64,000 nt of DNA from Moniliella sp. 'wahieum' (lineage: Eukaryota > Basidiomycota > Moniliellomycetes > Moniliellales > Moniliellaceae), in the NCBI GenBank assembly GCA_003971905.1, contig RSEE01000136.1, forward strand, positions 79,501 to 143,500. The letters are read 5' to 3'. Made by a program: the position numbers and the translations under genes. Of this stretch, positions 1 to 64,000 are shown in pieces. The notes below the pieces were generated by a model that was not told where the DNA came from, did no database searches, and saw nothing but the letters and a program-made list of their open reading frames with translations. The first letter of the stretch is position 1. Each line of letters starts with the position of its first letter.

Positions 1-1435
1 CCCTGCGACACTATCTGCGGCGCCCGGTCTTGACAGAACCCCACATCGACTGCGGCCCACTGGATCGCAGTCCTGGTACAACCCCACATCTACTGCGCCA
101 AACAGATCGCAGTATGGGCAGAACAGGCCGCCCTTTATCCCTTACTACTGTAGATTCCCTTCCTTCTGTTGAAGCCTGTTCTGATGTTACGGTATATAGG
201 CAAGCCCGGTCTAAGGCTTGCTGGCGCTGATCCTCACCGCCCAACCCACGTCTTCCCCCCGACTTCCCTCTCCACTCTTCAAGCTTCACCCTTGATACGC
301 TTGCTTACGAATTTACGGCTTACAATCGACCACTCTGCAAGCTGCGGTTACTAGTTACTATCAGTAGCGCTTGCTCTTCTTTAGGACCCTGTCTGTTTCC
401 GCCTACTACAGCGTACCGAGTGTGGTAACGCCGCGAGGAACAGAGTAATTTCGGAGATCCTGGACCCCTTCAATTGGTCTTACGACCTACGTACGCGGCT
501 CCTACCTCGGAGGGTCTGAGCTGCGGCCTTTGCACGCAGGTAGCCACCCAAACTAAGGGTCTCTCCCTTGCCTCTACACCCGCTCTGATCGGTCCAACCA
601 GGATCTGAAGCAGGACATAACGTATGTAACTCTAATGCCATGTCCAAGGGCTTTCACCCTAAATTCCGGGGACGGTCCGTCTCGGGGCTCGCCCCATGAC
701 ATCCATATTCATATCCATATCCATACCTCTTGCTACTCGTTTTTGTTCCTAAGTTGGGCCGTTGCTATGGTTCCGACACATTGATGCACGGTACATGATG
801 CAGGCGTGCATGAGGGTGCATGCGTGCCTTGGCGGTGGTACATGGTACATGTTATCCTTACCACTGACTGCCATGCAATAGTATGCAGCGCTGCTGGATT
901 GGGCGTTTGGGGTTGTGCCCTCGCTGTCTTCCTGGGGGGGTTGCGATTTGCACCTACCGACCAATTGAGTTGTTGCTGTTTCCTGGCCATGGTATATGGC
1001 AATCGATGGCAGCCATAGCTGGAGGTGCCATTGAAGGGTTTGTGGTCGAGACGCAGTGAAGCTTGAAGATCGGCTGAGACGGGCAGGCGGCCCAGCCTGA
1101 CCCACCCGACACTGGTTGTGGTGGGGCCGGGTGGGAGTCCAGCACGTGGAGCTGAGCCGGCAGAATTTTTGGATCGGGCCACAAGCGCTAGCAACTGAGC
1201 GTCTCGACCTTAAATGATTCATGGTTAGTTGATTGGTTCTTGATCGATGGGCGACTGCCGACGTCGACGATTTGGCTTGGCAGGCGGGCGGAGGGTCAGT
1301 GTGCAGATCTCGCCGCTGAGGTTTCGCAGACAACCACCAAGTCGGTCCTCGGCGCCCACCCCCCCCACCACCCCCACCACCACCACCACCACCGCAGCCA
1401 GCAGCCCGCAGCCCGCACCCAGCACCCAGCACCCA
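1..1435. other. Left-edge intergenic region
   Basis: No conserved protein or RNA could be recognised. The first 120 bases hold an imperfect tandem duplication. Bases 706-726 have a 6-nt CATATC-type repeat. A CAC-rich run at about 1360-1395 and a GCACCCA heptamer array at 1417-1434 lie immediately before the NAPE-PLD start codon. The block at about 200-700 loosely resembles 31700-31990. Confidence 0.5.
34..121. repeat. Imperfect tandem duplication (about 44-nt unit)
   Basis: Two adjacent copies share CCCCACATC, ACTGCG, GATCGCAGT and a following GG-rich stretch. Copy 1 begins at about 37 and copy 2 at about 80. It lies outside any recognised gene. Confidence 0.6.
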
Positions 1436-3823
1436 ATGGGCGGCGGCGACGGCGACGGCCCCCCTGCGCGGCCGCTTGCCCCCGCCTCGCATCCCACCTA
1501 CTCCCTCCGCTTTGCGCCGCAGCTCTACGACGCCCCGCCGCCGCACCACGTCACGCTGCCCGCCGCGCCCTGGCTGCCGGCGCCCGCGCTGGGGCTGGCC
1601 AGCTGGATGGCCTCCCCCCCCCGGCAGCTCCCCCGTCGTGCGCCGTGCCGCCCAGCCCAACACCACCCGCTACACGGCCGCCGTGCATGCAGTCCGCATT
1701 GGCTTCCGCAACCCTTGGCGCAGCTGGCACCACCCCAGCCCCCTCCAGGTCTGGTCCGGCCTCCAGTGGGGCGGTAGCACCTCGTGCTGCCCATCTGCTG
1801 CCCCCACCCGTCCCGCAAGCGCGCTGGACGGCGACGCGGAACTAGCCGGCACATGGATCGAGTCGCCAATCTCTAGTGCTCGCCCGAGCTGGGACCAGGA
1901 CGAAAAGCCGTCACCTTTGTCGCTCACCCCGCCGCTGCAGGAGCCGGCGATGCAGCCCGTCGCCACCCAGCCCATCGCTTCTTGGCCTACCTTTCTTGCA
2001 CCCGACGAGACGCGGACGACGTGGATCGGCCATGCGAGCGTGCTCCTCGAGTTGCCCGTCCCGTCGCCCCAAGGCGGGCAGGGGGGGTGCTGCGACTGCT
2101 CTTTGACCCCATCTTCTCTGAGCGTTGTTCTCCCACGCAACGCTTTGGTCCGCGTCGGTCCCTCGAGGTACCGATCGCCGTGGAGGACTTGCCTCCGATT
2201 GACCTGGTGCTCATTTCCCATTCCCACTACGATCATTTGGACTTTGACTCGATCGCTGCTCTCCTCGCTGCCAACGGGACCAGCGTCAAGTTTTTGTCCC
2301 CTTAGGAAACAAGGCGTGGTTCCTGTCCTCGTTGGTGGACCACGGATTGGAGGAGGAGACGGTGTTCGAGTGCGACTGGTGGGATGAGGCGGTGCTCTCT
2401 TTCCCCTTTTCCGAAAAGAATGTGGGGATGAGGGAGCAGAACGTGGCCGAGGGGACCGTGGAGGCCGAAGAGGCACAGGTAACCGTCAAGGTCACTTGCA
2501 CCCCTGCCCAGCACGGTTCTGGCCGAGCAGGGATCGATGCAGATTCTACCTTGTGGAGCAGTTGGTACATCACCTATTCTCGTCCCCGACCTCGGCCGAT
2601 GACCAAGGAAAGAGTTTCCGGGCCTTTTTCGCAGGCGATACTGGCTTCCAGTTCCACGACCCGGCCACAGCCAAGAAGGAGGACGAGACCGAAAGTGATT
2701 CGCCCCCGGCCGGATCCACCCTACGTCAACCTCCTCGTAGCCAAACAGCGGCGCCTAGTTTGGGTGGCAAGAACCTTTCTCATCTTGTCGAGACGAAGGT
2801 GAAACGAGTTCTTACGTCGCGCACGTCGTTCAGTACACCGAAGAAGAAAGATATCTAACCCCTCAGGGGAGGAGCATTCACAACTCGCTTTCGCTGCCGA
2901 AACCTTCGTTCGCTCGGCTGCGTCAGGATCGACATCGCACCACTTCTTTGCATACGGAAAGTTTGGTCTCGTCGATATCGAGGAACCTCCCGTGCTCGCC
3001 AGTCCTCATGCTTCCCATCTCTCAGCCACACACACGCCTACCCTACGCCTACGCATGTCCCCCCGCCTCAGTTTCTCCACTACCGGTCTTTCCGAGCCCT
3101 CGTCTTCCCCGGGGGCATCGACGGTTCCCTCTCGGAACCTGCGCTTCTTACTCCCGTGCATCCTACGGGCGAGAGGGCTCTGACCGTGACCGGCTCCCGT
3201 ATCCGCCGCGCGGTACCTTGCGCAACAGGAGACGACGAGCGCAAGACAAGTACCCCCACTGCCCGGCATTTGAGGAGATTGCAACCCGTCTCGGTCCTCC
3301 CGATCTCAATATGCTCCCGATCAGCGTGGGTGCCACATTGAGCTTCCTCAAAGGCTTGGACCCCTTCCCGCAAGCTTGGTCCCCGTTCCCTGTGGCGTGC
3401 ACGAGGGCGTCACGGCGGCCAACCATATGACCCCGCAGGACGCCGTGCGGTGTTTCCGCCTGATGGACCTCACCCGTCCGGTTGCGCCGACGCCGGAGCC
3501 TGCCACGGACCAGAACCAGAACCAGTTCCAGGACTCACCAGTGCATCCGCCCGTCGCCTTAGCCATTCACTGGGCTACGTTTGTCGGCGACCCCGATGAG
3601 GCGCGCCGGTCTCTTCACCGCCTTGGCCAGGCCTGCCGCGACTGGCACGTCCACTTTGCTCGGTCCTTGCCACCCCGCGCCCCACCGCCACAGCCACAGC
3701 CATAGCCACAGTCCGGCCGACACCGATCCCACCTTCCTAGCTATCAATCCCGGTGAAAACATTGTCTTGCCGCTCCGCCCTGCCGCCTCATCGACATCCA
3801 TCATCTCCTCGAGGCAAGGGTGA
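1436..3823 (+). CDS. NAPE-hydrolysing phospholipase D family protein (Fmp30-like), frame-broken
   Basis: A metallo-beta-lactamase-fold phosphodiesterase of the N-acyl-phosphatidylethanolamine phospholipase D family, which releases N-acylethanolamines; yeast Fmp30 is mitochondrial. Seen in order are FRNPWRSW (about 1709), TTWIGHASVLLEL (about 2017), the zinc-binding SHSHYDHLD (2215-2241), a His in TPAQHGSGR (about 2505), the Asp in FFAGDTGF (about 2630) and the distal His in ALAIHWATF (about 3558). All core ligands are therefore present. The ATG at 1436 is chosen because it opens the Gly/Pro-rich leader that runs into the conserved part. The best C-terminus, ending at 3823, follows FLAINPGENI. 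Conserved pieces fall in different frames, so the span contains introns and/or sequence errors. A 70-residue acidic and Ser/Pro insertion separates the DTG motif from the C-terminal half. Confidence 0.85.
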
Positions 3824-4044
3824 CCGGTGATACCCGCATCCATCTCATCGACTCATCCATCTCCTTTCCAGCTTCACACGCTTCACGGTACAGGTAAAGT
3901 AAGCGTACGCGTGGCTCAGTTGCTCTCTGCTCTCCATAAACGTTCCGTCCGGTCTGTTCGTAATGACATTGGTGCATTTTATTTTCTCTCCAGCCGCGCT
4001 CTTCCACGCGAGCTGACGCATCGGTAGGACAACAGCCAGCCGGG

Positions 4045-7000
4045 CTAACCGCTAGCTTTGGCTTTGGCTTTGGCTTGGGCTTTGGCATGTGCTCCTTCTC
4101 GTAGCGGCCCATCCCGATCCGAGCTCAGATCACGGCCAGGGGAGACGATCCGGATTGGCTCAAGGGGTTGGCGGGTCGCGCTGCGCAATCTTGGTGCCAT
4201 GCGTGTCTTCCTCCACTGGGGAGACGACACGGTCGGCCTCGTTGGGCGACTGGGCCGGAGGAACAGGAACAGGAACAGGAACAGGACCGGCGTCCACAAC
4301 TGCAGTAGCGGTGGCGTAGCAGTAGGGTCCCCATCCATCGTCTCGGTAAGTTCAGAGGGACGCGCAGGAGTCCCGGCCTCGACGGCATCGTCCGCATCGT
4401 CCGCATGTTCCGCATCAGGCGCCATCGTTCCCCCCTCCCGAGCGAGGGTGGGCGAGGGCGAGTCAAACATGGCAGCAACAGTGACGTCGTCATCAGCAGG
4501 GGACGAAGGGGTATCGTGCTGACCAATTTGCGCCGTCTCGGGGTGGGATCGGGGGGAAGCGACAACCCAACATGCGGGTTTGGGATTTGCTCCGGCGGCC
4601 GGTCTGGCTCGGGTTCTGGCTCGGGTTCTGGCTCGGGTTCTGGCTCCGCGGTCGTCGGCCCGCCTCGGCCAGCTCAGGCGCGGCGCCTCAGGTTCGCACG
4701 TGGGCGCTGGAGCGGAGGAGTGTGCTGAGGCAGCGAGAGGGGACGTGGGATCGTCTCGGTGGAGGACAGGGGCGCAGGACAGATACCCGTTCCATCGTGC
4801 TGTCGACGGTCTCTGTCAATTGCCCTCCTCACCCTCCACCTGGGACTCAGTAGGAGCCTGGTCATCCATCACGGCTTGGACACCCATGGGTTCATTGACC
4901 TGGGGCTCGTCGGCCTTGGTTTCCTCAACCGTGGTTTCCTCGGCCTTGGTTTCCTCGGCCTTGGTTTCCTCGGCCTTGGTTTCCTCGGCCTTGGCTTCGT
5001 CAACCTTGGCTTCGTCAACCTTGGCTTTCGTCAACCTTGGCTTCGTCAACCTCGGCTTCCTCGACCTTGGCTTCCTCGACCTCGGCTTCCTCAGCCTCGG
5101 CTTTCACGTCGACCTTGGCTCCCTCAACCTTGGCTTCCTCAGCATTGGCTTTCTCGACCTTGGTTTCCTCAACGTTGATTTCGCCGACCTTGTTTTCGTC
5201 AAGCGTAGTTTCGCTCGCTTGGGCTGGGGGAACACTGGTTTCGCCCACTTTGGTTTTGGTGTCATTGCCTTCCTCAATTTTGGCTTGCTCAGCTTCGTTG
5301 TGGGACTTGGCCTCATCTACTTCAACGTCTTCAACTGCAGCACCTTTGGTCTCCGGTTCGACTTTGGCCTCGTCCGCCTTGGCTTCGTCCGTCTTGGCTT
5401 CGTCCGCCTTGGCTTCGTCCGCCTTGGCTTCGTCCGCCTTGGCTTCGTCCGCCTTGGCTTCGTCCGCCTTGGCTTCGTCCACCTTGGTCCCCTTCGCCTT
5501 GGTCTGGTCTACCATTGGTTGTTCACCCGCCCTTGGGGGCATGACTTGCTGCGCCTTATGCTCGTTCCCGCTTGACTCGGGGTGAGTCGAACCCTTTTCT
5601 GGGACGGCCTGTACACCGGGTCGTCGTGCCGCTCGTTTCTTAGCAGCTTCCGCCAACCGCTGCGCGAGCGACATGCGTGGTTTCTTCTCCTGTGGCTGTA
5701 CCTGTGACTGTGGCTGTGGCTGTGCCTGTGGCTGTGCCGGGGCGGGAGGTTCGGGCGCAGGGGCTGGTGGTACGGGACGAGAGGGGAGGGGAGGCACGGG
5801 ACGCTGCGTCGCGTCCGAAGTAAGTGTAGCGTCCGTAGGTGGGGGCTCAGCTAGGGCCCGCTTACCTTCCACCACCTGGTCCGGTGCGATAGGGAGAGAC
5901 GAAGTAGCGGTTAGAGGGACGTCCTTGGTGCCATCCATTGAGTCCGCCCTCTTCTCGCCCGCCATCGTTTCCGCTTCATTCGGAGCACCAGCTGGACCGT
6001 CCGTTCGATCGGGCACCGCATCGGTCGTAGCGGATGCAGATGCGGATGCGGATGCGGATGCGGATGCGGATGGGGCGGGGGTAGAGCGCGTAGTATGCGG
6101 TTCGTCCTTTTCGGTCTCTCGCGTCTCCAGGGCGCGAGTCACGCCCACTCCAGCGGAAACCGTGTAGGCCACGCTGGTCAGCCCTGACTGGGCCGAGGCA
6201 AACCAGCTCCGCAACGGCGCCTCAACCACTTGCCCTAGGCTGGGTGTGGGGGGGTGAGGGAGAGGAGGGGACGAGGGCGGAGGAGAACGTAATTGTCCAC
6301 TGGGAAGGGGGGGACTCTTCATCCTTGGCTGGTATGCCATTTTGGCCTCGGGGGCAAGTGGCAGGTCGTCGGGCATGGCTTGGACCGCGTCTGCCCCTTG
6401 AGCCTCGGGTTCCGATTGCGGTTGGAGTTGAGATTGGGAGTGGGATTGGGGGTGGGATTGGGATGGGGATTGGGATGGGGAGTGGGTTTGGGGCGGGGAT
6501 TGGGGTAGGGGTGGGAGTGGGGGTTGAGGATGGGCGTCGGTCTGGGCCCGGATTTGGGCGTCATCCTGAGCACGAGCTTCGGCAGCTTGAGCGTCGGCGC
6601 GGGCTTGGGCTTCCGCTTGAGCTTGGGCCTCCGCTTGAGCTTGAGCTTGAGCTTGAGCTTGAGCTTGAGCATGGGCTTGGGCGGCTGCTTCCGCTTCCTC
6701 CTGCGCGCGAGCCAGCACCTTCTTTTCTTGGATCCAAGTGGAGGTTTGCTGTGGATGGGTCAGTCAGTAGATCTGTCACGGCCAAGACCAAGGGCAAAGG
6801 AAAGAAACAGAAACAGAAACAGCAAAAGGGAAAGGAAAAAGAAAGGGAAGCAAATACGCACGGTAGGATCAAATGGATCGCCTTTGAGCTGGGCCATTCG
6901 GCCTACGAGGTAAGCCACCTCCAACTCGATCTGCGCAAGTACGTCGTCGGCCGGCACGAGGGCGGCATATACCGCGCGCAGCTTCTCGACAAACCGCAGA

Positions 7001-10000
7001 TCGATCAGGAGGTACACTTCCGTCATGATACCGCCAGCTGTAGCGGGAGGCAAGTAGCGCCACAGCACCTTGCTCAACAAACTCGTTTCCCGACACAGAT
7101 CCAGCATGTAGCTACCTACCTCGCCCGTTGCCGGGGAAGGGAGAGAGAGTACATGCACCGCCACACGGTCGCCCATGATGGATACCAGCTTGGCATGCAC
7201 TTCGCGTTGGTGCTCGGTAAAGTCGTTGCGGACCTTAGTCCATTCGTGTTGGATGGCGATCGGGGTGGCGGAAGGCGGTGCAGGTGCGTGCGGTAGCGCC
7301 GGCACAGAACGGGCTAGATGCCGCGTACAAATTTGTTCCAAGCCCGGTAGGAGGCATAGGACGACATGGAGCGACTGCGAAGCCAGAGCAAGGTGCTTGG
7401 CTGTGATGTTCTTGAGTCCGGCCGAGCGCATCGCACCAGCGCCCAACACCACCTGGCACACGCGCGAGTTGAACGCCTTGAGAAAGGAAAGTAGACGCGA
7501 CATGCCCTCGGCAGCCAAATGGGGCAGGGCAAGAAGAAAACGTAAGTACTCGCCTAGCAGAGTGAGCATTTCCACCGAAGCGCCAGTGAGGTACGCATGG
7601 CTCTGACCCTCGCCGAGAAAGAGCGTCTTGTGGCTTCCTTCTTCGGCAGGAGCTGGCTGGGAGAAGAAGAGTGAGGTTGCTGGCTGAGCAATGCATCGAC
7701 AGCACGCTGTGTGGTGACAGGCACCGCACAAGCGTCCCACCGCTCCTCCTCCACTGCCTTGGCGCATCGGGACATGGCCTGGGCATGGAACGCATGCAGG
7801 AACCCACGAGCCTGGGCGGCCAACGTGCGTCGGAGGCTCGGTAGCACCACGCGCGCTGCCAGCTCCGACCGCAGCACAAACGACCACGTGAGCTGGAAGA
7901 CCTGCATAAACTCACAGATGGGCAAGTGGGCATGAACTGGGCCCCGCAGCGCCAACAGACGCGCCAGACAGGTATGACTCCGGCTTGTAGCTGTCCTGAG
8001 CAGGCCACTGAGGACAAAGGGTAGACTGGGACCCACCCCGCGGGCGCGCAAGTGCCGTGCCGGGATCCAGTCCCAAGGCCTGGCCCACCCGCTCGTCCAG
8101 CGGGGGAGGCCGCACATCGCCAATCTGCGCTTGGGCCAGGTCATTGAGCACAACCAGAACCGTGCGCGACTGAAGGCGAATGCCAGCGAGCCAGGCCATG
8201 AGACCTTCGAGGTAGCCATGGAGAAGCGGTAGGAACGTGCTCAACTCGGTCTTTTGCGCCCAGAGAAGCGATGTCTCGGGCGGCTCGAGCAACGGAAGAC
8301 TCTCGTCCCCTCCGGTGGGCGCGCCGGGCAAACTAACCCAGGGGGCGAGACTGCCAGGCACACCGCGCAGACGTCGTCGGGTGATGGTCCGAAGCGCATC
8401 GAGCAGCACCACTTCATAAGATTGCAGCGCACGTTCCACCCCGCCAAGTTGAACGAGCCCCTGCAAGATGGGCAGCAGCTGGGCGCGAAGTGCGATGTGC
8501 CATCGGGGTCGTCGGCGGATGAGGGTGGGAGCACCGTCTTCTCATCTTCTTTTTCCTCCCCCTCCTCCTCCTCCCCCGTGGTTTGGACAGCTCGTGCTCT
8601 ACATACGCACGAAGCCGTGCACGCACCTCGGCACCCTCGTCCTCGGGTTCAGGTGAGGAACGCTCGTTGGGGGAGAAGAGGGATTGTTCCCCATTCACAC
8701 GCAACTGTTCGGCTGCGATGCTGAGAGAGCGATTGAGGGAACGATGTCGTTTGTTCCTCCTGGCACGCGCTTCGCCCGCTTCGGTTGGACTAGCAACATG
8801 GCCCCATCCTAGCTCGAGTTCTTGGGTCGGCGTCGAGGGTGCCGGGTCAGAGGGAATGTCAGGTGCCAACGATGGCTGGGGGGAAGGAATGAACAGCGCT
8901 TCGTCTTTGGTCACTCTCATGATCAAGTCAGCGCGCAGCACGTTCATGAGTTTGCGTTCCAATGTGCCAATAAGCACGGGGAAGAGCGCAGCGACGCTTT
9001 CGGCCGCCGCAAGCACTTCGCCTGCCGGGACAGAGGAAAACGTAGCCAACTCCATCTCCCCCTGCGTGGGAGGAGGCGCAAGCCCACCCAAGCGCGCCTG
9101 AACCAGCATGGTGAGAGACTGGATCATGTTCAAGGCCTTGCTCGGATCGGGCTGCGAGGCCAAGAGGGTGATCCGATCCACTACCTGGGCCAGCTTGCGG
9201 GTCGCCAGAAGCCGGTCCAAATCCTGCTGGAGACGACGGCGATGCGCCTGGCGCACAACCAACTGCGCTCCCAGCGACGGAACCCCCTCGCCCCCGAGAG
9301 TCCGGCGAGAGAGCGAGTGAGAATGGCAGCTCGTTGCGCTCCTTTGGCCGCGGCCGACTGCAGCGCTCTCGCCTGGCCTAGGGCGGCAAAAATCTTGCGC
9401 CCGGTCGTCGACAGCAACTTGAAGGTGCTGATCGATCACAGAGGCATAATACGCCAGCTGCTCCTCTCGTAATGCAGCGGCAGGGATCAGTTCCTCGCCG
9501 TCGCCCGGAAAGAGGGCGAGGAAGGTGTGCGGATCCGAAAGGGCAAACCGACTGTCAAAGAAGAAACTCGGTACCCGCTCCAGGGGCGGCGGCGGCGGGC
9601 GGGGCGTAGACTGACGAGTAGACAGACGAGCCAGGAGAGCACAGTGGTCGGCGTGCCGCTGCAGAAGCGGCTTGTGCGTCTCGTCCTCCTCTTGGCCCAG
9701 CTCGGGCGGGGCAGCAGAAAAGGGTTGCCGGGCGGGGTCAAATGGAGCTGGCCGCGGGCGCCCTGGGCTTGGGATGTGCGCCAGGGCTCCCATTCGGCAC
9801 GGAGCGACTGGGCGTAAGAGGCGAGGGCGGCGGGTGGCGGCGGGGCAAAGAAGCCGGACAGGGCTCCTCCTGGGCGGGGGCGGGGGCGGGGGGGCGGGCG
9901 AGGGAGAGGACGTCGGTGGAGGCGGCGAAGGCGGGGCGGAGGCGGAAGGAGGAGAGGGTGTTTTGGCTGCGGGAGCGGCGGTGGAGGTGGTGGGCCTTGA

Positions 10001-10222
10001 CGGCGGCGAGGGCGGCCGGAGCGGTGGTGGTGGCGGCGCTGGTGCTAGGGGCAGAGACGCGGCGGGCGGGGCGAGCGGGAGGGCGTCGGGGGCAGGGGCG
10101 GGGGCGCTGCGCGGGAAGAGGGGCGGGTAGCGGGAGGAGGTGGGGTCGATGGGGCGTGCGCGGCGGGTGGGGTGGCTGACGACGGTCGACAGCCCGGCAA
10201 AGCCACGGCCGTCGGAGGCCAT
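4045..10222 (-). CDS. Vps54-like GARP complex subunit with long low-complexity C-terminal tail
   Basis: Vps54 is a subunit of the GARP tether that captures endosome-derived vesicles at the trans-Golgi. The N-terminal 200 residues from the ATG at 10222 are Pro/Ala-rich. Recognisable helical segments follow: FFFDSRFALSDPHTFLALFPG (about 9570-9510), the block ending in DLDRLLATRKLAQVVDRI (about 9240-9170), LVQLGGVERALQSYEVVLLD (about 8460-8400) and the C-terminal core LKNITAKHLALASQ (about 7420-7375), which is the Vps54 signature I rely on. A 113-bp intron (6749-6861, GTGCGT...CAG, pyrimidine-rich) joins DPFDPT to WIQEKKVLARAQEE, so the tail appears to belong to the same protein. The tail holds alternating Ala/Gln, Pro-rich, Ser/Ala and KADEA repeats and acidic segments down to the stop at 4045. 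At least five frame breaks occur; one is an extra T at 5026-5028 inside the repeat. The tail could be a separate protein if the splice is wrong. Confidence 0.75.
4905..5115 (-). repeat. 15-nt coding repeat, KVDEA/KAEET type
   Basis: About a dozen 15-nt units, read on the minus strand as K-(V/A)-(D/E)-E-(A/T), lie in the tail of the Vps54-like protein. A single extra T at 5026-5028 shifts the frame within otherwise regular units. Confidence 0.85.
5365..5500 (-). repeat. 15-nt coding repeat, KADEA type
   Basis: Eight or nine nearly identical 15-nt units encode K-A-D-E-A on the minus strand. One unit has T for A. The repeat is charged, helical in propensity and part of the Vps54-like tail. Confidence 0.9.
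6600..6672 (-). repeat. Ala/Gln dipeptide coding repeat
   Basis: GAGCTT-type hexamers encode an alternating Ala-Gln run (with some Glu) directly after the 6749-6861 intron of the Vps54-like gene. The period is 6, as expected for coding DNA. Confidence 0.85.
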
Positions 10223-11142
10223 CCTGGGTGGTTGCAGCAGCCAGCGGCGGGGGGTTAGAGGGCGCCTCGGCATGGCCACTGCATGCTGCCCGCCCTGCCT
10301 TGCCCGTGCAGCGCCCGGCAGCGCCCCTGCAGCTGCCCCCTGCATGCACAACCCCCTGCAGCATGCTGCACCATGCCCCCTGCCCCCTGCCACGTTGCTG
10401 CCCGCGCCGATTTCACATTTCAGCCCACCCCGACCCACCCGCCGCCGCCTCCACGTCACCACATCACCAAACGCGTCGCCCTCTCCTCGCCTCTACACGC
10501 GACGCACACGAGAACCACACCCACCTATCTTCGAATCGAAACCGTGGCTTCTCTTCATGGTCAACCTGGTGTGGCTAGAGCCTTGAGAGCCACCGTCGCA
10601 TGGTGTTGTGTGTAAGAACGCACCAGGACATCCGATCATCAACCAACAGACACGCTCCAGCCAAGCGGGTACGCTCATCACAACAACATCCCTTGTCGTA
10701 CACGGCGTTGATTGCATGTCATAGGCTGAGTAGGCTGAGTAGCCCTGCCCAGCCAAGAGGCTAGCGCTTGCACCGATGCCAGGCTGAGCTTGCGTAACGC
10801 GTAATGTAGCCTTCTTCCCACTCGGTGGTCCACGTCATGCATCATGCATCATCTCTCAAGCATCATGCATCTTGGCCTCGGCCCCACTGGCCTTCGAACA
10901 TAGCAATGTGGTCCTCGGACTGAAACATTCAATGGCGCCGCACGACACATGGTTCACTAGTCACTCCCGAAAGAACCCACGCTCGATAAGGCATCGCAGC
11001 GGATTGCTGGCGGCAGTGCCATCACCCGGCCACGCCAAGGACAATCACCATCACCACCACCACCACCGCCCAGCACTGCCGCCACCATCCCCAGCACGGT
11101 GCGATCCTGATTCGTATCGTCTCGACGTTCCTGCCGCACCGG
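10223..11142. other. Divergent intergenic region between Vps54-like and PQ-loop genes
   Basis: No gene recognised. It contains a GGCTGAGTAG 10-nt duplication (about 10724-10745), GCGTAAC/GCGTAAT heptamers (about 10796-10809), a CATGCAT heptamer tract (about 10836-10870) and a CAC-rich run (about 11045-11070). Both genes would be transcribed away from this spacer, so it should hold both promoters. Confidence 0.5.
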
Positions 11143-13304
11143 ATGGACCCCAATGCATGTGGTGGCCGAGGGGACGCAAACGGGTCTGCGAGCGGCGGTG
11201 TGCGTGGCACACGCACTGCCGCTCACGCTGCTCCCTCCCTCAGCCTGCTCACACGCTGGCTCTCCATCGCATGGACACTAGCTACGTTGGCGCTAGCCTG
11301 TCTGCCCTACCCTGCAACCGCTGCTCCCATCCATGCCCCCATCGCGTCCACTGGCTTTGGCCTGCCTACGCGTGCCGCCTTATCGGGCTGGTGTGGTTCG
11401 GCAAGTTTTGTGGTTTGGCTCTTTGCCCAGACCCCTCAGATCATCACCAATTACCGCCGCAAGAGCGTAGATGGTCTTTCTGGTGTATTCGTGGCGCAAT
11501 GGATGGTGGGAGATGTGCTGAACTTGTGCGTCGCGTTCTTTATCTACTCTTTTTTTCTGTCGGTTGGACTAACCTAATCCGGACGTCGGGACCAGGATCG
11601 GCTCGCTGCTCACGCACCAACTGCCATTCCAAATCGCAGTGGCTAACTTCTGCAGCATTGATCTTTGCATTTTGGCTCAATTTATCTATTACACCAAGAT
11701 CTATCCACGCCCTCGGGTCGCTGCTGCCCTCCCTCCCCTGCTGGAGACTGGACGATATGGCGACGCAGAAGGCCTCGCCTGAGCGACAATGGGTATGGCG
11801 CACTGGGCAAGTCTCGCTCTAGCCAGACGCGTTCGCTGCACCCAAGTGCCGGTCCGGCACCCATCTTTTTCGAACAGGACCAAGTGCAGTCGCCTGTCGA
11901 ACAAGCACCCACGATGCAAGAACGTGTAGCCCACGACGTGGAGGCGACGCCTGTCGATGACCCGACTGGTCGGCCCCAACATGGCATTCGCACTCTTCGC
12001 TGGATGATGGGTCACACGCGGCACACCGAGTCGGACGAGTGGAGCGAGGAGGAAGAGGAAGAGCGAGAAGGAGAGGGAGACGGGGAAGGAGAGGAAGCCG
12101 GTCGGGGCCGCAGGATGACTCGAACGGCGACCATTGTTGCCTCTCACCATGAGCGACTGTCAGGCCAGGATTCTTCCCGGCCTAGTCCAGGGTCAGGACG
12201 ATCTCAATCTGCCTCGGCCTCGCCTTCTTCTTGGGGAAACCAACTCATGGCACAGAGCCAAACCTTGCCCCCACCCCCGAAGCAAGCGCCCGGCGCCGCG
12301 CCCAGGTCGTCCTCTGCTCTTCCCGGCCCCGTCCGGTGAGGGAAGGCACATTGACGCGAGAGGAGTACGGGCGTTCGCGACGAAGGAAGTTATCCCGACC
12401 TTCAGGTCCTTCTATCGTTTTGCTCGCTGTGGGGATTCTCTTTACTGTCCGTTCGTGGCCCGCAGACGCTAGCGGCTCCGCCCCCGCTTCGGTCATCTTG
12501 CTGGGCACAGCCACCTCGCCCATCGCCTCGCAAGCAGGTATGCCCGGTACGCGTGGCACCTCGTCGCTGCCTGTGCACATACAGGATGAAACGCTGGAGC
12601 GGGTGGTGGGACGTATCTCGGCCTGGTTCTGCACGCTGCTGTACATGACGAGTCGGTTGCCTCAGATCTGGGTCAACTTGACGCGTCGGTCAGTGGAAGG
12701 ACTGAGCATTATGCTCTTCTTTTCGGTGTTTTTGGGAAACAGCCTCTACTCAGCCTCGGTCCTTGTTAACCCCGCTGCGTCCGGACCGAACCGGCGTGCC
12801 TACCTGCTCGAGTCGTTGCCGTTCCTACTGGGTTCAGGCGGGACACTGATCTTTGACATGATCATCGTCGCTCAGTGGATTGCTTGGCGAGGTAACCAGC
12901 CCCATCCTATTGCCTACGTGCAAAAGGCCGCATCGCGACGTGCGTCAGAATCTCGTCGCGGATCAGCTAGCACGCCCCTACTCGCCACTGCTAGCACTTC
13001 GCGTCCGCCCCGTTCCCCCTCGGACGCTGAGCACCGATACGCACGTCACAGGTCCCGCTCTATGCGCCGTAGTGCCAGTCGCCGCAGCTCGGTCCCTCGC
13101 TCCTCCTCTCGTCGCCGCCCTTGCCTTTCCCCTCGGCCACCAGTTCGAGTTCGGGCGGGAAACCCTCCGCGTCAGCACGCACCGCTTGGGACGTACCCCC
13201 TCTTGTTCCGGACGAGCCATTGGCTTGACCACACGCGCACCCATCTTCCTGCCCTTTCCTTCGCTTCCCTCCGGTTGGCAAGGGGGGGAATCATTAATCA
13301 TTAG
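11143..13304 (+). CDS. Vacuolar PQ-loop cationic amino-acid transporter (Ypq1/SLC66A1-like)
   Basis: PQ-loop proteins of this group export basic amino acids from the vacuole or lysosome. Both PQ motifs are visible: FAQTPQIITNYRRKSVDGLS (about 11424-11480), and SRLPQIWVNLTRRSVEGLS (about 12650-12706), followed by FLGNSLYSASVL. A 70-bp intron (11526-11595, GTGCGT...CAG) joins DVLNL to IGSLLTHQLPFQIAVANF. The two halves are separated by a hydrophilic, acidic loop of roughly 250 residues (about 11760-12400) containing a Glu-rich run, much longer than usual for the family. A further hydrophobic segment, PSIVLLAVGILFTV, lies at about 12408. The C-terminus is Arg/Ser-rich. Frame changes in the central loop imply at least one indel. 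The start is the ATG opening a short hydrophilic leader before the first membrane segment. Confidence 0.85.
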
Positions 13305-14137
13305 CATACCTTTCCATGGCGCTGTTGCAGCCACCGTAGTTAGCGCATAGTCCGGCAGACTGTGGAGGTGGGTTGGTCTGACAAGAAGTAGATGGCATGG
13401 ATCACAGGATTGCTTCGGTAGGTCCACGAACTAATACTCCCTCCATACCCATACTATACCCCTACAGCGGCGTCCGACAGCTACGCGACCAACGTCGGCG
13501 ACGACGACAAACTGGGAGAGGGGCGGGCGGGCGTGGCGGGTTGCGGCGTAGCAGCCGAACGTACCTACTTACTTCGTTTTTCTGCTGTGGAACCTGGTCG
13601 GCGGCAAGGGCTGCCTGGATGCTGGGGCCAGCACCTGCTAACGCGCAACCGCGTGAAGGAGCACACGGGCGCACGTGACCAACTCAGGCTAGCCTGCAGC
13701 TTGAAGCTTGCTTGAATATTGAATGTTCAAGTTGAACGTTGAACGTTGCAATTGCAGCTTGGTCTCTATTACTAACGCAAGGACAATGCAGCAGCACGCA
13801 GCATGCAGGGTGGCACGCAGATGCTGAGTGGAAATGACGTCAACGCACCCGCCTCGGCTACGCCGGCCCACACCGCCGCCATGCCCCCCTGCGCGGACGT
13901 AGCGGGGCGAGGCTGGCACACCCATCGACACTGCGCTGCTGCCCTCCTCTGGCGTCCGTGCACGACGGCAACAGCAACCTGCGGCAACCCGGTGCTGCCC
14001 GGTGATTAATGATTTCAGCGCTTTCAATTCAAGCTTCAGCTGAAGCCCTCCCCCCTTCTCTTCTCCTCTTGCCTTCCCCTCGCCTGCCTGCCTTCCTACC
14101 ACCACCGCCTTCCTGTGCTCCCAACCCCGCTCCCATC
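13305..14137. other. Intergenic region upstream of SOD2
   Basis: No gene recognised. It includes a heptamer array at 13703-13751. The last 110 bases before the SOD2 ATG are pyrimidine-rich (CCTTCC/CTTCCC), as is common in fungal promoters. Confidence 0.5.
13703..13751. repeat. 7-nt period array (GAAGCTT to GTTGAAC)
   Basis: Successive units drift from GAAGCTT through TATTGAA and TGTTCAA to GTTGAAC, GTTGAAC, GTTGCAA. One junction is 6 nt; the rest are 7. Non-coding. Confidence 0.75.
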
Positions 14138-14892
14138 ATGATTGGCACCACCCTTACGCGCACTGCCTCCGTGCTGCCCGCACCGCCGTCCCGGCTGGTG
14201 TGCGCGCCAAGCACACCCTCCCCGACCTGGACTATGACTTTGGCGCGCTGGAGCCCTTCATCAGTGCCGAGATTATGGAGACGCACCACAACAAGCACCA
14301 CCAGACGTATGTCACCAACCTGAATGTGGCCGAGGAGAAGCTGCACGATGCAGTGGCCAAGAATGACATTGCGGCGACGATTGCGCTCCAGGGCGCACTC
14401 AAGTTCAATGGCGGTGGCCACATTAACCACTCGCTCTTTTGGAAGAACCTGGCGCCGGCAGGCAAGGGCGGTGGAGAGCTCCCCGAGGGTGGTAAGTTGG
14501 CTGCGGCGATCAGCAAGGACTTTGGCTCGCTCGACAAGCTCCAGTCCCAGTTCAATGCCGCGCTGGCTGGTATCCAGGGCTCGGGATGGGGTTGGCTGGG
14601 ATACAACAAGGCCACGGGCGAACTGGAGATCCTCACCACTGCCAACCAGGATCCTCTCTTGACCCACGTGCCGTTGGTGGGCATTGATGCTTGGGAGCAT
14701 GCGTACTACCTCCAGTACAAGAACGTCAAGGCCGACTACTTCAAGGCGATCTGGTACGTCTGGAATCGAATCGAATCGAATCCCTCTCTCCCTTGTGCTT
14801 ATCAATGGGACACACAAAGGTACTGACACTGACGGCTTTGCAGGAGCGTTGTGAACTGGAAGGAAGCTGAGGCCCGCCTTACGGCGGCCTAA
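14138..14892 (+). CDS. SOD2: Mitochondrial manganese superoxide dismutase
   Basis: Converts superoxide to hydrogen peroxide and oxygen in the mitochondrial matrix. The mature domain starts at [16 protein letters not shown] (about 14206). Metal ligands are visible: the His in [13 protein letters not shown], the His in [12 protein letters not shown], and the Asp and His in [23 protein letters not shown] is of the Mn-type. A 90-bp intron (14754-14843, GTACGT...CAG) joins KAIW to [15 protein letters not shown], giving the stop at 14892. The ATG at 14138 ([14 protein letters not shown]) gives a presequence-like leader, but it is one base out of frame with the mature domain between about 14175 and 14190, so a base is probably missing there. 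Length is normal for the family. Confidence 0.95.
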
Positions 14893-15110
14893 GTATGCAT
14901 CTTGGCCCAATAGCTTTGGTAGGTGACATGCAGATCTAAGATCTAAGCCCCCATGCCTGTCCACGGCTGTATTTTTTCTCGGGATATAATAGTTGTCAAC
15001 GAACAGGTCTCTCGGGACACAGCAGAACTTGGGTGGGGGTGGTAGACGAGAGGAACATACTGTCGTTTTCTTCGGGAGCAGCTGTGCAAACCATTTCAAC
15101 GGAGTCAAAG

Positions 15111-15120
15111 AAAAAAAAAA
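15111..15120 (-). terminator. RNA polymerase III T-run terminator of the tRNA
   Basis: Ten consecutive A on the plus strand give T10 on the minus strand, about 20 nt beyond the tRNA 3' end. Confidence 0.8.
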
Positions 15121-15139
15121 TAAGGACGCCATGTCGGCT

Positions 15140-15220
15140 CGAACGACGCAGGGGTCGAACCTGCAACCTCCTGATTACAACCAGTCGTAGTCAGACGCGC
15201 TACCATTGCGCCAGCCGTCC
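15140..15220 (-). tRNA. tRNA-Arg(ACG) with a 9-nt intron
   Basis: The minus strand folds into a full cloverleaf: acceptor GGACGGC/GTCGTTC with G discriminator, D-stem GCGC/GCGC, anticodon stem TCTGA/TCAGG, T-arm GCAGG-TTCGACC-CCTGC. With the intron at the canonical 37/38 position the anticodon loop is CTACGA|A, anticodon ACG, and the intron is CTGGTTGTA. TGGCGCAATGG, GCGTCTGACTACG and the G discriminator match eukaryotic tRNA-Arg(ACG). A poly-T terminator follows. Removing the 9 nt in another register would leave a Thr-like loop CTTGTAA; I consider Arg correct. Confidence 0.85.
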
Positions 15221-15548
15221 TTGATATGGGGCTAGGGGCGGAACAGGTGTGCCCCCCGCAACTGCCATGCGGAATGTGGCGGAATTTCCTGGGGTACCCC
15301 ACAACTGGCCTCGTCGCCTGATTAGTCTTAGTGGCGCGATGGTAGGATGAGCCTATTAGCCAGGCCTGCTAGCCTCTGGCCTCGGATCTGGCCAGGGTGA
15401 GTACTGAGTGTGGGGTGGGTGTCCATTCATCCATTCATCCATTCACCCATTCATCCATTCATCCATCATCGTACCATCCCCCCACCGCCTGCGCGCCCCC
15501 GCTCTCCTTTTCCCAGCACTCTTTTCCCCTCTCACCCGTTGGCATACA

Positions 15549-16108
15549 ATGGAGCCACAGACCAAGCCCACGCAGTACGTTTCCGTTTCCGCTGTTCCTG
15601 CCTGCGCTTGAGGATGTGTGGTGCTGACTGGACGTGGGCAGGCCGGCGAAGGAAGACCCCATCTCGGTCGCCGAGCTGGCCAAGTACAACGGCACCGACG
15701 ACAACTGCCCGTGTATGTGGCGATCAAGGGGGTGGTGTTTGATGTGTCCCCGCGCAGGGAAATGTACCAGGCAGGCAAGGGCTACAGCGTATTTGCCGGC
15801 AAGGACGCCAGCGCCGCGTTGGGCAAGTCGTCCCTCGACCCCGAGGATGCGATTGCAGATTACTCGCAGTTGACCCCAACTGAACTCAAGGTCCTAGACG
15901 ACTGGTTTGCCTATTACAGTAAGGTTCGTTGTCTCCCCTCCGTCGTCTTGTCTTGTCCGACTGTGGTTGGGCATGCAACAGACTACCAGACTACTGATAC
16001 TGAATACTGTACTGACCGGCCGTCGATCGTGATGCTTTCATGCTCCTGCTCCTGCTCCCCCTCTGGCTGTTGCAGAGGTACAACATTGTCGGCAAAGTCG
16101 TGCCTTGA
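15549..16108 (+). CDS. Dap1/PGRMC-like cytochrome b5-fold haem protein
   Basis: Membrane-associated progesterone receptor family proteins bind haem and support cytochrome P450 enzymes in sterol synthesis. Three exons read MEPQTKPTQ, then PAKEDPISVAELAKYNG...VYVAIKGVVFDVSPRREMYQAGKGYSVFAGKDASAALGKSSLDPEDA, then RYNIVGKVVP. Introns are 15575-15641 (67 bp, GTACGT...CAG) and 15924-16075 (152 bp, GTTCGT...CAG). The family hallmarks GVVFDVS, the YxxGKGYSVFAGKDAS loop with its Tyr residues and LDDWFAYYSKRYNIVGKV are all present. One G is missing at about 15711, between NCP and VYVAIKG. No N-terminal membrane segment is seen, unlike many family members, so it may be a short soluble form. Confidence 0.9.
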
Positions 16109-16674
16109 ACCAGCTTCGTGGCTCATGTTTTCTCACCTTCGATGCTACCACTCCGTGGAGAGGATGCAGGTGTTTTGAATGAAGATATGCTTCATGTTTG
16201 CCTTAAAAGTAAATGTGGTTTCCGGGTCTTCACTGGGAGTGGGATTGTCCTCGACACGCGCAGCAGGAAAAGTGTTGGCACTGGCACTGGCACTGGCACT
16301 GGCACTGGCACTGGCACTGGCACTGGCACTGGCACTGGCACTGGCACTGGCACTGGCACTGGCACTGGCACTGGCACTGGAACTGGCAATGACGCATACA
16401 CTGGCAAGCGGGTGAGCAGGTGAGCTCACCTTTGGTCTTGCCTGTATCCATTTACCCGGGCTTGGCGATCCTTCTGCTATGATTCCCTTAGGGTTCACGC
16501 TCCCTTCCTTATATGAGTCTGTGTGGGTCCATGTTGGGGACAGACTACTGGTCTGTGCCAAACACACGCTGGCCTCCTGGTACATATAGCCCTACAGCTC
16601 AAGGCAAAGGGAGAGGCGGGGGGGAAATCATATCCCTGCTGGAATTGAATATTGACCGAGGCTCATGCCATGCA
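16109..16674. other. Convergent intergenic region with hexamer microsatellite
   Basis: The 3' ends of the Dap1-like gene and the complex I gene face each other here. The only structure seen is the long GGCACT hexamer run. Confidence 0.6.
16276..16386. repeat. Hexamer microsatellite (TGGCAC)n, about 18 copies
   Basis: An almost perfect run of TGGCAC units occupies about 110 bases and ends with AACTGG variants. All six frames are open through it, so open frames here are meaningless. Confidence 0.97.
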
Positions 16675-18198
16675 TTAACGGTCCACCTCGCCGAACACCA
16701 AGTCCATCGTCCCGATGATGGCCACCATATCAGCGACATCGTGGTGACGGGAAATCATATCCGCACCAGCGAGATGAAGGAACCCAGGGGCACGAATTCG
16801 GCAGCGGTAGGGCCGGTTGGTGCCATCCGAGACAAGATAGACGCCCATTTCCCCCTTAGGCGCTTCGATCGCCGCATACGTCTCACCCGGAGGGACATTG
16901 AAGTTTTGCGAGAAGAACTTGAAGTGGTGAATCAGGCTCTCCATACTTTCCTTCATGTTAGCACGCGGGGGGGCAGTGAGTTTGTGGTCATCCACCTTGA
17001 CTTGCCCGGGGGGCATCTTGTTGATGCACTGCTCAATGATCCGCAACGACTGCCGCATCTCCTCCACCCGGCACAGATAACGGTCAAAGCAATCGCCATT
17101 CTTGCCGACCGGTACCTCAAAGTCCACCTCATCAAACTTTTCGTACGGCTGGCTCTTGCGAAGGTCCCATGGAATGCCGCTCCCGCGCAGCATGGGCCCA
17201 CTAAAGCCATAGTTCAATGCCTGATCGGCCGTGACCCGACCAATGCCCACCGTACGCAGCTGCCAGATCCGGTTGCCCGTCACCACCTCTTCCACTTCGT
17301 CCAGGCGCGAGCTAAACTGCGATGCCCAGACATGAATGTCGTCCAGCAGACCAACCGGGAGGTCAAATGCGACGCCACCAGGCCGGAAGTAAGCAGCGTG
17401 CAAGCGAGCACCACAAACCCGCTCATAAAACTCCATGAGCTTCTCACGTTCCTCAAACCCCCACAAGAATGGCGTCAGACCACCAACGTCCATCACGTGG
17501 GACAGGACCGCCATCAAGTGATTGTTCAGTCGCGAAATTTCCGAGTAGAGAGTACGAATCCACTTGGCCCGCTCCGGCACTTCAATGTTGAGCAACTTCT
17601 CCACCGCCCGGACGTAGCACAGCTCGTTGGTCATGGCCGACGAGTAATCCAGACGATCAAAGTAGGGCATAGCTTGGGTGTAGTTCTTGTACTCGATCAG
17701 TTTCTCTGTCCCGCGGTGCAACAGCCCAACGTGCGGGTCAGCACGCAGAATCTCCTCTCCGTTGAGCTCGAGGATGAGACGCAAGACACCGTGCGCAGCC
17801 GGGTGCTGCGGACCAAAGTTGATGGTAAAGTGGCGCATGTTGGCCTCTTTGCGCGAACTGGCCTCCTTGTAGATCGCATTCGACATCTCGATCGACGCGC
17901 GCAGTACGATCCGGTCGCCGTACGGGTCGTGCTCGACCTTGGTAGGGGTGGTGATGACGGGAATGCGCTTGTCAAAGAACCCATGCTCCAGACGATGCGG
18001 GTTGGCACTGCCGGGGGGGACCTCGTACTTGGGCAGGTCCTCCTCGCCGTTGGCGTTGTTGGCGTGGGCGTGGGCGTTGGCGTTGGCGGCGCAGACGGAG
18101 GAGGAGAAGCTGCGTGGGGCACAGAGGCGGGCAGAGGCAAAGGGACCGCGGACCGGGGCAGCCGCACGCAGCGCGCCGGCGAGCAGGTGGGGGCGCAT
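16675..18198 (-). CDS. NDUFS2: NADH:ubiquinone oxidoreductase 49-kDa subunit (complex I)
   Basis: Core subunit of mitochondrial complex I that lines the quinone site, equivalent to bacterial NuoD. The single intact frame has 507 codons. It begins with an Arg/Ala/Ser-rich mitochondrial presequence ([15 protein letters not shown]..., about 50 residues), then [74 protein letters not shown], and the C-terminal block of the family, [38 protein letters not shown]. The ATG at 18198 is chosen because it starts the presequence; the frame is open further upstream without similarity. The typical Val-Ser after FDRLDY reads Ser-Ser here. The gene has no introns and no frame break, unlike most neighbours. 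Confidence 0.97.
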
Positions 18199-20658
18199 GG
18201 GCAGCGGCAAGAGACGGGACGCGGTGGGGAGGTGGAGGGGCTGGCTTGCCGGTGGACTGGGGACTGGGGGACTGGCGCTGGCGCAGGGACGGGGCGGCGC
18301 CGCTTGCTTGTGCTCGCACGCCCATCGAGCGGCGCTGCATCGGCATGGCTGCCCAGCTGAACATTCAATCTCGCATCCTCTGCACTCCTCCCACTGGCTC
18401 CGCGCCCGCCCGATTATTAATGGCCCCCCGCAGTCCGCCCCCCCAATTCCGCCCCATTCCATCCATCATGCATCATGCATCAACGATCAACTACCAACCA
18501 TCCCGCTCCACACACGCACAAGACCGCATCATTCGCTTCCGTTTCCCTTGCTGGCTCGCAGCAGGGAAAACAGCCGTGAGGGAGGTGGGGTTGGCTTCCA
18601 CCCTGGCTGCGCTTCCGCCATCAGGGAATGCATGGCCACACTCAGAGCTTACGGAGCCTAGAGACCATCAATCGACTGCACCCGCGAGGTTACTCGACGG
18701 CCGCTATGTCCTCCTCCGACTGACTTGCGCAGTGGCTGCCCTCGCCTTTTCTTACTCGTCCTGCAGTGAAGGAACTTCGCTTTGGATGTCAAGTACATTC
18801 GTTCGGACTGTATGGAATGGATACCTATAATCCAGAGGGAAGAGAGGCAATCGCATGGTGTACAACGCATGATGTGTGTAAGGGAGACAAGGGATTCAAG
18901 GAAGATCTATAACAGGGTCAGCCTCGTATATGTGTGAGCCCCGTCACTCCCACAGGTCGGCTTGAAGCCTTTGGGCCTCGATAGGGCCCAGACGAAATTG
19001 GCGAGGTTCTGGTAGCTTCCAACACCACCCGCCTTAGTTGATTTGTATATGATGCCCTCGGCGCCATCGCCGGTACCTTCTCTCTCGAGCATTTCTACCC
19101 CATTCTCCCAGAGCTCGGAACACTTAGCCTCACAGTGGTCCCCTCTCTCGACCGTTCCTGTGCCCCCTCGCGCTCCCACGCCTATAGAGAGTACACTATG
19201 TGCACTTACACCAACAGCATACTGCAAAAATCCAATGTGCCCGAGTCCCCCCAGCTTCGCGTAGTCCCGATTTACCCGGACCTCAATCTCGTTTCGGCTG
19301 TTCATACACAGCCAATATGAAGACCCTCTGCTTTTCCCACAGCGACTCGAAGCACAACCACTGACGTTCTACCGTACGGTCCCTCCTCTGGCTGGCTCGC
19401 ATCACCGGCCCTGACCTGCGTTATGAGGTTCGCGCCGCCTTTGTCGGGCCTCAGGGAGCGCGGTAGCAACTGTGAGTGGCACCTCAAAACTAATTGACCT
19501 CATCTCTTCATCGACCTTGATAACCAAAGAGTATGGTTCCACCTTCCCCAGCTCTATTGCACGGGTCCGCATCACGTGTGCCACGCGCCACGCGCCCTAC
19601 ATCAGTCCTCAAGAAGCTTGAGCTTGAAGTCTGAGATCTGAAGCATCCATCTCAAGCTTCTTTCTACAGTGAGCCTAGTGGGCGGGGGAGTAAGGGCGAA
19701 GCAGGGAAGTCAGGTGTCACATACGTCGCAGTCACCTGTCAGAGTTCCACTTGCGTTGAAGCTTGAAGAGTGGCAAGACGCCAGTTAAAATTAACCCCGG
19801 ATGAACGCTTCGCATCTTAGATCTTGGACACCATCCATCATCCATCAGCATCATCCGTCAGACTCCCCCCCCCCGCGCATTCCAGCAGCCAGACGTGTAA
19901 GACCGAGACCAAGTAACCTTCCAGCCAGAGCCTCACTACCATTTTGGTCGGCCACAACAAGCCATCGGTGTTTGTGCGTCCTCACTGGCAGCAGCTGTAG
20001 TACATCCTCTAGTCCTGTGGGCCAGCTGAGATGCCCACCATCAAGAGACTACGTTGGTTGCGGAGGCGCTAGTATATATCAGAGAAGAGACCATCCGCAC
20101 CCACCTCTCCTTTCTTTCTCCACCAGCAGTTCCTCCGATACCGTCGTCTTGGCCCGCGCCTCAACACCTCACAGCGTACGTGCTGGACTGGTCACTGTCG
20201 TTGGCGCCGTCGCCTTTCGACAGCTGGACACAGCTGCAACCACACTGGCTTGATTCTGCAGTACCCCGTCCGACTGTGACACCAATCGCCGAGAGACTAT
20301 AGGTGCTATCGTAGGGCGTGGGGTACACATGGCATCATTGTCACGGGGTAAGCATGTTGGAGCCCACTGGGAGGACTCCAAACAAAATATAGCACCGTGG
20401 ACCATGGTATACCTCCATCCCAATGAGGAAATGTGTGGGTTGGGGGGAGGGTGGGTGAGAGGTGAGAGTGGGAAGAAGAAGACAAAAAAGAAAAAGAAGA
20501 AAAAGAAGAAAAGAAGAAGAAAAGGATCCATAACGATGAGATATCCACCACAAAATTGGTAATCTGCGAAGCCCCTTGTCCTCCTCATCTAGAGGGGATC
20601 GAGGGCAGGGGATGAACGAACAAGCGAAAAAAGCAGAGGTCGAAGAAAAGACAACAGG

Positions 20659-20690
<32 letters not shown>

Positions 20691-21294
20691 AAGGAATGTG
20701 GTGCGCATGTTCCTCTGTCCAGCCTGGGATCGCGAGAAAACAGGAAAGCTCCAAGGGAGGGGAGGGAAGGGGAGGGGAAGAGCGGGAACCGAGGTGCCCA
20801 CTGGGGAAAGATCCAGTTGAACGTAAGTAAGCGGAGGCGATGTTGAACGTTTCCAACGGGAAAATGACGAGGTGAAAAAGCACGGCTCTGCCGAATATTG
20901 AGTGAGATGAACCATGCCATGTGTGCGGAAGCGAAAAATGGAGCGAGATGGATGTCCAACCGGGGACGCAGGAAAGAGTGTGGGGCCTCCTTGTAAAAAG
21001 TCCAGTGCATTCATGCAGGCAAGGAGGCAGAGGCAAAGACTGAGGCGAGCAGTGGAGATGCAAACGAAGAGAGAAAGACTGGGAACTTGAGAAGGAAAGC
21101 GATGCAAAAGAGAGAGAGAGAGAGAGCGAGGATCTTCATCTAGTTCCGCAAAGAGAATACCGATTCTGGCCATGCAGAGATGATACACCAAGGGTAGGAA
21201 ATAAAGAAAGTAACAGCAGAGACAAAGTCAACCAGACCGATCGATACCATCGGTTCGAGGCGCTAGTCCATCAAGTCTACAGTCACCCGACCCG
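18199..21294. other. Gene-poor region, 3.1 kb
   Basis: No conserved product recognised. A 132-codon minus-strand frame at 18907-19305 has no recognisable motif. The DNA holds CATCATGCATC tracts (about 18461-18490, 19829-19856), AAGCTTGAAG motifs (about 19609-19680, 19752-19765), an A/G-rich stretch (20470-20525) and the GTGAAA run below. Confidence 0.5.
20661..20693. repeat. GTGAAA hexamer microsatellite
   Basis: Five perfect GTGAAA copies in gene-poor DNA, flanked by A/G-rich sequence. Confidence 0.9.
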
Positions 21295-23257
21295 TCAAGG
21301 GCGGTGCTGCCGCACCGAGGCGGCGCGTAAGACTTGACAGTATTTGCCCGACGGTAGCCATTCTAGGTAAAACGCTCGGTCTTGGGGCGAGAGACGGCTG
21401 ACGTCTTGGGACAGATCGGCAATCAAGGAATGAGCCTGGGCTGGGGATACAGACAAAGAGGCAAGATGGTGAACAAACTTGCTTACCATTGCGCGTTCTT
21501 TACGGTCCGTAGGCGCCGTACAGTGGTCCAGACGGTCGGTAATCGTGACCTGCACTCCACGACGGTCGGAGCGCACCTTGGCTGCGATCCGGGTACGACA
21601 GACACAGCGAGCGGACTTGGCGTTACGATGGCCTTTTCGTTGGTCAGGAGAGGAATCCGAAGCGGGTTGTTCCCCTGTGGTTGTCGGGGCTACAATCGGG
21701 CAGATTCGCGCGAACGACAACAGGTGAGACAGGACGAGTACTCAATATGCTCCTCCTGCTTCCCCGCTTGACCACCGTGCGTTCCCAAATTCGATCCGTC
21801 TTGAACGGTCCGGCTGAAACCAGCTCATCTTTGAGCTCGTCCCAGTCGGCCACGTCAGTCAGGAGAAAAGAAAGTTTACGCGCGGAACGAGAAGTGCAAC
21901 GTTTGGGATCGCTTTGGCTTTGGGCGGCGGACTGTTGACCAGACGAAAGGGGGACGGCCTTATCAACCAACTGGGCCACCAGTTCCTTGGTCCAGCCTAC
22001 CCTCACAGAGGGAATAGGGGCCAAAAGCACGGTGCGTCCAGTTGAATGGGCAGACTCCTTCCCCAAGGATCCAGATGAGTGGGTACCCTGCCGGATAACG
22101 GGGGACGCCGTCCCGCTCTGCTCCACCTCAACCTCAACCTCAATCGAAGCTGACAGTCCAGATGAGGCAACGCGCAAGTCGTAATCCTTCCCTTTGTGTA
22201 GAAGCGGGAGCTTATCGCTGATCCACAGCTGTTTTACAGGACGATGCATCTGTCAGCGCGTTCCAATCGGGGCGAGAAGGTGAATGGGGTACATACGTCA
22301 CTGTTGTGCTGCGTACTAGTGCCAGGTACGTAGATCTTGCTACTTCCTGAGGATTGAGCAAGGGCAGAGGAACTGGTAAAGTCGGCTGCAACAGGCAACC
22401 CCCCAGCAGTTGTAGCGGTGGGCGTAGGAGGCAACCCTGCCCCTGTTCCCATCAGACGCGCCACTCCCACACCCGCGACGGAGGGGGGAGGCATGCCCGA
22501 CACTCCCAAGCCCATGGTGACCGTGGTGGGAGAGACAGAGGACGAGGAAGAGCCTACACTGCCGGACCGGAGTGGTTGAGGGTAAGGGCGAGAAGCGCTC
22601 CGATGCTGCCGAACTGGATGGGTTGACTCTTTCCCCGTGGAATGGGAGGCAGGGTTAGGATGGAGAACGAGGTGACGGTATGTGGCAGCAGAGACCAGGG
22701 GTGGGGTGGGCTGTTGGCAGCTTTGGGAAAAGCAGGGGCATCCGGGAGGTGAAACCTGTGAGGCTGAGCCCGAGTGGTGCAGACGAAGAAGGCTGGTGCG
22801 TAAAAAGCTGTGGTGGGGCGACAGCACCGCAAGTTGTCAAGGATGGGTCCACGATCCCGGGGCCTGGCTGCGATTGGTGGGGCGGGGTGAACGAGGTTCC
22901 AGTCAAGGGCGGGGACACAGGCCATGGAGTGAGTGTGAAGGTGAGAGGGCGAGAGGGAAGAAGGAGCTGAGACCAGCGGGGCCGGCCCACTGGGAATATT
23001 GGCTAGGGGAGGGGGATGGATGGACAATGGCTGAGTCCGGAAAAGGGGGGACCCGATGATAAAGGCGATGCGCTGGTCATGGGAGGGGCGGCAGTGACGG
23101 CGGTGGGTGGGTGGGCAAGCTCGGCTATGAAAGGCGCAGCTGTCGGCGCCAGAGAGAGGGCAGCGCTCGTGGCGGCCGCGTCGTTCGAGGACCAGAGCAA
23201 ATCAGTGTCAGTGCGTGGCACGAACGGAAGGAGAGGACCATGACGCAGAGCCGTCAA
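21295..23257 (-). CDS. Unrecognised low-complexity protein
   Basis: Several overlapping minus-strand frames have protein-like composition and probably form one gene, but I do not recognise the family. The N-terminal part (about 23257-22300) is rich in Ala, Pro, Ser and Thr. The middle (about 22240-21800) reads QLWISDKLPLLHKGKDYDLR, then LLTDVADWDELKDELVSAGPF. The C-terminal part (about 21640-21300) reads GVQVTITDRLDH, FVHHLASLSVSPAQAHSLIA and DRAFYLEWLPSGKY. These stretches have a balanced charged/hydrophobic mix unlike random frames in GC-rich DNA. The start is uncertain: coding may extend to about 23890, where a Cys/His-containing stretch CSLCRQPIVTVDDL lies on the same strand. Frame breaks or introns occur near 22250 and 21700. 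Confidence 0.4.
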
Positions 23258-24657
23258 TCGTCCAGCGAATGGAAAGGCACGAGAGAGGCGATAAGAGGGA
23301 AGGCAGGATGGGAACGGGGCGGGGTGCAGGCAAGGAGGGGGATGGGGATGGGGATGGCGATGGCGATGGCGAGCTAGCAGCTAGCGGCAACTTTGAGCGT
23401 CGAGCGAGTGTTGCGATGAGCGTGGTGACGGGATGGGGGATGGCAGTGGGTGTGGAGGGAGGGGGGGTACGGGCCAGCCGTAGGTGCACCAGCCAGGAGA
23501 AGGTGGTAGGGAGCGAGAGGGGAAAGCAGGCAAGGGAGAGGGGTGGGAGGGTATATGGACAGAGTGATGGTGGTGGACACGAACATTCATTGTGACATGG
23601 CCGGCTACAAAGGCTGTGAAGAAGGCCGGCGGAAGTGACGTTGGCATATGAGGGAAGTCGAGACGGAGAGCGAAGCCTGGCCAAGCCTACGATGCAGGGC
23701 GTGCCGCTTCGGCTGATTCAGTGGGTGGCGAATGGCTGCGCCTATGCCACTCGTCACTTGCAATGTGAGAGAGTGTGTGTAAGTCATCCACAGTCACAAT
23801 AGGCTGGCGGCACAGAGAGCAATAATGGAGTGGCGGCGCCAAGGTACGACGGCCATGGCGCCGGCTTGAGCGCAAATAGCGCCTAAGCGGTGGAACAGGA
23901 TGTGGCAGCCGCACGAGTAAGCTCCGTGCTGGGTGCTGAGGCTCAGCGCTGGGTGGCTCAGCCTCAACGCAACGCGCCCCGCTGCTCTCAGCGCGTGACT
24001 GGGGAGCGCGCCCGGGATCAGATCTCAGATCTCACAAGCCAGCAAGACAGCCGAGGCTCAGCCAAGCGCTCCGCGAGTGCCCAACCAACCCCACCCACCC
24101 CACCCAACCCAACCCGATTTACACCAGACGCACGCAAAGACAATTCAACGCAACACCACCACACCCAACGGGTTGCACATCTATGCTCTCTGCACATACA
24201 GCCAACCAGCGTACCTCCCCACCTACGGCCCCTCTTGCTCGCGCCCTGTCAGCCCAGTGCCGAGAGCGAGGGGGGCAGAGCGGCGATGCGCCCGGCCACA
24301 CGAAGGATACAAGGCCAGCAGACGAGGGGACGTTTTCGACGTGCAAATCCATGCCCCCCCACCGCACCAGCTGAGTGCCGTGTGCCTGGCACCCCCCCAC
24401 GCGTGCAGTGCCCTCCTGTGCCGCGGCCCGTGCCCACCGTACCAGGGCCCAATGTGGAGCAGCGCCGATCCGGCCTGGCCAACGCTATGTTCCGCACGGC
24501 AGACAGCGCTACTGCCGCGCAGCTTGTGCAGCGCTGGACTGGGTGCCACCGGTGACCGCCACGCTGTCACGCCTCCCGCGCCACAACGCACGCGGAATCT
24601 GTAACACTCGCCGTTGGAGCGCGTACTTATGCACCCTCTTGTACTGCCCCGGTCGCA

Positions 24658-24727
24658 GAGCTCAGAGCTTAGAGCGTAGAGCGTACACCGTAGAGCTCAG
24701 ATCGCCCAGCGCTAAGCGCTAATTGCG
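24658..24727. repeat. 7-nt period array, ten units with drift
   Basis: Units in strict 7-nt register: GAGCTCA, GAGCTTA, GAGCGTA, GAGCGTA, CACCGTA, GAGCTCA, GATCGCC, CAGCGCT, AAGCGCT, AATTGCG. Neighbouring units mostly differ by one to three bases. Confidence 0.85.
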
Positions 24728-24788
24728 CGAATTATCAATTAGCTCAGACCTCCTCAGACCTGCACCCGCGCGCAATCCACACGATCGG

Positions 24789-24830
24789 CATCATCCATCA
24801 TGCATCATCCATCATCCATCAGCCATCCTC
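24789..24830. repeat. 7-nt period array, CATCATC type
   Basis: Six units in register: CATCATC, CATCATG, CATCATC, CATCATC, CATCAGC, CATCCTC. Confidence 0.9.
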
Positions 24831-26090
24831 CACTTGCACAATCTTAATCATCAATCAGGCGTCCGCGTCACCGGTCACCACCCCGACGACCTGGGTTCCC
24901 ATACCAATGCTCCTGTTCGCGCCACCTCCAACGACGTCCACCCTGATCAGGCTGAGCTGAGGCTCAGCGCTGAGGCAGGTAGTGTGGAGGCAAACATATT
25001 GGTTCCGCACGTTCAACACGTTCAACCCATACACCTGTCCTGGTGGATCCTATCTGCCCCTGGCCGTCTATTTGGGGTACTCCGAATTGCTCTGCCGAAG
25101 GTTTTTTGGGTTTGTGCGTGGAGGTCCCGGTCCGTTACGCTGTCCCCGTCTCGCGTCATGTTATGCATCCTGTCTTGGACGGCCATAAGTGCAAAAGGGT
25201 CGGGCGATGCAAGTGAGATCTGAGAGCCAAGTACCTAGTACGAAAGGAAGCCAAGGATGCACTGGTCGAGGGAGGGAGAAAGGATCGGCGAAAAGCAGTG
25301 AGCTAGTGAGCTAGTGAGACCTGAGATTAAGATCAGAGAAGATGTACCTGATTAGCTAATAGGGCCGTGACAGCAAGCAGGACAAAGGAATTGGGGCCTG
25401 CTGTGTTGTGGCGACGTCCTGGTCCACTCGGCTACGAAGACCGCCATGGATGATGTGGCGTTTAGACAGTAGCGTAGACGATCGATTCGGGGCGAGAGAC
25501 AGACGTTGGTGGTACGAAGCAAGACGCGAGGGCTATAGGAGAAGGCTACTAGTCATTGGCTTAGGCACGCGCGCATCAGCAATCTTCGGAGCCCGCGGAG
25601 ACTCGGGGCTTGTGAGGCCGGAAGTGCACCAGGATCGGTGAAGCGAGTCACCGTCACAACAGTGTGGCCTGGTGTAGCCTGCCGTCGCACCCCGCCAATT
25701 TGCATCCCAGTCCAAAGCGCGAGCGACCCATGTCGGCCAGGGAAGAATGGAGCGGAACCGCAGCGTGGGTTTGAATGTGGCAGCAAACCGGGGTGGCAAC
25801 AAGTACGCATCTCCTCGCTCCGTCCGCGCCCAACGGAAAGCGACTACGGGCGACTATGTCCGAAGACTACCCAGTCCTATACCAGACCCTTCCCAGCCCC
25901 ACTCGCCGCCCGTTGCTTCCCTTCGCTGGTCTGTCTGTCTGTCCGGATGTACCATTCGAAGTCCCAATAAGGTTAGGGCTTGGCGCTGACTTGGATGTAA
26001 AGTCCGACAGACGCACAGCACTGCCATTGGCGGGACGCGGCGGCTGTTCTGGTCCTTGTCGGCCACATGTGTCATCCTTGTCACATGCCT

Positions 26091-26100
26091 GTCACGTGAC
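26091..26100. promoter_or_regulatory. Perfect palindrome around CACGTG (E-box, Cbf1-type)
   Basis: GTCACGTGAC is a 10-bp perfect palindrome containing TCACGTGA, the site bound by Cbf1/USF-type bHLH factors in fungi. It lies 1.4 kb from the nearest recognised start, so function is unproven. Confidence 0.35.
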
Positions 26101-26409
26101 ACTGTATTTGGCCGGTGGGGAAGCGTGAGTACGTGTGACGTGTGAGACTCACTCACTCGGTTCTGAGTGCCAGTGGGGGAGGGGAGCGGAGCAGAGGGGG
26201 CGCGCGGCCGGGTGTTGATGGCATCGTTACTGCCCAGCTGCCGGCGCCACCGTTTCTCAAACGCCACTCTCTGCGCGCCCCTCCACTTGGCAGTACCGAG
26301 GACCAGACGACGGCGATTCAGAGGTGCTTTTGCTGAAGGGTGTGGATGTTAAGGGCCCAACAGCCAGCGGTCTGCATGCCCAGGAATGCCCTCCCCATCG
26401 CAGCCACCA

Positions 26410-26470
26410 CTTCAAGCTTTAAGCTTCAAGTTCAAGCTTCAAGCTTCAAGTTGAAGCTTCAACCTTCCAG
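26410..26470. repeat. 7-nt period array, CTTCAAG type
   Basis: CTTCAAG, CTTTAAG, CTTCAAG, (6-nt TTCAAG), CTTCAAG, CTTCAAG, (6-nt TTGAAG), CTTCAAC, CTTCCAG. Units contain the AAGCTT palindrome across junctions. Confidence 0.9.
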
Positions 26471-27514
26471 TTCAATCGTTTCCAGTGTCGCATACTAACT
26501 TCAAACCTCAAGTTTCAAGCTCTTCAAGCTGTTTATACGAATTCGGTGTTCTGACAAGCCTCAGTTCCTCCTCCACAGTCGCTTCAAACCCCCGATTGGT
26601 TTCCATTGAATTGGAGGATCAGACCGATCAGGGCAGCAGCTGGCACGAGGCACAGGCTGCCAGCCAAAGCGAGGCCAGATGCGCGCCCAGCGCCAGCACC
26701 CAGCGCCTAGGAACCACTGCTAGGAACTGTACCTACTTGCGCTTGGTGGGCGTTTTGAACGCTGGCGCTGACCCTCATGTGTTGGCTGCTGGGTTGGAGA
26801 TGTCAATAAAAGCCCCAGGCTGTGCATGATGCATGACCTGCATGATGGTTCGATGTTTGCTGATGGGTGCTAAGCTAATGCATAATGCGTAATGGATGAT
26901 GGCGTTGATGGCTTGGGAGTGGTTGGTGGGCAGGCCCGACGCGTGTTGTACGTAGTGCTTGGTGGCACCAAGTGGCTGAAGCGTCGAGTGGAGCAAAGAA
27001 GAGGAGTAGGCGGTGCTGTGTGGATGCGAGAAGCGCAAGGCAGCAGGCACCCAGCGGAATGGGCGCGCGGCGGAATGGCGTGGGAGCGAGCGAGTGGCGC
27101 GCAGAGATAGACGGGGCGGCGCTCGATAAGCACCGCCCCAGTGCGACGCACCCGTGTGGCGTGGCGTCGCCCCCAAGCACAAGAACAAAGCACAAAGCAC
27201 ACCAGCACAGGCCGTGCTCAGCGCCACATCACCCATGCATCACCCTCCATCCCGTGCATCCTAGGTTGTGCGGACGCCTCAGTGTCGCAGATACCCTCCC
27301 ACGCGGGCAGTCGTGCGCTCGGTCGCCAGACGCTCCGCACCAGCCAGTGTGCGCCCCATGCATCCTGAGGCGTCTGGCGGTGTGAATCAGTCGCTACTCC
27401 GCCCGAGGGCTGGCAGGACAGGCAACACAAGCCCGCGTCGTTTCCATCTCCTCGCCGACGGGCTCGTCGGCCGCGACCATCCTCTTCTCCATCATCCTCC
27501 GCACCCACCTCCCC

Positions 27515-28037
27515 ATGGCCTCTTGGCCAGGCCAGCACCAGCCGCAGCCGAAGCGCAAGCACTACACCAACACCAGCACCAGCGCCCCCCCCGCCCCTAG
27601 TGGACCAGCCACTCCTGAGCCAGGGAACGCGCGGGTGTGCGCTGGCTGCCACCGCCAGTGGCCGAGGGCGAGCGCGAGTTGATTTCGTTTGCGAATGCGC
27701 TGTGGCATGGCGAGTGTCTCAAGTGTGGGCGGTGTGCTGCCTCGCTCGCCCACGCGGGCGACGAGGCGCTGGTCTTGAGCAACGGCCAGCCACTCTGTGC
27801 GGGCTGTGTGTGTGCGTGCCAAATCTGTCACCAGGCCATCACCGACGAGGAGGCATCATGGCCGGCAACGATTCCTACCACGCCGCCTGCTTTGTCTGCC
27901 GCTCATGCCATCAGCCCATCACCGCCCTGGTTTTTGCCAAAGCGTCCAGTGGCATCTACTGTATGCCTTGCCACGAAGAGCGCGTAGCCAATCACAATCG
28001 CCAACGCGCTGCGCGCAAGCGTCAGCAGCAGCAGCAA

Positions 28038-28069
<32 letters not shown>

Positions 28070-30852
28070 GCAACAACAACAAAATCGCCGGCCACACCAG
28101 CAGCAGCAGCAGCAGCCTCAGCCGCCAGCCCCGCGGCAGGAGAGCGGCGCAGGTCGAGCAACGATGCAATCTCCGAACCGATGATGGGGCAGCAGCCCAT
28201 ACGCTCAACTGGATCGGATACCTCCCCTCTGATGCCGCATCTTTCCCCGCGGCCACCCATCATTACACACCCTCTTTTGAAACCAACCCGGGTCCCTACC
28301 GCCACGCCGAGAGGAGCGACAACCCTCCATTGGTTCGAGCTCCTCTCTCGTGTCCAAGTCCCGCCGCCCGTCCCAGCCGGCGTCCAACCCTGCTCCCATA
28401 CCTCCATCTGCCTCCCCTCCCCTGACCCCCTCCATTCCGTGAGACGAGATCCACGTTCTTCTCCCTCCTTTCTCCAGGAGCTGGATGCCGGCGAGACCCC
28501 GCTCGCCAGCCGGGCGCGTCTTGACCGGTCGAGGATCCGGCATCGATCCATGTCCAGCACCGATGACCTTTCTCGGCCTTCGACTTCGACCCAGACGCGC
28601 ACGGCCCGGCCTCGGGTCAAGAAAGTCCGTTTACCGGCTGGCTATTCCCTCGACTCGGGATCGCCTACCAGCGCGCTATTTGACCCGTCCGTGTCAGACA
28701 AGGAAAGTACCACCACCTCTATCTCCTCTGCCCCGCCGGCTGCACTTTCCTCTACAACGAATCTCAGCTTGGGGGGAAATCTAAACTGGACAAGGGTACT
28801 TCTTCGTTCCCACTCGCCTCCAGTGAACCCAAGTCAGCTCCCGCGCGTACCCGGACACAACATCGTCCGACATGGACGAAGGATCCTCGACTTAGAGCCG
28901 AACCTGCGTTTCTCTCTGGACAGGACCCCCGATCGGTCTTGCGCTCCGTACTGGCTTCTTCGGAGGGGGGGCTCGTTTCTCTCTCTGCAGAGATGGCCAC
29001 GCGGCTGCTGCACTGCTCCCCTCGCACTCGGGACGGGAGCGGCGGGTTCCGTGTCGATGGAGGAAGAGGTCGTGTCGCTGCGTGCCGAGGTACAGCGGTT
29101 GAAGTACCAGCGTCCAAAGAGCACATTCAAGAGAAACGTCATCGCGACTGGTACCGCACGTACGAATCCAATGCCCATGCCCAGCTGCGCGAGTTGGAAA
29201 AACGGTTGGCTCGACTGAAGAGTTCTGCGAGCTCAAGGCGTCCGAGCTGGCAGAGTAATGGCACGAGAGGAAAAGGGAAAAGCCCAGGGGCACGACCCCG
29301 CCCCTCCTCCGGTCGAACTGGAACGCAACTTGTCTCGTCGACTCGAACGTGTCTCCTCCAGCTTCCGCACCGAACTCGATTCGCTTTTAGAGCAGCGTGA
29401 TGCGATGTTAATTGAGGTGGAGGAGCTGGTTCAGAGCAAGGCATCTCTCCAAAAGGAAGGAGGAATTGTCCTTGTCCATTTCTGCTTTGCACAAAGAGAG
29501 GGAAGGGGAGCAGCATGCACTGGAACAGGCCAAGCTCGCCTGGCAACGCATGCGGTCCCTCCCTGACCCACCTGGAGAAGCACCTTCACCATCTTTGCCA
29601 TCTCCAGCCCCTTCTCCTGATCCGTCCCTGCATGAAGGAGGCAAGATGTTCCGTTGGATGCGAGGCACGGGCACCGGGCCAGCACCCTCGTTTTCCCTCC
29701 ACCCCAGCGCCGGCCATGTCGCATTCTCCCCGGGCCTCTCCCTTTCTTCAGCACGAGGTTAGGGATGCACCGCCTCAACCGGTCTTCCACCTCTCTCTCA
29801 ATTGGAGGGGGACTCTATTCGCAAGTGGGCGGATCGACTCCCAACCTATTTGCTTCGCATCCCAATGAGTCTGGTGGGGACTGTCCTTGGTGCCCACCCG
29901 GTCCCATGAGCGCAGTGGGTCCACGTCTGGCTTCCCCGTTCCATCCAAGGGAGGCCATGATCTGCACTCTTTTATCGCGGTCCGTCCCACCCGGTGTATG
30001 GTGTGCCAGCGAAGCATGTGGGGCCAGACGGAGGTACGATGCGCGTGGTGCAATGGCGCGATGCACCAGCGGTGTATGGAGGGCCAGGTTCCTTTTTGCC
30101 AAGTGGGCGAACGGGACGAGAGTTTACCCGCCATTCCTGCCCCTCCCTCGGCCTTGGTCGAAGACGGTGAACGCGGAGGAGCGCAGCAAGATTCTCCTGG
30201 GTTTGCTGTTCGATTGGCACCGACTTGTCCGTCCAAGCTGCGCTGGAGGGCGGCCTGGTCCCCCACATCCTGTCCAAATGCATCGAGGCAATCGAGGCCA
30301 CCGCGCTGCGTTCCGAGGGCATCTATCGCCAGACGGGCGGGTCGGGACAGGTGACGCTCATCACCTCCCTGTTTGAGCAAGGGTGCGAATTTGATCTGCT
30401 TGACTCGTCTCGGTTCAACGATCCCGATGCGATTGGGTCGGTGCTCAAGAACTATTTACGTGCTTTGCCCGTGGCTTATCCCCCCCCCACCCACGCCCAC
30501 CTGGTTTCTCTCCTCGAAGTTAGCCAACCGGACCTGGAGGAGGTGAGGGAGGCGGTTCGAACCCTTCCACCTGCCCACAAGGCTTCGGCTGCGCTTCTGG
30601 TGCGCCATCTCAACAATCCACCAAGCCAGGAAGGTCATCTGATGAATGCACGAAACTTGGGGACCGTGTTCGGACCCACCCTCTTCCGATCGCTCACTGC
30701 CGCCAAGAATTTGCGCAGATGGGACCCAATGCCCGGCTGGTTGAGTGTACGTTGTCTATCCTGTTGTCTCCTTCCTTTCGTTCCACTTACTCACGCACCT
30801 TTTGTGGCCAGTCCTCATTCTTCATCCGGATGTGTTTGACGATGATGTGTGA
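27515..30852 (+). CDS. LIM-LIM-C1-RhoGAP protein (Rga-type Rho/Cdc42 GTPase activator)
   Basis: Turns off Rho-family GTPases at sites of polarised growth. Order seen: a short basic leader; LIM1 (about 27636-27815) with CAGCHRP, ALWHGECLKCGRC and LCAGC; LIM2 (about 27818-27985) with CQICHQAI, SYHAACFVCRSCHQP and CMPCHEE; a poly-Gln run (about 28022-28085); a long Ser/Pro-rich linker; a heptad-like coiled coil (about 29055-29560); a C1 zinc finger (about 29960-30105), HDLHSFIAVRPTRCMVCQ...CAWCNGAMHQRCM; and the RhoGAP domain (about 30225-30850) with the arginine finger in SEGIYRQTGG and KNYLRALP. The last intron (30747-30811, GTACGT...CAG) joins LVE to FLILHPDVFDDDV, stop 30852. Single bases are missing at about 27656, 27854 and 30716; restoring frame there gives unbroken LIM and GAP domains. 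Confidence 0.92.
28020..28110 (+). repeat. CAG/CAA trinucleotide repeat encoding poly-Gln
   Basis: Mixed CAG and CAA codons encode about 20 Gln after the second LIM domain, with a second shorter Gln run at about 28098. Codon mixing should make it fairly stable. Confidence 0.9.
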
Positions 30853-30882
30853 CGTATGACGTGTGACGTGTGAAATGTGAAG
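30848..30882. repeat. 7-nt period array across the RhoGAP stop codon
   Basis: TGTGACG, TATGACG, TGTGACG, TGTGAAA, TGTGAAG in register. The first unit contains the gene's TGA stop (30850-30852). Confidence 0.85.
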
Positions 30883-32827
30883 CCTCTTGCGTCAGAGGCC
30901 AAGATATACCCTCGTACTCTTGATATTCCCCTATCTCGCTGATCCGTCCTTTCTCTCTCTATCTCGCTCCTTTTTGCACCTTGCCGGGTTTCCCTACTCC
31001 TCTTGCTTTTTGTTGCCGAGAAATTTGCTCTTCTCGCTTAGATTCCCCTCTGCTGGCACAGAACTCTCATTTGCTTCCTTTTGCCACCATATTCGTCGTA
31101 GCAGTAATGGGACGGACACCTCAGAAATCAATAATGTGTGTAGGACACCACCTTCGTTCCACACTACATCGACCTTCTGTCCGTCGGTATCTGCATGATC
31201 CACGTCCCCCGACCGCCGGTTGGGGGTTTAGTACTAGTCTCGCAGCCGGCAATACATTTGCACGGTTCTTGCATGCGAGCCGCATTGCGAGTACGGGTGA
31301 TTAGCATCCCTGAGTGTGCGATATACGGTTGTGGCCAGCAGCAGGGTTACTCAATTGGACTGGCACTAGCCTGTGAAAGGCTGGTTCGGCGTCCTCGGAG
31401 CAAGGGCATGACTTCGGTGGGCCTTCGAAGGCGTTTGACAATTGCGGTCTATTCCCTCGCCCGGCTCCAGAGAGCAGAAGGCCTGCTCGGCAGTACATTG
31501 ACTAGCAGCTCGGCTCAAGGCAAGTGGCGCTCTCAGTGCGAAGCACCAGAGAGCAGGCCTGCTCGGTAGACATTGACTAACTAAGGGTGAGCACAAGAGA
31601 CTCTCTGGGGAAGCACCAGGGCAGGCTGGCTCGGCTAGAGGCACAGGCACGAAAGGGCATTTGTACATGTCACGAGGCACTTAGGGCCTGGTTCCTACTG
31701 TATGCAAAAGCAGCCGTGTCTAAGGCTTGTTGCTATAGCTGTGGTTCTTGTCGGCCATCCTGTCCCTGCTCCCCGACTTTCCATTCCCTCTCGCCCTTCC
31801 AGCTTCTACTACCCTTACTACTTACATCTTTACACCTCACGTCGCGGTTACTCTCCAAAGTCCCTTTTTTGCTTTCATGACGACTCTTTCCGATTCCACC
31901 TATGGCGCCGATTGGCCGTCCAAGGGTTTGTACCCATAAAACTACAGGGGGGGTCCCACTTTAGGACTCCCCCCATGACACCTTGCATTCATTCCTGGGT
32001 TCTGTTGTGTCCGGGTCCCACCTAATACGTCTGTACTACTCACCCCTTCTGTTGCATGTCCACATTCAAGAAAAAGGTCCTCTCATACTATTCGGGACTC
32101 TGTCGCAGTCATCCGCTGTATCATCTCTCTCCATTTCGGGAGTATCCGTACGACGCATCATCTGATGCCGGTCGTGCGGCCCAAGTCCGCAAAAGTGGGC
32201 GGTTGGATCGAGTCAAAAGCACAGGCTCTTGTAGAGAGTCTTTTCAATGGGAGTATTTCGACCATAATCTTCATATTCAACCACCGCATATATACGCTCC
32301 TGGTACCTTGTAGGGGCCCATCCCATCTTGCCGCCAAACTGATGTACCCTCTTCCACGTGCACTCCTTATCGTCCGTCGTCTGGCTTGAGTACGGAGTGC
32401 ATAAAAACTATACTCAACGAGGAACTATCAGCGACCACATTCAGTTTAGTAGTAGTCTGCTCCGACCTACACTCGCCGTCAACCACCGCACCGTCGTCGG
32501 ATCCCATCGGGCAAACGATCAGGTCCTCGTCGCCGTGTGTTCGTAGTTTCGCCACCACCAACACAAACGAAAGCAACATATGCATATATATCCCTCAACT
32601 TTTTCATACGATCGACAGGAGGGCGGAAGAAGAGAATAAGAGAGAAACGCGGCCGGTGATGGGAGTAGGGTTCAACGTTTTACCATTCACCGTCCAATAT
32701 TAGTACCCCTTGAATGTGATGGAACAAGCTGCGGGAGCAAACACTCGAGATGAGGAGGGGAAGGGGGAAGGGGGGGTTAGGGGGACACAAGCCTACGTCC
32801 ATATGGAATCAATATGCGTTCACACGT
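30853..32827. other. Convergent spacer with degenerate repeat material
   Basis: No gene recognised. It contains a diverged direct repeat at 31466-31577 and a pyrimidine-rich stretch at about 31760-31990 that loosely resembles 250-700. Short frames at about 32056-32390 look protein-like but match nothing I know. It may contain a decayed mobile element, but no terminal repeats, integrase or transposase motif is visible. Confidence 0.45.
31466..31577. repeat. Diverged direct repeat (33-39 nt, two copies)
   Basis: Copies at 31466-31504 and 31545-31577 share CCAGAGAGCAG, GCCTGCTCGG and ACATTGACTA. A weaker third partial copy is at about 31607-31640. Confidence 0.75.
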
Positions 32828-35800
32828 TCACACCTGGCTGTTCCGGCGTGACGGTTCGCCTCGCGGCGCTTCGTCGCCCGAGTCGGCGGTGAGGGGCGAG
32901 GGGGCCTCCAAGCCATAGGTTACCGCATCCCGCCGACGCTTGAAGAGAGATTGCTGTGCCACAAGCAGCTCTTTGGTTTCGGCATCAACCGCTTTGCGCG
33001 TCGCGCTGCTCCGTTTGGGATTGTGATTGTTGTTGTTGGTGCCGCCTTCGGCGGGAGTGAGTGTGCCAGGGCTGACGGAGGTGCTGGGTGGGAGGGGCAG
33101 GTGGTGGGCCAATGAGGTACTGGCAGGTGGTGAGGTAGAGACCGTGCGTGGTTCCCCGGGGCCATTGAGAGGCGGAGAGGCGGCCAAGGGGGTGTTGCGT
33201 TTGGGCGTGTGAAAACCAGGCCTCCATCCTCAGCGTCCGAGGATGAGGCGGGCTGGTGGGACGAGACGGTGACGGAAACAGGAGGACGCGGGGAGTGTGG
33301 CGGTCGGGGGAAGGGTGGGTAAGGGCGAGGCAAGGGGCGACGGCGATGTAGGCGAGGCGACAAGGGAAGCCAAGGTTTTCGGACGGGGCATGCTGAAATG
33401 GGCCTGCGCTTCGGCCGTCGCTTGTTCCCGCTCGGTTTGACGTTCCTCGTACAGGTCAAAGGTATCGCCCATCCAAAAGCCGAGATAGCGGATCACCTTG
33501 ATCGCTTCGGGCATGATGCTGCTCATTTGCATAAAGCCATGGGACCAACCTTCGAGGATGCGAAGATGAACAAACTCGTCCTCAGGCTCGTCCCACTCCT
33601 CTTCTTCCTCCTCCCCTCCCGCTCCAGCCATAGGGAAGGTCATCCGCAGCGTCTCATCCAGCCGGGCGCGCGCTTGCTCCTGCTGCGCCCGCTTGCGCTC
33701 CAACCCGGCCCGCCGCGCCATCTTGGCCTCCCAAATGCGGCCTGCGAGTACAACCGAGTCGTCGCACAACGGATCTTTTTCTCCGCACACGATGAGGGTA
33801 GGAGGGAACTGGGCCAAGACAGAGGCCGGAGCCTTGATAGGGGAAAGGTAGTAATTGGTCGCTAGATTCGGCTGGCGATGCGGACCAATGTACAAGATGG
33901 CCATGGAACGCATCATGCCCGGGGTCAGGATCCTGTCTTGGAAGTAAGCCGTCGTCGAGCTCATTGTCAGTCGTGTCTCGACCGGGCCAGCCTTGTGGCT
34001 CTGTTGTTGCTTTTCCAAGCGTGCATCCTCATCGGCCTTGGCCAAAGCTAGTGCCGTCTGCAACTGCTCATCCTTTTTCTGCCGTGCTGCCAACGAAGCG
34101 GAGCGAGAGCGAGAGCTTGTGGACCGCTGCCACTCTTGCGCGTCATTCAAAAGAGAATTCATGCCCACCAAGAGCCCCGGAAGCCCAGAGACGGTAGGAT
34201 CATCAAACAAGGGCTGCTGCACTCGGGGTTGCTCGTCGGCCGTGGTGTCTTCCGATGACACATCCCGTCCTTCCTTCCCATCCTCCCAGTCATCCGTATC
34301 TTCTGCACGGGAAAACTCTGCCCGCTCAGCAAGATGCTTGCGTGCCTCACTTGCCAAGGAAGAGAAGTGGCTTGCCGATTTGGCGCGCGACATTTGGGGC
34401 CGTTGGGGCTTGGTAGCCCGCGAGGGAGACACCGTAGAAGCGCTACCAGAATTTGCGTCCTGGGCTGACAAGCCAGAAGCAGCCGTAGCCTGAGCAGCTA
34501 GGTTGGGGAAACTGCCCGAGGCGCGGCGGATGTGCCGCAACTCGGCAGCTGAGTATTTACGCGACAGACGGGAGAGAGACCGAGAACGAGGGCTAGACGG
34601 ACGCTCGGGACGATGATTCTCCACCGCAGTTACCGTTTCAGCGGGAGTCCCCATCTCGTGCAGGCTGCGTTCACTCTGTTTGCGCAGCACTCGCAGTGTC
34701 TCGGGGTCGAGCCAGACACTGTAGTTGACATTGACGGAAGGGTAAGCGAGTAGGAGCCCAATGGGCTTGGGAAGTGGGGGGGGGGTCTCGCCATTCGGCA
34801 CGCCGAGCTCTTTACACTGCTCTTCTTCAAGCGGCGTGCGATCCACATGGTAGGCAGCACGAACGTGATGGTCCGGGTACTCGATGGTACGAATGACACA
34901 GCTGCGGCCATGTGCCCTCCAGCCGAATCCCCAGTGATAATCACTTGGAAATCATCGCTGCCGCTCATGCCAATTACGCGACCCTTGGTGAGGTGGAGGA
35001 TGCGATAAGCATCAAAGCACTCCTCTTGTGCGTATGGGAAGACAAACTCGGGAGCCTTGGCATAGTTGAGCGACAGCACCACTTTGCCCGTTTCCTTGGC
35101 CAGCTGCGCCGAAGACGCTCTTCATGGTGCTCGGGGACTGCGGAGAGGAGTCAACACAGAGAAAGAGGAGGGATGGGCAAGGGGGGATGAAGAGAAGAAC
35201 GGGCGAAAAGACGTACCATGGAGATCCATCCACCCCCAGGAAAGTCGAGGATAAGCTGGTATTGGTCGCGCAGCTGGGCATAGGAGCCGTTGAAGAAGAG
35301 CATGGCTTGGATGGGCGGCGTGCATAGGCGCCGATGGGCGGGCGGGGCAAGAGGAGCTTCTTGACCAGCTTGGGGCGGTACCAGGTGAGGGAGGTGGCAA
35401 AGCGGATGTAGGGGTTGGTGGTCTTGTGCCACTGGGTGCGGAGCATATCAATGGTGGAGTAGGGCGGTACTTGCGCAGGCGCTCGTCGGCGGCACGGTCA
35501 AAGACGAGGAAGTACAAGGTAAACAGGACGCTGCAGAGGTCGCGCAGCCACTTGGGGCGGATGGGCATGCTGGTGGTGAAGGCCGTGTCGAGGGCGCAGT
35601 TGATCCAGGTGGCGCGGTAGAAGTTGCGGTTGTACATGCGAGCCAGGGGCTCGGGGGGGCGAGGCCGAGGACCGAGTCGACGTTCTTGAGCCCATACAGC
35701 GACGCGAGCACGCCGACGAGACGAGCTGCCAGGGCGAGGCGTGGCGCAGACGGCGGCCGGCCCAGCGGAGGGGCGCGATGCGGGGGCCGTGGCGGGGGCC

Positions 35801-35893
35801 CCAGGCGAGGAGAGCGGACCAGAAGAGGAGGAGGACGATGGTCTGGTAGCGCTTGATGCGCCGCGACGGACGCCCGAGCAGGTTGTCGATCAT
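32828..35893 (-). CDS. Hormone-sensitive-lipase-like alpha/beta hydrolase, membrane-anchored
   Basis: Family members hydrolyse acylglycerols or other esters. From the ATG at 35893: MIDNLLGRPSRRIKRY, then one hydrophobic segment TIVLLLFWSALLAWG, suggesting an N-terminal membrane anchor. The oxyanion-hole motif reads LILDFPGGGWISM (about 35250-35215); an intron follows (donor GTACGT near 35217). Then VVLSLNYAKAPEFVFPYAQEE, the nucleophile motif VIITGDSAGGHMAAA (about 34945-34900), IGLLLAYPSVNVNYS, the catalytic Asp in LIVCGEKDPLCDDSVVLAGRI (about 33800-33745) and the catalytic His in EGWSHGFMQM (about 33555-33525). Between Ser and Asp lies a Ser/Arg-rich insertion of about 250 residues, as in regulated HSL-type enzymes. 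The C-terminal 150 residues are low complexity and shift frame twice before the stop at 32828. Further indels lie near 35120 and 34840. Confidence 0.82.
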
Positions 35894-36386
35894 GGCGGGG
35901 GGGCACGCAGCTTGGCGGCGTGGGCGGCGTGGGCGAGCTGGTCGGGGAAAACGAGGACAAGCGAGGGAATATGGGCCTCCGCTTTCACAGCGCGGCGGGC
36001 ATTCCTGCGCCTCCGCCCGGGCCGGTGTGCCGATGGGCGCCGCCGCACCACACCGCACCCACGCCTGCCCCCGAAAGCCGGGGTACGCGGGGTACGCGTG
36101 ACGTCACCGTGCCTGGGCCCCCGCACGGTCATGTGACCAGGCGCTGCGTTCTGCCTCGGCCTCTCACCTCCACCATACCTACAGCTGGGATTGCGTGTGC
36201 TTTGTGTTGCTTTGCCAGCGAAGTACTTGTCAGAGGCTGCGGCCTGGCCAAGCACCACGCAGCCCGCCTGGTGCGCACGCTACCTACCAGCCGAACCAAT
36301 CCATGCTGTCGGACCAAAGGAAAAAGTGCCGGCGTGCTAGGAGTGATAGTGGCGCGTGATCATGTGATAGGCGATGCATGGAGCAA
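35894..36386. other. Spacer between lipase-like gene and half-cystinosin gene
   Basis: Expected to hold divergent promoters. I looked here for the missing first half of the cystinosin-like protein, in particular its first PQ motif, and found nothing resembling it. GACGTCAC at about 36100 and ATCATGTGAT at about 36359 are short palindrome-like sites. Confidence 0.5.
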
Positions 36387-37139
36387 GTTGGCCCGTTGGA
36401 ACGACGCGGTCTTTGCTGCCTGGGCGTCCTTCTGTGCCTTGGTCCAACTGGGCCAGGCTGTTGCGTTTCATCGCACTACCAACCCCGTGTCCCGACCAAC
36501 CGTTTCCCTCTTGTTCGTTTTGGTGCAAGTGTGGTGTCGGGATTCCTGGTGACTATCACGAGCGCTGACAGTGGTGGAACTGGCTCGACTATGTCAACTT
36601 TCTCTTTTCATCAAACTCATCATTACCCTTATCAAATACATCCCCCAGGTTGCTCAACTACCATCGCAAATCAACACGAAGCTATCGAGTCGAAAACCTG
36701 TTTGCCGATCTCGGTGGAGGCATGTTATCCCTCGCTCAACTTGTACTCGATGCATTCATCGAGGGCGACTGGAGCGGCATCATGCATCACCGGCCATCCC
36801 GCCAAGCTGTATGTCATGATTTGTATTGTATCTTTGGTGAGAAACGTACGCTAACTTCGTCTTCCTGTTCTCTCGTTTGGTGGGATTGCTCTTACTGCGC
36901 TCGGCATGGACGTCATCTTGATTATTCAATGGGAAGCATACGACAAGAAGCCTGCCGGCTCTGTCCTGACCGACGAGAGGAAGCAAGCCCAGGTGAGGCC
37001 ACTGAACGAACGTCACTTCTTTTCGAACGTTCATAAATCCCTTCAGCCTTACCTCGACTCAATGCAGCTTGTACGGGTTCCGCATTCATCCGCCTCTCAT
37101 CGCCCGACGCTCATCGCCCACACCGTTCAACGCCTTTGA
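36387..37139 (+). CDS. Cystinosin-like PQ-loop transporter, C-terminal half only
   Basis: Cystinosin (yeast Ers1) exports cystine from the lysosome or vacuole with seven membrane helices. Only the second half is seen: WNDAVFAAWASFCALVQLGQAVAFH (about 36399), NWLDYVNFLF (about 36575), IKLIITLIKYIPQ with the PQ motif (about 36610), LLNYHRKSTRSYRVENLFADLGGGMLSLAQLVLD (about 36651), and FGGIALTALGMDVILIIQWEAYDKKP (about 36879). KST and the Gly-rich helix match the family. Introns: about 36811 (GTATGT donor, CTAAC branch) to about 36878, where the acceptor reads CG rather than AG, so a base is probably missing; and 36993-37046 (54 bp, GTGAGG...CAG). Stop at 37137-37139. Frame breaks occur near 36550 and 36600. 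The N-terminal half is absent from the window. Confidence 0.75.
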
Positions 37140-37360
37140 TACCGGTGCTTTCTTCGACGACCATATATGCCACTGATTAATGATTGTACGATAGACTCAA
37201 GAGTTTCTCTTTCTGTATGAATGTCATGCCAGTTTCACGTGTTCTCTTCTTGTTCAAGAACCGGGGTGCCTTTTCCGTTTCGGCATCCATGCACCAGACA
37301 TGCCACATGACCAAGAAAATGAAGGTCCAATGTGACGACCCGAGGTGGATGTGGGGGGAT

Positions 37361-37902
37361 TCACTCGACGATCTTCAGCTCCATAGATCGGAAAGATGCA
37401 GCAACGCTTCGTGCAACGACCTCGAGTATCAAGTTGGTTTTCTTAGTGCTCCCTACACCCGCCATTTTGAGTCTGGTAATGCGGTAGATCTGCTTCGTGG
37501 TCACTGTGCCGGCTACCTCTCAGCGCCAGGCCCATGAGAAGACCCATTTTCGATTCCGGTCGCTTTATGAGGCAGCCAGCTCGCGTGATTTGTTGGTTAC
37601 AGCAGGCTGTGCAAATCATACTCATTTGCCCCACACCTACATTGCGCCGGCCCATCCCCCCATAAAGACCTTGACGGGGGGGAAGGGGATGTCGAGGAGG
37701 ATGTGGGCAGTGCGGGCATTGAACTGCTTGGCAAAACCAATGGCTTTCACGTCGTTGGATCAAGGCACGGGGCCCACGGGGGTCTGAGCCGAAGCTTTGC
37801 CAGCCGGCATGACCAAGCGACCCTCCTTGGTGGCCCAGCTGGGGGGCCTTCGGTTGGATCCCCACTGCCTGCCCTCGGCTCTTAGATCTTACGTGCCAAC
37901 AT
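37361..37902 (-). CDS. Mitochondrial large-subunit ribosomal protein uL11m, frame-broken
   Basis: uL11m forms the stalk base of the mitochondrial ribosome. Read on the minus strand in pieces: LVMPAGKASAQTPVGP (about 37820-37775), VKAIGFAKQFNARTAHILLDIPFP (about 37755-37685), SWLPHKATGIENGSSHGPGAE (about 37580-37525), GTVTTKQIYRITRLK (about 37510-37470), and the C-terminal ARSVAASFRSMELKIVE (about 37415-37364), stop at 37361. This order and spacing match L11. An intron probably lies between about 37640 and 37590 (GTAGGT donor). Insertions or deletions occur near 37765 and 37520 (a duplicated AG). The ATG at 37902 is the nearest plausible start but is not certain. The many breaks hide the gene from simple frame inspection. 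Confidence 0.8.
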
Positions 37903-38177
37903 TTCGAAGCGGCCGGCGGAACAACTAGCTAGGATGTGGGGTCGGGGCGGAATTTGCGACGATGAAATGTCAACTTTCAGCAGGCGCCATACCCGGTATG
38001 CCCGCTGTTTTTTTCCGGGGGATCAGGCGGTCAGGCCAGGGAGAAAATCAGATAGTAGTCGAGCAAGATCTTGGGCGGAGAAAGGGAGGTACGGCCACGA
38101 GTCGCACCATCTTTGCTCTGATTTGACTCGGAACCCTTCCACCACCACCAGCTTCTTCTTCTTCTGCACCTTCGAAG

Positions 38178-39282
<1,105 letters not shown>

Positions 39283-40188
39283 TTGGGCTTTCACTCTGGC
39301 AATACATGCAGGGCCTTGGTCATGGTATTACAGACACAGGATGCCCTTTCTTCAGAAAAATCCACCAGTAACGACAGGGGATGAAGCATAGCTGTATAGT
39401 ATAATTGTGGCCAAACAGGGCGAATTTGGACAAGTACGAAGATGGAATGCATTCGAGGCAAAGGATCCACCAAAGGCGGCTACAATGAGAAAACAAACTA
39501 AGCATGTGAAGAACCAAAGGAACCTGTGGGCAATCATGCGGTAGTCCACCATGTCGCAAAGGTGTACACGGATGCCAATCATTTTGAGGGTACTAGTAGA
39601 AGGTGTGCGAGACACATTCGTCCACTCTCCGAACAAAAACGATCCACTGCACAGCAGAGGAGAGGTTGTGCCACTACTGGCTATAGCATTATATTCGAAC
39701 CAGCTCGATCACTTGATCTGGATCTTTCCTCGTCAGGTAGCGAAGTTCCTACTCGGCGCGTTGCTCCGCGGTAGAACTGGCGAGCGGATAAAGCGGGTAT
39801 TGGGAACCTTCGTATTACTGATATAAAAGAAGATGCTGATTGTTGTGTGTTGTACCATGGAGATGGTATAGCTTCCCGAGACCGGTGCAACGGTGGGACC
39901 ACAACAGGTCACTCATTACTCACTGCTCCGTCCGCGCATGCCCTTTCCTTTTTGTGCTCCTGCGTTCGCATCCTTCTGTCTTTTCCCCCGCTTCCACTCG
40001 ATACTTGGTTCGATAATCGATACCGTCCACCGGTCACATTATGGTCACGCCCTTCCTGCTCGTGATCCGCGTGATCAGATCCCTAGCTTTTTTCCGTCAG
40101 TATGCCAAGTAGGGGCCATCTGATCGGGGCCAGTTGGCCACGGAGCAACAGTTGAACTATGGGAGCAAAGGAAACGGATACGACCATT

Positions 40189-40223
40189 GAATAGTGAAGC
40201 TTGAAGCTTGAAGCTTGAAGGGC
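40189..40223. repeat. 7-nt period array, GAAGCTT type
   Basis: GAATAGT, GAAGCTT, GAAGCTT, GAAGCTT, GAAGGGC in register; the unit holds the AAGCTT palindrome. Confidence 0.9.
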
Positions 40224-40378
40224 CATCTCTGTTACGTTGTTGCGCCACAGGGTGACTGGTGCGTTTCTGACCAAAGCTGGTCCCTTGACTCCCTCCTCAG
40301 ACGTAGGAGCTCCGATATTTTCTCATCGCTTATATCTTGCCTGGTCCGCTTCCAGGCCCAGGCGGAACTGGCTGCTTG

Positions 40379-40406
40379 CTTGAAGCTTGAAGCTTGAAGC
40401 TTGAGC
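40379..40406. repeat. 7-nt period array, CTTGAAG type
   Basis: CTTGAAG three times, then CTTGAGC. Same unit family as 40189-40223, 160 bases away. Confidence 0.9.
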
Positions 40407-41777
40407 TTGACCCCTGAAGCTTGGTACCCTGAGGCCTGAGAAGGGACTGAACGCGCCTTGGGCCGTAGTAGCTACTGGCCGGCTAAACGCACAAGCTTCC
40501 TGTGGCTCAATCGAGTGCACGGTGAGAAGGAGAAACGATGTCCGATGATGATCGATGATCAGGGAAAACGACATGCAAGGGCGACGACACCGACGCAAGG
40601 AGACGACACTGAGTACTGACGCAAGGGAGACAAGGGGATGCGCGCGCTCTGCTCGTCCGATCTCACCCGGCACGTACATGCTCGTGGAGATGCAGAGGGG
40701 TCGCCATGGGTCCAGCCTGGCTCACCGGTCACATGTCACGCACCATGCATCTCAGATCTCATGGCAGATGCATCCAGCGGCTTCTGGAGGGGAGTGCCAG
40801 CAGAGCAGGGGGTCAGCAGCTTCTACCGATCTATCCATCTCCCCCAGATCCCCCCCCCTTGCGCCCATGGGAGACAGGGAACGGAAAACGCGGCGGAGGT
40901 GGTGGGTCGCGTGGGCGTGGCCCTGTGTGGACTGGCAGGAGCAGGGCGGAGCAGGGCGGAGCCCGGAGGCCGTGGGACGACTGTTATTACGAGCCGCGTG
41001 AGGCCGAGGGCCTGAGGGTGAGTAGGTAGTGCACGCTCATTTCCGTTGCCCCCCCGACCCACACCAACCCACCATCTGATGGAAGAGCGACGTACCCCTT
41101 ACCTCGAGACTTGGAGAGTGAACCAGCAAGCACGCTGCACGCGAGCCCCTTGCACCAGTTGGCAACGTGTTGCATTTACTCGCTCGGCCGTCCCAGTGGG
41201 GAAAAGACAAATGATTGATGAGATACCCGTAACGAACAGTTCTTGACCATGGGTCACGAAGATGATGCTTGAGCTTGAAGGTCGGATGTGGGTCGGAGGG
41301 GTCGGACCGGCACTGTGGTCACTACTAGGGTCACTATTAGTACTGGTCACTGGGACCTGGCTTGGGCTGTGCGCTCGTTGAGCGTTGAGCCAGCCGCTGT
41401 GTTGGCATGTGGCTCTCAGATCGATGATCGATGATGGATGATCCGAGGGACCGATTGCCAACAGTTCCTCTCCATTGTGTGGATGTGTGATTGGTGTTCC
41501 ATGCTGTTTGTGGGAAGATGTGCAAGGCAACGCATGGGCAGTGTGGAATGCCGTGCCTATAGTACCTACTAGGAGGTGACTAAGTTGTGGCCCACGTCGT
41601 CTGCTCCGGCACCGAGCATCCCAGCGCACACATGTGCAAAACAATAGTCCGCATTAAAGTTTAGACGCCATCAATATACGTACCCCTGCACCATCCACAT
41701 CCGAGCGAGAGAGGCGGCAACGCGGCGCCCTGAGACGCAGGAATCAGACGCGTTATTGGCTGCGGTAAACACGGCCA

Positions 41778-41805
41778 GTCACTAGTTACTAGTTACTGGT
41801 TGCCA
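41778..41805. repeat. 7-nt period array, GTTACTA type
   Basis: GTCACTA, GTTACTA, GTTACTG, GTTGCCA in register; the ACTAGT palindrome spans unit junctions. Confidence 0.85.
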
Positions 41806-42270
41806 TGTAGTTCTTGGCTGCCGACTCCCGCAGGATCGCCGGCGCGTCGACGCGCCGATGAGAGACTGCCGAAAGATCGTCATCGATCATCCGTCCCCGG
41901 GCGCTCGCTTCAGCGCCCTAAAGCTTGAGCCTACCCAGCCTTCTGGCTAGTACTGTGCGAAGTGCCCCTTCTTTCGCCTGAGTGTGAAGGGGTCTTGTCG
42001 GAGAAGGTTTGCACGCAGGGTTCAGGTATCACTCAGTAGGGGCGCACAAGACGTGTGTATGCGTATTAGCCGCGCTTGATCCAACTCGCTAAATAGCGCC
42101 CCTCCCCTCGCGTTGTCCGTCCCCCGTCCCCGCCCCTGCACCTTTTGTTTTTCCAGCCGACAGCCAGCCGCATCGCATATAGCGGTCCCCGCCACGCTCT
42201 CTTCCTGCGTCCGCCTCTCCCTCCCCCCACCCCCAGCCCGTGCTGTCCCATAGCCGTACCAGCCACAGGC

Positions 42271-45120
42271 ATGCGCGTCTCCTCGCCCTTCCTCCCCACA
42301 TTCATTGTCGCCGCTGCCCTGCAGACGACTGTCCATGCCATCCCCGCCACTTCCGACAACACCCACCGCCCTACCACTGCCGCCGCCGCCGAAGCAGCGT
42401 GCCATGCTCTCCCCGCAGCCCTGGGCCATTCGGTTACGGCTTCCGATGGCAGCACACTCCAGCTCAACGGATCCTTCTCCCAGTGGTACGCTGACGGGGC
42501 CAACCCTTCGCTTGAGCTCCTGGGCCTGAGCTACCCCCCTGGCTGGGTCCCCTCGGCCAAGAAGACGCTCAAGATCATTGATGGGCCTACAGCCGTCGCA
42601 CCCGACTTGGACTTGACCCAAGACTTTGGCTATGGCCGCCAAGGTACCAACGAACGAGCTCGATCGATTGCCAACCACGGCCCTCTTGGTGGCCTCCCCG
42701 CATTTTGCGGTACGTCTTTCGCCTTGGCACGCATTCTGGGACGGGGGCTTGGGTGTTATGGGTAGTATATGCTGGGCCCACAAAGATACTGACATGCTTT
42801 TCTCATTTTCCCTCCTTGTGGTGTCCTCGCACCACCCGTAGACTCGGCGTTCGAATCGTGACCAGCGACAAGACACAGGTGATGACGGAAGTGTGGTTGC
42901 CGCAGGCGGACGATACTGCGTATGGGGGTAAGCCTGGTGCGGTCGCAACTGGCCCACTTGCCCGCTCAACCATTCCGATTACCCTCAACCTTCTACGCCC
43001 GAGTTGTTGGATGTTGCCGATGCACCTTTCTCCGTCCGGACTGGAAACGCGCATGGGGCAACCGCACGGTATACAACCAGTCCGACCCAGCTACAGTCTT
43101 TACCAACCTTCATGCCTCGCATTCCTCCTCTTCCTCTCTGGTTCGTCTTCCGGTGCTTCGCGCCGAAAACGAGAGGAGCCCCATCTTGACCCGCGCAAGG
43201 CACCGCCTCCTGGGCACCACTCTGGCCATGGCATTCTCTCGGGTGCTGAAGTCTATGGCAATGGCGATTCGATCTACTGGAACGGACGGATGATGTTTTG
43301 GGTAATGGCGGTCTTCGCGGCTGGATACCGTACCCGACCATGAAACAAACGTTGGCGCGGCATCGCTACGCCGTCGTGGGCAGTAACATGGGTCATTCGG
43401 GTTCCACGGGCGACGCAACCTTTTCCAATGGCACCCAGCACGTGGAAACGCTCAAGGACTATGGCGGTCGTGCAACTCATGTTTCTACCCAGCTGAGTCA
43501 CGTTGTCCTAGATACGTTTTATGGTCCAGAAGCTGGGGTCAGGGTGGCCCAGCACAATCACCACCACCATGCTGGATCGGCCAAGCGAACGGACTCTGTC
43601 CCGAGTTCTCCAACCGAAGGCGGGAATTCGACAGAGGGCAAACAGGGACGCGTACGATCGTACTTGCTGGTTGCTCCGACGGAGGAAAAGCCGGTTTTGC
43701 TAGTGCTTCTTTGTACCCGACCGACTTTGATGGCATTTACGCCGGCTCGCCAGGGTCAACTTTAATGGGCTGAATGCGGGGCAGCTCCGTGCGCAGGCGT
43801 TGTTCCGTCAGGCTGTCATGCGGCCCAAGGGCGCCTATGTCGCCATGAAGAAACATTGGGCCTCGATTCATAATGTCGTCTTGGCCCAGTGCGATCATTT
43901 GGACGGGTGTGGATGGCGTCGTGTCCGATCCCAAGGCTTGCTTGCGCAAACTCGACTTTGCAAAGGACTTGCGTGCCGTGGTCGAGAAAGTCGTCGCATT
44001 CGAAGTCGTCTTCATCAACCAAGTCGTCGTCATCCTCCAAGGCGTCGTCATCCTCCAAGGCGTCGGCATCGTCCAAGTCATCTAAATTGTCCAGGGCGTC
44101 TTCCCATTCCAACTCGCAGGCCGGCACGTCCACGCTAGCATCCATCAACGGTAGTAGCAGTCTATCGCACTCCATCACCATGATGATTCCGCAGCCACCC
44201 TCGCCTCGAAGCGGGCGATCACTCGTCCTCACTCAGCTCTTATGCTGCAGCCGCAAGCGCATCTAGTACCAGACACCGCAAGGGGGGCTCCCTGTACGGC
44301 TATGATCGGCACCAATGCTTGAATGCGTCCCAGATTTCCACGCTGAACGCCATGTTTGAACCCACGGTCTGACTGATAAGAACCACCAGAACCATACCGT
44401 CTTCCCAGGCTGGTATCCAGGGTACGAGACCATGCCCGGTACGCAAGGTGCGGAGAAGAAGGCGATTGGGTGGTTGGAGCTGGCGCTGTTTGGATGGCCC
44501 AACGAAGACTATGAAAAGTGGGATCCTTATACCCAATTGACCTATGACCAATTCGCCCTCTCTCTCCAATCCAACGTGACCTTCCTCAACACGAACAATC
44601 CGGACTTGACTGCTTTCTTTTCCGATCCGTCCCGCAAGTTGATCACACCCACGGTACGACCGACATTACCATTGCCCCTGCCAACTCGGAGCAATTTTTT
44701 GAGCGCGTGGCCAGCCATTCACTCCTGCCAATGGCCACTCGGTCGATGAGAGTTACAAGCTATTTCTCGTTCCGGGTATGGGCCATTGTCGAGGCGGCGA
44801 TGGCGCGTTCCATTTCGGTTAGTTGTGACTCAAGAAGCCCCAGGCAACCGGCGTACAAGTTTGACACGGAGCACGATGTACTTCTGCGTCTGGTCGCATG
44901 GGTGGAACAGGGAAACAAGTACGAACCGAACACTTGGGTCGCGGCATCTTACCCTACCATCGGTCAAGTCTATACTGATGCAGCTCCCTTTTGGACCTCC
45001 AACTATGCATGGGGGCTCCGCTTTACGCGCAAACTCTGTCCCTACCCACAAAAGCCCGTGTACAACGGGTGGGGACCCACTTGGGGGCCTAACGAGCAGC
45101 ACAGCTTTTCGTGCCAGTGA
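42271..45120 (+). CDS. Secreted tannase / feruloyl esterase B family enzyme
   Basis: Family enzymes cleave gallate or ferulate esters of plant polymers outside the cell. The N-terminus is a signal peptide (MRVSSPFLPTFIVAAALQTTVHA). Next come CRLGVRIVTSDKTQVMTEVWLP across an intron (42710-42841, GTACGT...TAG), YWNGRMMFLGNGGLRGWI (about 43277), SNMGHSGSTGDATF (about 43385), the nucleophile motif GCSDGGKAGFASASLYPTDFDGIYAGSPG (about 43670-43757), AQCDxLDGVxDGVVSDPKAC (about 43886-43943), CLNASQISTLNAMF (about 44316), LFLVPGMGHCRGGDGAFHFG with the catalytic His (about 44762), LLRLVAWVEQGNKYEPNTWVA and RKLCPYPQKPVYNGWGPTWGP near the C-terminus. A Ser/Lys-rich insertion of about 100 residues separates the Cys of DPKAC from the Cys of CLNASQ. 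A C is missing at about 42708; further indels near 43300, 43660, 44660 and 44825. Confidence 0.88.
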
Positions 45121-45972
45121 TCCGTGGGCGATGGGTATTATACAAATTCCTGATCGATCACTAGCACTGTTGATGCATCTCAATCTGGCGCAGCATGATG
45201 CATGACACCACTTTCTCATTCTTCCCTTGGTTCTTCCACTTTTTTCTTGATTATGGACACCGCAATTCGTCTTCTTTCACGGCCCTGTTGTTGCCTTTGC
45301 GGTTTTCCTCGCAAGAAGGTGCTGGAACGCTGCACCGGTACGATACCGTCCCTGAATAGGTTTTTTCCATTATATATGCCAACAAACCGTTTAAGGTTTC
45401 TATGCGTTGTTCCCAAACCAACCACCCCCCCCCCTCCTCTCCTTCCTAACGAGGGTGATCAGTAACCAAGCCCCTCCCACCCGCGCCCCCTCCGGGGGTT
45501 TTTATGAGAACCGAACCCATTGCATATAACTTTCTTTTTTGCTCTCAGAGTCAGACCCTGAAGCTCGAAATTGACCCTTTTTATTACCTGAGAGATGGCC
45601 ATCGATCAGGGTCGGTAACCGGTAAACCCTCACATAGCCCATACATGCAACTACGATAGCCTATTCTCCAGTGGTTGTGGTACAGATTGTGAAAAAAGAA
45701 CGGGGGAAGAGCACTCGGGCATCCTACGGGTTGCCTACAGGTATAAGGCGTGAAGGTCACGCGGTGAGCACCAGCTTTCTTCAGGGAACGTCGGAATACT
45801 ATAGGGGAGGAAACAGGAGAATGATAGGGGAGGCATGCAGACAGGGCAGCTGAGGTGGGTGACATGTGACATCTGCATAATTGGAGCGAGCAGCGGGATG
45901 CGTACTGATACTACTAACCTTCTGCGAGCGGAAGCGGAACTCTTTCGCCCCCGGTCAACGTGTGAGCTTCTA

Positions 45973-46032
45973 AGGGCCGTGCAGGGGGAAACAAGAGGGA
46001 GAACAGGGAGATCCCAAAGTTAAGCACTGCTC
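45973..46032 (+). ncRNA. Possible degenerate 5S rRNA fragment
   Basis: GGGCCGTGC, GAGAACAGGGAGATCCC and AAGTTAAGCACTGCT resemble, in the right order, the first half of 5S rRNA (GGCC, the ACACC..GATC loop, the conserved AGTTAAGC). The second half (TGGGTGACC box) is not found downstream, so at most this is a truncated pseudogene. Confidence 0.25.
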
Positions 46033-46073
46033 TACTTCTTACATCTCCGTGGTACATCTGCGTCGCTAGTAGT

Positions 46074-46101
46074 AACTAGTCACTAGTCACTAGTCACTCT
46101 A
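46074..46101. repeat. 7-nt period array, CACTAGT type
   Basis: AACTAGT, CACTAGT, CACTAGT, CACTCTA in register; unit contains the ACTAGT palindrome. Confidence 0.9.
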
Positions 46102-47279
46102 TAGATAGTGACAACGAGTAACGATGATAAAACGAGAGTAGTTATATAATAACCTAGTGACGGGACTAGTCATTAGACACTGATAGCCCACACGGCCATC
46201 TGCCCGGCGCTGGCCTTGCGTATCTCGAACCCAACTTGCTTGTAGATCGAAGATCCTGCACCCCGAACATCCTTTTGGCATGCTACAGCAATACGTGATG
46301 ATGAAGGGCAACCTAACTACTAGGCCAATAGGGCCCAAGTGCTATTGACCAACCCCGCGTTTTGGGTGGATCGATCATGGAGATTCGGTGTGAGATCTGT
46401 GAGATCTGAGATGTGTGAAAAGGGTGCAGTGGTTCAAACCTAGATCCTGTCGGGAGTAACTAATAGCGCGCAACGCGTACCCCGCATGTGGACGAAGGAG
46501 ATGGGTTTCGCACTTCATTTCTGGATGCCAGTGGTGGGGTGGAATCTGCTCCATAGTCGAATGTTGATTGCTGTAGGGATGGAATATGGAGGGGGCTACC
46601 CGCAGGCTACAGGACACAGACAGCGTGTTGGAGCGGAGGGAGAAGGTGTGCAGACAGAGCAGATCGATGCCTGTGTGGAGCGCGCGGCAATCACAGCGGC
46701 TTTTGCAGGCCATACCCTCCGCCTTGCATTGGTGGATGTGAGGGGAAGAGCACACACTCTGCAGTGGTAGGGGGTGGGGCATTGAGGCAGTTCTGCGGGA
46801 AGGAGCCACCACACACCTCCTATTGGCAAAGCGCGTCTGTGTCTGTGTATAGCACGCACAGTGCATCAAAGGATGAGGCAGTCCTTGGCGTGTTACTGCG
46901 CTAGAGCCTCGTGCAAAGCCTCTCATCAGCTGCTGCTGGGCCACTGTCTTCGGCAATAGCACATTTCGTTGTGTATTACATGCACGGGGCACAGTTATAC
47001 TATACAGCGTGCGCCTGTCCATAGCTCATGCTCGCCTGCTCGCAACTCCGACCCAAGCACAGCCTGCGTGCTAGTGCCCATGGCCGACGCTTGTTGCTTG
47101 CAGCCAACCAACCAATCGACGCTGGGTGTGCGGCCCAGTGCCACCCCAATCCCAATCCCAGCCCCACGGCTGCTGCTGCGGCCCGAAGGCGGAGAAGCAG
47201 CAGCGCGGATTAGCACTGCAGAGGCACGCAGCATTCACTCACCCCCCAGCAGCCCCACCCCGCACCCCCCGCCCCAGGG

Positions 47280-47289
47280 CCTATATTAA
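47280..47289 (+). promoter_or_regulatory. TATA-like element upstream of acetate transporter
   Basis: CCTATATTAA stands out in very C-rich DNA about 135 bases before the ATG and is followed by a long pyrimidine tract, a common fungal core-promoter layout. Confidence 0.4.
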
Positions 47290-47423
47290 CCCCTGCCCTT
47301 ATACGCCCCACCCCCGTTGCGTCCGCACACACCTACCCCCCCCCCCGCCCCCGCCCTCTTCTGCTTCTTGCTCCCCTCCCCTCCTTCACTTGCACCCCGC
47401 TTCCCCTGTCCTCCCACGGTAGA

Positions 47424-48599
47424 ATGAGCAACAGCCAGAAGGACGAGCACCTCAGCCTCAACATGAACACCATCAATCACAGTGACCCAGAGGACCTAGG
47501 CAGCCGTGCGAATGGTATCCCACTTCTGCGCAACCTCACCCGTACGTTTGCTCTCCCTCTCCCTCTCCTCTCCCTCTCTTCCCTCTCGTATTGTCCCACC
47601 CCCGGTACTTGTTTTTCTTTTGCTGACCCACTGCCCTCCTCGCCATTTTCTGTATAGCGGGGGGGCATGCCCTGGACGCCTCACAGCCGGCGTTTCCCGT
47701 ATACACCGGTACGTGCATTCTATCTTGAGTCCTCTCGCCCGCAGAATGTGTACTGACTGTAACGCGGATGGTTCGGACCCTATATTACTCTTCGTTTGTA
47801 TATCATGCACAAAAGTTTGCCACCCAGCGCCACTCGGCCTGATGGCTTTGCCAGCACCACATTCATCCTCTCACGGTTCACGTTGGCGCTCGGGGCATCA
47901 GCTCCCAACCTCATCATTGCCCCCGCCTTGGCCAGGCGGACTGGCCCAGTTCATGGCTGGTGTTTGGGAGTTTGCTTCGGGTACGTAGTCGCCATCATAC
48001 ACCCGCTTCTCTTGCTCGCTAGTCTATCTTCGTCAGAGAAGAAAATACTTATACCTGCTATCTGTTTTTTTGTTTTTACCGTCTGCAGGCAACACATTTG
48101 GGGCCACAGCATTTTGCATGGTGAGTTTTTCTTCCCACCCCATTCTCCGTGCATAGAGAGGATTTCTCTGTGTGTCACAACCTAACCAGTACCCTTTTCC
48201 GTCTCCACCTGGCCGTGGTACATACAGTACGGAAGCTTTTGGTTTAGCTTTGCCATCATCTTCATCCCCTGGTTTGGCATTGGTGCGGCGGTGCCGGCCA
48301 AGGAACTCGATTCGAGCATTGGCATCTTCCTTGCCACATGGTTTATTGTGACCTTTATTCTGATGCTGGCCACCTTACGCGCTTCCGTTGCGCTTGTGTG
48401 CGTCTTTGTCAGCCTCAGCGTCACTTTCCTCTTGCTCTTCTGCCACTACTTTTCTGGCAACGCTCATGTTGGCACAGCAGGCGGAGCGATGGGCATCGTG
48501 TGTGCCGCTTGTGCGTTTTATACCGCCGCCACGGGCGTGGTAACCGCCGAAACGTCCGTCATGGCCCTTCCGGCCGGCGAGTTGAGCCGTAAAGATTAA
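47424..48599 (+). CDS. GPR1/FUN34/YaaH-family acetate transporter
   Basis: Six-helix plasma-membrane channel or transporter for acetate and other monocarboxylates (yeast Ady2/Ato). Exons: MSNSQKDEHLSLNMNTINHS...LLRNLT; GGHALDASQPAFPVYT; the block with the family signature; NTFGATAFCM; YGSFWFSFAIIFIPWFGIG to the stop. Introns: 47542-47657 (116 bp), one starting at 47709, 47981-48088 (108 bp) and 48121-48227 (107 bp), with GTACGT or GTGAGT donors. The signature NPAPLGLMAFASTTF is broken by two lost bases (an A at 47822 and a T at about 47848); as written, no frame contains it. Helices read FASTTFILS, PNLIIAPALA, GLAQFMAGVWEFASG, WFIVTFILMLATLRASVALVCVFVSLSVTFLLLFCHYFSG and GGAMGIVCAACAFYTAATGVV, ending SRKD. 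Length is close to the usual 250-280. Confidence 0.92.
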
Positions 48600-49803
48600 T
48601 GCTCGGTACGGAGTGCTGAGTCGGCGTGGTTGTAAGAGGTGTCTGCACTAAGCATCTCTCCCACCACCACACCATATTACACCGCACCATACCATTCCAC
48701 CTTATACACTCCCACTTTTGTCCTCTCTTTAACTCTACACACCCGCACGTGCTTTCCCCTCTCCCCTTTTTTTTCTTCTCGCCACGGACACGGCGGCGTG
48801 TCCATGTGTGACCCTCTCTGTTCCTCTCTCGCTCCACTCGTTTTTTTGGCTCATTACCCTTTGTCTCTCCTATCCGCCGCTGATATGCTCCCCACCACAA
48901 CGATTGAAACCACACACCATAAAAAGGGCTTCAATAGGCGCGCTCAGCTTCTTTACTTGAATTGATGGCTCCCCCTGCTCGTCTTGACACATAGATGCCT
49001 GTACGGTATTGGTGCCGGTAAAATGTAAAATCATCCAGGAAAGAATGATCGAGGGCGAAGGAGTCATGCTCCCCTCGGTGCCAGGGATGGTCTCCTTCTA
49101 TACGTTCGTTTGGGTTTCATACACCACCGACATGACGCCCACTGGTGGTCCTCTTCATTGGTGATCATCGATATCATCTATCCTCAGCCGCTTGACTCGC
49201 CCCACCTGCGCCGGGTTGCGTTGTTGTTGGGTTGGCAATGCACCGGTCAGTTTGACTTGTTGTGGTGGGTTGTCCACAGGTTGGTGCCAGAAGCGGCTCG
49301 GGAATTACTTCGTAGTTTATTGTAGAAACTTGATACGCTAGGCCGATGTTGTGGGGGCACAGAGGTGAATCCCCGAAAGGCTCATGGTTGGGCGCGATAT
49401 AACCTACCCCGATCAGCATTTAACACGTGCGGTTCCACCACCACGTTCACCACGTTCACCACACACTCTGTGGATATGAGAATCGCAGGTCTCGCCTACG
49501 CACAGTTCTAGACTCCATACGTTCTCCCAGCCCCTCGTTGGGACATCTGTCCTCCCTCCAACAATCCGTCTGGTAGAATCCCAGCAGGCGCAATTTTTAC
49601 CATCATCCAAAGGGTCAACTCACAGTACGCACACGAACTCAGTTTGGAAGTGCTCCCCCTTTGAAGCTTGATACAAGTACGTTGAGCTCGTGTTTTCTTG
49701 CACTCTGTAGGATCCATGGAGGGACGCCCGCATGTGACATGTGGTTCTCTGGCGATCTCACTTCTCACTCCTGCATTGGTTAGTGTGCAGCTTAGGCCCT
49801 CGG

Positions 49804-49845
49804 GATAATCGATAATCGATAATCGATCATGCATCAAGGATCATC
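49804..49845. repeat. 7-nt period array, GATAATC type
   Basis: GATAATC three times, then GATCATG, CATCAAG, GATCATC, all in register; the ATCGAT palindrome spans junctions. Confidence 0.9.
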
Positions 49846-50102
49846 TTGCCCTTTGCGTGTTCTTACAAAGCGCGCCGTCGAATGGGTCACTGCGTTTCAT
49901 TTCCCCCTTAGTCAATTGATGTTCTTGCTTAGCCTGTTAGCGTGCCAGTGAGCCGCGTTCAAGCTTCAAATTGGATGTCAAGATTCAATATTCAAGCTTC
50001 ACGTTTTGCGCATGCTCTTCTGTGTGCTGTGGAAGAATACACAACGTGCGGGGAAGACCATTCTTATAGGAATGGCTAATGGCCTGGGCGGGGGATCATC
50101 TC

Positions 50103-50158
50103 GATCATCGATCATCGATCATCGATCATCGACAATCGATCATGCATCAAACATCACA
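50103..50158. repeat. 7-nt period array, GATCATC type
   Basis: GATCATC four times, then GACAATC, GATCATG, CATCAAA, CATCACA, in register over 56 bases. Confidence 0.95.
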
Positions 50159-50312
50159 TGCACATCACATCGCATGCTCCACTCGCTGTGCCGGTACGTA
50201 CTTGTGGTGGTGGGGAACATCTCCGACGAGCAGTCTGCAGCAGAGATGCCGGCCGGGGGCCAGTCAATCGGTCTCCAGGAGCGGAAACGAGGTAGCGGTT
50301 AACCCGTAGCGC

Positions 50313-50333
50313 GCGTTACGCGTTACGCGTTAC
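50313..50333. repeat. 7-nt period array, GCGTTAC type
   Basis: Three perfect GCGTTAC copies. Confidence 0.85.
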
Positions 50334-50658
50334 GAGTCAAGCGAAGAGCGGGCCGTGGTGCGGACAGCCACAGGATACCAACCACCAGAAAAGGAGGACA
50401 GCAAAGGCGCTTTCCCGGCGCGCGCAGCGCCTGCTCTGATACGAACAGGTGTCTAGTGCCCCTACGTCTAAGCTACCGATATCACCCCCACGTCACAACC
50501 TGGATACTGAGTCAATACCGAGACTGAGCACTGAGTTGCAGAGTTGCAGTCGCGCCACCGAGTCACCGGCCGGCCACCGGCGGCCTGCCCTGGCCAATCA
50601 GATCAGGGCGGTTCCTGGCCCGTTGGGGTGTGGATGCTCCTGCGTCTGCTCCACCATC

Positions 50659-51636
50659 ATGACCGAGCTCACCGTCGCCCAGGCCACGCACCAAGGTCTC
50701 TTCACCAGCCTACCTGAACCGCTGGTGCAGCGCGTCTTGGCCGCTGCGCCCTTCCTCACCGTTTCGGGGGTGCACAATGTGCGCGATGTAGGACAATGCG
50801 GCACCGACATGCAAGTTGCTCCGACGTTGAAGTCCGGTCGCGTGTTCCGCTCGGCATCGCTGCACCAGCTCTCACCGCAAGGTATGCAGGACCTGGCACA
50901 GCTCGGCGGGTCCAGTGTTTTCTGCGGTCGGAGCAGGAGCGCGCGGCGCTCCCCCCGCCCCCAATGGAGGGCATCAAGGTAGTTTGGTTCCCGCCCGCTC
51001 AGCCTCCAAGTTCCCTGGACTTTTCTACGTTTACCGGTTCCTCAGAGCAGGTGGCCAAGGCGTTCCAAGTACTCTACATGGACATCTTGGTTACCCACAC
51101 CCCGGTTTACCGTGCTGTGTTCGAACATATTCGAGATGCGCCGGACGGTCACAACCTCCTCTTCCATTGCCAGGTGGGCAAGGACCGTACGGCGTGCTTG
51201 CCGCTTTGATCCTTGATCTGGTAGGCGTCCAGGACAGGTTGATTGCGCATGACTATTCTTTGTCCCGCATCGGCCTCGAGCCAGCACGAGACCAGTTACG
51301 TCAACTTTCCCTCGTCTACGCAAGTGCCAAGCAACACGCGTCCGCGTCCCAGTCCGCGTCCCAGTCTGCCACCTCCCCTGCCCCCACTGCTCCGCCCGCA
51401 TCTAGCCTTGGCCCTCGCTCAGCCGAGTTCTGGCCAGTGGACAAGACGCGTTCCAGCAGGACGCCACCCCTTCCCCCAAGTTGGCGTTCATGGAGAACCT
51501 GATGCGGTCCGACGAGCATGTGATCAACTTTCTCGCTTGCCTCCGCGCCACACACGGGGGCGCACAAGGGTACCTCACTAACCAGCTTGGTTTCTCCTCC
51601 CTTGACCTCGACCGCATTCGCGCCCGGCTGCTCTAA
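50659..51636 (+). CDS. Tyrosine phosphatase, PF13350-type (IphP-like)
   Basis: A small cysteine-based phosphatase. From the ATG: MTELTVAQATHQGLFTSLPEP, then the family entry motif VSGVHNVRDVGQCG (about 50763), LKSGRVFRSASLHQLSPQGMQDLAQLG, LRSEQERAALPPPPMEG, and the active-site loop LLFHCQVGKDRTG (about 51155-51193) with Cys and Arg of the HCX5R motif. It continues as VLAALILDLVGVQDRLIAHDYSLSRIGLEPAR and ends ENLMRSDEHVINFLACLRATHGGAQGYLTNQLGFSSLDLDRIRARLL, stop 51634-51636. A Ser/Ala/Pro linker (about 51335-51430) sits before the C-terminal helix bundle. One G is missing right after the catalytic loop (51192-51193), and another frame change occurs near 50915. No intron is required. Phosphoinositide activity, known in some relatives, cannot be told from sequence. 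Confidence 0.85.
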
Positions 51637-51660
51637 GTGAGTGCTGAGTACCGACTATGG

Positions 51661-51695
51661 AGTACGGAGTACGGAGTACTGTGTACTGTGTACTT
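51661..51695. repeat. 7-nt period array, AGTACGG to TGTACTG
   Basis: AGTACGG, AGTACGG, AGTACTG, TGTACTG, TGTACTT in register, starting 25 bases after the phosphatase stop codon. Unit changes are stepwise. Confidence 0.92.
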
Positions 51696-52270
51696 GGGCG
51701 GCCGCGCATTTTGGCGCCAAAACAAAAAGACGTAGTGGTGCGCTGTTGTCCAAGGCGCACCATGGTCAATGATTAATGATCGATGATCATGAGCCACACC
51801 TTTTTGCTCGTGGTTTGTGGCGTGTGGTTCTTCGCTCTCGTAGCTCGTTGTACTTGGCCTTCTTGCACCTACATCACACGTGAAATCTGCTATGCTGCGT
51901 GGGGACGCTAACAGGGACCGACGGGGGGGGAGGGGGGCTAACGCGTACCATATACCAAAGGGCGCCGTGTGAATAGCTTGTAGGCGGGCAATTCGACTCG
52001 CATGTCACGTGTCACAGCTGCTCAGCTCTGTGCTCGCTCAGGCGCTCAGGTGTTGATCTCCAGCATGGGGGCTGAGGCTCACCGGCTTCAACCGAGCCAA
52101 TTTTCGTCGCGGGTTCGGCCCCAGCATGCCTGTCCATGCACCATGCCATCGCTGTTGGCGGCTACTTGGTACTTACTACCACTTGCTGTTGGCCCCACAG
52201 CGCCCCCGTATGGTCTCAGGCGTAAGACCTAAGGCCGAACCGGCACCTGCGGTAACCGGCCCGTAACCTT

Positions 52271-52312
52271 TAGGCCGTAGGCCTTGGGCCTTGGGCCTTG
52301 GGCCTTTTAATT
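52271..52312. repeat. 7-nt period array, TGGGCCT type
   Basis: TAGGCCG, TAGGCCT, TGGGCCT, TGGGCCT, TGGGCCT, TTTAATT in register. Confidence 0.9.
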
Positions 52313-52856
52313 TTAACCCCAACCGCACAAGGCAGCCGGGTGAGTGAGCGTGTGGGGTATTCCTCATTCCGCCTTTCCCGCCCCATTGGCGGCGCACGGC
52401 GCGGGGTCACCCGGTCACCGGTCACCGACCGTCCAGTGGGGTCACTGACTCAGCGTGAGCTCCGAGAATGGCTGATCGGTGATGGCTGAGCTCAGCCGGC
52501 AGGCGGCAGCAGGCGGGCAGCATTCGGGCAGCACGCACCCAAACGACGCTCCGCCCGCCCGATCCACGCCGAGCGCCCCAGCCGCCCCGCGAGCACGGTT
52601 CTTGGTTCTGGGTTCTGGGTTGTCTCTGCCTCTGCCTCTGCCTCTGGGCGCACCACCACCGTGCAAGGACCCACTGTTGACCGTTGACGCATTGACGGCA
52701 GCCCCCCCGCTTAGATCAGCTCTGCTTCTGCTCCCTCAGGCCTCAGCTTCCCGAGCTTCGACGTACAGGCGTCCCTTGTTCTTTCTTGCTTGCTCTAGCG
52801 TGCTTTGTGCGTTTGCTTATTTTTTCCCTGCCACCACCATCCTTCCCCCGTGCCCA

Positions 52857-54318
52857 ATGTCCTTGGCCTTCTGTCCCCTGCTGCTCGTCTCGCTGCCCCG
52901 GGCCTGCTCGCCCGCGCGCCCCTCCTGCCTTGGCCACACTCGTCGGCTATGCCACGTCCAGTCCAGTGGCCCTTTCAATATGACCAGTAGTACTGTGTGC
53001 GCTTCCTTTTTCCTCGCTTTGAGGACCGGCTGGCTGGGCCCACCGCACCGTTCTCTTGGGGTTTCTCTTCCGTCTGTCTGTGTATCTGTTTTGTTGACCG
53101 TTGTGTTTCCTTTCCGCCTTTTCGCCTCAAGATTTTCCAAGTACAACTGGGAGGATCCGGTGGGGTTGGAAACCAACTTGACCGCGACGAAAAAGCGATT
53201 CGCGACACGGCCGCTGAGTTTGCTACGGAACTTGGCGCCACGGGTGAAGGAGATGGCACGGAACGAAACGTGGGACCCGCCATTTTGCCTGCCATGGGCA
53301 AGTTGGTCTCCTAGGCCCGACCATCCAAGGACGGCTGTGCCGGACGGCGTGAAAAATGTCGCGTACGGGCTGATTGCACGTGAAATCGAGAAGGTTGATT
53401 CGGGGTACCGCTCTATCTTGTCCGTTCAATCTTCTTTGGCGATGGGTGCGATTGCCCAGTTCGGTACCGACGCACAGAAGGAACGGTTTTTGCCCCGGAT
53501 GGCACGCGGTGATCTGGTGGGGTGCTTTGGTCTGACGGAGCCGAACCATGGATCGGACCCGAGCGGGATGGGATGGAGACCACAGCGGAAGAATGTGAGG
53601 CGGTGCGACGGTGAGGTGGTGTTGAATGGGGCAAGACGTGGATTTCCAACTCGCCGTACTCGGATGTGTTTGGTATGGGCCAAGGCTAAGTGGGATGGTA
53701 AGGTGCATGGGTTTGTGCTGGAACGCGGTACAAAGGGGTTGGAGGCGCCCAAGATCGCGCACAAAACTGCTTTGCGCGCTTCGGTCACCGGATCCATCTT
53801 CCTGGATATGTACGCGTCAAGATGGAGGCAAGTCACTTGGCTCGTGCCAAGCCAGGCTTGGCGCACCGTTCGAGTGCTTGAACAGTGCTCGGTACGGTAT
53901 CAGTTGGGGCTCGATGGGCTCGCTCGAGGCGTGCATTGCCGAGGCACGCGAATACGCTTTGGCTCGGCACCAGTTCCACAAACCCTTGGCGGGATTCCAA
54001 TTGGTCCAGAAGAAATTGGTCGATGCGCATGCAGAAGTCCAGCTGGGACTGCTCCTTTCGCTCCAGGTAGGTCGGGCCAAAGACGCAGGCACGTACAACC
54101 CGCAAATGATCAGCTTGGCCAAACGCAACAATTGCGGTAAGGCCCTGCACCACGCTCGTATCCTGCTGGAAATCTTGGGCGGGAACGCGGCCTCGGACGA
54201 GTACCACCTCCCCCGCCACGCGGCGAACTTGTACGTCGTCAATACGTACGAGGGCACGTACGATGTCCATGGCTTGATCTTGGGCAATGCCTTGACTGGC
54301 CTGCCTGCCTTTGCGTAG
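52857..54318 (+). CDS. Glutaryl-CoA dehydrogenase (acyl-CoA dehydrogenase family), mitochondrial
   Basis: FAD enzyme that oxidises and decarboxylates glutaryl-CoA to crotonyl-CoA in lysine and tryptophan breakdown. The ATG at 52857 opens an Arg/Ser-rich presequence ([20 protein letters not shown]), followed by GPFNM, an intron of about 150 bp (to about 53138) and [10 protein letters not shown]. Then [192 protein letters not shown] and [21 protein letters not shown], with the catalytic Glu in YEGT (about 54249). The Arg in the RNNCGKA region and the EYALARHQF helix fit GCDH best. Frame breaks near 53185, 53305-53350, 53565-53640 and 53820-53900. Confidence 0.9.
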
Positions 54319-55239
54319 GCCACCGCGTGGCTTGCCCGTCGCCGCCTCCCCTTCCCGCGGTGGGAACGGGCGAGATGCATCAGGATTCACAAGGCTGTTT
54401 TTTGTCCCCAGGGGGATGGGGGGTCGGAGGGATGCAGGATACGTAGGACTAGGACTGATGCGGTAGAGGGCGGGAGGGGGACGATGCATGCTGCGGAATC
54501 AGCCTGATTAACCATTCCTCTCGTGGGCAATTTACAGCCGTTGCAGTGCGAGGCAAGGCCAGCCCTAAGCACTTAGCCTCGACTGGCTAACCCCAGTGAC
54601 TGTTATTTACCCCGCGCCACCTCTCTGTCGATTGACCGTGGCCGAGGCAGAGGCAGCTGGCAGAGCGGAACCGACGCAGCGGAAGACGGGGCAGGCAGGC
54701 AGGGTTGGAATTCAACATTCAAATGTTCAATGCTGAGCAGGTGGGGACCGAGGCACGGGGGCGTGTGGCGGTGGGGCAGGGGGCATGCGTGTTTGCCTCC
54801 ACGCGGCCAGATCCACATTGCTGCAGGTACAGTGATCGATGATCGTCCAGGGCGATGCTGGCGCTGTGCCGGCACAGCACTGGTGTTGTGGGTGTGGTGC
54901 TGGGCGGCGCACTGCTGCAGTGTCGCTCGCGCGCCCTCCACGCGTCGCTCGGCCTGCGGCTTGCCTGATGCGTGCTGGGTGATGATCTCGATGATCCACT
55001 CGGTGTGACAATGAAATTGAGCACTGCCTCTTCCAGCACACCCAGTACGTGCGACTCAGCGCAGCCGCCGCTCCATCTTCCCGTCCCTCTCGCCCGCTCC
55101 CCCACTGCCTTCGTGCCTCCATCTCCACCCCCACCGCCACCCCACCACCACTCCCACCCCCACCATGCTCCCGCCAAGGGCAAGGGCAAGGGCAACGCGC
55201 CCGCCAGCCGCATGACCGCCAGCCAGCTCTACACCCCAC
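54319..55239. other. Intergenic region, 0.9 kb
   Basis: No gene recognised before the acid phosphatase. TTCAAC/TTCAAATG motifs at 54709-54733 and a GATCGATGATC site at 54835-54846. Coding of the next gene may begin a little earlier, at an ATG at about 55212 that would need a one-base frame repair. Confidence 0.45.
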
Positions 55240-57607
55240 ATGGTCAGCACCAACCAACTCGCCCAAGCAAGCATCGACGACCTCCACCGCCAAGAGGCCT
55301 TTGCTGCCTCCCAAGTCTCCCTCGCCGCCCAGTCCACCGACACCCTCGCGCTCAAGTCCACCAAGCGCCACGACGGCTCCTCCTACATTGCCCTCGGCCT
55401 CGACGGCGACAGCGAAGAAGAAACAGGCCTGCTCGAAGACGACGAGCAGCCCGAAACCGAGCGGGAAAAGGCCCAGCGCGTCGGCCGCACCCCAGGATGG
55501 TTCACCAACACCCATCGCGCCATCGACGAGTGGGTCAACACGTGCAGGGAAACGTTTCGACAGAGTCGCCGTGTGCGCATCGTGTCCTACCTGACCATTT
55601 TTGTCCTTGGCATGCTCCTTGTTGGCTCCTTCCTTTCGCCCGAGCGTCGTGCTTCCCTCTCCTCTATGGCCCCGTGGAAATCCGCCGACGAAGACCGACC
55701 CCTGACGCCCGAGGAGCAGGCTGCTGGTACCCCTCTCCCGCGCTCGACCGCCCTGACGACGCAGAGGGGCTGGGCAATGGCCTGCTGGATCTCCGCCCGG
55801 GCGAGGCCGGAACATGGTACAAGTCCCACCCAGGCCCCATGGCTACTGGCACGCTCCCCTTTTGGGCGTCGGCAGCGGCGCTGCCCACGGGCGCATCGCA
55901 CACCCGTGGTCACCAGGTCTACCAAACCGCTTTGGCCGGCGACCAGGCCGTGCAAACTTTGGCGCCATTTGACCACATGGGCCCGCTTACGCCTTACCGC
56001 TCTGCGCCTGGCTTTGGCATAGACAATCTCCGCTACCGCGACGCGTCGGGCTTGATGCCCAACGCTCAAGGACAAGGGTCTTGCACCATCGATCAAGTTC
56101 ACATTCTTCATCGTCACGGCGCTCGCTATCCTACCTCTGGCTCTCCCGTTCATGCGCTTCAGTCCCTCACGCGTGCCCGCGAGGCTGGCAAAGTCACCTT
56201 TTCAGGTCCTCTTGCGTTCCTCCAGTCTTGGTCTTACCAGTTGGGCAGCGAGTTGCTCACGCCCCCCGGACGATTGGAACTGTACCACAGCGGTGTCCAG
56301 GCGCACATGCAGTACGCCCATCTGGTCGGCGACCAACACCAAGGTGTGGCCGTGTCGAGCCATGTGGCATCGTCGACCCAGAAGAGAGATAAGTGGACGA
56401 AGCGCGCTGCACTTCGTGCCAATCGCCGCCAATGGGGTTGGAGCACATCTACCGCCGCACCACTCTTGGTCCGCGCTGGCTCTCAACGCCGCATTGTCGA
56501 TTCCGCCCTGTCCTGGCTCCAAGGATTCTTTGGCCCGCAACTATGGAACGATTTTGCCGTCCCACCTGAAACTGACTTGGTCCCGCCCGATGGTGAGATG
56601 GTCTCCCACCCTCTTGGTAACCAGGTCGCACGTATCGATTTTCAAGTCCACCCAGAAGCTCCCGGTTGGAACACTACCTTGGCAAGTAACTTTGCTTGTC
56701 CCGCTGCCGCCGGCGGAACGCCACGACGGCAGAACGCTTGACTGCTTTCCGTCAGACGTACCTCCACCAAGCGCTCGAACGCCTGCAGAATCACATCCAC
56801 ATTGTTGGTGCTGCTGCGCGGCGCAGGGCCAGGACCAAGGACAAGCAGACTGGGATGGTAAGTTGACCCCGGCATTGTTGAATGCGATGCAACAGATGTG
56901 CTCGTACGAAACTGTTGCCCTGGGCCAATCTTCCTTTTGCTCCTTGTTTACCGCGGCCGAGTGGGAGGGGTACGAACGGCTATGGGACATGCAGTTCCAC
57001 GGGTACGATGGGGCTGGTACGCCCTTGGCGCAGCACAGGGCGTAGGGTGGACACAAGAGTTCCTCGCTCGCTTGACCAACCAGGCTTGGAACGCAACCAC
57101 TCAAACGAGTGAAAATACAACGGTCAACATGGACCCAACTAAGTTCCCCACCAGCGCATCTCAACGCGTCTTTGTCGATTTCACCCACGACAGTATCCTC
57201 ACCTCTGTCTTGGCTGCCCTCGGTACCCAGGACCTCAATACCCTCCTCCATTCGATCCTGCCTCCCCGTCCTCGGTAGACCCACACGCTCGGTTCCGCAC
57301 CAGCCACCTCGTGCCCTTTGCCGCGCGCATGGTCTTCGAACGCTTAACGTGTACCGAAGATGCTTCTCCGTCCACCTCCGCCCACGGTGCGGGTCAATAC
57401 GTTCGCATGATCTTGAACGATGCTTTGGTCCCACTCGCTTCGGTCGGATGTACGGATCGTCCGGACGGCCTGTGCTCCGTACAGGAACTCCTGCGCGTAC
57501 TTACCCCCCTTGGAACGGACTACCCACTCGTTTGCACATGTGTGCGCGACGAATGCCACCCACCACCACTACCTCTGCGCCTGCGTTGTAGGGTTCTCGT
57601 CCCTTGA
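55240..57607 (+). CDS. Membrane-anchored histidine acid phosphatase (phytase-like)
   Basis: Branch-2 histidine phosphatases release phosphate from phytate and other esters. From the ATG at 55240 a cytosolic, acidic N-terminus of about 110 residues (MVSTNQLAQASIDDLHRQEAF...EEETGLLEDDEQ) precedes one membrane helix, IVSYLTIFVLGMLLVGSFL (about 55580-55635), giving a type II topology with the catalytic domain outside the cytosol. After frame change, the domain shows CTIDQVHILHRHGARYPTSGS with the RHG motif (about 56081-56140), SGPLAFLQSWSYQLG, LTPPGRLELYHSGVQ, QRIVDSALSWLQGFFG, ERLTAFRQTYLHQALERLQ, CSYETVALGQSSFCSLFTAAEWEGYERLWDM, and the proton-donor motif FVDFTHDSILTSVLAALG (about 57173-57226). 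LVPFAARMVFERL, a GQYVRMILNDALVPL block and a Cys-rich end with stop at 57605-57607 follow. Frame breaks near 55735, 56340, 56735, 57010 and 57270. Confidence 0.85.
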
Positions 57608-57656
57608 TGCGTCACGGTGCGGTCCGCGTTGCGGTTCGGTTGCTGTTTCGCCTGAT

Positions 57657-57721
57657 GTTGAGCCTGGTGTTGAGCCTGATGTTGAGCCTGGTGTTGAGCC
57701 TGGTGTTGAGCCTGGTGTTGA
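57657..57721. repeat. 12-nt minisatellite (GTTGAGCCTGGT)
   Basis: Five to six copies with a G/A alternation at one site. A frame through it reads Val-Glu-Pro-Gly/Asp, so it could be a C-terminal coding repeat if the phosphatase frame is wrong at its end, but I place it downstream of the stop. Confidence 0.9.
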
Positions 57722-58880
57722 GATCCCTTCCTTTTCATCCCTTTCCTTTCGCCTTTCGGTCTTTCCGTCCTTCCTCCATTCTCTAATCCATCTTGAGCAT
57801 ATGCCCCACGTGACACGGGACACAGGACAAAGGTACCCCCTACCCGTGCCAGGCATAGCGCTCCTCCGTTCCCGTAGTCCTAGTGCTTTGCTTTCCCTGT
57901 TCTCTACCTCCTTACCGGTTACCTCCCTCCTGCGTTCACTCGTTCCTGTACGTCTTCTCTTGCACTGGTGCCGTGTGGCATGTGGAACGAGAGAGTGGAG
58001 GTCGTGAGTAAGGCTGAGTACTAAGTACTGAGCGCATTGAGTCCCGAGAGTATAACTGAGTTTCAGTACCTGAGGACGAGGTGTGCCTCGAATGCCTACA
58101 GTAGACTCTTCCGTATCAATTTCCTGGTTGGGGTCGCTGCTTGCTACTCAGAGGTGCTCAGGACTCCGTGTTTACTCTGAGTTGACCAAGTTGAGCACCT
58201 TGGGTTCAGTAGTAGAAGCGTTGAAGCTTGAAGAGCTTGAAGGAGCCGCTCCGGTCAAGCGAGGTTCTTCCCAAGGTATCAGGTAGCTGGTAACTGGGAA
58301 CGGTAACCGGTACCGATGCTTGCGGGGATGATGTCATGCGAGGGGAGTAGCTAGTAGGGAAGAGCAGGATGGGTGATTCTGCAGTTAGAGGGTGGTTACT
58401 ATTATGGTTTTAGAGACTTGTGACAATGTGTGCTGTGACATGTGACGTGTGACAGAGTGGGTGCCCAAAGTCCCAGATGGCCACGCACGGGGCGGCACAA
58501 GCCCAGCAGCCCAGCGGTTGTGCCCTCGGTCGCGTGGGGGGGTTGTTGGAGGGGAGCTTGGAGTGGGTTTGAAATGCAATCAATCGCACACGAAGCACCA
58601 AGAGGGCAGTGCAGCGACAAACGACCAGCTACCCATCCCGAACCAGTGTACATGGACACGGACACCACACTAGCACCCAGGACTATACTCGCACTCGGTA
58701 CATTCGGTTGCTTCCATCCCAATCCCATGCACCATGTCCTTTCTCGATCGACGCGCTGCTCTCGGAGGCGCCACGCCATGCCCCCGGCGCCACGCTGCTC
58801 CGCTTGCCTAAACCGTAAACGGCTCAGCGTGCCCAGCGTCCAGCCGCCCAGCACTGCCCACCGTCGTTGGTCCAACGCGC

Positions 58881-58943
58881 CTAGTCACTAGACACTAGTC
58901 ACTATAGTCGCCCAGCGCCCACCTCCCAGTGCCCATCGCCCTT
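58881..58943. repeat. 7-nt period array, nine units, two unit families in one register
   Basis: CTAGTCA, CTAGACA, CTAGTCA, CTATAGT, CGCCCAG, CGCCCAC, CTCCCAG, TGCCCAT, CGCCCTT. The register is kept while the unit switches from CTAGTCA-like to CGCCCAG-like. Confidence 0.85.
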
Positions 58944-59482
58944 AGCAAAGCGCTCATCGATCATCATCGATCATCGCTCAGCGCTCATCCCAGACGGGCG
59001 GGAGAATTGCCAAGGCATAACCCCCACGGCTTCCCCCTTCCAAAGTGGCCAACCCTTGCTAACCGGGGGCTTCCTCTCTTGCCGAGTTTGGCTTGGTTCA
59101 GCGCTTACCTATAGAGTGCCAAGCCGCCTGCACCGCACTCGGCTGCACTGCCCGCTGCCCCCTCCAGCTCCGCTTCCACCCGGTCGATGCACCGCGTGTC
59201 CGCGAGCCCGAACGGGGCCCAAGGTAAGCTAGAGTAGTAGGAGTGATGGTGACACGTGAAAAAAAAAACAAGAACTCTGGCGTCAGTACGTCACCGTACC
59301 TCTCCGTAACTCCGTAGTACTCATTCCAGTACCCTCAGTCGGGGGTTCCCGCCATCTGTACGATAGCCTAGAGCGGATCGACGGCGGTCAGGGCCCAGGC
59401 CTGGCTCCGCCAGTCGTGGAGACTTCTCTAGAATGCTGAGCACGGCTGAGCCTCAGCCGCGCTCAACCCCGTGCCGGCCACG

Positions 59483-59560
59483 ATGGATCATGGAGATGAT
59501 CCGCTACAAATCACGACGCCCCCCAGCTGGATGGCAGCCGAGGCGGCGGCCATCGTGTTG
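59483..59560 (+). CDS. Candidate first exon of an unidentified gene
   Basis: ATG opens 26 codons (MDHGDDPLQITTPPSWMAAE...) ending exactly at a GTGAGT donor at 59561. The composition is protein-like, but I could not find a matching downstream exon; it may belong to the Pro/Ser-rich gene starting near 60466 or be chance. Confidence 0.25.
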
Positions 59561-60465
59561 GTGAGTACAATGTGGTGCGCGAGCAGGCAGCATGTAAGAG
59601 AATCATACAAACCCACCGATCCCAACGCCTCCCTGCTCCGGCACTGGCCTGCGGCCTTACTCGTAACTGCTGGGGACCGGAGACCGGTGACTGGTGACTG
59701 GTGACGTGCGGGCTGTGGCCAGGTGCCCCACACGTGCTGCGTTCATTCATTCTGCACCTGATCGATGATCGATGATCGGTGGTTACGTTACGGATGGCTG
59801 ATCGTCATGCATCCCAGATCCACCTAGGAAACGGCGTTCGCCGATCGCTCGCTGGTGCGCTGCCCCCGCGCGCCGCCGCCTGGGACCACTGCCGCCACGC
59901 CGCGCCCGCCCCCGCCACTGGCCACTGCTCTGACGCCAGCCACGCGCCCGCCCGGCACACCGCCCTGGCGCCCGACGCGTGCGGCCGCTGTGCAACGTGC
60001 GCAGAACCTCCCAGCAGCCATGGCACTCAGCTCGAGCAGCCCACTGCGCCGGCGCCCCGCCCGCACCGCACACCGCAGCACACTGCACCACACCCGCCGT
60101 TGCTCCGAACGCACAGCAACGCTCCCGCACTGCCGCACACGCACACACACTGCATGCATCTGCAGTGCATCATGCATCACCCCTCAGGAGGCCAAGAGCG
60201 CAGCACACGCACCGCGCCAGTGTGCGCATACGCTACATGCTGGCTGCTTGGCGCCCGCCGCCTGCCTCCGCTCTCCGCCGCTCGCTTCTTGGACGCTCCT
60301 CCTCTCCTCTCCTCTCCTCTCCCCTCCGCCCCCTCCCACCGCCACCGCCTCGCCGTTGCGCCGCGCCCCTCCCGCCCCCACGCCCCTCCTCGCCCCCGCC
60401 GTCGCCCGTGTGGGGCACCCCGCGACGCTGTTCGAGTCCTGGCTGCGACGCTCGACGGTGCTCCG
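59561..60465. other. Region upstream of the Pro/Ser-rich gene
   Basis: No certain gene. Long open frames exist on both strands because of high GC and CAC/CCG bias; none shows a family motif. Contains the 59675-59709 array, a GATCGATGATC run (59759-59777) and a CTCTCCTCT run (60298-60325). Confidence 0.4.
59675..59709. repeat. 7-nt period array, GACTGGT type
   Basis: GACCGGA, GACCGGT, GACTGGT, GACTGGT, GACGTGC in register, with stepwise single-base changes. Confidence 0.92.
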
Positions 60466-63400
60466 ATGAAGGCCTTCCGTCGCCTGCGCTCCGCCCGCGC
60501 CGAGCGCGACGCTGGGCAGCCACAACCCCAAACCCAAATCCAACCCCAACCGCCGGCCCCGCCGCTCCCTCGCCCCTCTTCACCCTGCCCCGCTCCCCCC
60601 CCCCCCTTGCCCGCCTCGTCCCCGCGTCGCTCGGCCTCGCGCGCAGCCCCGCCTTCGGCCTACCCCTTCCCGTCCAACACGCACCAGCAGCCGCCATCGC
60701 CGTCGGCTGCCAGGCATCGCCAGCAGCCGTCCACCTTCTCCCGCCTCTCCCGCTCCCCCACCCCCGACTTGCTGTCCGGCATGTCGCCAGCGCCGCCGCT
60801 GTCGCCGCCACGCCGTCTCACTCGGACCTGCTCAGTACCGCCGCCACCCCTCGGTCGTCACCCAGGCACGCCCCCATCGCCACCGCCTCCACCTCCGCCT
60901 CCGCCTCTGCCTCTGCCTCTGCCTCCGCCTCCTCCACCCTCAGCCGCGCGCGTGGCGTCTTTTCCCGCGCTGCCGCTCGCATCAAGCAGCAGCCAGGCGT
61001 ACCCCCTCCTCTTTCTGACAGCCGCGTGTCGCTCTCCATCGACGATCACAGCACCAGCTTCAGCCACGACGCCAGTACCAGCCTAAGCTACACACACCAT
61101 GGCCCCAATCTCAGTGGTGGCGACACGCATGCTCCTACCCCTGCGCCTACCCACATGTCACCCCCATTTCCTCCCAGGGTTATGGGACCCAGGTCAGTCC
61201 CTTGTCGACCCCGACCACTCCTTCCACGGGCCTCACCGCACCTGCCGTTGCCCAACCTGCCGCCGCTCAGTCCAGGTCCTCTCTCGCCCCGCCCCGCCTC
61301 CCTTGGCTGCACCGCGGTAGCTCGAGCAATGGCCACAGTTCCACCTCCCTTCTCTCTCTCTCCGACCCATTTTCCCACTCTACCGCTTCGGTCTCGGCTC
61401 CTCCTTCGCCAGCAGCTGACGACCCAATCTCCATCTCCTCCTCCTCTTGGTCCGAGTCACCCACGGCCGCCGCTCCTGCCCTTGGCCCTCCGACCCTGAG
61501 AGCACCATCCTCCACCGAGCCGCCTAAAAATCCCGTTGGCGTAGATTCCGTACCAGTTCCTTCAACTTGCTCAAGAAACACGAACGATTGCCTCTTGCGT
61601 CCCCTGTTGCACCTGAGGAACCCGAGGCACAACCCACCTGCCCAGCTCCTCAGTTTCCACCACCTATTCCCAGTCTCCCGTCGAGGGCGTCATGTTCGAC
61701 TTGCCTCGCCCGCTCCCATTGGCACGGCGCGCAGACACGCCCTCCTCGCCTCGAACCACATCGCCCACCCAGTCCTTCCATTCCTGCTCGGCAGATCAAC
61801 TGCCAATGGAAGATGACCAAGCCCACACACCACAGCAGGCACGCCAGCCACCTGCTTACCCCCGCTGTCTTTCGACATGGCTTCCGATCGTCCTACTTAC
61901 CTCTCCGTCGCAGCACCTTTGGATGGCTTGGATCTTACCCCCGGCCAAGTTGTCGATCGAAACGGCAAGGTGGTCGCAGCAGTGCGTAAAATTCTCCCCC
62001 TCCCCCCCCCCTCCCCCTACCCCCGCACGCGTACACGTACGCGTCGTACCCTACTCTTGGTCGCGCATGAGTGTTGGGAGTTGCCACTAACAGGTTTTCT
62101 CTCTTTTTTTAATTCTTGCCGGGTTAGCCTCCTGCCGCTCGGGAGAATTCATCTGTTCCGTCATCGCAACATGACGAACGCACGCCGCTTGGCTCTCTCT
62201 GCGCTCTCATCGACCCAGTAAAAGAGTCGGTCGACGCAAACGTCCATTCGGAGAACGTTTCGAAGCCCCGCTCACCTCGTTCCCCTCGCTCTTTGCCTTC
62301 CCCATCCCCGATTTCCTATCGGGTGCCCTCAATTTTGAGCCCGACCTTGCAGTGGATACGCCGGTTGTCACCTCCACTCATCTGCCACCCATCGACCCAC
62401 ATCTCGGTCAAGACCAAGCGGATCAAGTCCGGTGGCGAACCGATCCAGGGAAGGTTTGCAAAGCACCACCACCAAAGATGCCCTTCCATGGGGACAACAT
62501 GCTGCACTGGACTCTATAGCGCCCCCTTCTCCTAGGTCGTCCTCTCCTCCCTCAACGAGACCCGCATCCGTCGTGGCGCCAGTCGCCGTTCGTCCGGCCG
62601 CGTCGGCTCGTGCTGCCAAGCCAGGTTTGACGTCAACCCAATCCGAACCAAGTGGCTTGCTTCTCGCTCCCAATCGGATGGCTCGCTCCCGTCCCCCATC
62701 CAGGATTCCCTGTCGCCCACCGGGCGGCGATCCTCGGGAGCAGCGCCTCCCCGTGCTAGTTCCCCTGGATTCAAGAACCAACGGCGCTCTTCCGGGTTCG
62801 CTTCTGGAGCATTTAAGCGGGCCAGGTCCCCAGGTCCAGTTGCTGACTGGACCATGAACGAGGGGCCAGCCCGGCGCCTCTCAGTCAATCTAGGCCCCCT
62901 GATGTACTCAGTCTCCTCGACTCGGGGGCCAAACGGGCACTTTATAACTGTACACTGTTCAAAGTACAGCCTCGGGTGGCCGTGGCGCTTCGGGACGCAA
63001 TGCTCGCCGCAGAGACCCTGCTGTGGCTACGAGCCGCGGTAGCATGGTCGCACTTGAATCCAGTGGTTCATCAGGCACGCCAAACCACCCAACCTTGGCC
63101 CGCAGTGTCATGGCTGCCGTTGTCTCTCCCAACGGTGGCCTGAGCAGCCACATGCGTGCTTTGATGATGACGGCCACCTCTGCTGTAGACAAGGGTCTGG
63201 TTATCGAACTTCCGTTCCCACGCAGCATGAGCTTGACCTCCAAGGCATCGGTACACGAAAGTGCGTATGCGCCTCTCGAAACCTGCGCGCCGCTCTGGGT
63301 CGCTCCATCATCCTAGGCCGCCTTTTCACCACCAACCCCATCACTGGCACTGGCATCCCGCTGCCGCGCCACCAGGCTCAGAGATTGCCTCGCTTCAGAT

Positions 63401-64000
63401 CCGGTATGGCCGCGACCTCGTTCCTCCGCTGTCGTTCACCTTGCTGCCAAATCGGCTCCGGGCGCTCGGCCGAAGCGTTGGCTTCCCTGCTATGGTCGCG
63501 GTTGATTCCCAAGGGCCAGCAGGGCCGGCGCATGGCTTGGCTCGTTGGGTGGCCCGGCCTTCGTTTGCGGAACGGTGTCAAGTGTGGACCTCCTCTTCCG
63601 ACGGAAGGGATGCCGCGCCGCATGCCATCATGACTGCACCCACTCACTCGCACATGCACACTACCGTACCCGTACCCTCACCCACAACCGCTTCGCTTTA
63701 GCCCGCGGATCAATGCACTGGTTGCACCCCTCGGCCCGACTGGCCACGAGGGCACCCCCTTCGGCGGGTCCGGCTCAGCCGGGGCGCCAACGTAGAAGTT
63801 CAACGGTCATGCCCGGCCGTGCACTTTCCACCACGCCCACTCCGTCCGACTCGCCCTTCCGCCGTCGCCGGATCAGCCAAGCTGCCCCCCATCGAGCAAC
63901 CGCATGTTTAGTGCCGACCGACGTGACAAGCGTGCCTCGTCCGCCTCTCTCCTTTCCAGTGTCGCAGCGGGCAGTGGTCCTCATTCGCATCGTGATGCCG
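60466..64000 (+). CDS. Unrecognised Pro/Ser-rich protein, 3' end beyond the window
   Basis: MKAFRRLRSARAERDAGQ opens a basic N-terminus followed by hundreds of Pro/Ser/Ala residues. I recognise no domain. Islands with balanced composition suggest true coding: LDGLDLTPGQVVDRNGKVV (about 61915-61978), an intron 61982-62127 (GTGCGT donor, CTAAC branch at about 62087, T-rich tract, TAG acceptor), PPAARENSSVPSSQ, then in another frame the NLS-like GRRKRPFGERFEAP and SFPSLFAFPIPDFLSGALNFEPDL (about 62228-62345), and further on TLARSVMAAVVSPNGGLSSHM and MSLTSKASVHESAY (about 63090-63265). Frame changes are frequent, so exon structure cannot be settled. The composition is that of a disordered signalling or transcription-related protein, but that is a guess. 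Confidence 0.4.

Follow-up and report, generated by a model that had tools for sequence, protein, structure and literature searches.

Non-coding 7-bp arrays in a Moniliella genome as probable scars of an insertion mutation at TNA motifs

Chance plus slippage is the usual account of how tandem repeats arise in previously unrepeated DNA. Prokaryotic heptamer repeats, such as the TAACTGA sets in Beggiatoaceae and cyanobacteria, share with the arrays described here a period of 7, an intergenic location and short direct arrays, but they use one fixed heptamer, whereas here only TNA and symmetry are constant and 43 of the 64 possible TxANN sequences are found as 12-mers in 264 kb. Trapped topoisomerase II likewise yields short duplications of defined size when an enzyme-made staggered break is filled and joined; these, however, are about 4 bp long and carry neither a palindromic joint nor TNA. 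IS5/PIF-Harbinger elements leave 3-bp TNA/TWA duplications. Footprints of the hAT type (Ac/Ds) are alike in combining a target duplication with a short palindromic junction addition, which is ascribed to hairpin opening and end joining, whereas here we find essentially one product, an obligatory TNA and, in searches for two domain families, no transposon. Short-range template switching in the four-point model similarly sets an inverted copy of a short segment next to that segment before returning to the original strand, while the present pattern has a strict motif, a fixed length and a density of about 947 per Mb (12-mer count). No description of this pattern was found in a literature search whose coverage mostly stopped short of subscription journals. 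We propose that an insertion mutation, recurrent and tied to a motif, probably left these arrays as its scars.

Period-7 arrays and the sequence rule of their units

The sample of 264 kb combined the window, a stretch of 64,000 nucleotides, with one 10-kb locus from each of 20 other contigs. The best PDB matches of the 49 kDa protein make a fungal genome probable. TRF reported at least 25 period-7 rows with at least 3 copies, up to window position 50312; two of these rows overlap, and 22 fall within 13703..59709, where a sequence-only reading had placed 7-nt arrays of many different units. Exact arrays of at least 2 copies numbered 169 at period 7 versus 19 in one second-order Markov simulation (313/55 at period 6, 40/4 at period 8 and 30/2 at period 9), and at 2.5 copies or more the figures were 65/0, 82/1 and 7/0 for periods 7, 6 and 8. 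Across the whole genome, TGACTAGTGACTAGTGA gave 639 matches versus 2 for the reversed pattern, and TCAGATCTCAGA gave 1229 versus 0. When DNA was called coding, ambiguous or non-coding with a home-made coding HMM, period-7 arrays reached 1174 per Mb where DNA was non-coding, 630 where it was ambiguous and 224 where it was coding. In this sample a lag-7 autocorrelation peak appeared in non-coding DNA alone (0.2821, falling to 0.2672 at lag 8, as against 0.2745 and 0.2730 in coding DNA), the array counts being judged against Markov simulation rather than dinucleotide shuffles. The arrays are thus real, spread through the whole genome and mostly non-coding, but not all lie between genes as had been claimed: 1401-1435, for example, falls in predicted coding sequence.

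The further claim that the arrays share a period without sharing sequence does not stand, because their units obey T-x-A plus a 4-bp palindrome. Among 148 exact 7-bp tandem duplications outside predicted coding sequence in the 264 kb, 74 follow the grammar TxA-NNN'N'-TxA, in which x is identical on both sides and N4 is palindromic, and which takes in 2.7% of all 7-mers. The other 74 consist of 72 without such a palindrome and 2 flanked by C.G; none is flanked by G.C or A.T, and T.A centres alone are enriched while A.T, G.C and C.G centres stay at background level. One grammar therefore explains about half of the sampled 7-bp arrays. In the window itself, 55 exact 7-bp tandem duplications divide into 24 that fit, 13 that are one substitution off and 18 that are unrelated. 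Six of the 12 units listed in the sequence-only reading fit (GAAGCTT, GATCATC, GATAATC, CACTAGT, GTTACTA and GCGTTAC); TGTGACG, AGTACGG, TGGGCCT, GACTGGT and CGCCCAG are one base off, as are about 31% of random 7-mers, and GAGCGTA lies outside. Unit diversity is high: 104 exact arrays of at least 15 nt, grammar and non-grammar pooled, contain 64 different units. Arrays in the window are as follows.

10835..10852, + strand: TCATGCA array (TGCA palindrome)
13731..13748, + strand: GTTGAAC array (ACGT palindrome)
14932..14947, + strand: AGATCTA array (TAA-GATC)
18464..18482, + strand: TCATGCA array
24018..24034, + strand: TCAGATC array, identical in homologous contig C100
24708..24722, + strand: TAAGCGC array
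24789..24832, + strand: ATCATCC/TCATGCA array, partly one base off grammar; C100 is 21 nt shorter
26410..26475, + strand: TTCAAGC array, about 10 units long; in C100 it differs internally
40195..40220, + strand: TGAAGCT array
40378..40404, + strand: GCTTGAA array
41419..41435, + strand: TGATCGA array
41781..41797, + strand: TTACTAG array; in C100 the second unit differs and 7 nt are missing
46075..46098, + strand: TCACTAG array
49804..49827, + strand: TAATCGA array
50101..50132, + strand: TCATCGA array, the longest exact grammar tract of the window (32 nt)
50312..50334, + strand: TTACGCG array
52411..52427, + strand: TCACCGG array
59759..59778, + strand: TGATCGA array

The rule is also visible from the anchors. 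TGA followed by TGA at distance 7 occurred 368 times versus 119.5 expected, whereas TGA followed by TCA showed no enrichment (ratio 0.67). The intervening N4 was palindromic in 197 of the 368 TGA pairs (z 35.9) and in 34 of 67 TAA pairs (z 13.8), against a naive 1/16, while the best other 3-mer anchor of 64, with strand pairs pooled, reached z 4.5; between TGA and TCA only 12 of 62 were palindromic. All 16 palindromes occur, with covariation. In 7 of 79 TGA triples, adjacent different palindromes share the middle TGA, which by our estimate is about the number expected of independent events.

The elementary product and its empty sites

Isolated copies are mostly 12-mers, TxANN-N'N'-TxANN or the mirror image. 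With predicted coding sequence masked save in L033-L036, the spacer was complementary in 133/179 TCA, 134/190 TGA, 27/33 TTA and 20/31 TAA repeats. Counting both strands, 250 of 361 T.A pairs had a spacer that reverse-complements their last two bases (947 per Mb), compared with 9 of 106 (14 per Mb) in a bacterial control of 636 kb with the scan match masked. This control represents 80 of at least 120 bacterial stretches matched by a 19-mer scan, and the matches are spaced 21 bases apart in several loci, suggesting coding repeats. Extrapolation to 69.5 Mb gives about 49,000 loci. The same 7-mers, re-read in the 12-mer scan, gave z 25 for anchor 1/spacer 3 and z 8.5 for anchor 5/spacer 1, the top z otherwise being 7.8 for AT at period 4. 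T.A 5-mer repeats numbered 433 at spacer 2, with 96 at 1, 94 at 3, 126 at 4 and 135 at 9. Tracts obeying the grammar peak at 12 nt (13, 22, 63, 49 and 26 at lengths 10 to 14), whereas all other period-7 tracts fall monotonically over the same lengths (3152, 1000, 365, 155 and 53). A minor 9-bp form consists of XXTxANN repeats at spacer 2, with a complementary spacer in 24 of 54. Clearly enriched insertion products are thus a 5-base repeat and, as the minor form, a 7-base repeat, each with a 2-base spacer, and none else. Flank matches of 144 isolated elements were on the left only in 51, the right only in 47, both sides in 17 and neither in 29, so that 98 are one-sided (Fisher p 1.1e-5 vs independence). 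Single N'N'TxANN hairpins showed no enrichment (0.075-0.082, with other centres at 0.055-0.084).

Clean polarity comes from few loci, mainly one dispersed repeat family, represented at window positions 70-493, in which lone copies carry a 7-bp addition where other copies have TxANN only. In the four copies compared (38 further copies exist), 3 insertions were seen, each private to one copy; for each, no other copy was filled and at least one had a lone TxANN. The empty sites hold one TxANN, indicating that the insertion arises de novo as the elementary event. Elementary products in the window include the following.

277..288, - strand: TGAAG-CT-TGAAG, another product within the repeat copy that holds 348..359; L009 has a slightly diverged empty site and L013 a 9-bp variant
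348..359, + strand: TTACT-AG-TTACT, in a dispersed repeat; empty site TTACT in copies L009 and L013
15398..15409, + strand: TGAGT-AC-TGAGT; C100 has TGAGT only
36778..36789, - strand: TGATG-CA-TGATG; empty site in C100
37880..37891, - strand: TAAGA-TC-TAAGA; C100 empty or near-empty
40608..40619, - strand: TCAGT-AC-TCAGT; C100 exactly 7 nt shorter
45860..45871, + strand: TGACA-TG-TGACA; empty site in C100

A systematic search used 161 isolated 12-mers, after array-selected loci and duplicate copies of the window and C100 were dropped; an alignable counterpart existed for 53 and none for 108. Of ten alignable counterparts in dispersed repeats, none was filled; 3 differed in size and 7 were empty, with weak alignments for 3 of the 7. 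Of 43 homologous-contig rows, 9 were scored empty, 3 of which we read as alignment offsets or unclear. Between homologous contigs, with aligned blocks of 89-95% DNA identity, 11 of 40 loci were scored unchanged, or 10 on reading; locus 41432, scored as the same at a block edge, actually differs. These homologous-contig differences are unpolarised, and slippage contraction would look identical. Turnover at such loci is fast. An alignment of a ~160-bp LTR-like repeat (40 copies and the query) showed no 7-bp gains of the TxANN type, the repeat being too young to inform, and in the 2 of 4 older complex I gene homeologs compared (L031 and L032) the non-coding flanks were unalignable.

That copy number differs between homologous contigs would suit replication slippage with a 7-nt step, as for prokaryotic heptanucleotide repeats, in which hairpin-forming units expand best. 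We regard this origin as very improbable: births occur from a single TxANN without a second copy (at few clean loci), palindromes flanked by C.G, G.C or A.T stay unexpanded (2, 0 and 0 vs 74 for T.A outside coding sequence), and lone N'N'TxANN hairpins are not enriched. Plain 7-nt slippage, one of the mechanisms offered in the sequence-only reading, consequently fails as the birth mechanism, given the single-TxANN empty sites, the restriction to T.A and the tract peak at 12 nt. A variant in which a hairpin heptamer is duplicated was rejected, single heptamers being unenriched and two-sided 14-mers a minority (17/144).

Non-coding location and TGA/TAA anchors could alternatively reflect selected binding sites, all-frame stop-codon arrays or UTR hairpin elements, and TGA lies slightly more often on the strand of the neighbouring gene (same strand 97, opposite strand 71, split into 64/49 on the gene's 5' side and 33/22 on its 3' side; elements lying between two genes enter twice). 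Selection of this kind is nevertheless hardly credible. A protein site would not call for the use of all 16 palindromes or for their covariation; only 12/62 TGA-N4-TCA are palindromic, compared with 197/368 TGA-N4-TGA; at most 11 of 40 loci are unchanged between homologous contigs; and flank matches are mostly one-sided. A spacing requirement under selection, also raised earlier, is not needed and fails to explain the shared x and the one-sided matches (98/144). Stop-codon arrays were rejected on the further grounds that reverse complements are the same events and that palindromic spacers are left unexplained.

How the insertion may be made

Taken together, a mutational process behind the arrays is well supported, and we are confident of its rule, TxANN -> TxANN-N'N'-TxANN. 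One non-coding TxANN gains 7 bp, its five bases being duplicated around a two-base joint that reverse-complements the last two, and the mirror-image event takes N'N'TxA as target. The earlier suggestion that the arrays share a generating mechanism based on local templated duplication is accordingly supported, new units being 7-bp gains that copy the target.

The inverted copy adjoins its source (ANN then N'N'T), and a short-range template switch, in which the polymerase reads N'N'T off the opposite strand and then re-enters one base downstream from the initial T, makes a product that is legal in four-point terms, point 4 preceding point 1. Great ape genomes are reported to contain such events commonly (PMC7954356). 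The generic form, however, is motif-free and of variable length, whereas in this genome two bases are copied and the anchor is nearly always TNA, though any complementary pair should serve equally; a template switch is thus a distinctly unlikely source.

Footprints of cut-and-paste transposons, with a target-site duplication and palindromic P-nucleotides from opened hairpins, would have precedent in Candida, where Ac/Ds excision leaves short deletions or palindromic P-nucleotide insertions, with 28 different footprints among 128 revertants and two predominating (PMC5873905). The NN|N'N' junction is formally a 2-nt P insertion, such P-type bases lie between the target copies in 250/361 T.A pairs, and TNA recalls the duplications of IS5/PIF-Harbinger elements. 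By contrast, we see essentially one product (a 5-base repeat with a 2-base spacer, and the minor 7-base form) rather than a family of footprints, and insertions only, deletions being unrecognisable here; the extrapolated ~49,000 loci also count against excision, as does the lack of a PF13359 match in the genome by a profile search that was positive in 1 of 14 control genomes. We consider excision footprints unlikely. A PF05699 profile search of the genome also gave no match and was silent in every control, hence is uninformative. Two specific forms were rejected: PIF/Harbinger footprints with TNA duplications, because the flanking NN derives from the target and PF13359 is unmatched, and Tc1-like footprints with a 4-bp target plus TxA, because N..N' tracts of type (5,1) were seen 3 times versus 36 for (0,4) and 28 for (2,6).

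For the proposed insertion, our best guess is a break that is made or bound at TNA and then resolved by end joining or a brief bout of templated synthesis. A factor recognising the two-fold symmetric TNA may make or bind a staggered break, and one end would then gain two bases copied from its own strand, either by P-nucleotide-like hairpin opening or by a short snap-back in which A pairs with T across x, before the filled, overlapping ends are joined. This hairpin or snap-back detail is tentative, and to our knowledge no known break-repair model accounts for acceptance of T.A only. Since both product copies are again TxANN, the event can recur and arrays can grow, and recurrence in register on the product copies would give perfect 7-bp arrays. 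Ordinary slippage probably gains and loses units as well, including units since mutated. The lengths of exact arrays of at least 15 nt, taken modulo 7 (0 to 6), numbered 4, 10, 11, 11, 8, 10 and 9, and the missing peaks at 19 and 26 nt leave growth purely by the repeated event without support. Selection probably purges insertions from exons, given that insertions are rare there; the 9-bp form keeps the frame and yet lies within predicted coding sequence in only 1 of 24 cases, which counts against frame-shift as the sole cause of exon depletion.

Consequences for non-coding DNA

An exact, testable mutation rule, TxANN -> TxANN-N'N'-TxANN, takes the place of a vague 7-nt periodicity, and repeat birth becomes readable base by base at, by extrapolation, tens of thousands of loci. 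Homologous contigs and repeat copies also have natural markers in these insertions. The strict demand for TNA implies a specific enzyme, making a biochemical search possible. Such an enzyme, perhaps a transposase or nuclease that has been domesticated, may be dedicated to cutting or binding the symmetric TNA across non-coding DNA; if so, each repair product would regenerate the target, and a self-renewing ratchet would have left TxANN-N'N'-TxANN marks and arrays by the tens of thousands, with intergenic DNA growing 7 bases at a time.

Heptamer arrays and the grammar of their units

The sequence-only reading had reported period-7 arrays, and these are real: in a 264-kb sample (the window plus twenty 10-kb loci from 20 other contigs), exact arrays with two or more copies numbered 169, versus 19 in a single second-order Markov simulation; at 2.5 copies the counts were 65 versus 0. 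The 186 array loci in this sample extrapolate to about 49,000 in the 69.5-Mb genome (223 contigs). A home-made coding HMM divided the sample into 93,761 coding, 95,286 ambiguous and 74,953 non-coding bases, a split that is only approximate because the HMM overlooks some exons (the acyl-CoA dehydrogenase frame at window 52479-54140 is only partly covered); array densities were 224, 630 and 1174 per Mb, respectively. The autocorrelation check proposed with that reading gave a lag-7 peak in non-coding DNA of the sample and none in coding DNA. Long period-15 and period-6 arrays (window 4914-5202, 5364-5487 and 16276-16388) lie in predicted-coding segments, except where a few bases overrun a segment edge.

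The period had been taken to lack a common sequence. Instead, units follow a grammar, TxA-NNN'N'-TxA, with the same x on both sides and a palindromic N4 between, which admits 448 of 16,384 possible heptamers. In 3-mer pair statistics, listed with distances divisible by three omitted, the top pair was TGA..TGA at distance 7 (368 versus 119.5 expected), TTA..TTA reached 67 versus 17.6 at this distance, and TGA..TCA had no peak there. The four bases between distance-7 pairs were palindromic in 197 of 368 cases for TGA and 34 of 67 for TAA, with all other 3-mers far lower (runner-up CAT, 38 of 295, z 4.5), and all 16 four-base palindromes are used. Exact 7-bp tandem duplications outside coding numbered 148, of which 74 had a T.A centre (an odd palindrome with a TxA core), 2 a C.G centre, none a G.C or A.T centre and 72 no centre of these kinds; of the 21 in predicted coding, one was T.A-centred. 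Among the 74 non-obeying duplications outside coding, 32 were one substitution off the grammar (43%, versus 21.5% with letters permuted). Thus, most but not all of the excess of period 7 over adjacent periods comes from this class together with, probably, its mutated descendants, the residue being heptamer repeats unrelated to the grammar. Among 19 cases of neighbouring loci at most 50 nt apart, 16 were alike in orientation and 17 differed in palindrome.

Genome-wide, two exact patterns occurred 639 times versus 2 when reversed, and 1229 times versus 0. The 12-mer test returned 250 of 361 here (947 per Mb) and 9 of 106 (14 per Mb) in a bacterial control of 636 kb, taken from 80 of at least 120 matched stretches with the match itself masked.

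The elementary 12-mer and its gain

Among 144 isolated elements in 304 kb, defined as having no neighbouring TNA in register, the period extended by two bases on the left only in 51, the right only in 47, both sides in 17 and neither in 29, rejecting independence (odds ratio 0.21, Fisher p 1.1e-5). Within the class, exact tracts show a maximum at 12 nt (13, 22, 63, 49 and 26 tracts of 10 to 14 nt), while counts of all other period-7 tracts drop steadily with length. One-sided extension and this peak together indicate that the basic product is TxANN-N'N'-TxANN or its mirror image. A scan combining repeat anchors of 1-5 bases with complementary spacers of 1-4 bases returned this 12-mer and re-readings of the same heptamers, with no other combination above z 7.8. 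Direct repeats of T.A 5-mers numbered 433 with a spacer of 2, and 96, 94, 126 and 135 with spacers of 1, 3, 4 and 9. In a minor seven-base form, XXTxANN-N'N'-XXTxANN, the spacer was complementary in 24 of 54 repeats (1/16 expected); a separate count found 32 versus 12 expected, some without TNA in that place.

Polarity was read from copies of one dispersed repeat, for which at least 40 positions across the genome were scored, from 213 first-look candidates; the others are 75-90% identical.

Copies of the dispersed repeat compared (L, sampled loci outside the window)
Window 70-493: TTACT-AG-TTACT at 348-359; single TCTGA; single GTTGA
L009 2663-3075: single GTTACT; TCTGA-GA-TCTGA; single GTTGA
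L013 5938-6309: single GTTACT; too diverged at the TCTGA site, without the element; GTTGA-AC-GTTGA
L034 7900-8290: related single site at the window 348-359 position

Window 277-288 probably holds a fourth gain; L013 has a 9-bp variant at the matching place. When 161 isolated 12-mers were used as empty-site queries, a counterpart was found for 53 and none for 108; the ten dispersed-repeat counterparts comprised 7 empty (3 in weak alignments), 3 of other size and 0 filled. This asymmetry would not be expected from slippage-driven contraction, but it comes from few clean sites, mostly of one family. The event is thus very probably a gain of 7 bp where TxANN stood once, five bases being duplicated around two complementary ones.

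Copies of the region and turnover

Copies of the complex I 49 kDa gene
Window 16675-18462, minus strand
Contig C100, collinear with the window: 96% identical
Contigs C29, C53, C58 and C60 of the same assembly: four copies, 84-87% identical

The best matches of the encoded protein are chains that we take to be of Chaetomium and Yarrowia type, which makes a fungal source probable. Six copies in two tiers suggest a polyploid or multi-haplotype assembly. The window also holds a tRNA gene (15140-15220, minus strand), its sole Rfam gathering-level match.

Comparison with C100 covered 34.5 kb of alignment columns in nine blocks at 89-95% identity. Of 40 loci with an element in either, 11 were scored identical (one wrongly, at a block edge), 11 were present in both but changed, 10 were in the window only and 8 in C100 only; several, such as window 15398 and 40608, differ by exactly one unit. 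Because 7-nt indels (n=11) were no commoner than those of 6 (n=15) or 8 nt (n=11), and some were off-rule (26362, for example, is a plain duplication), this class is one of many contributors. Larger presence/absence differences, of about 150 bp to 1.2 kb, lie near window 18534, 18969, 20277, 31902, 32158 and 36386. Two 8-bp arrays, TCCATTCA at window 15422-15470 and AGTGAGCT at 25297-25318, each differ from C100 by 8 nt; the latter resembles a variant form in which a four-base TGAG anchor surrounds CTAG. At least 40 copies exist of a TG...CA repeat about 160 bp long (L033 6192-6352, C100 about 54,192-54,352), and five pairs in the same orientation are 4.7-5.3 kb apart, spaced as the LTRs of a retroelement would be.

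Known systems and a possible mechanism

Our literature search found no description of the rule TxANN -> TxANN-N'N'-TxANN. Ac/Ds excision in Candida leaves short palindromic additions by fungal end joining (PMC5873905); these are somewhat alike in working, but their footprints are many and here there is essentially one product. Short-range template switches (PMC7954356) are similarly akin but motif-free, whereas TNA is demanded here. Prokaryotic heptamer repeats are sets of one fixed heptamer (PMC4679880), unlike the many units under one rule.

The templated duplication offered by the sequence-only reading was right in kind, as the gains in repeat copies duplicate five bases at a single TxANN; the missing piece is the rule itself. 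The two complementary bases might, tentatively, be P-nucleotides left by opening a hairpin two bases away from its tip, or the product of two-base snap-back synthesis. A factor that recognises the two-fold symmetric TNA would take part, since neither template switching nor hairpin slippage by itself should discriminate against A.T, G.C and C.G centres. Scarcity in exons probably reflects selection; frame-shift alone is a doubtful cause, because only 1 of the 24 complementary-spacer repeats of the 9-bp form, which keeps the frame, falls in predicted coding. Arrays would lengthen because two targets remain in each product, with slippage adding to them.
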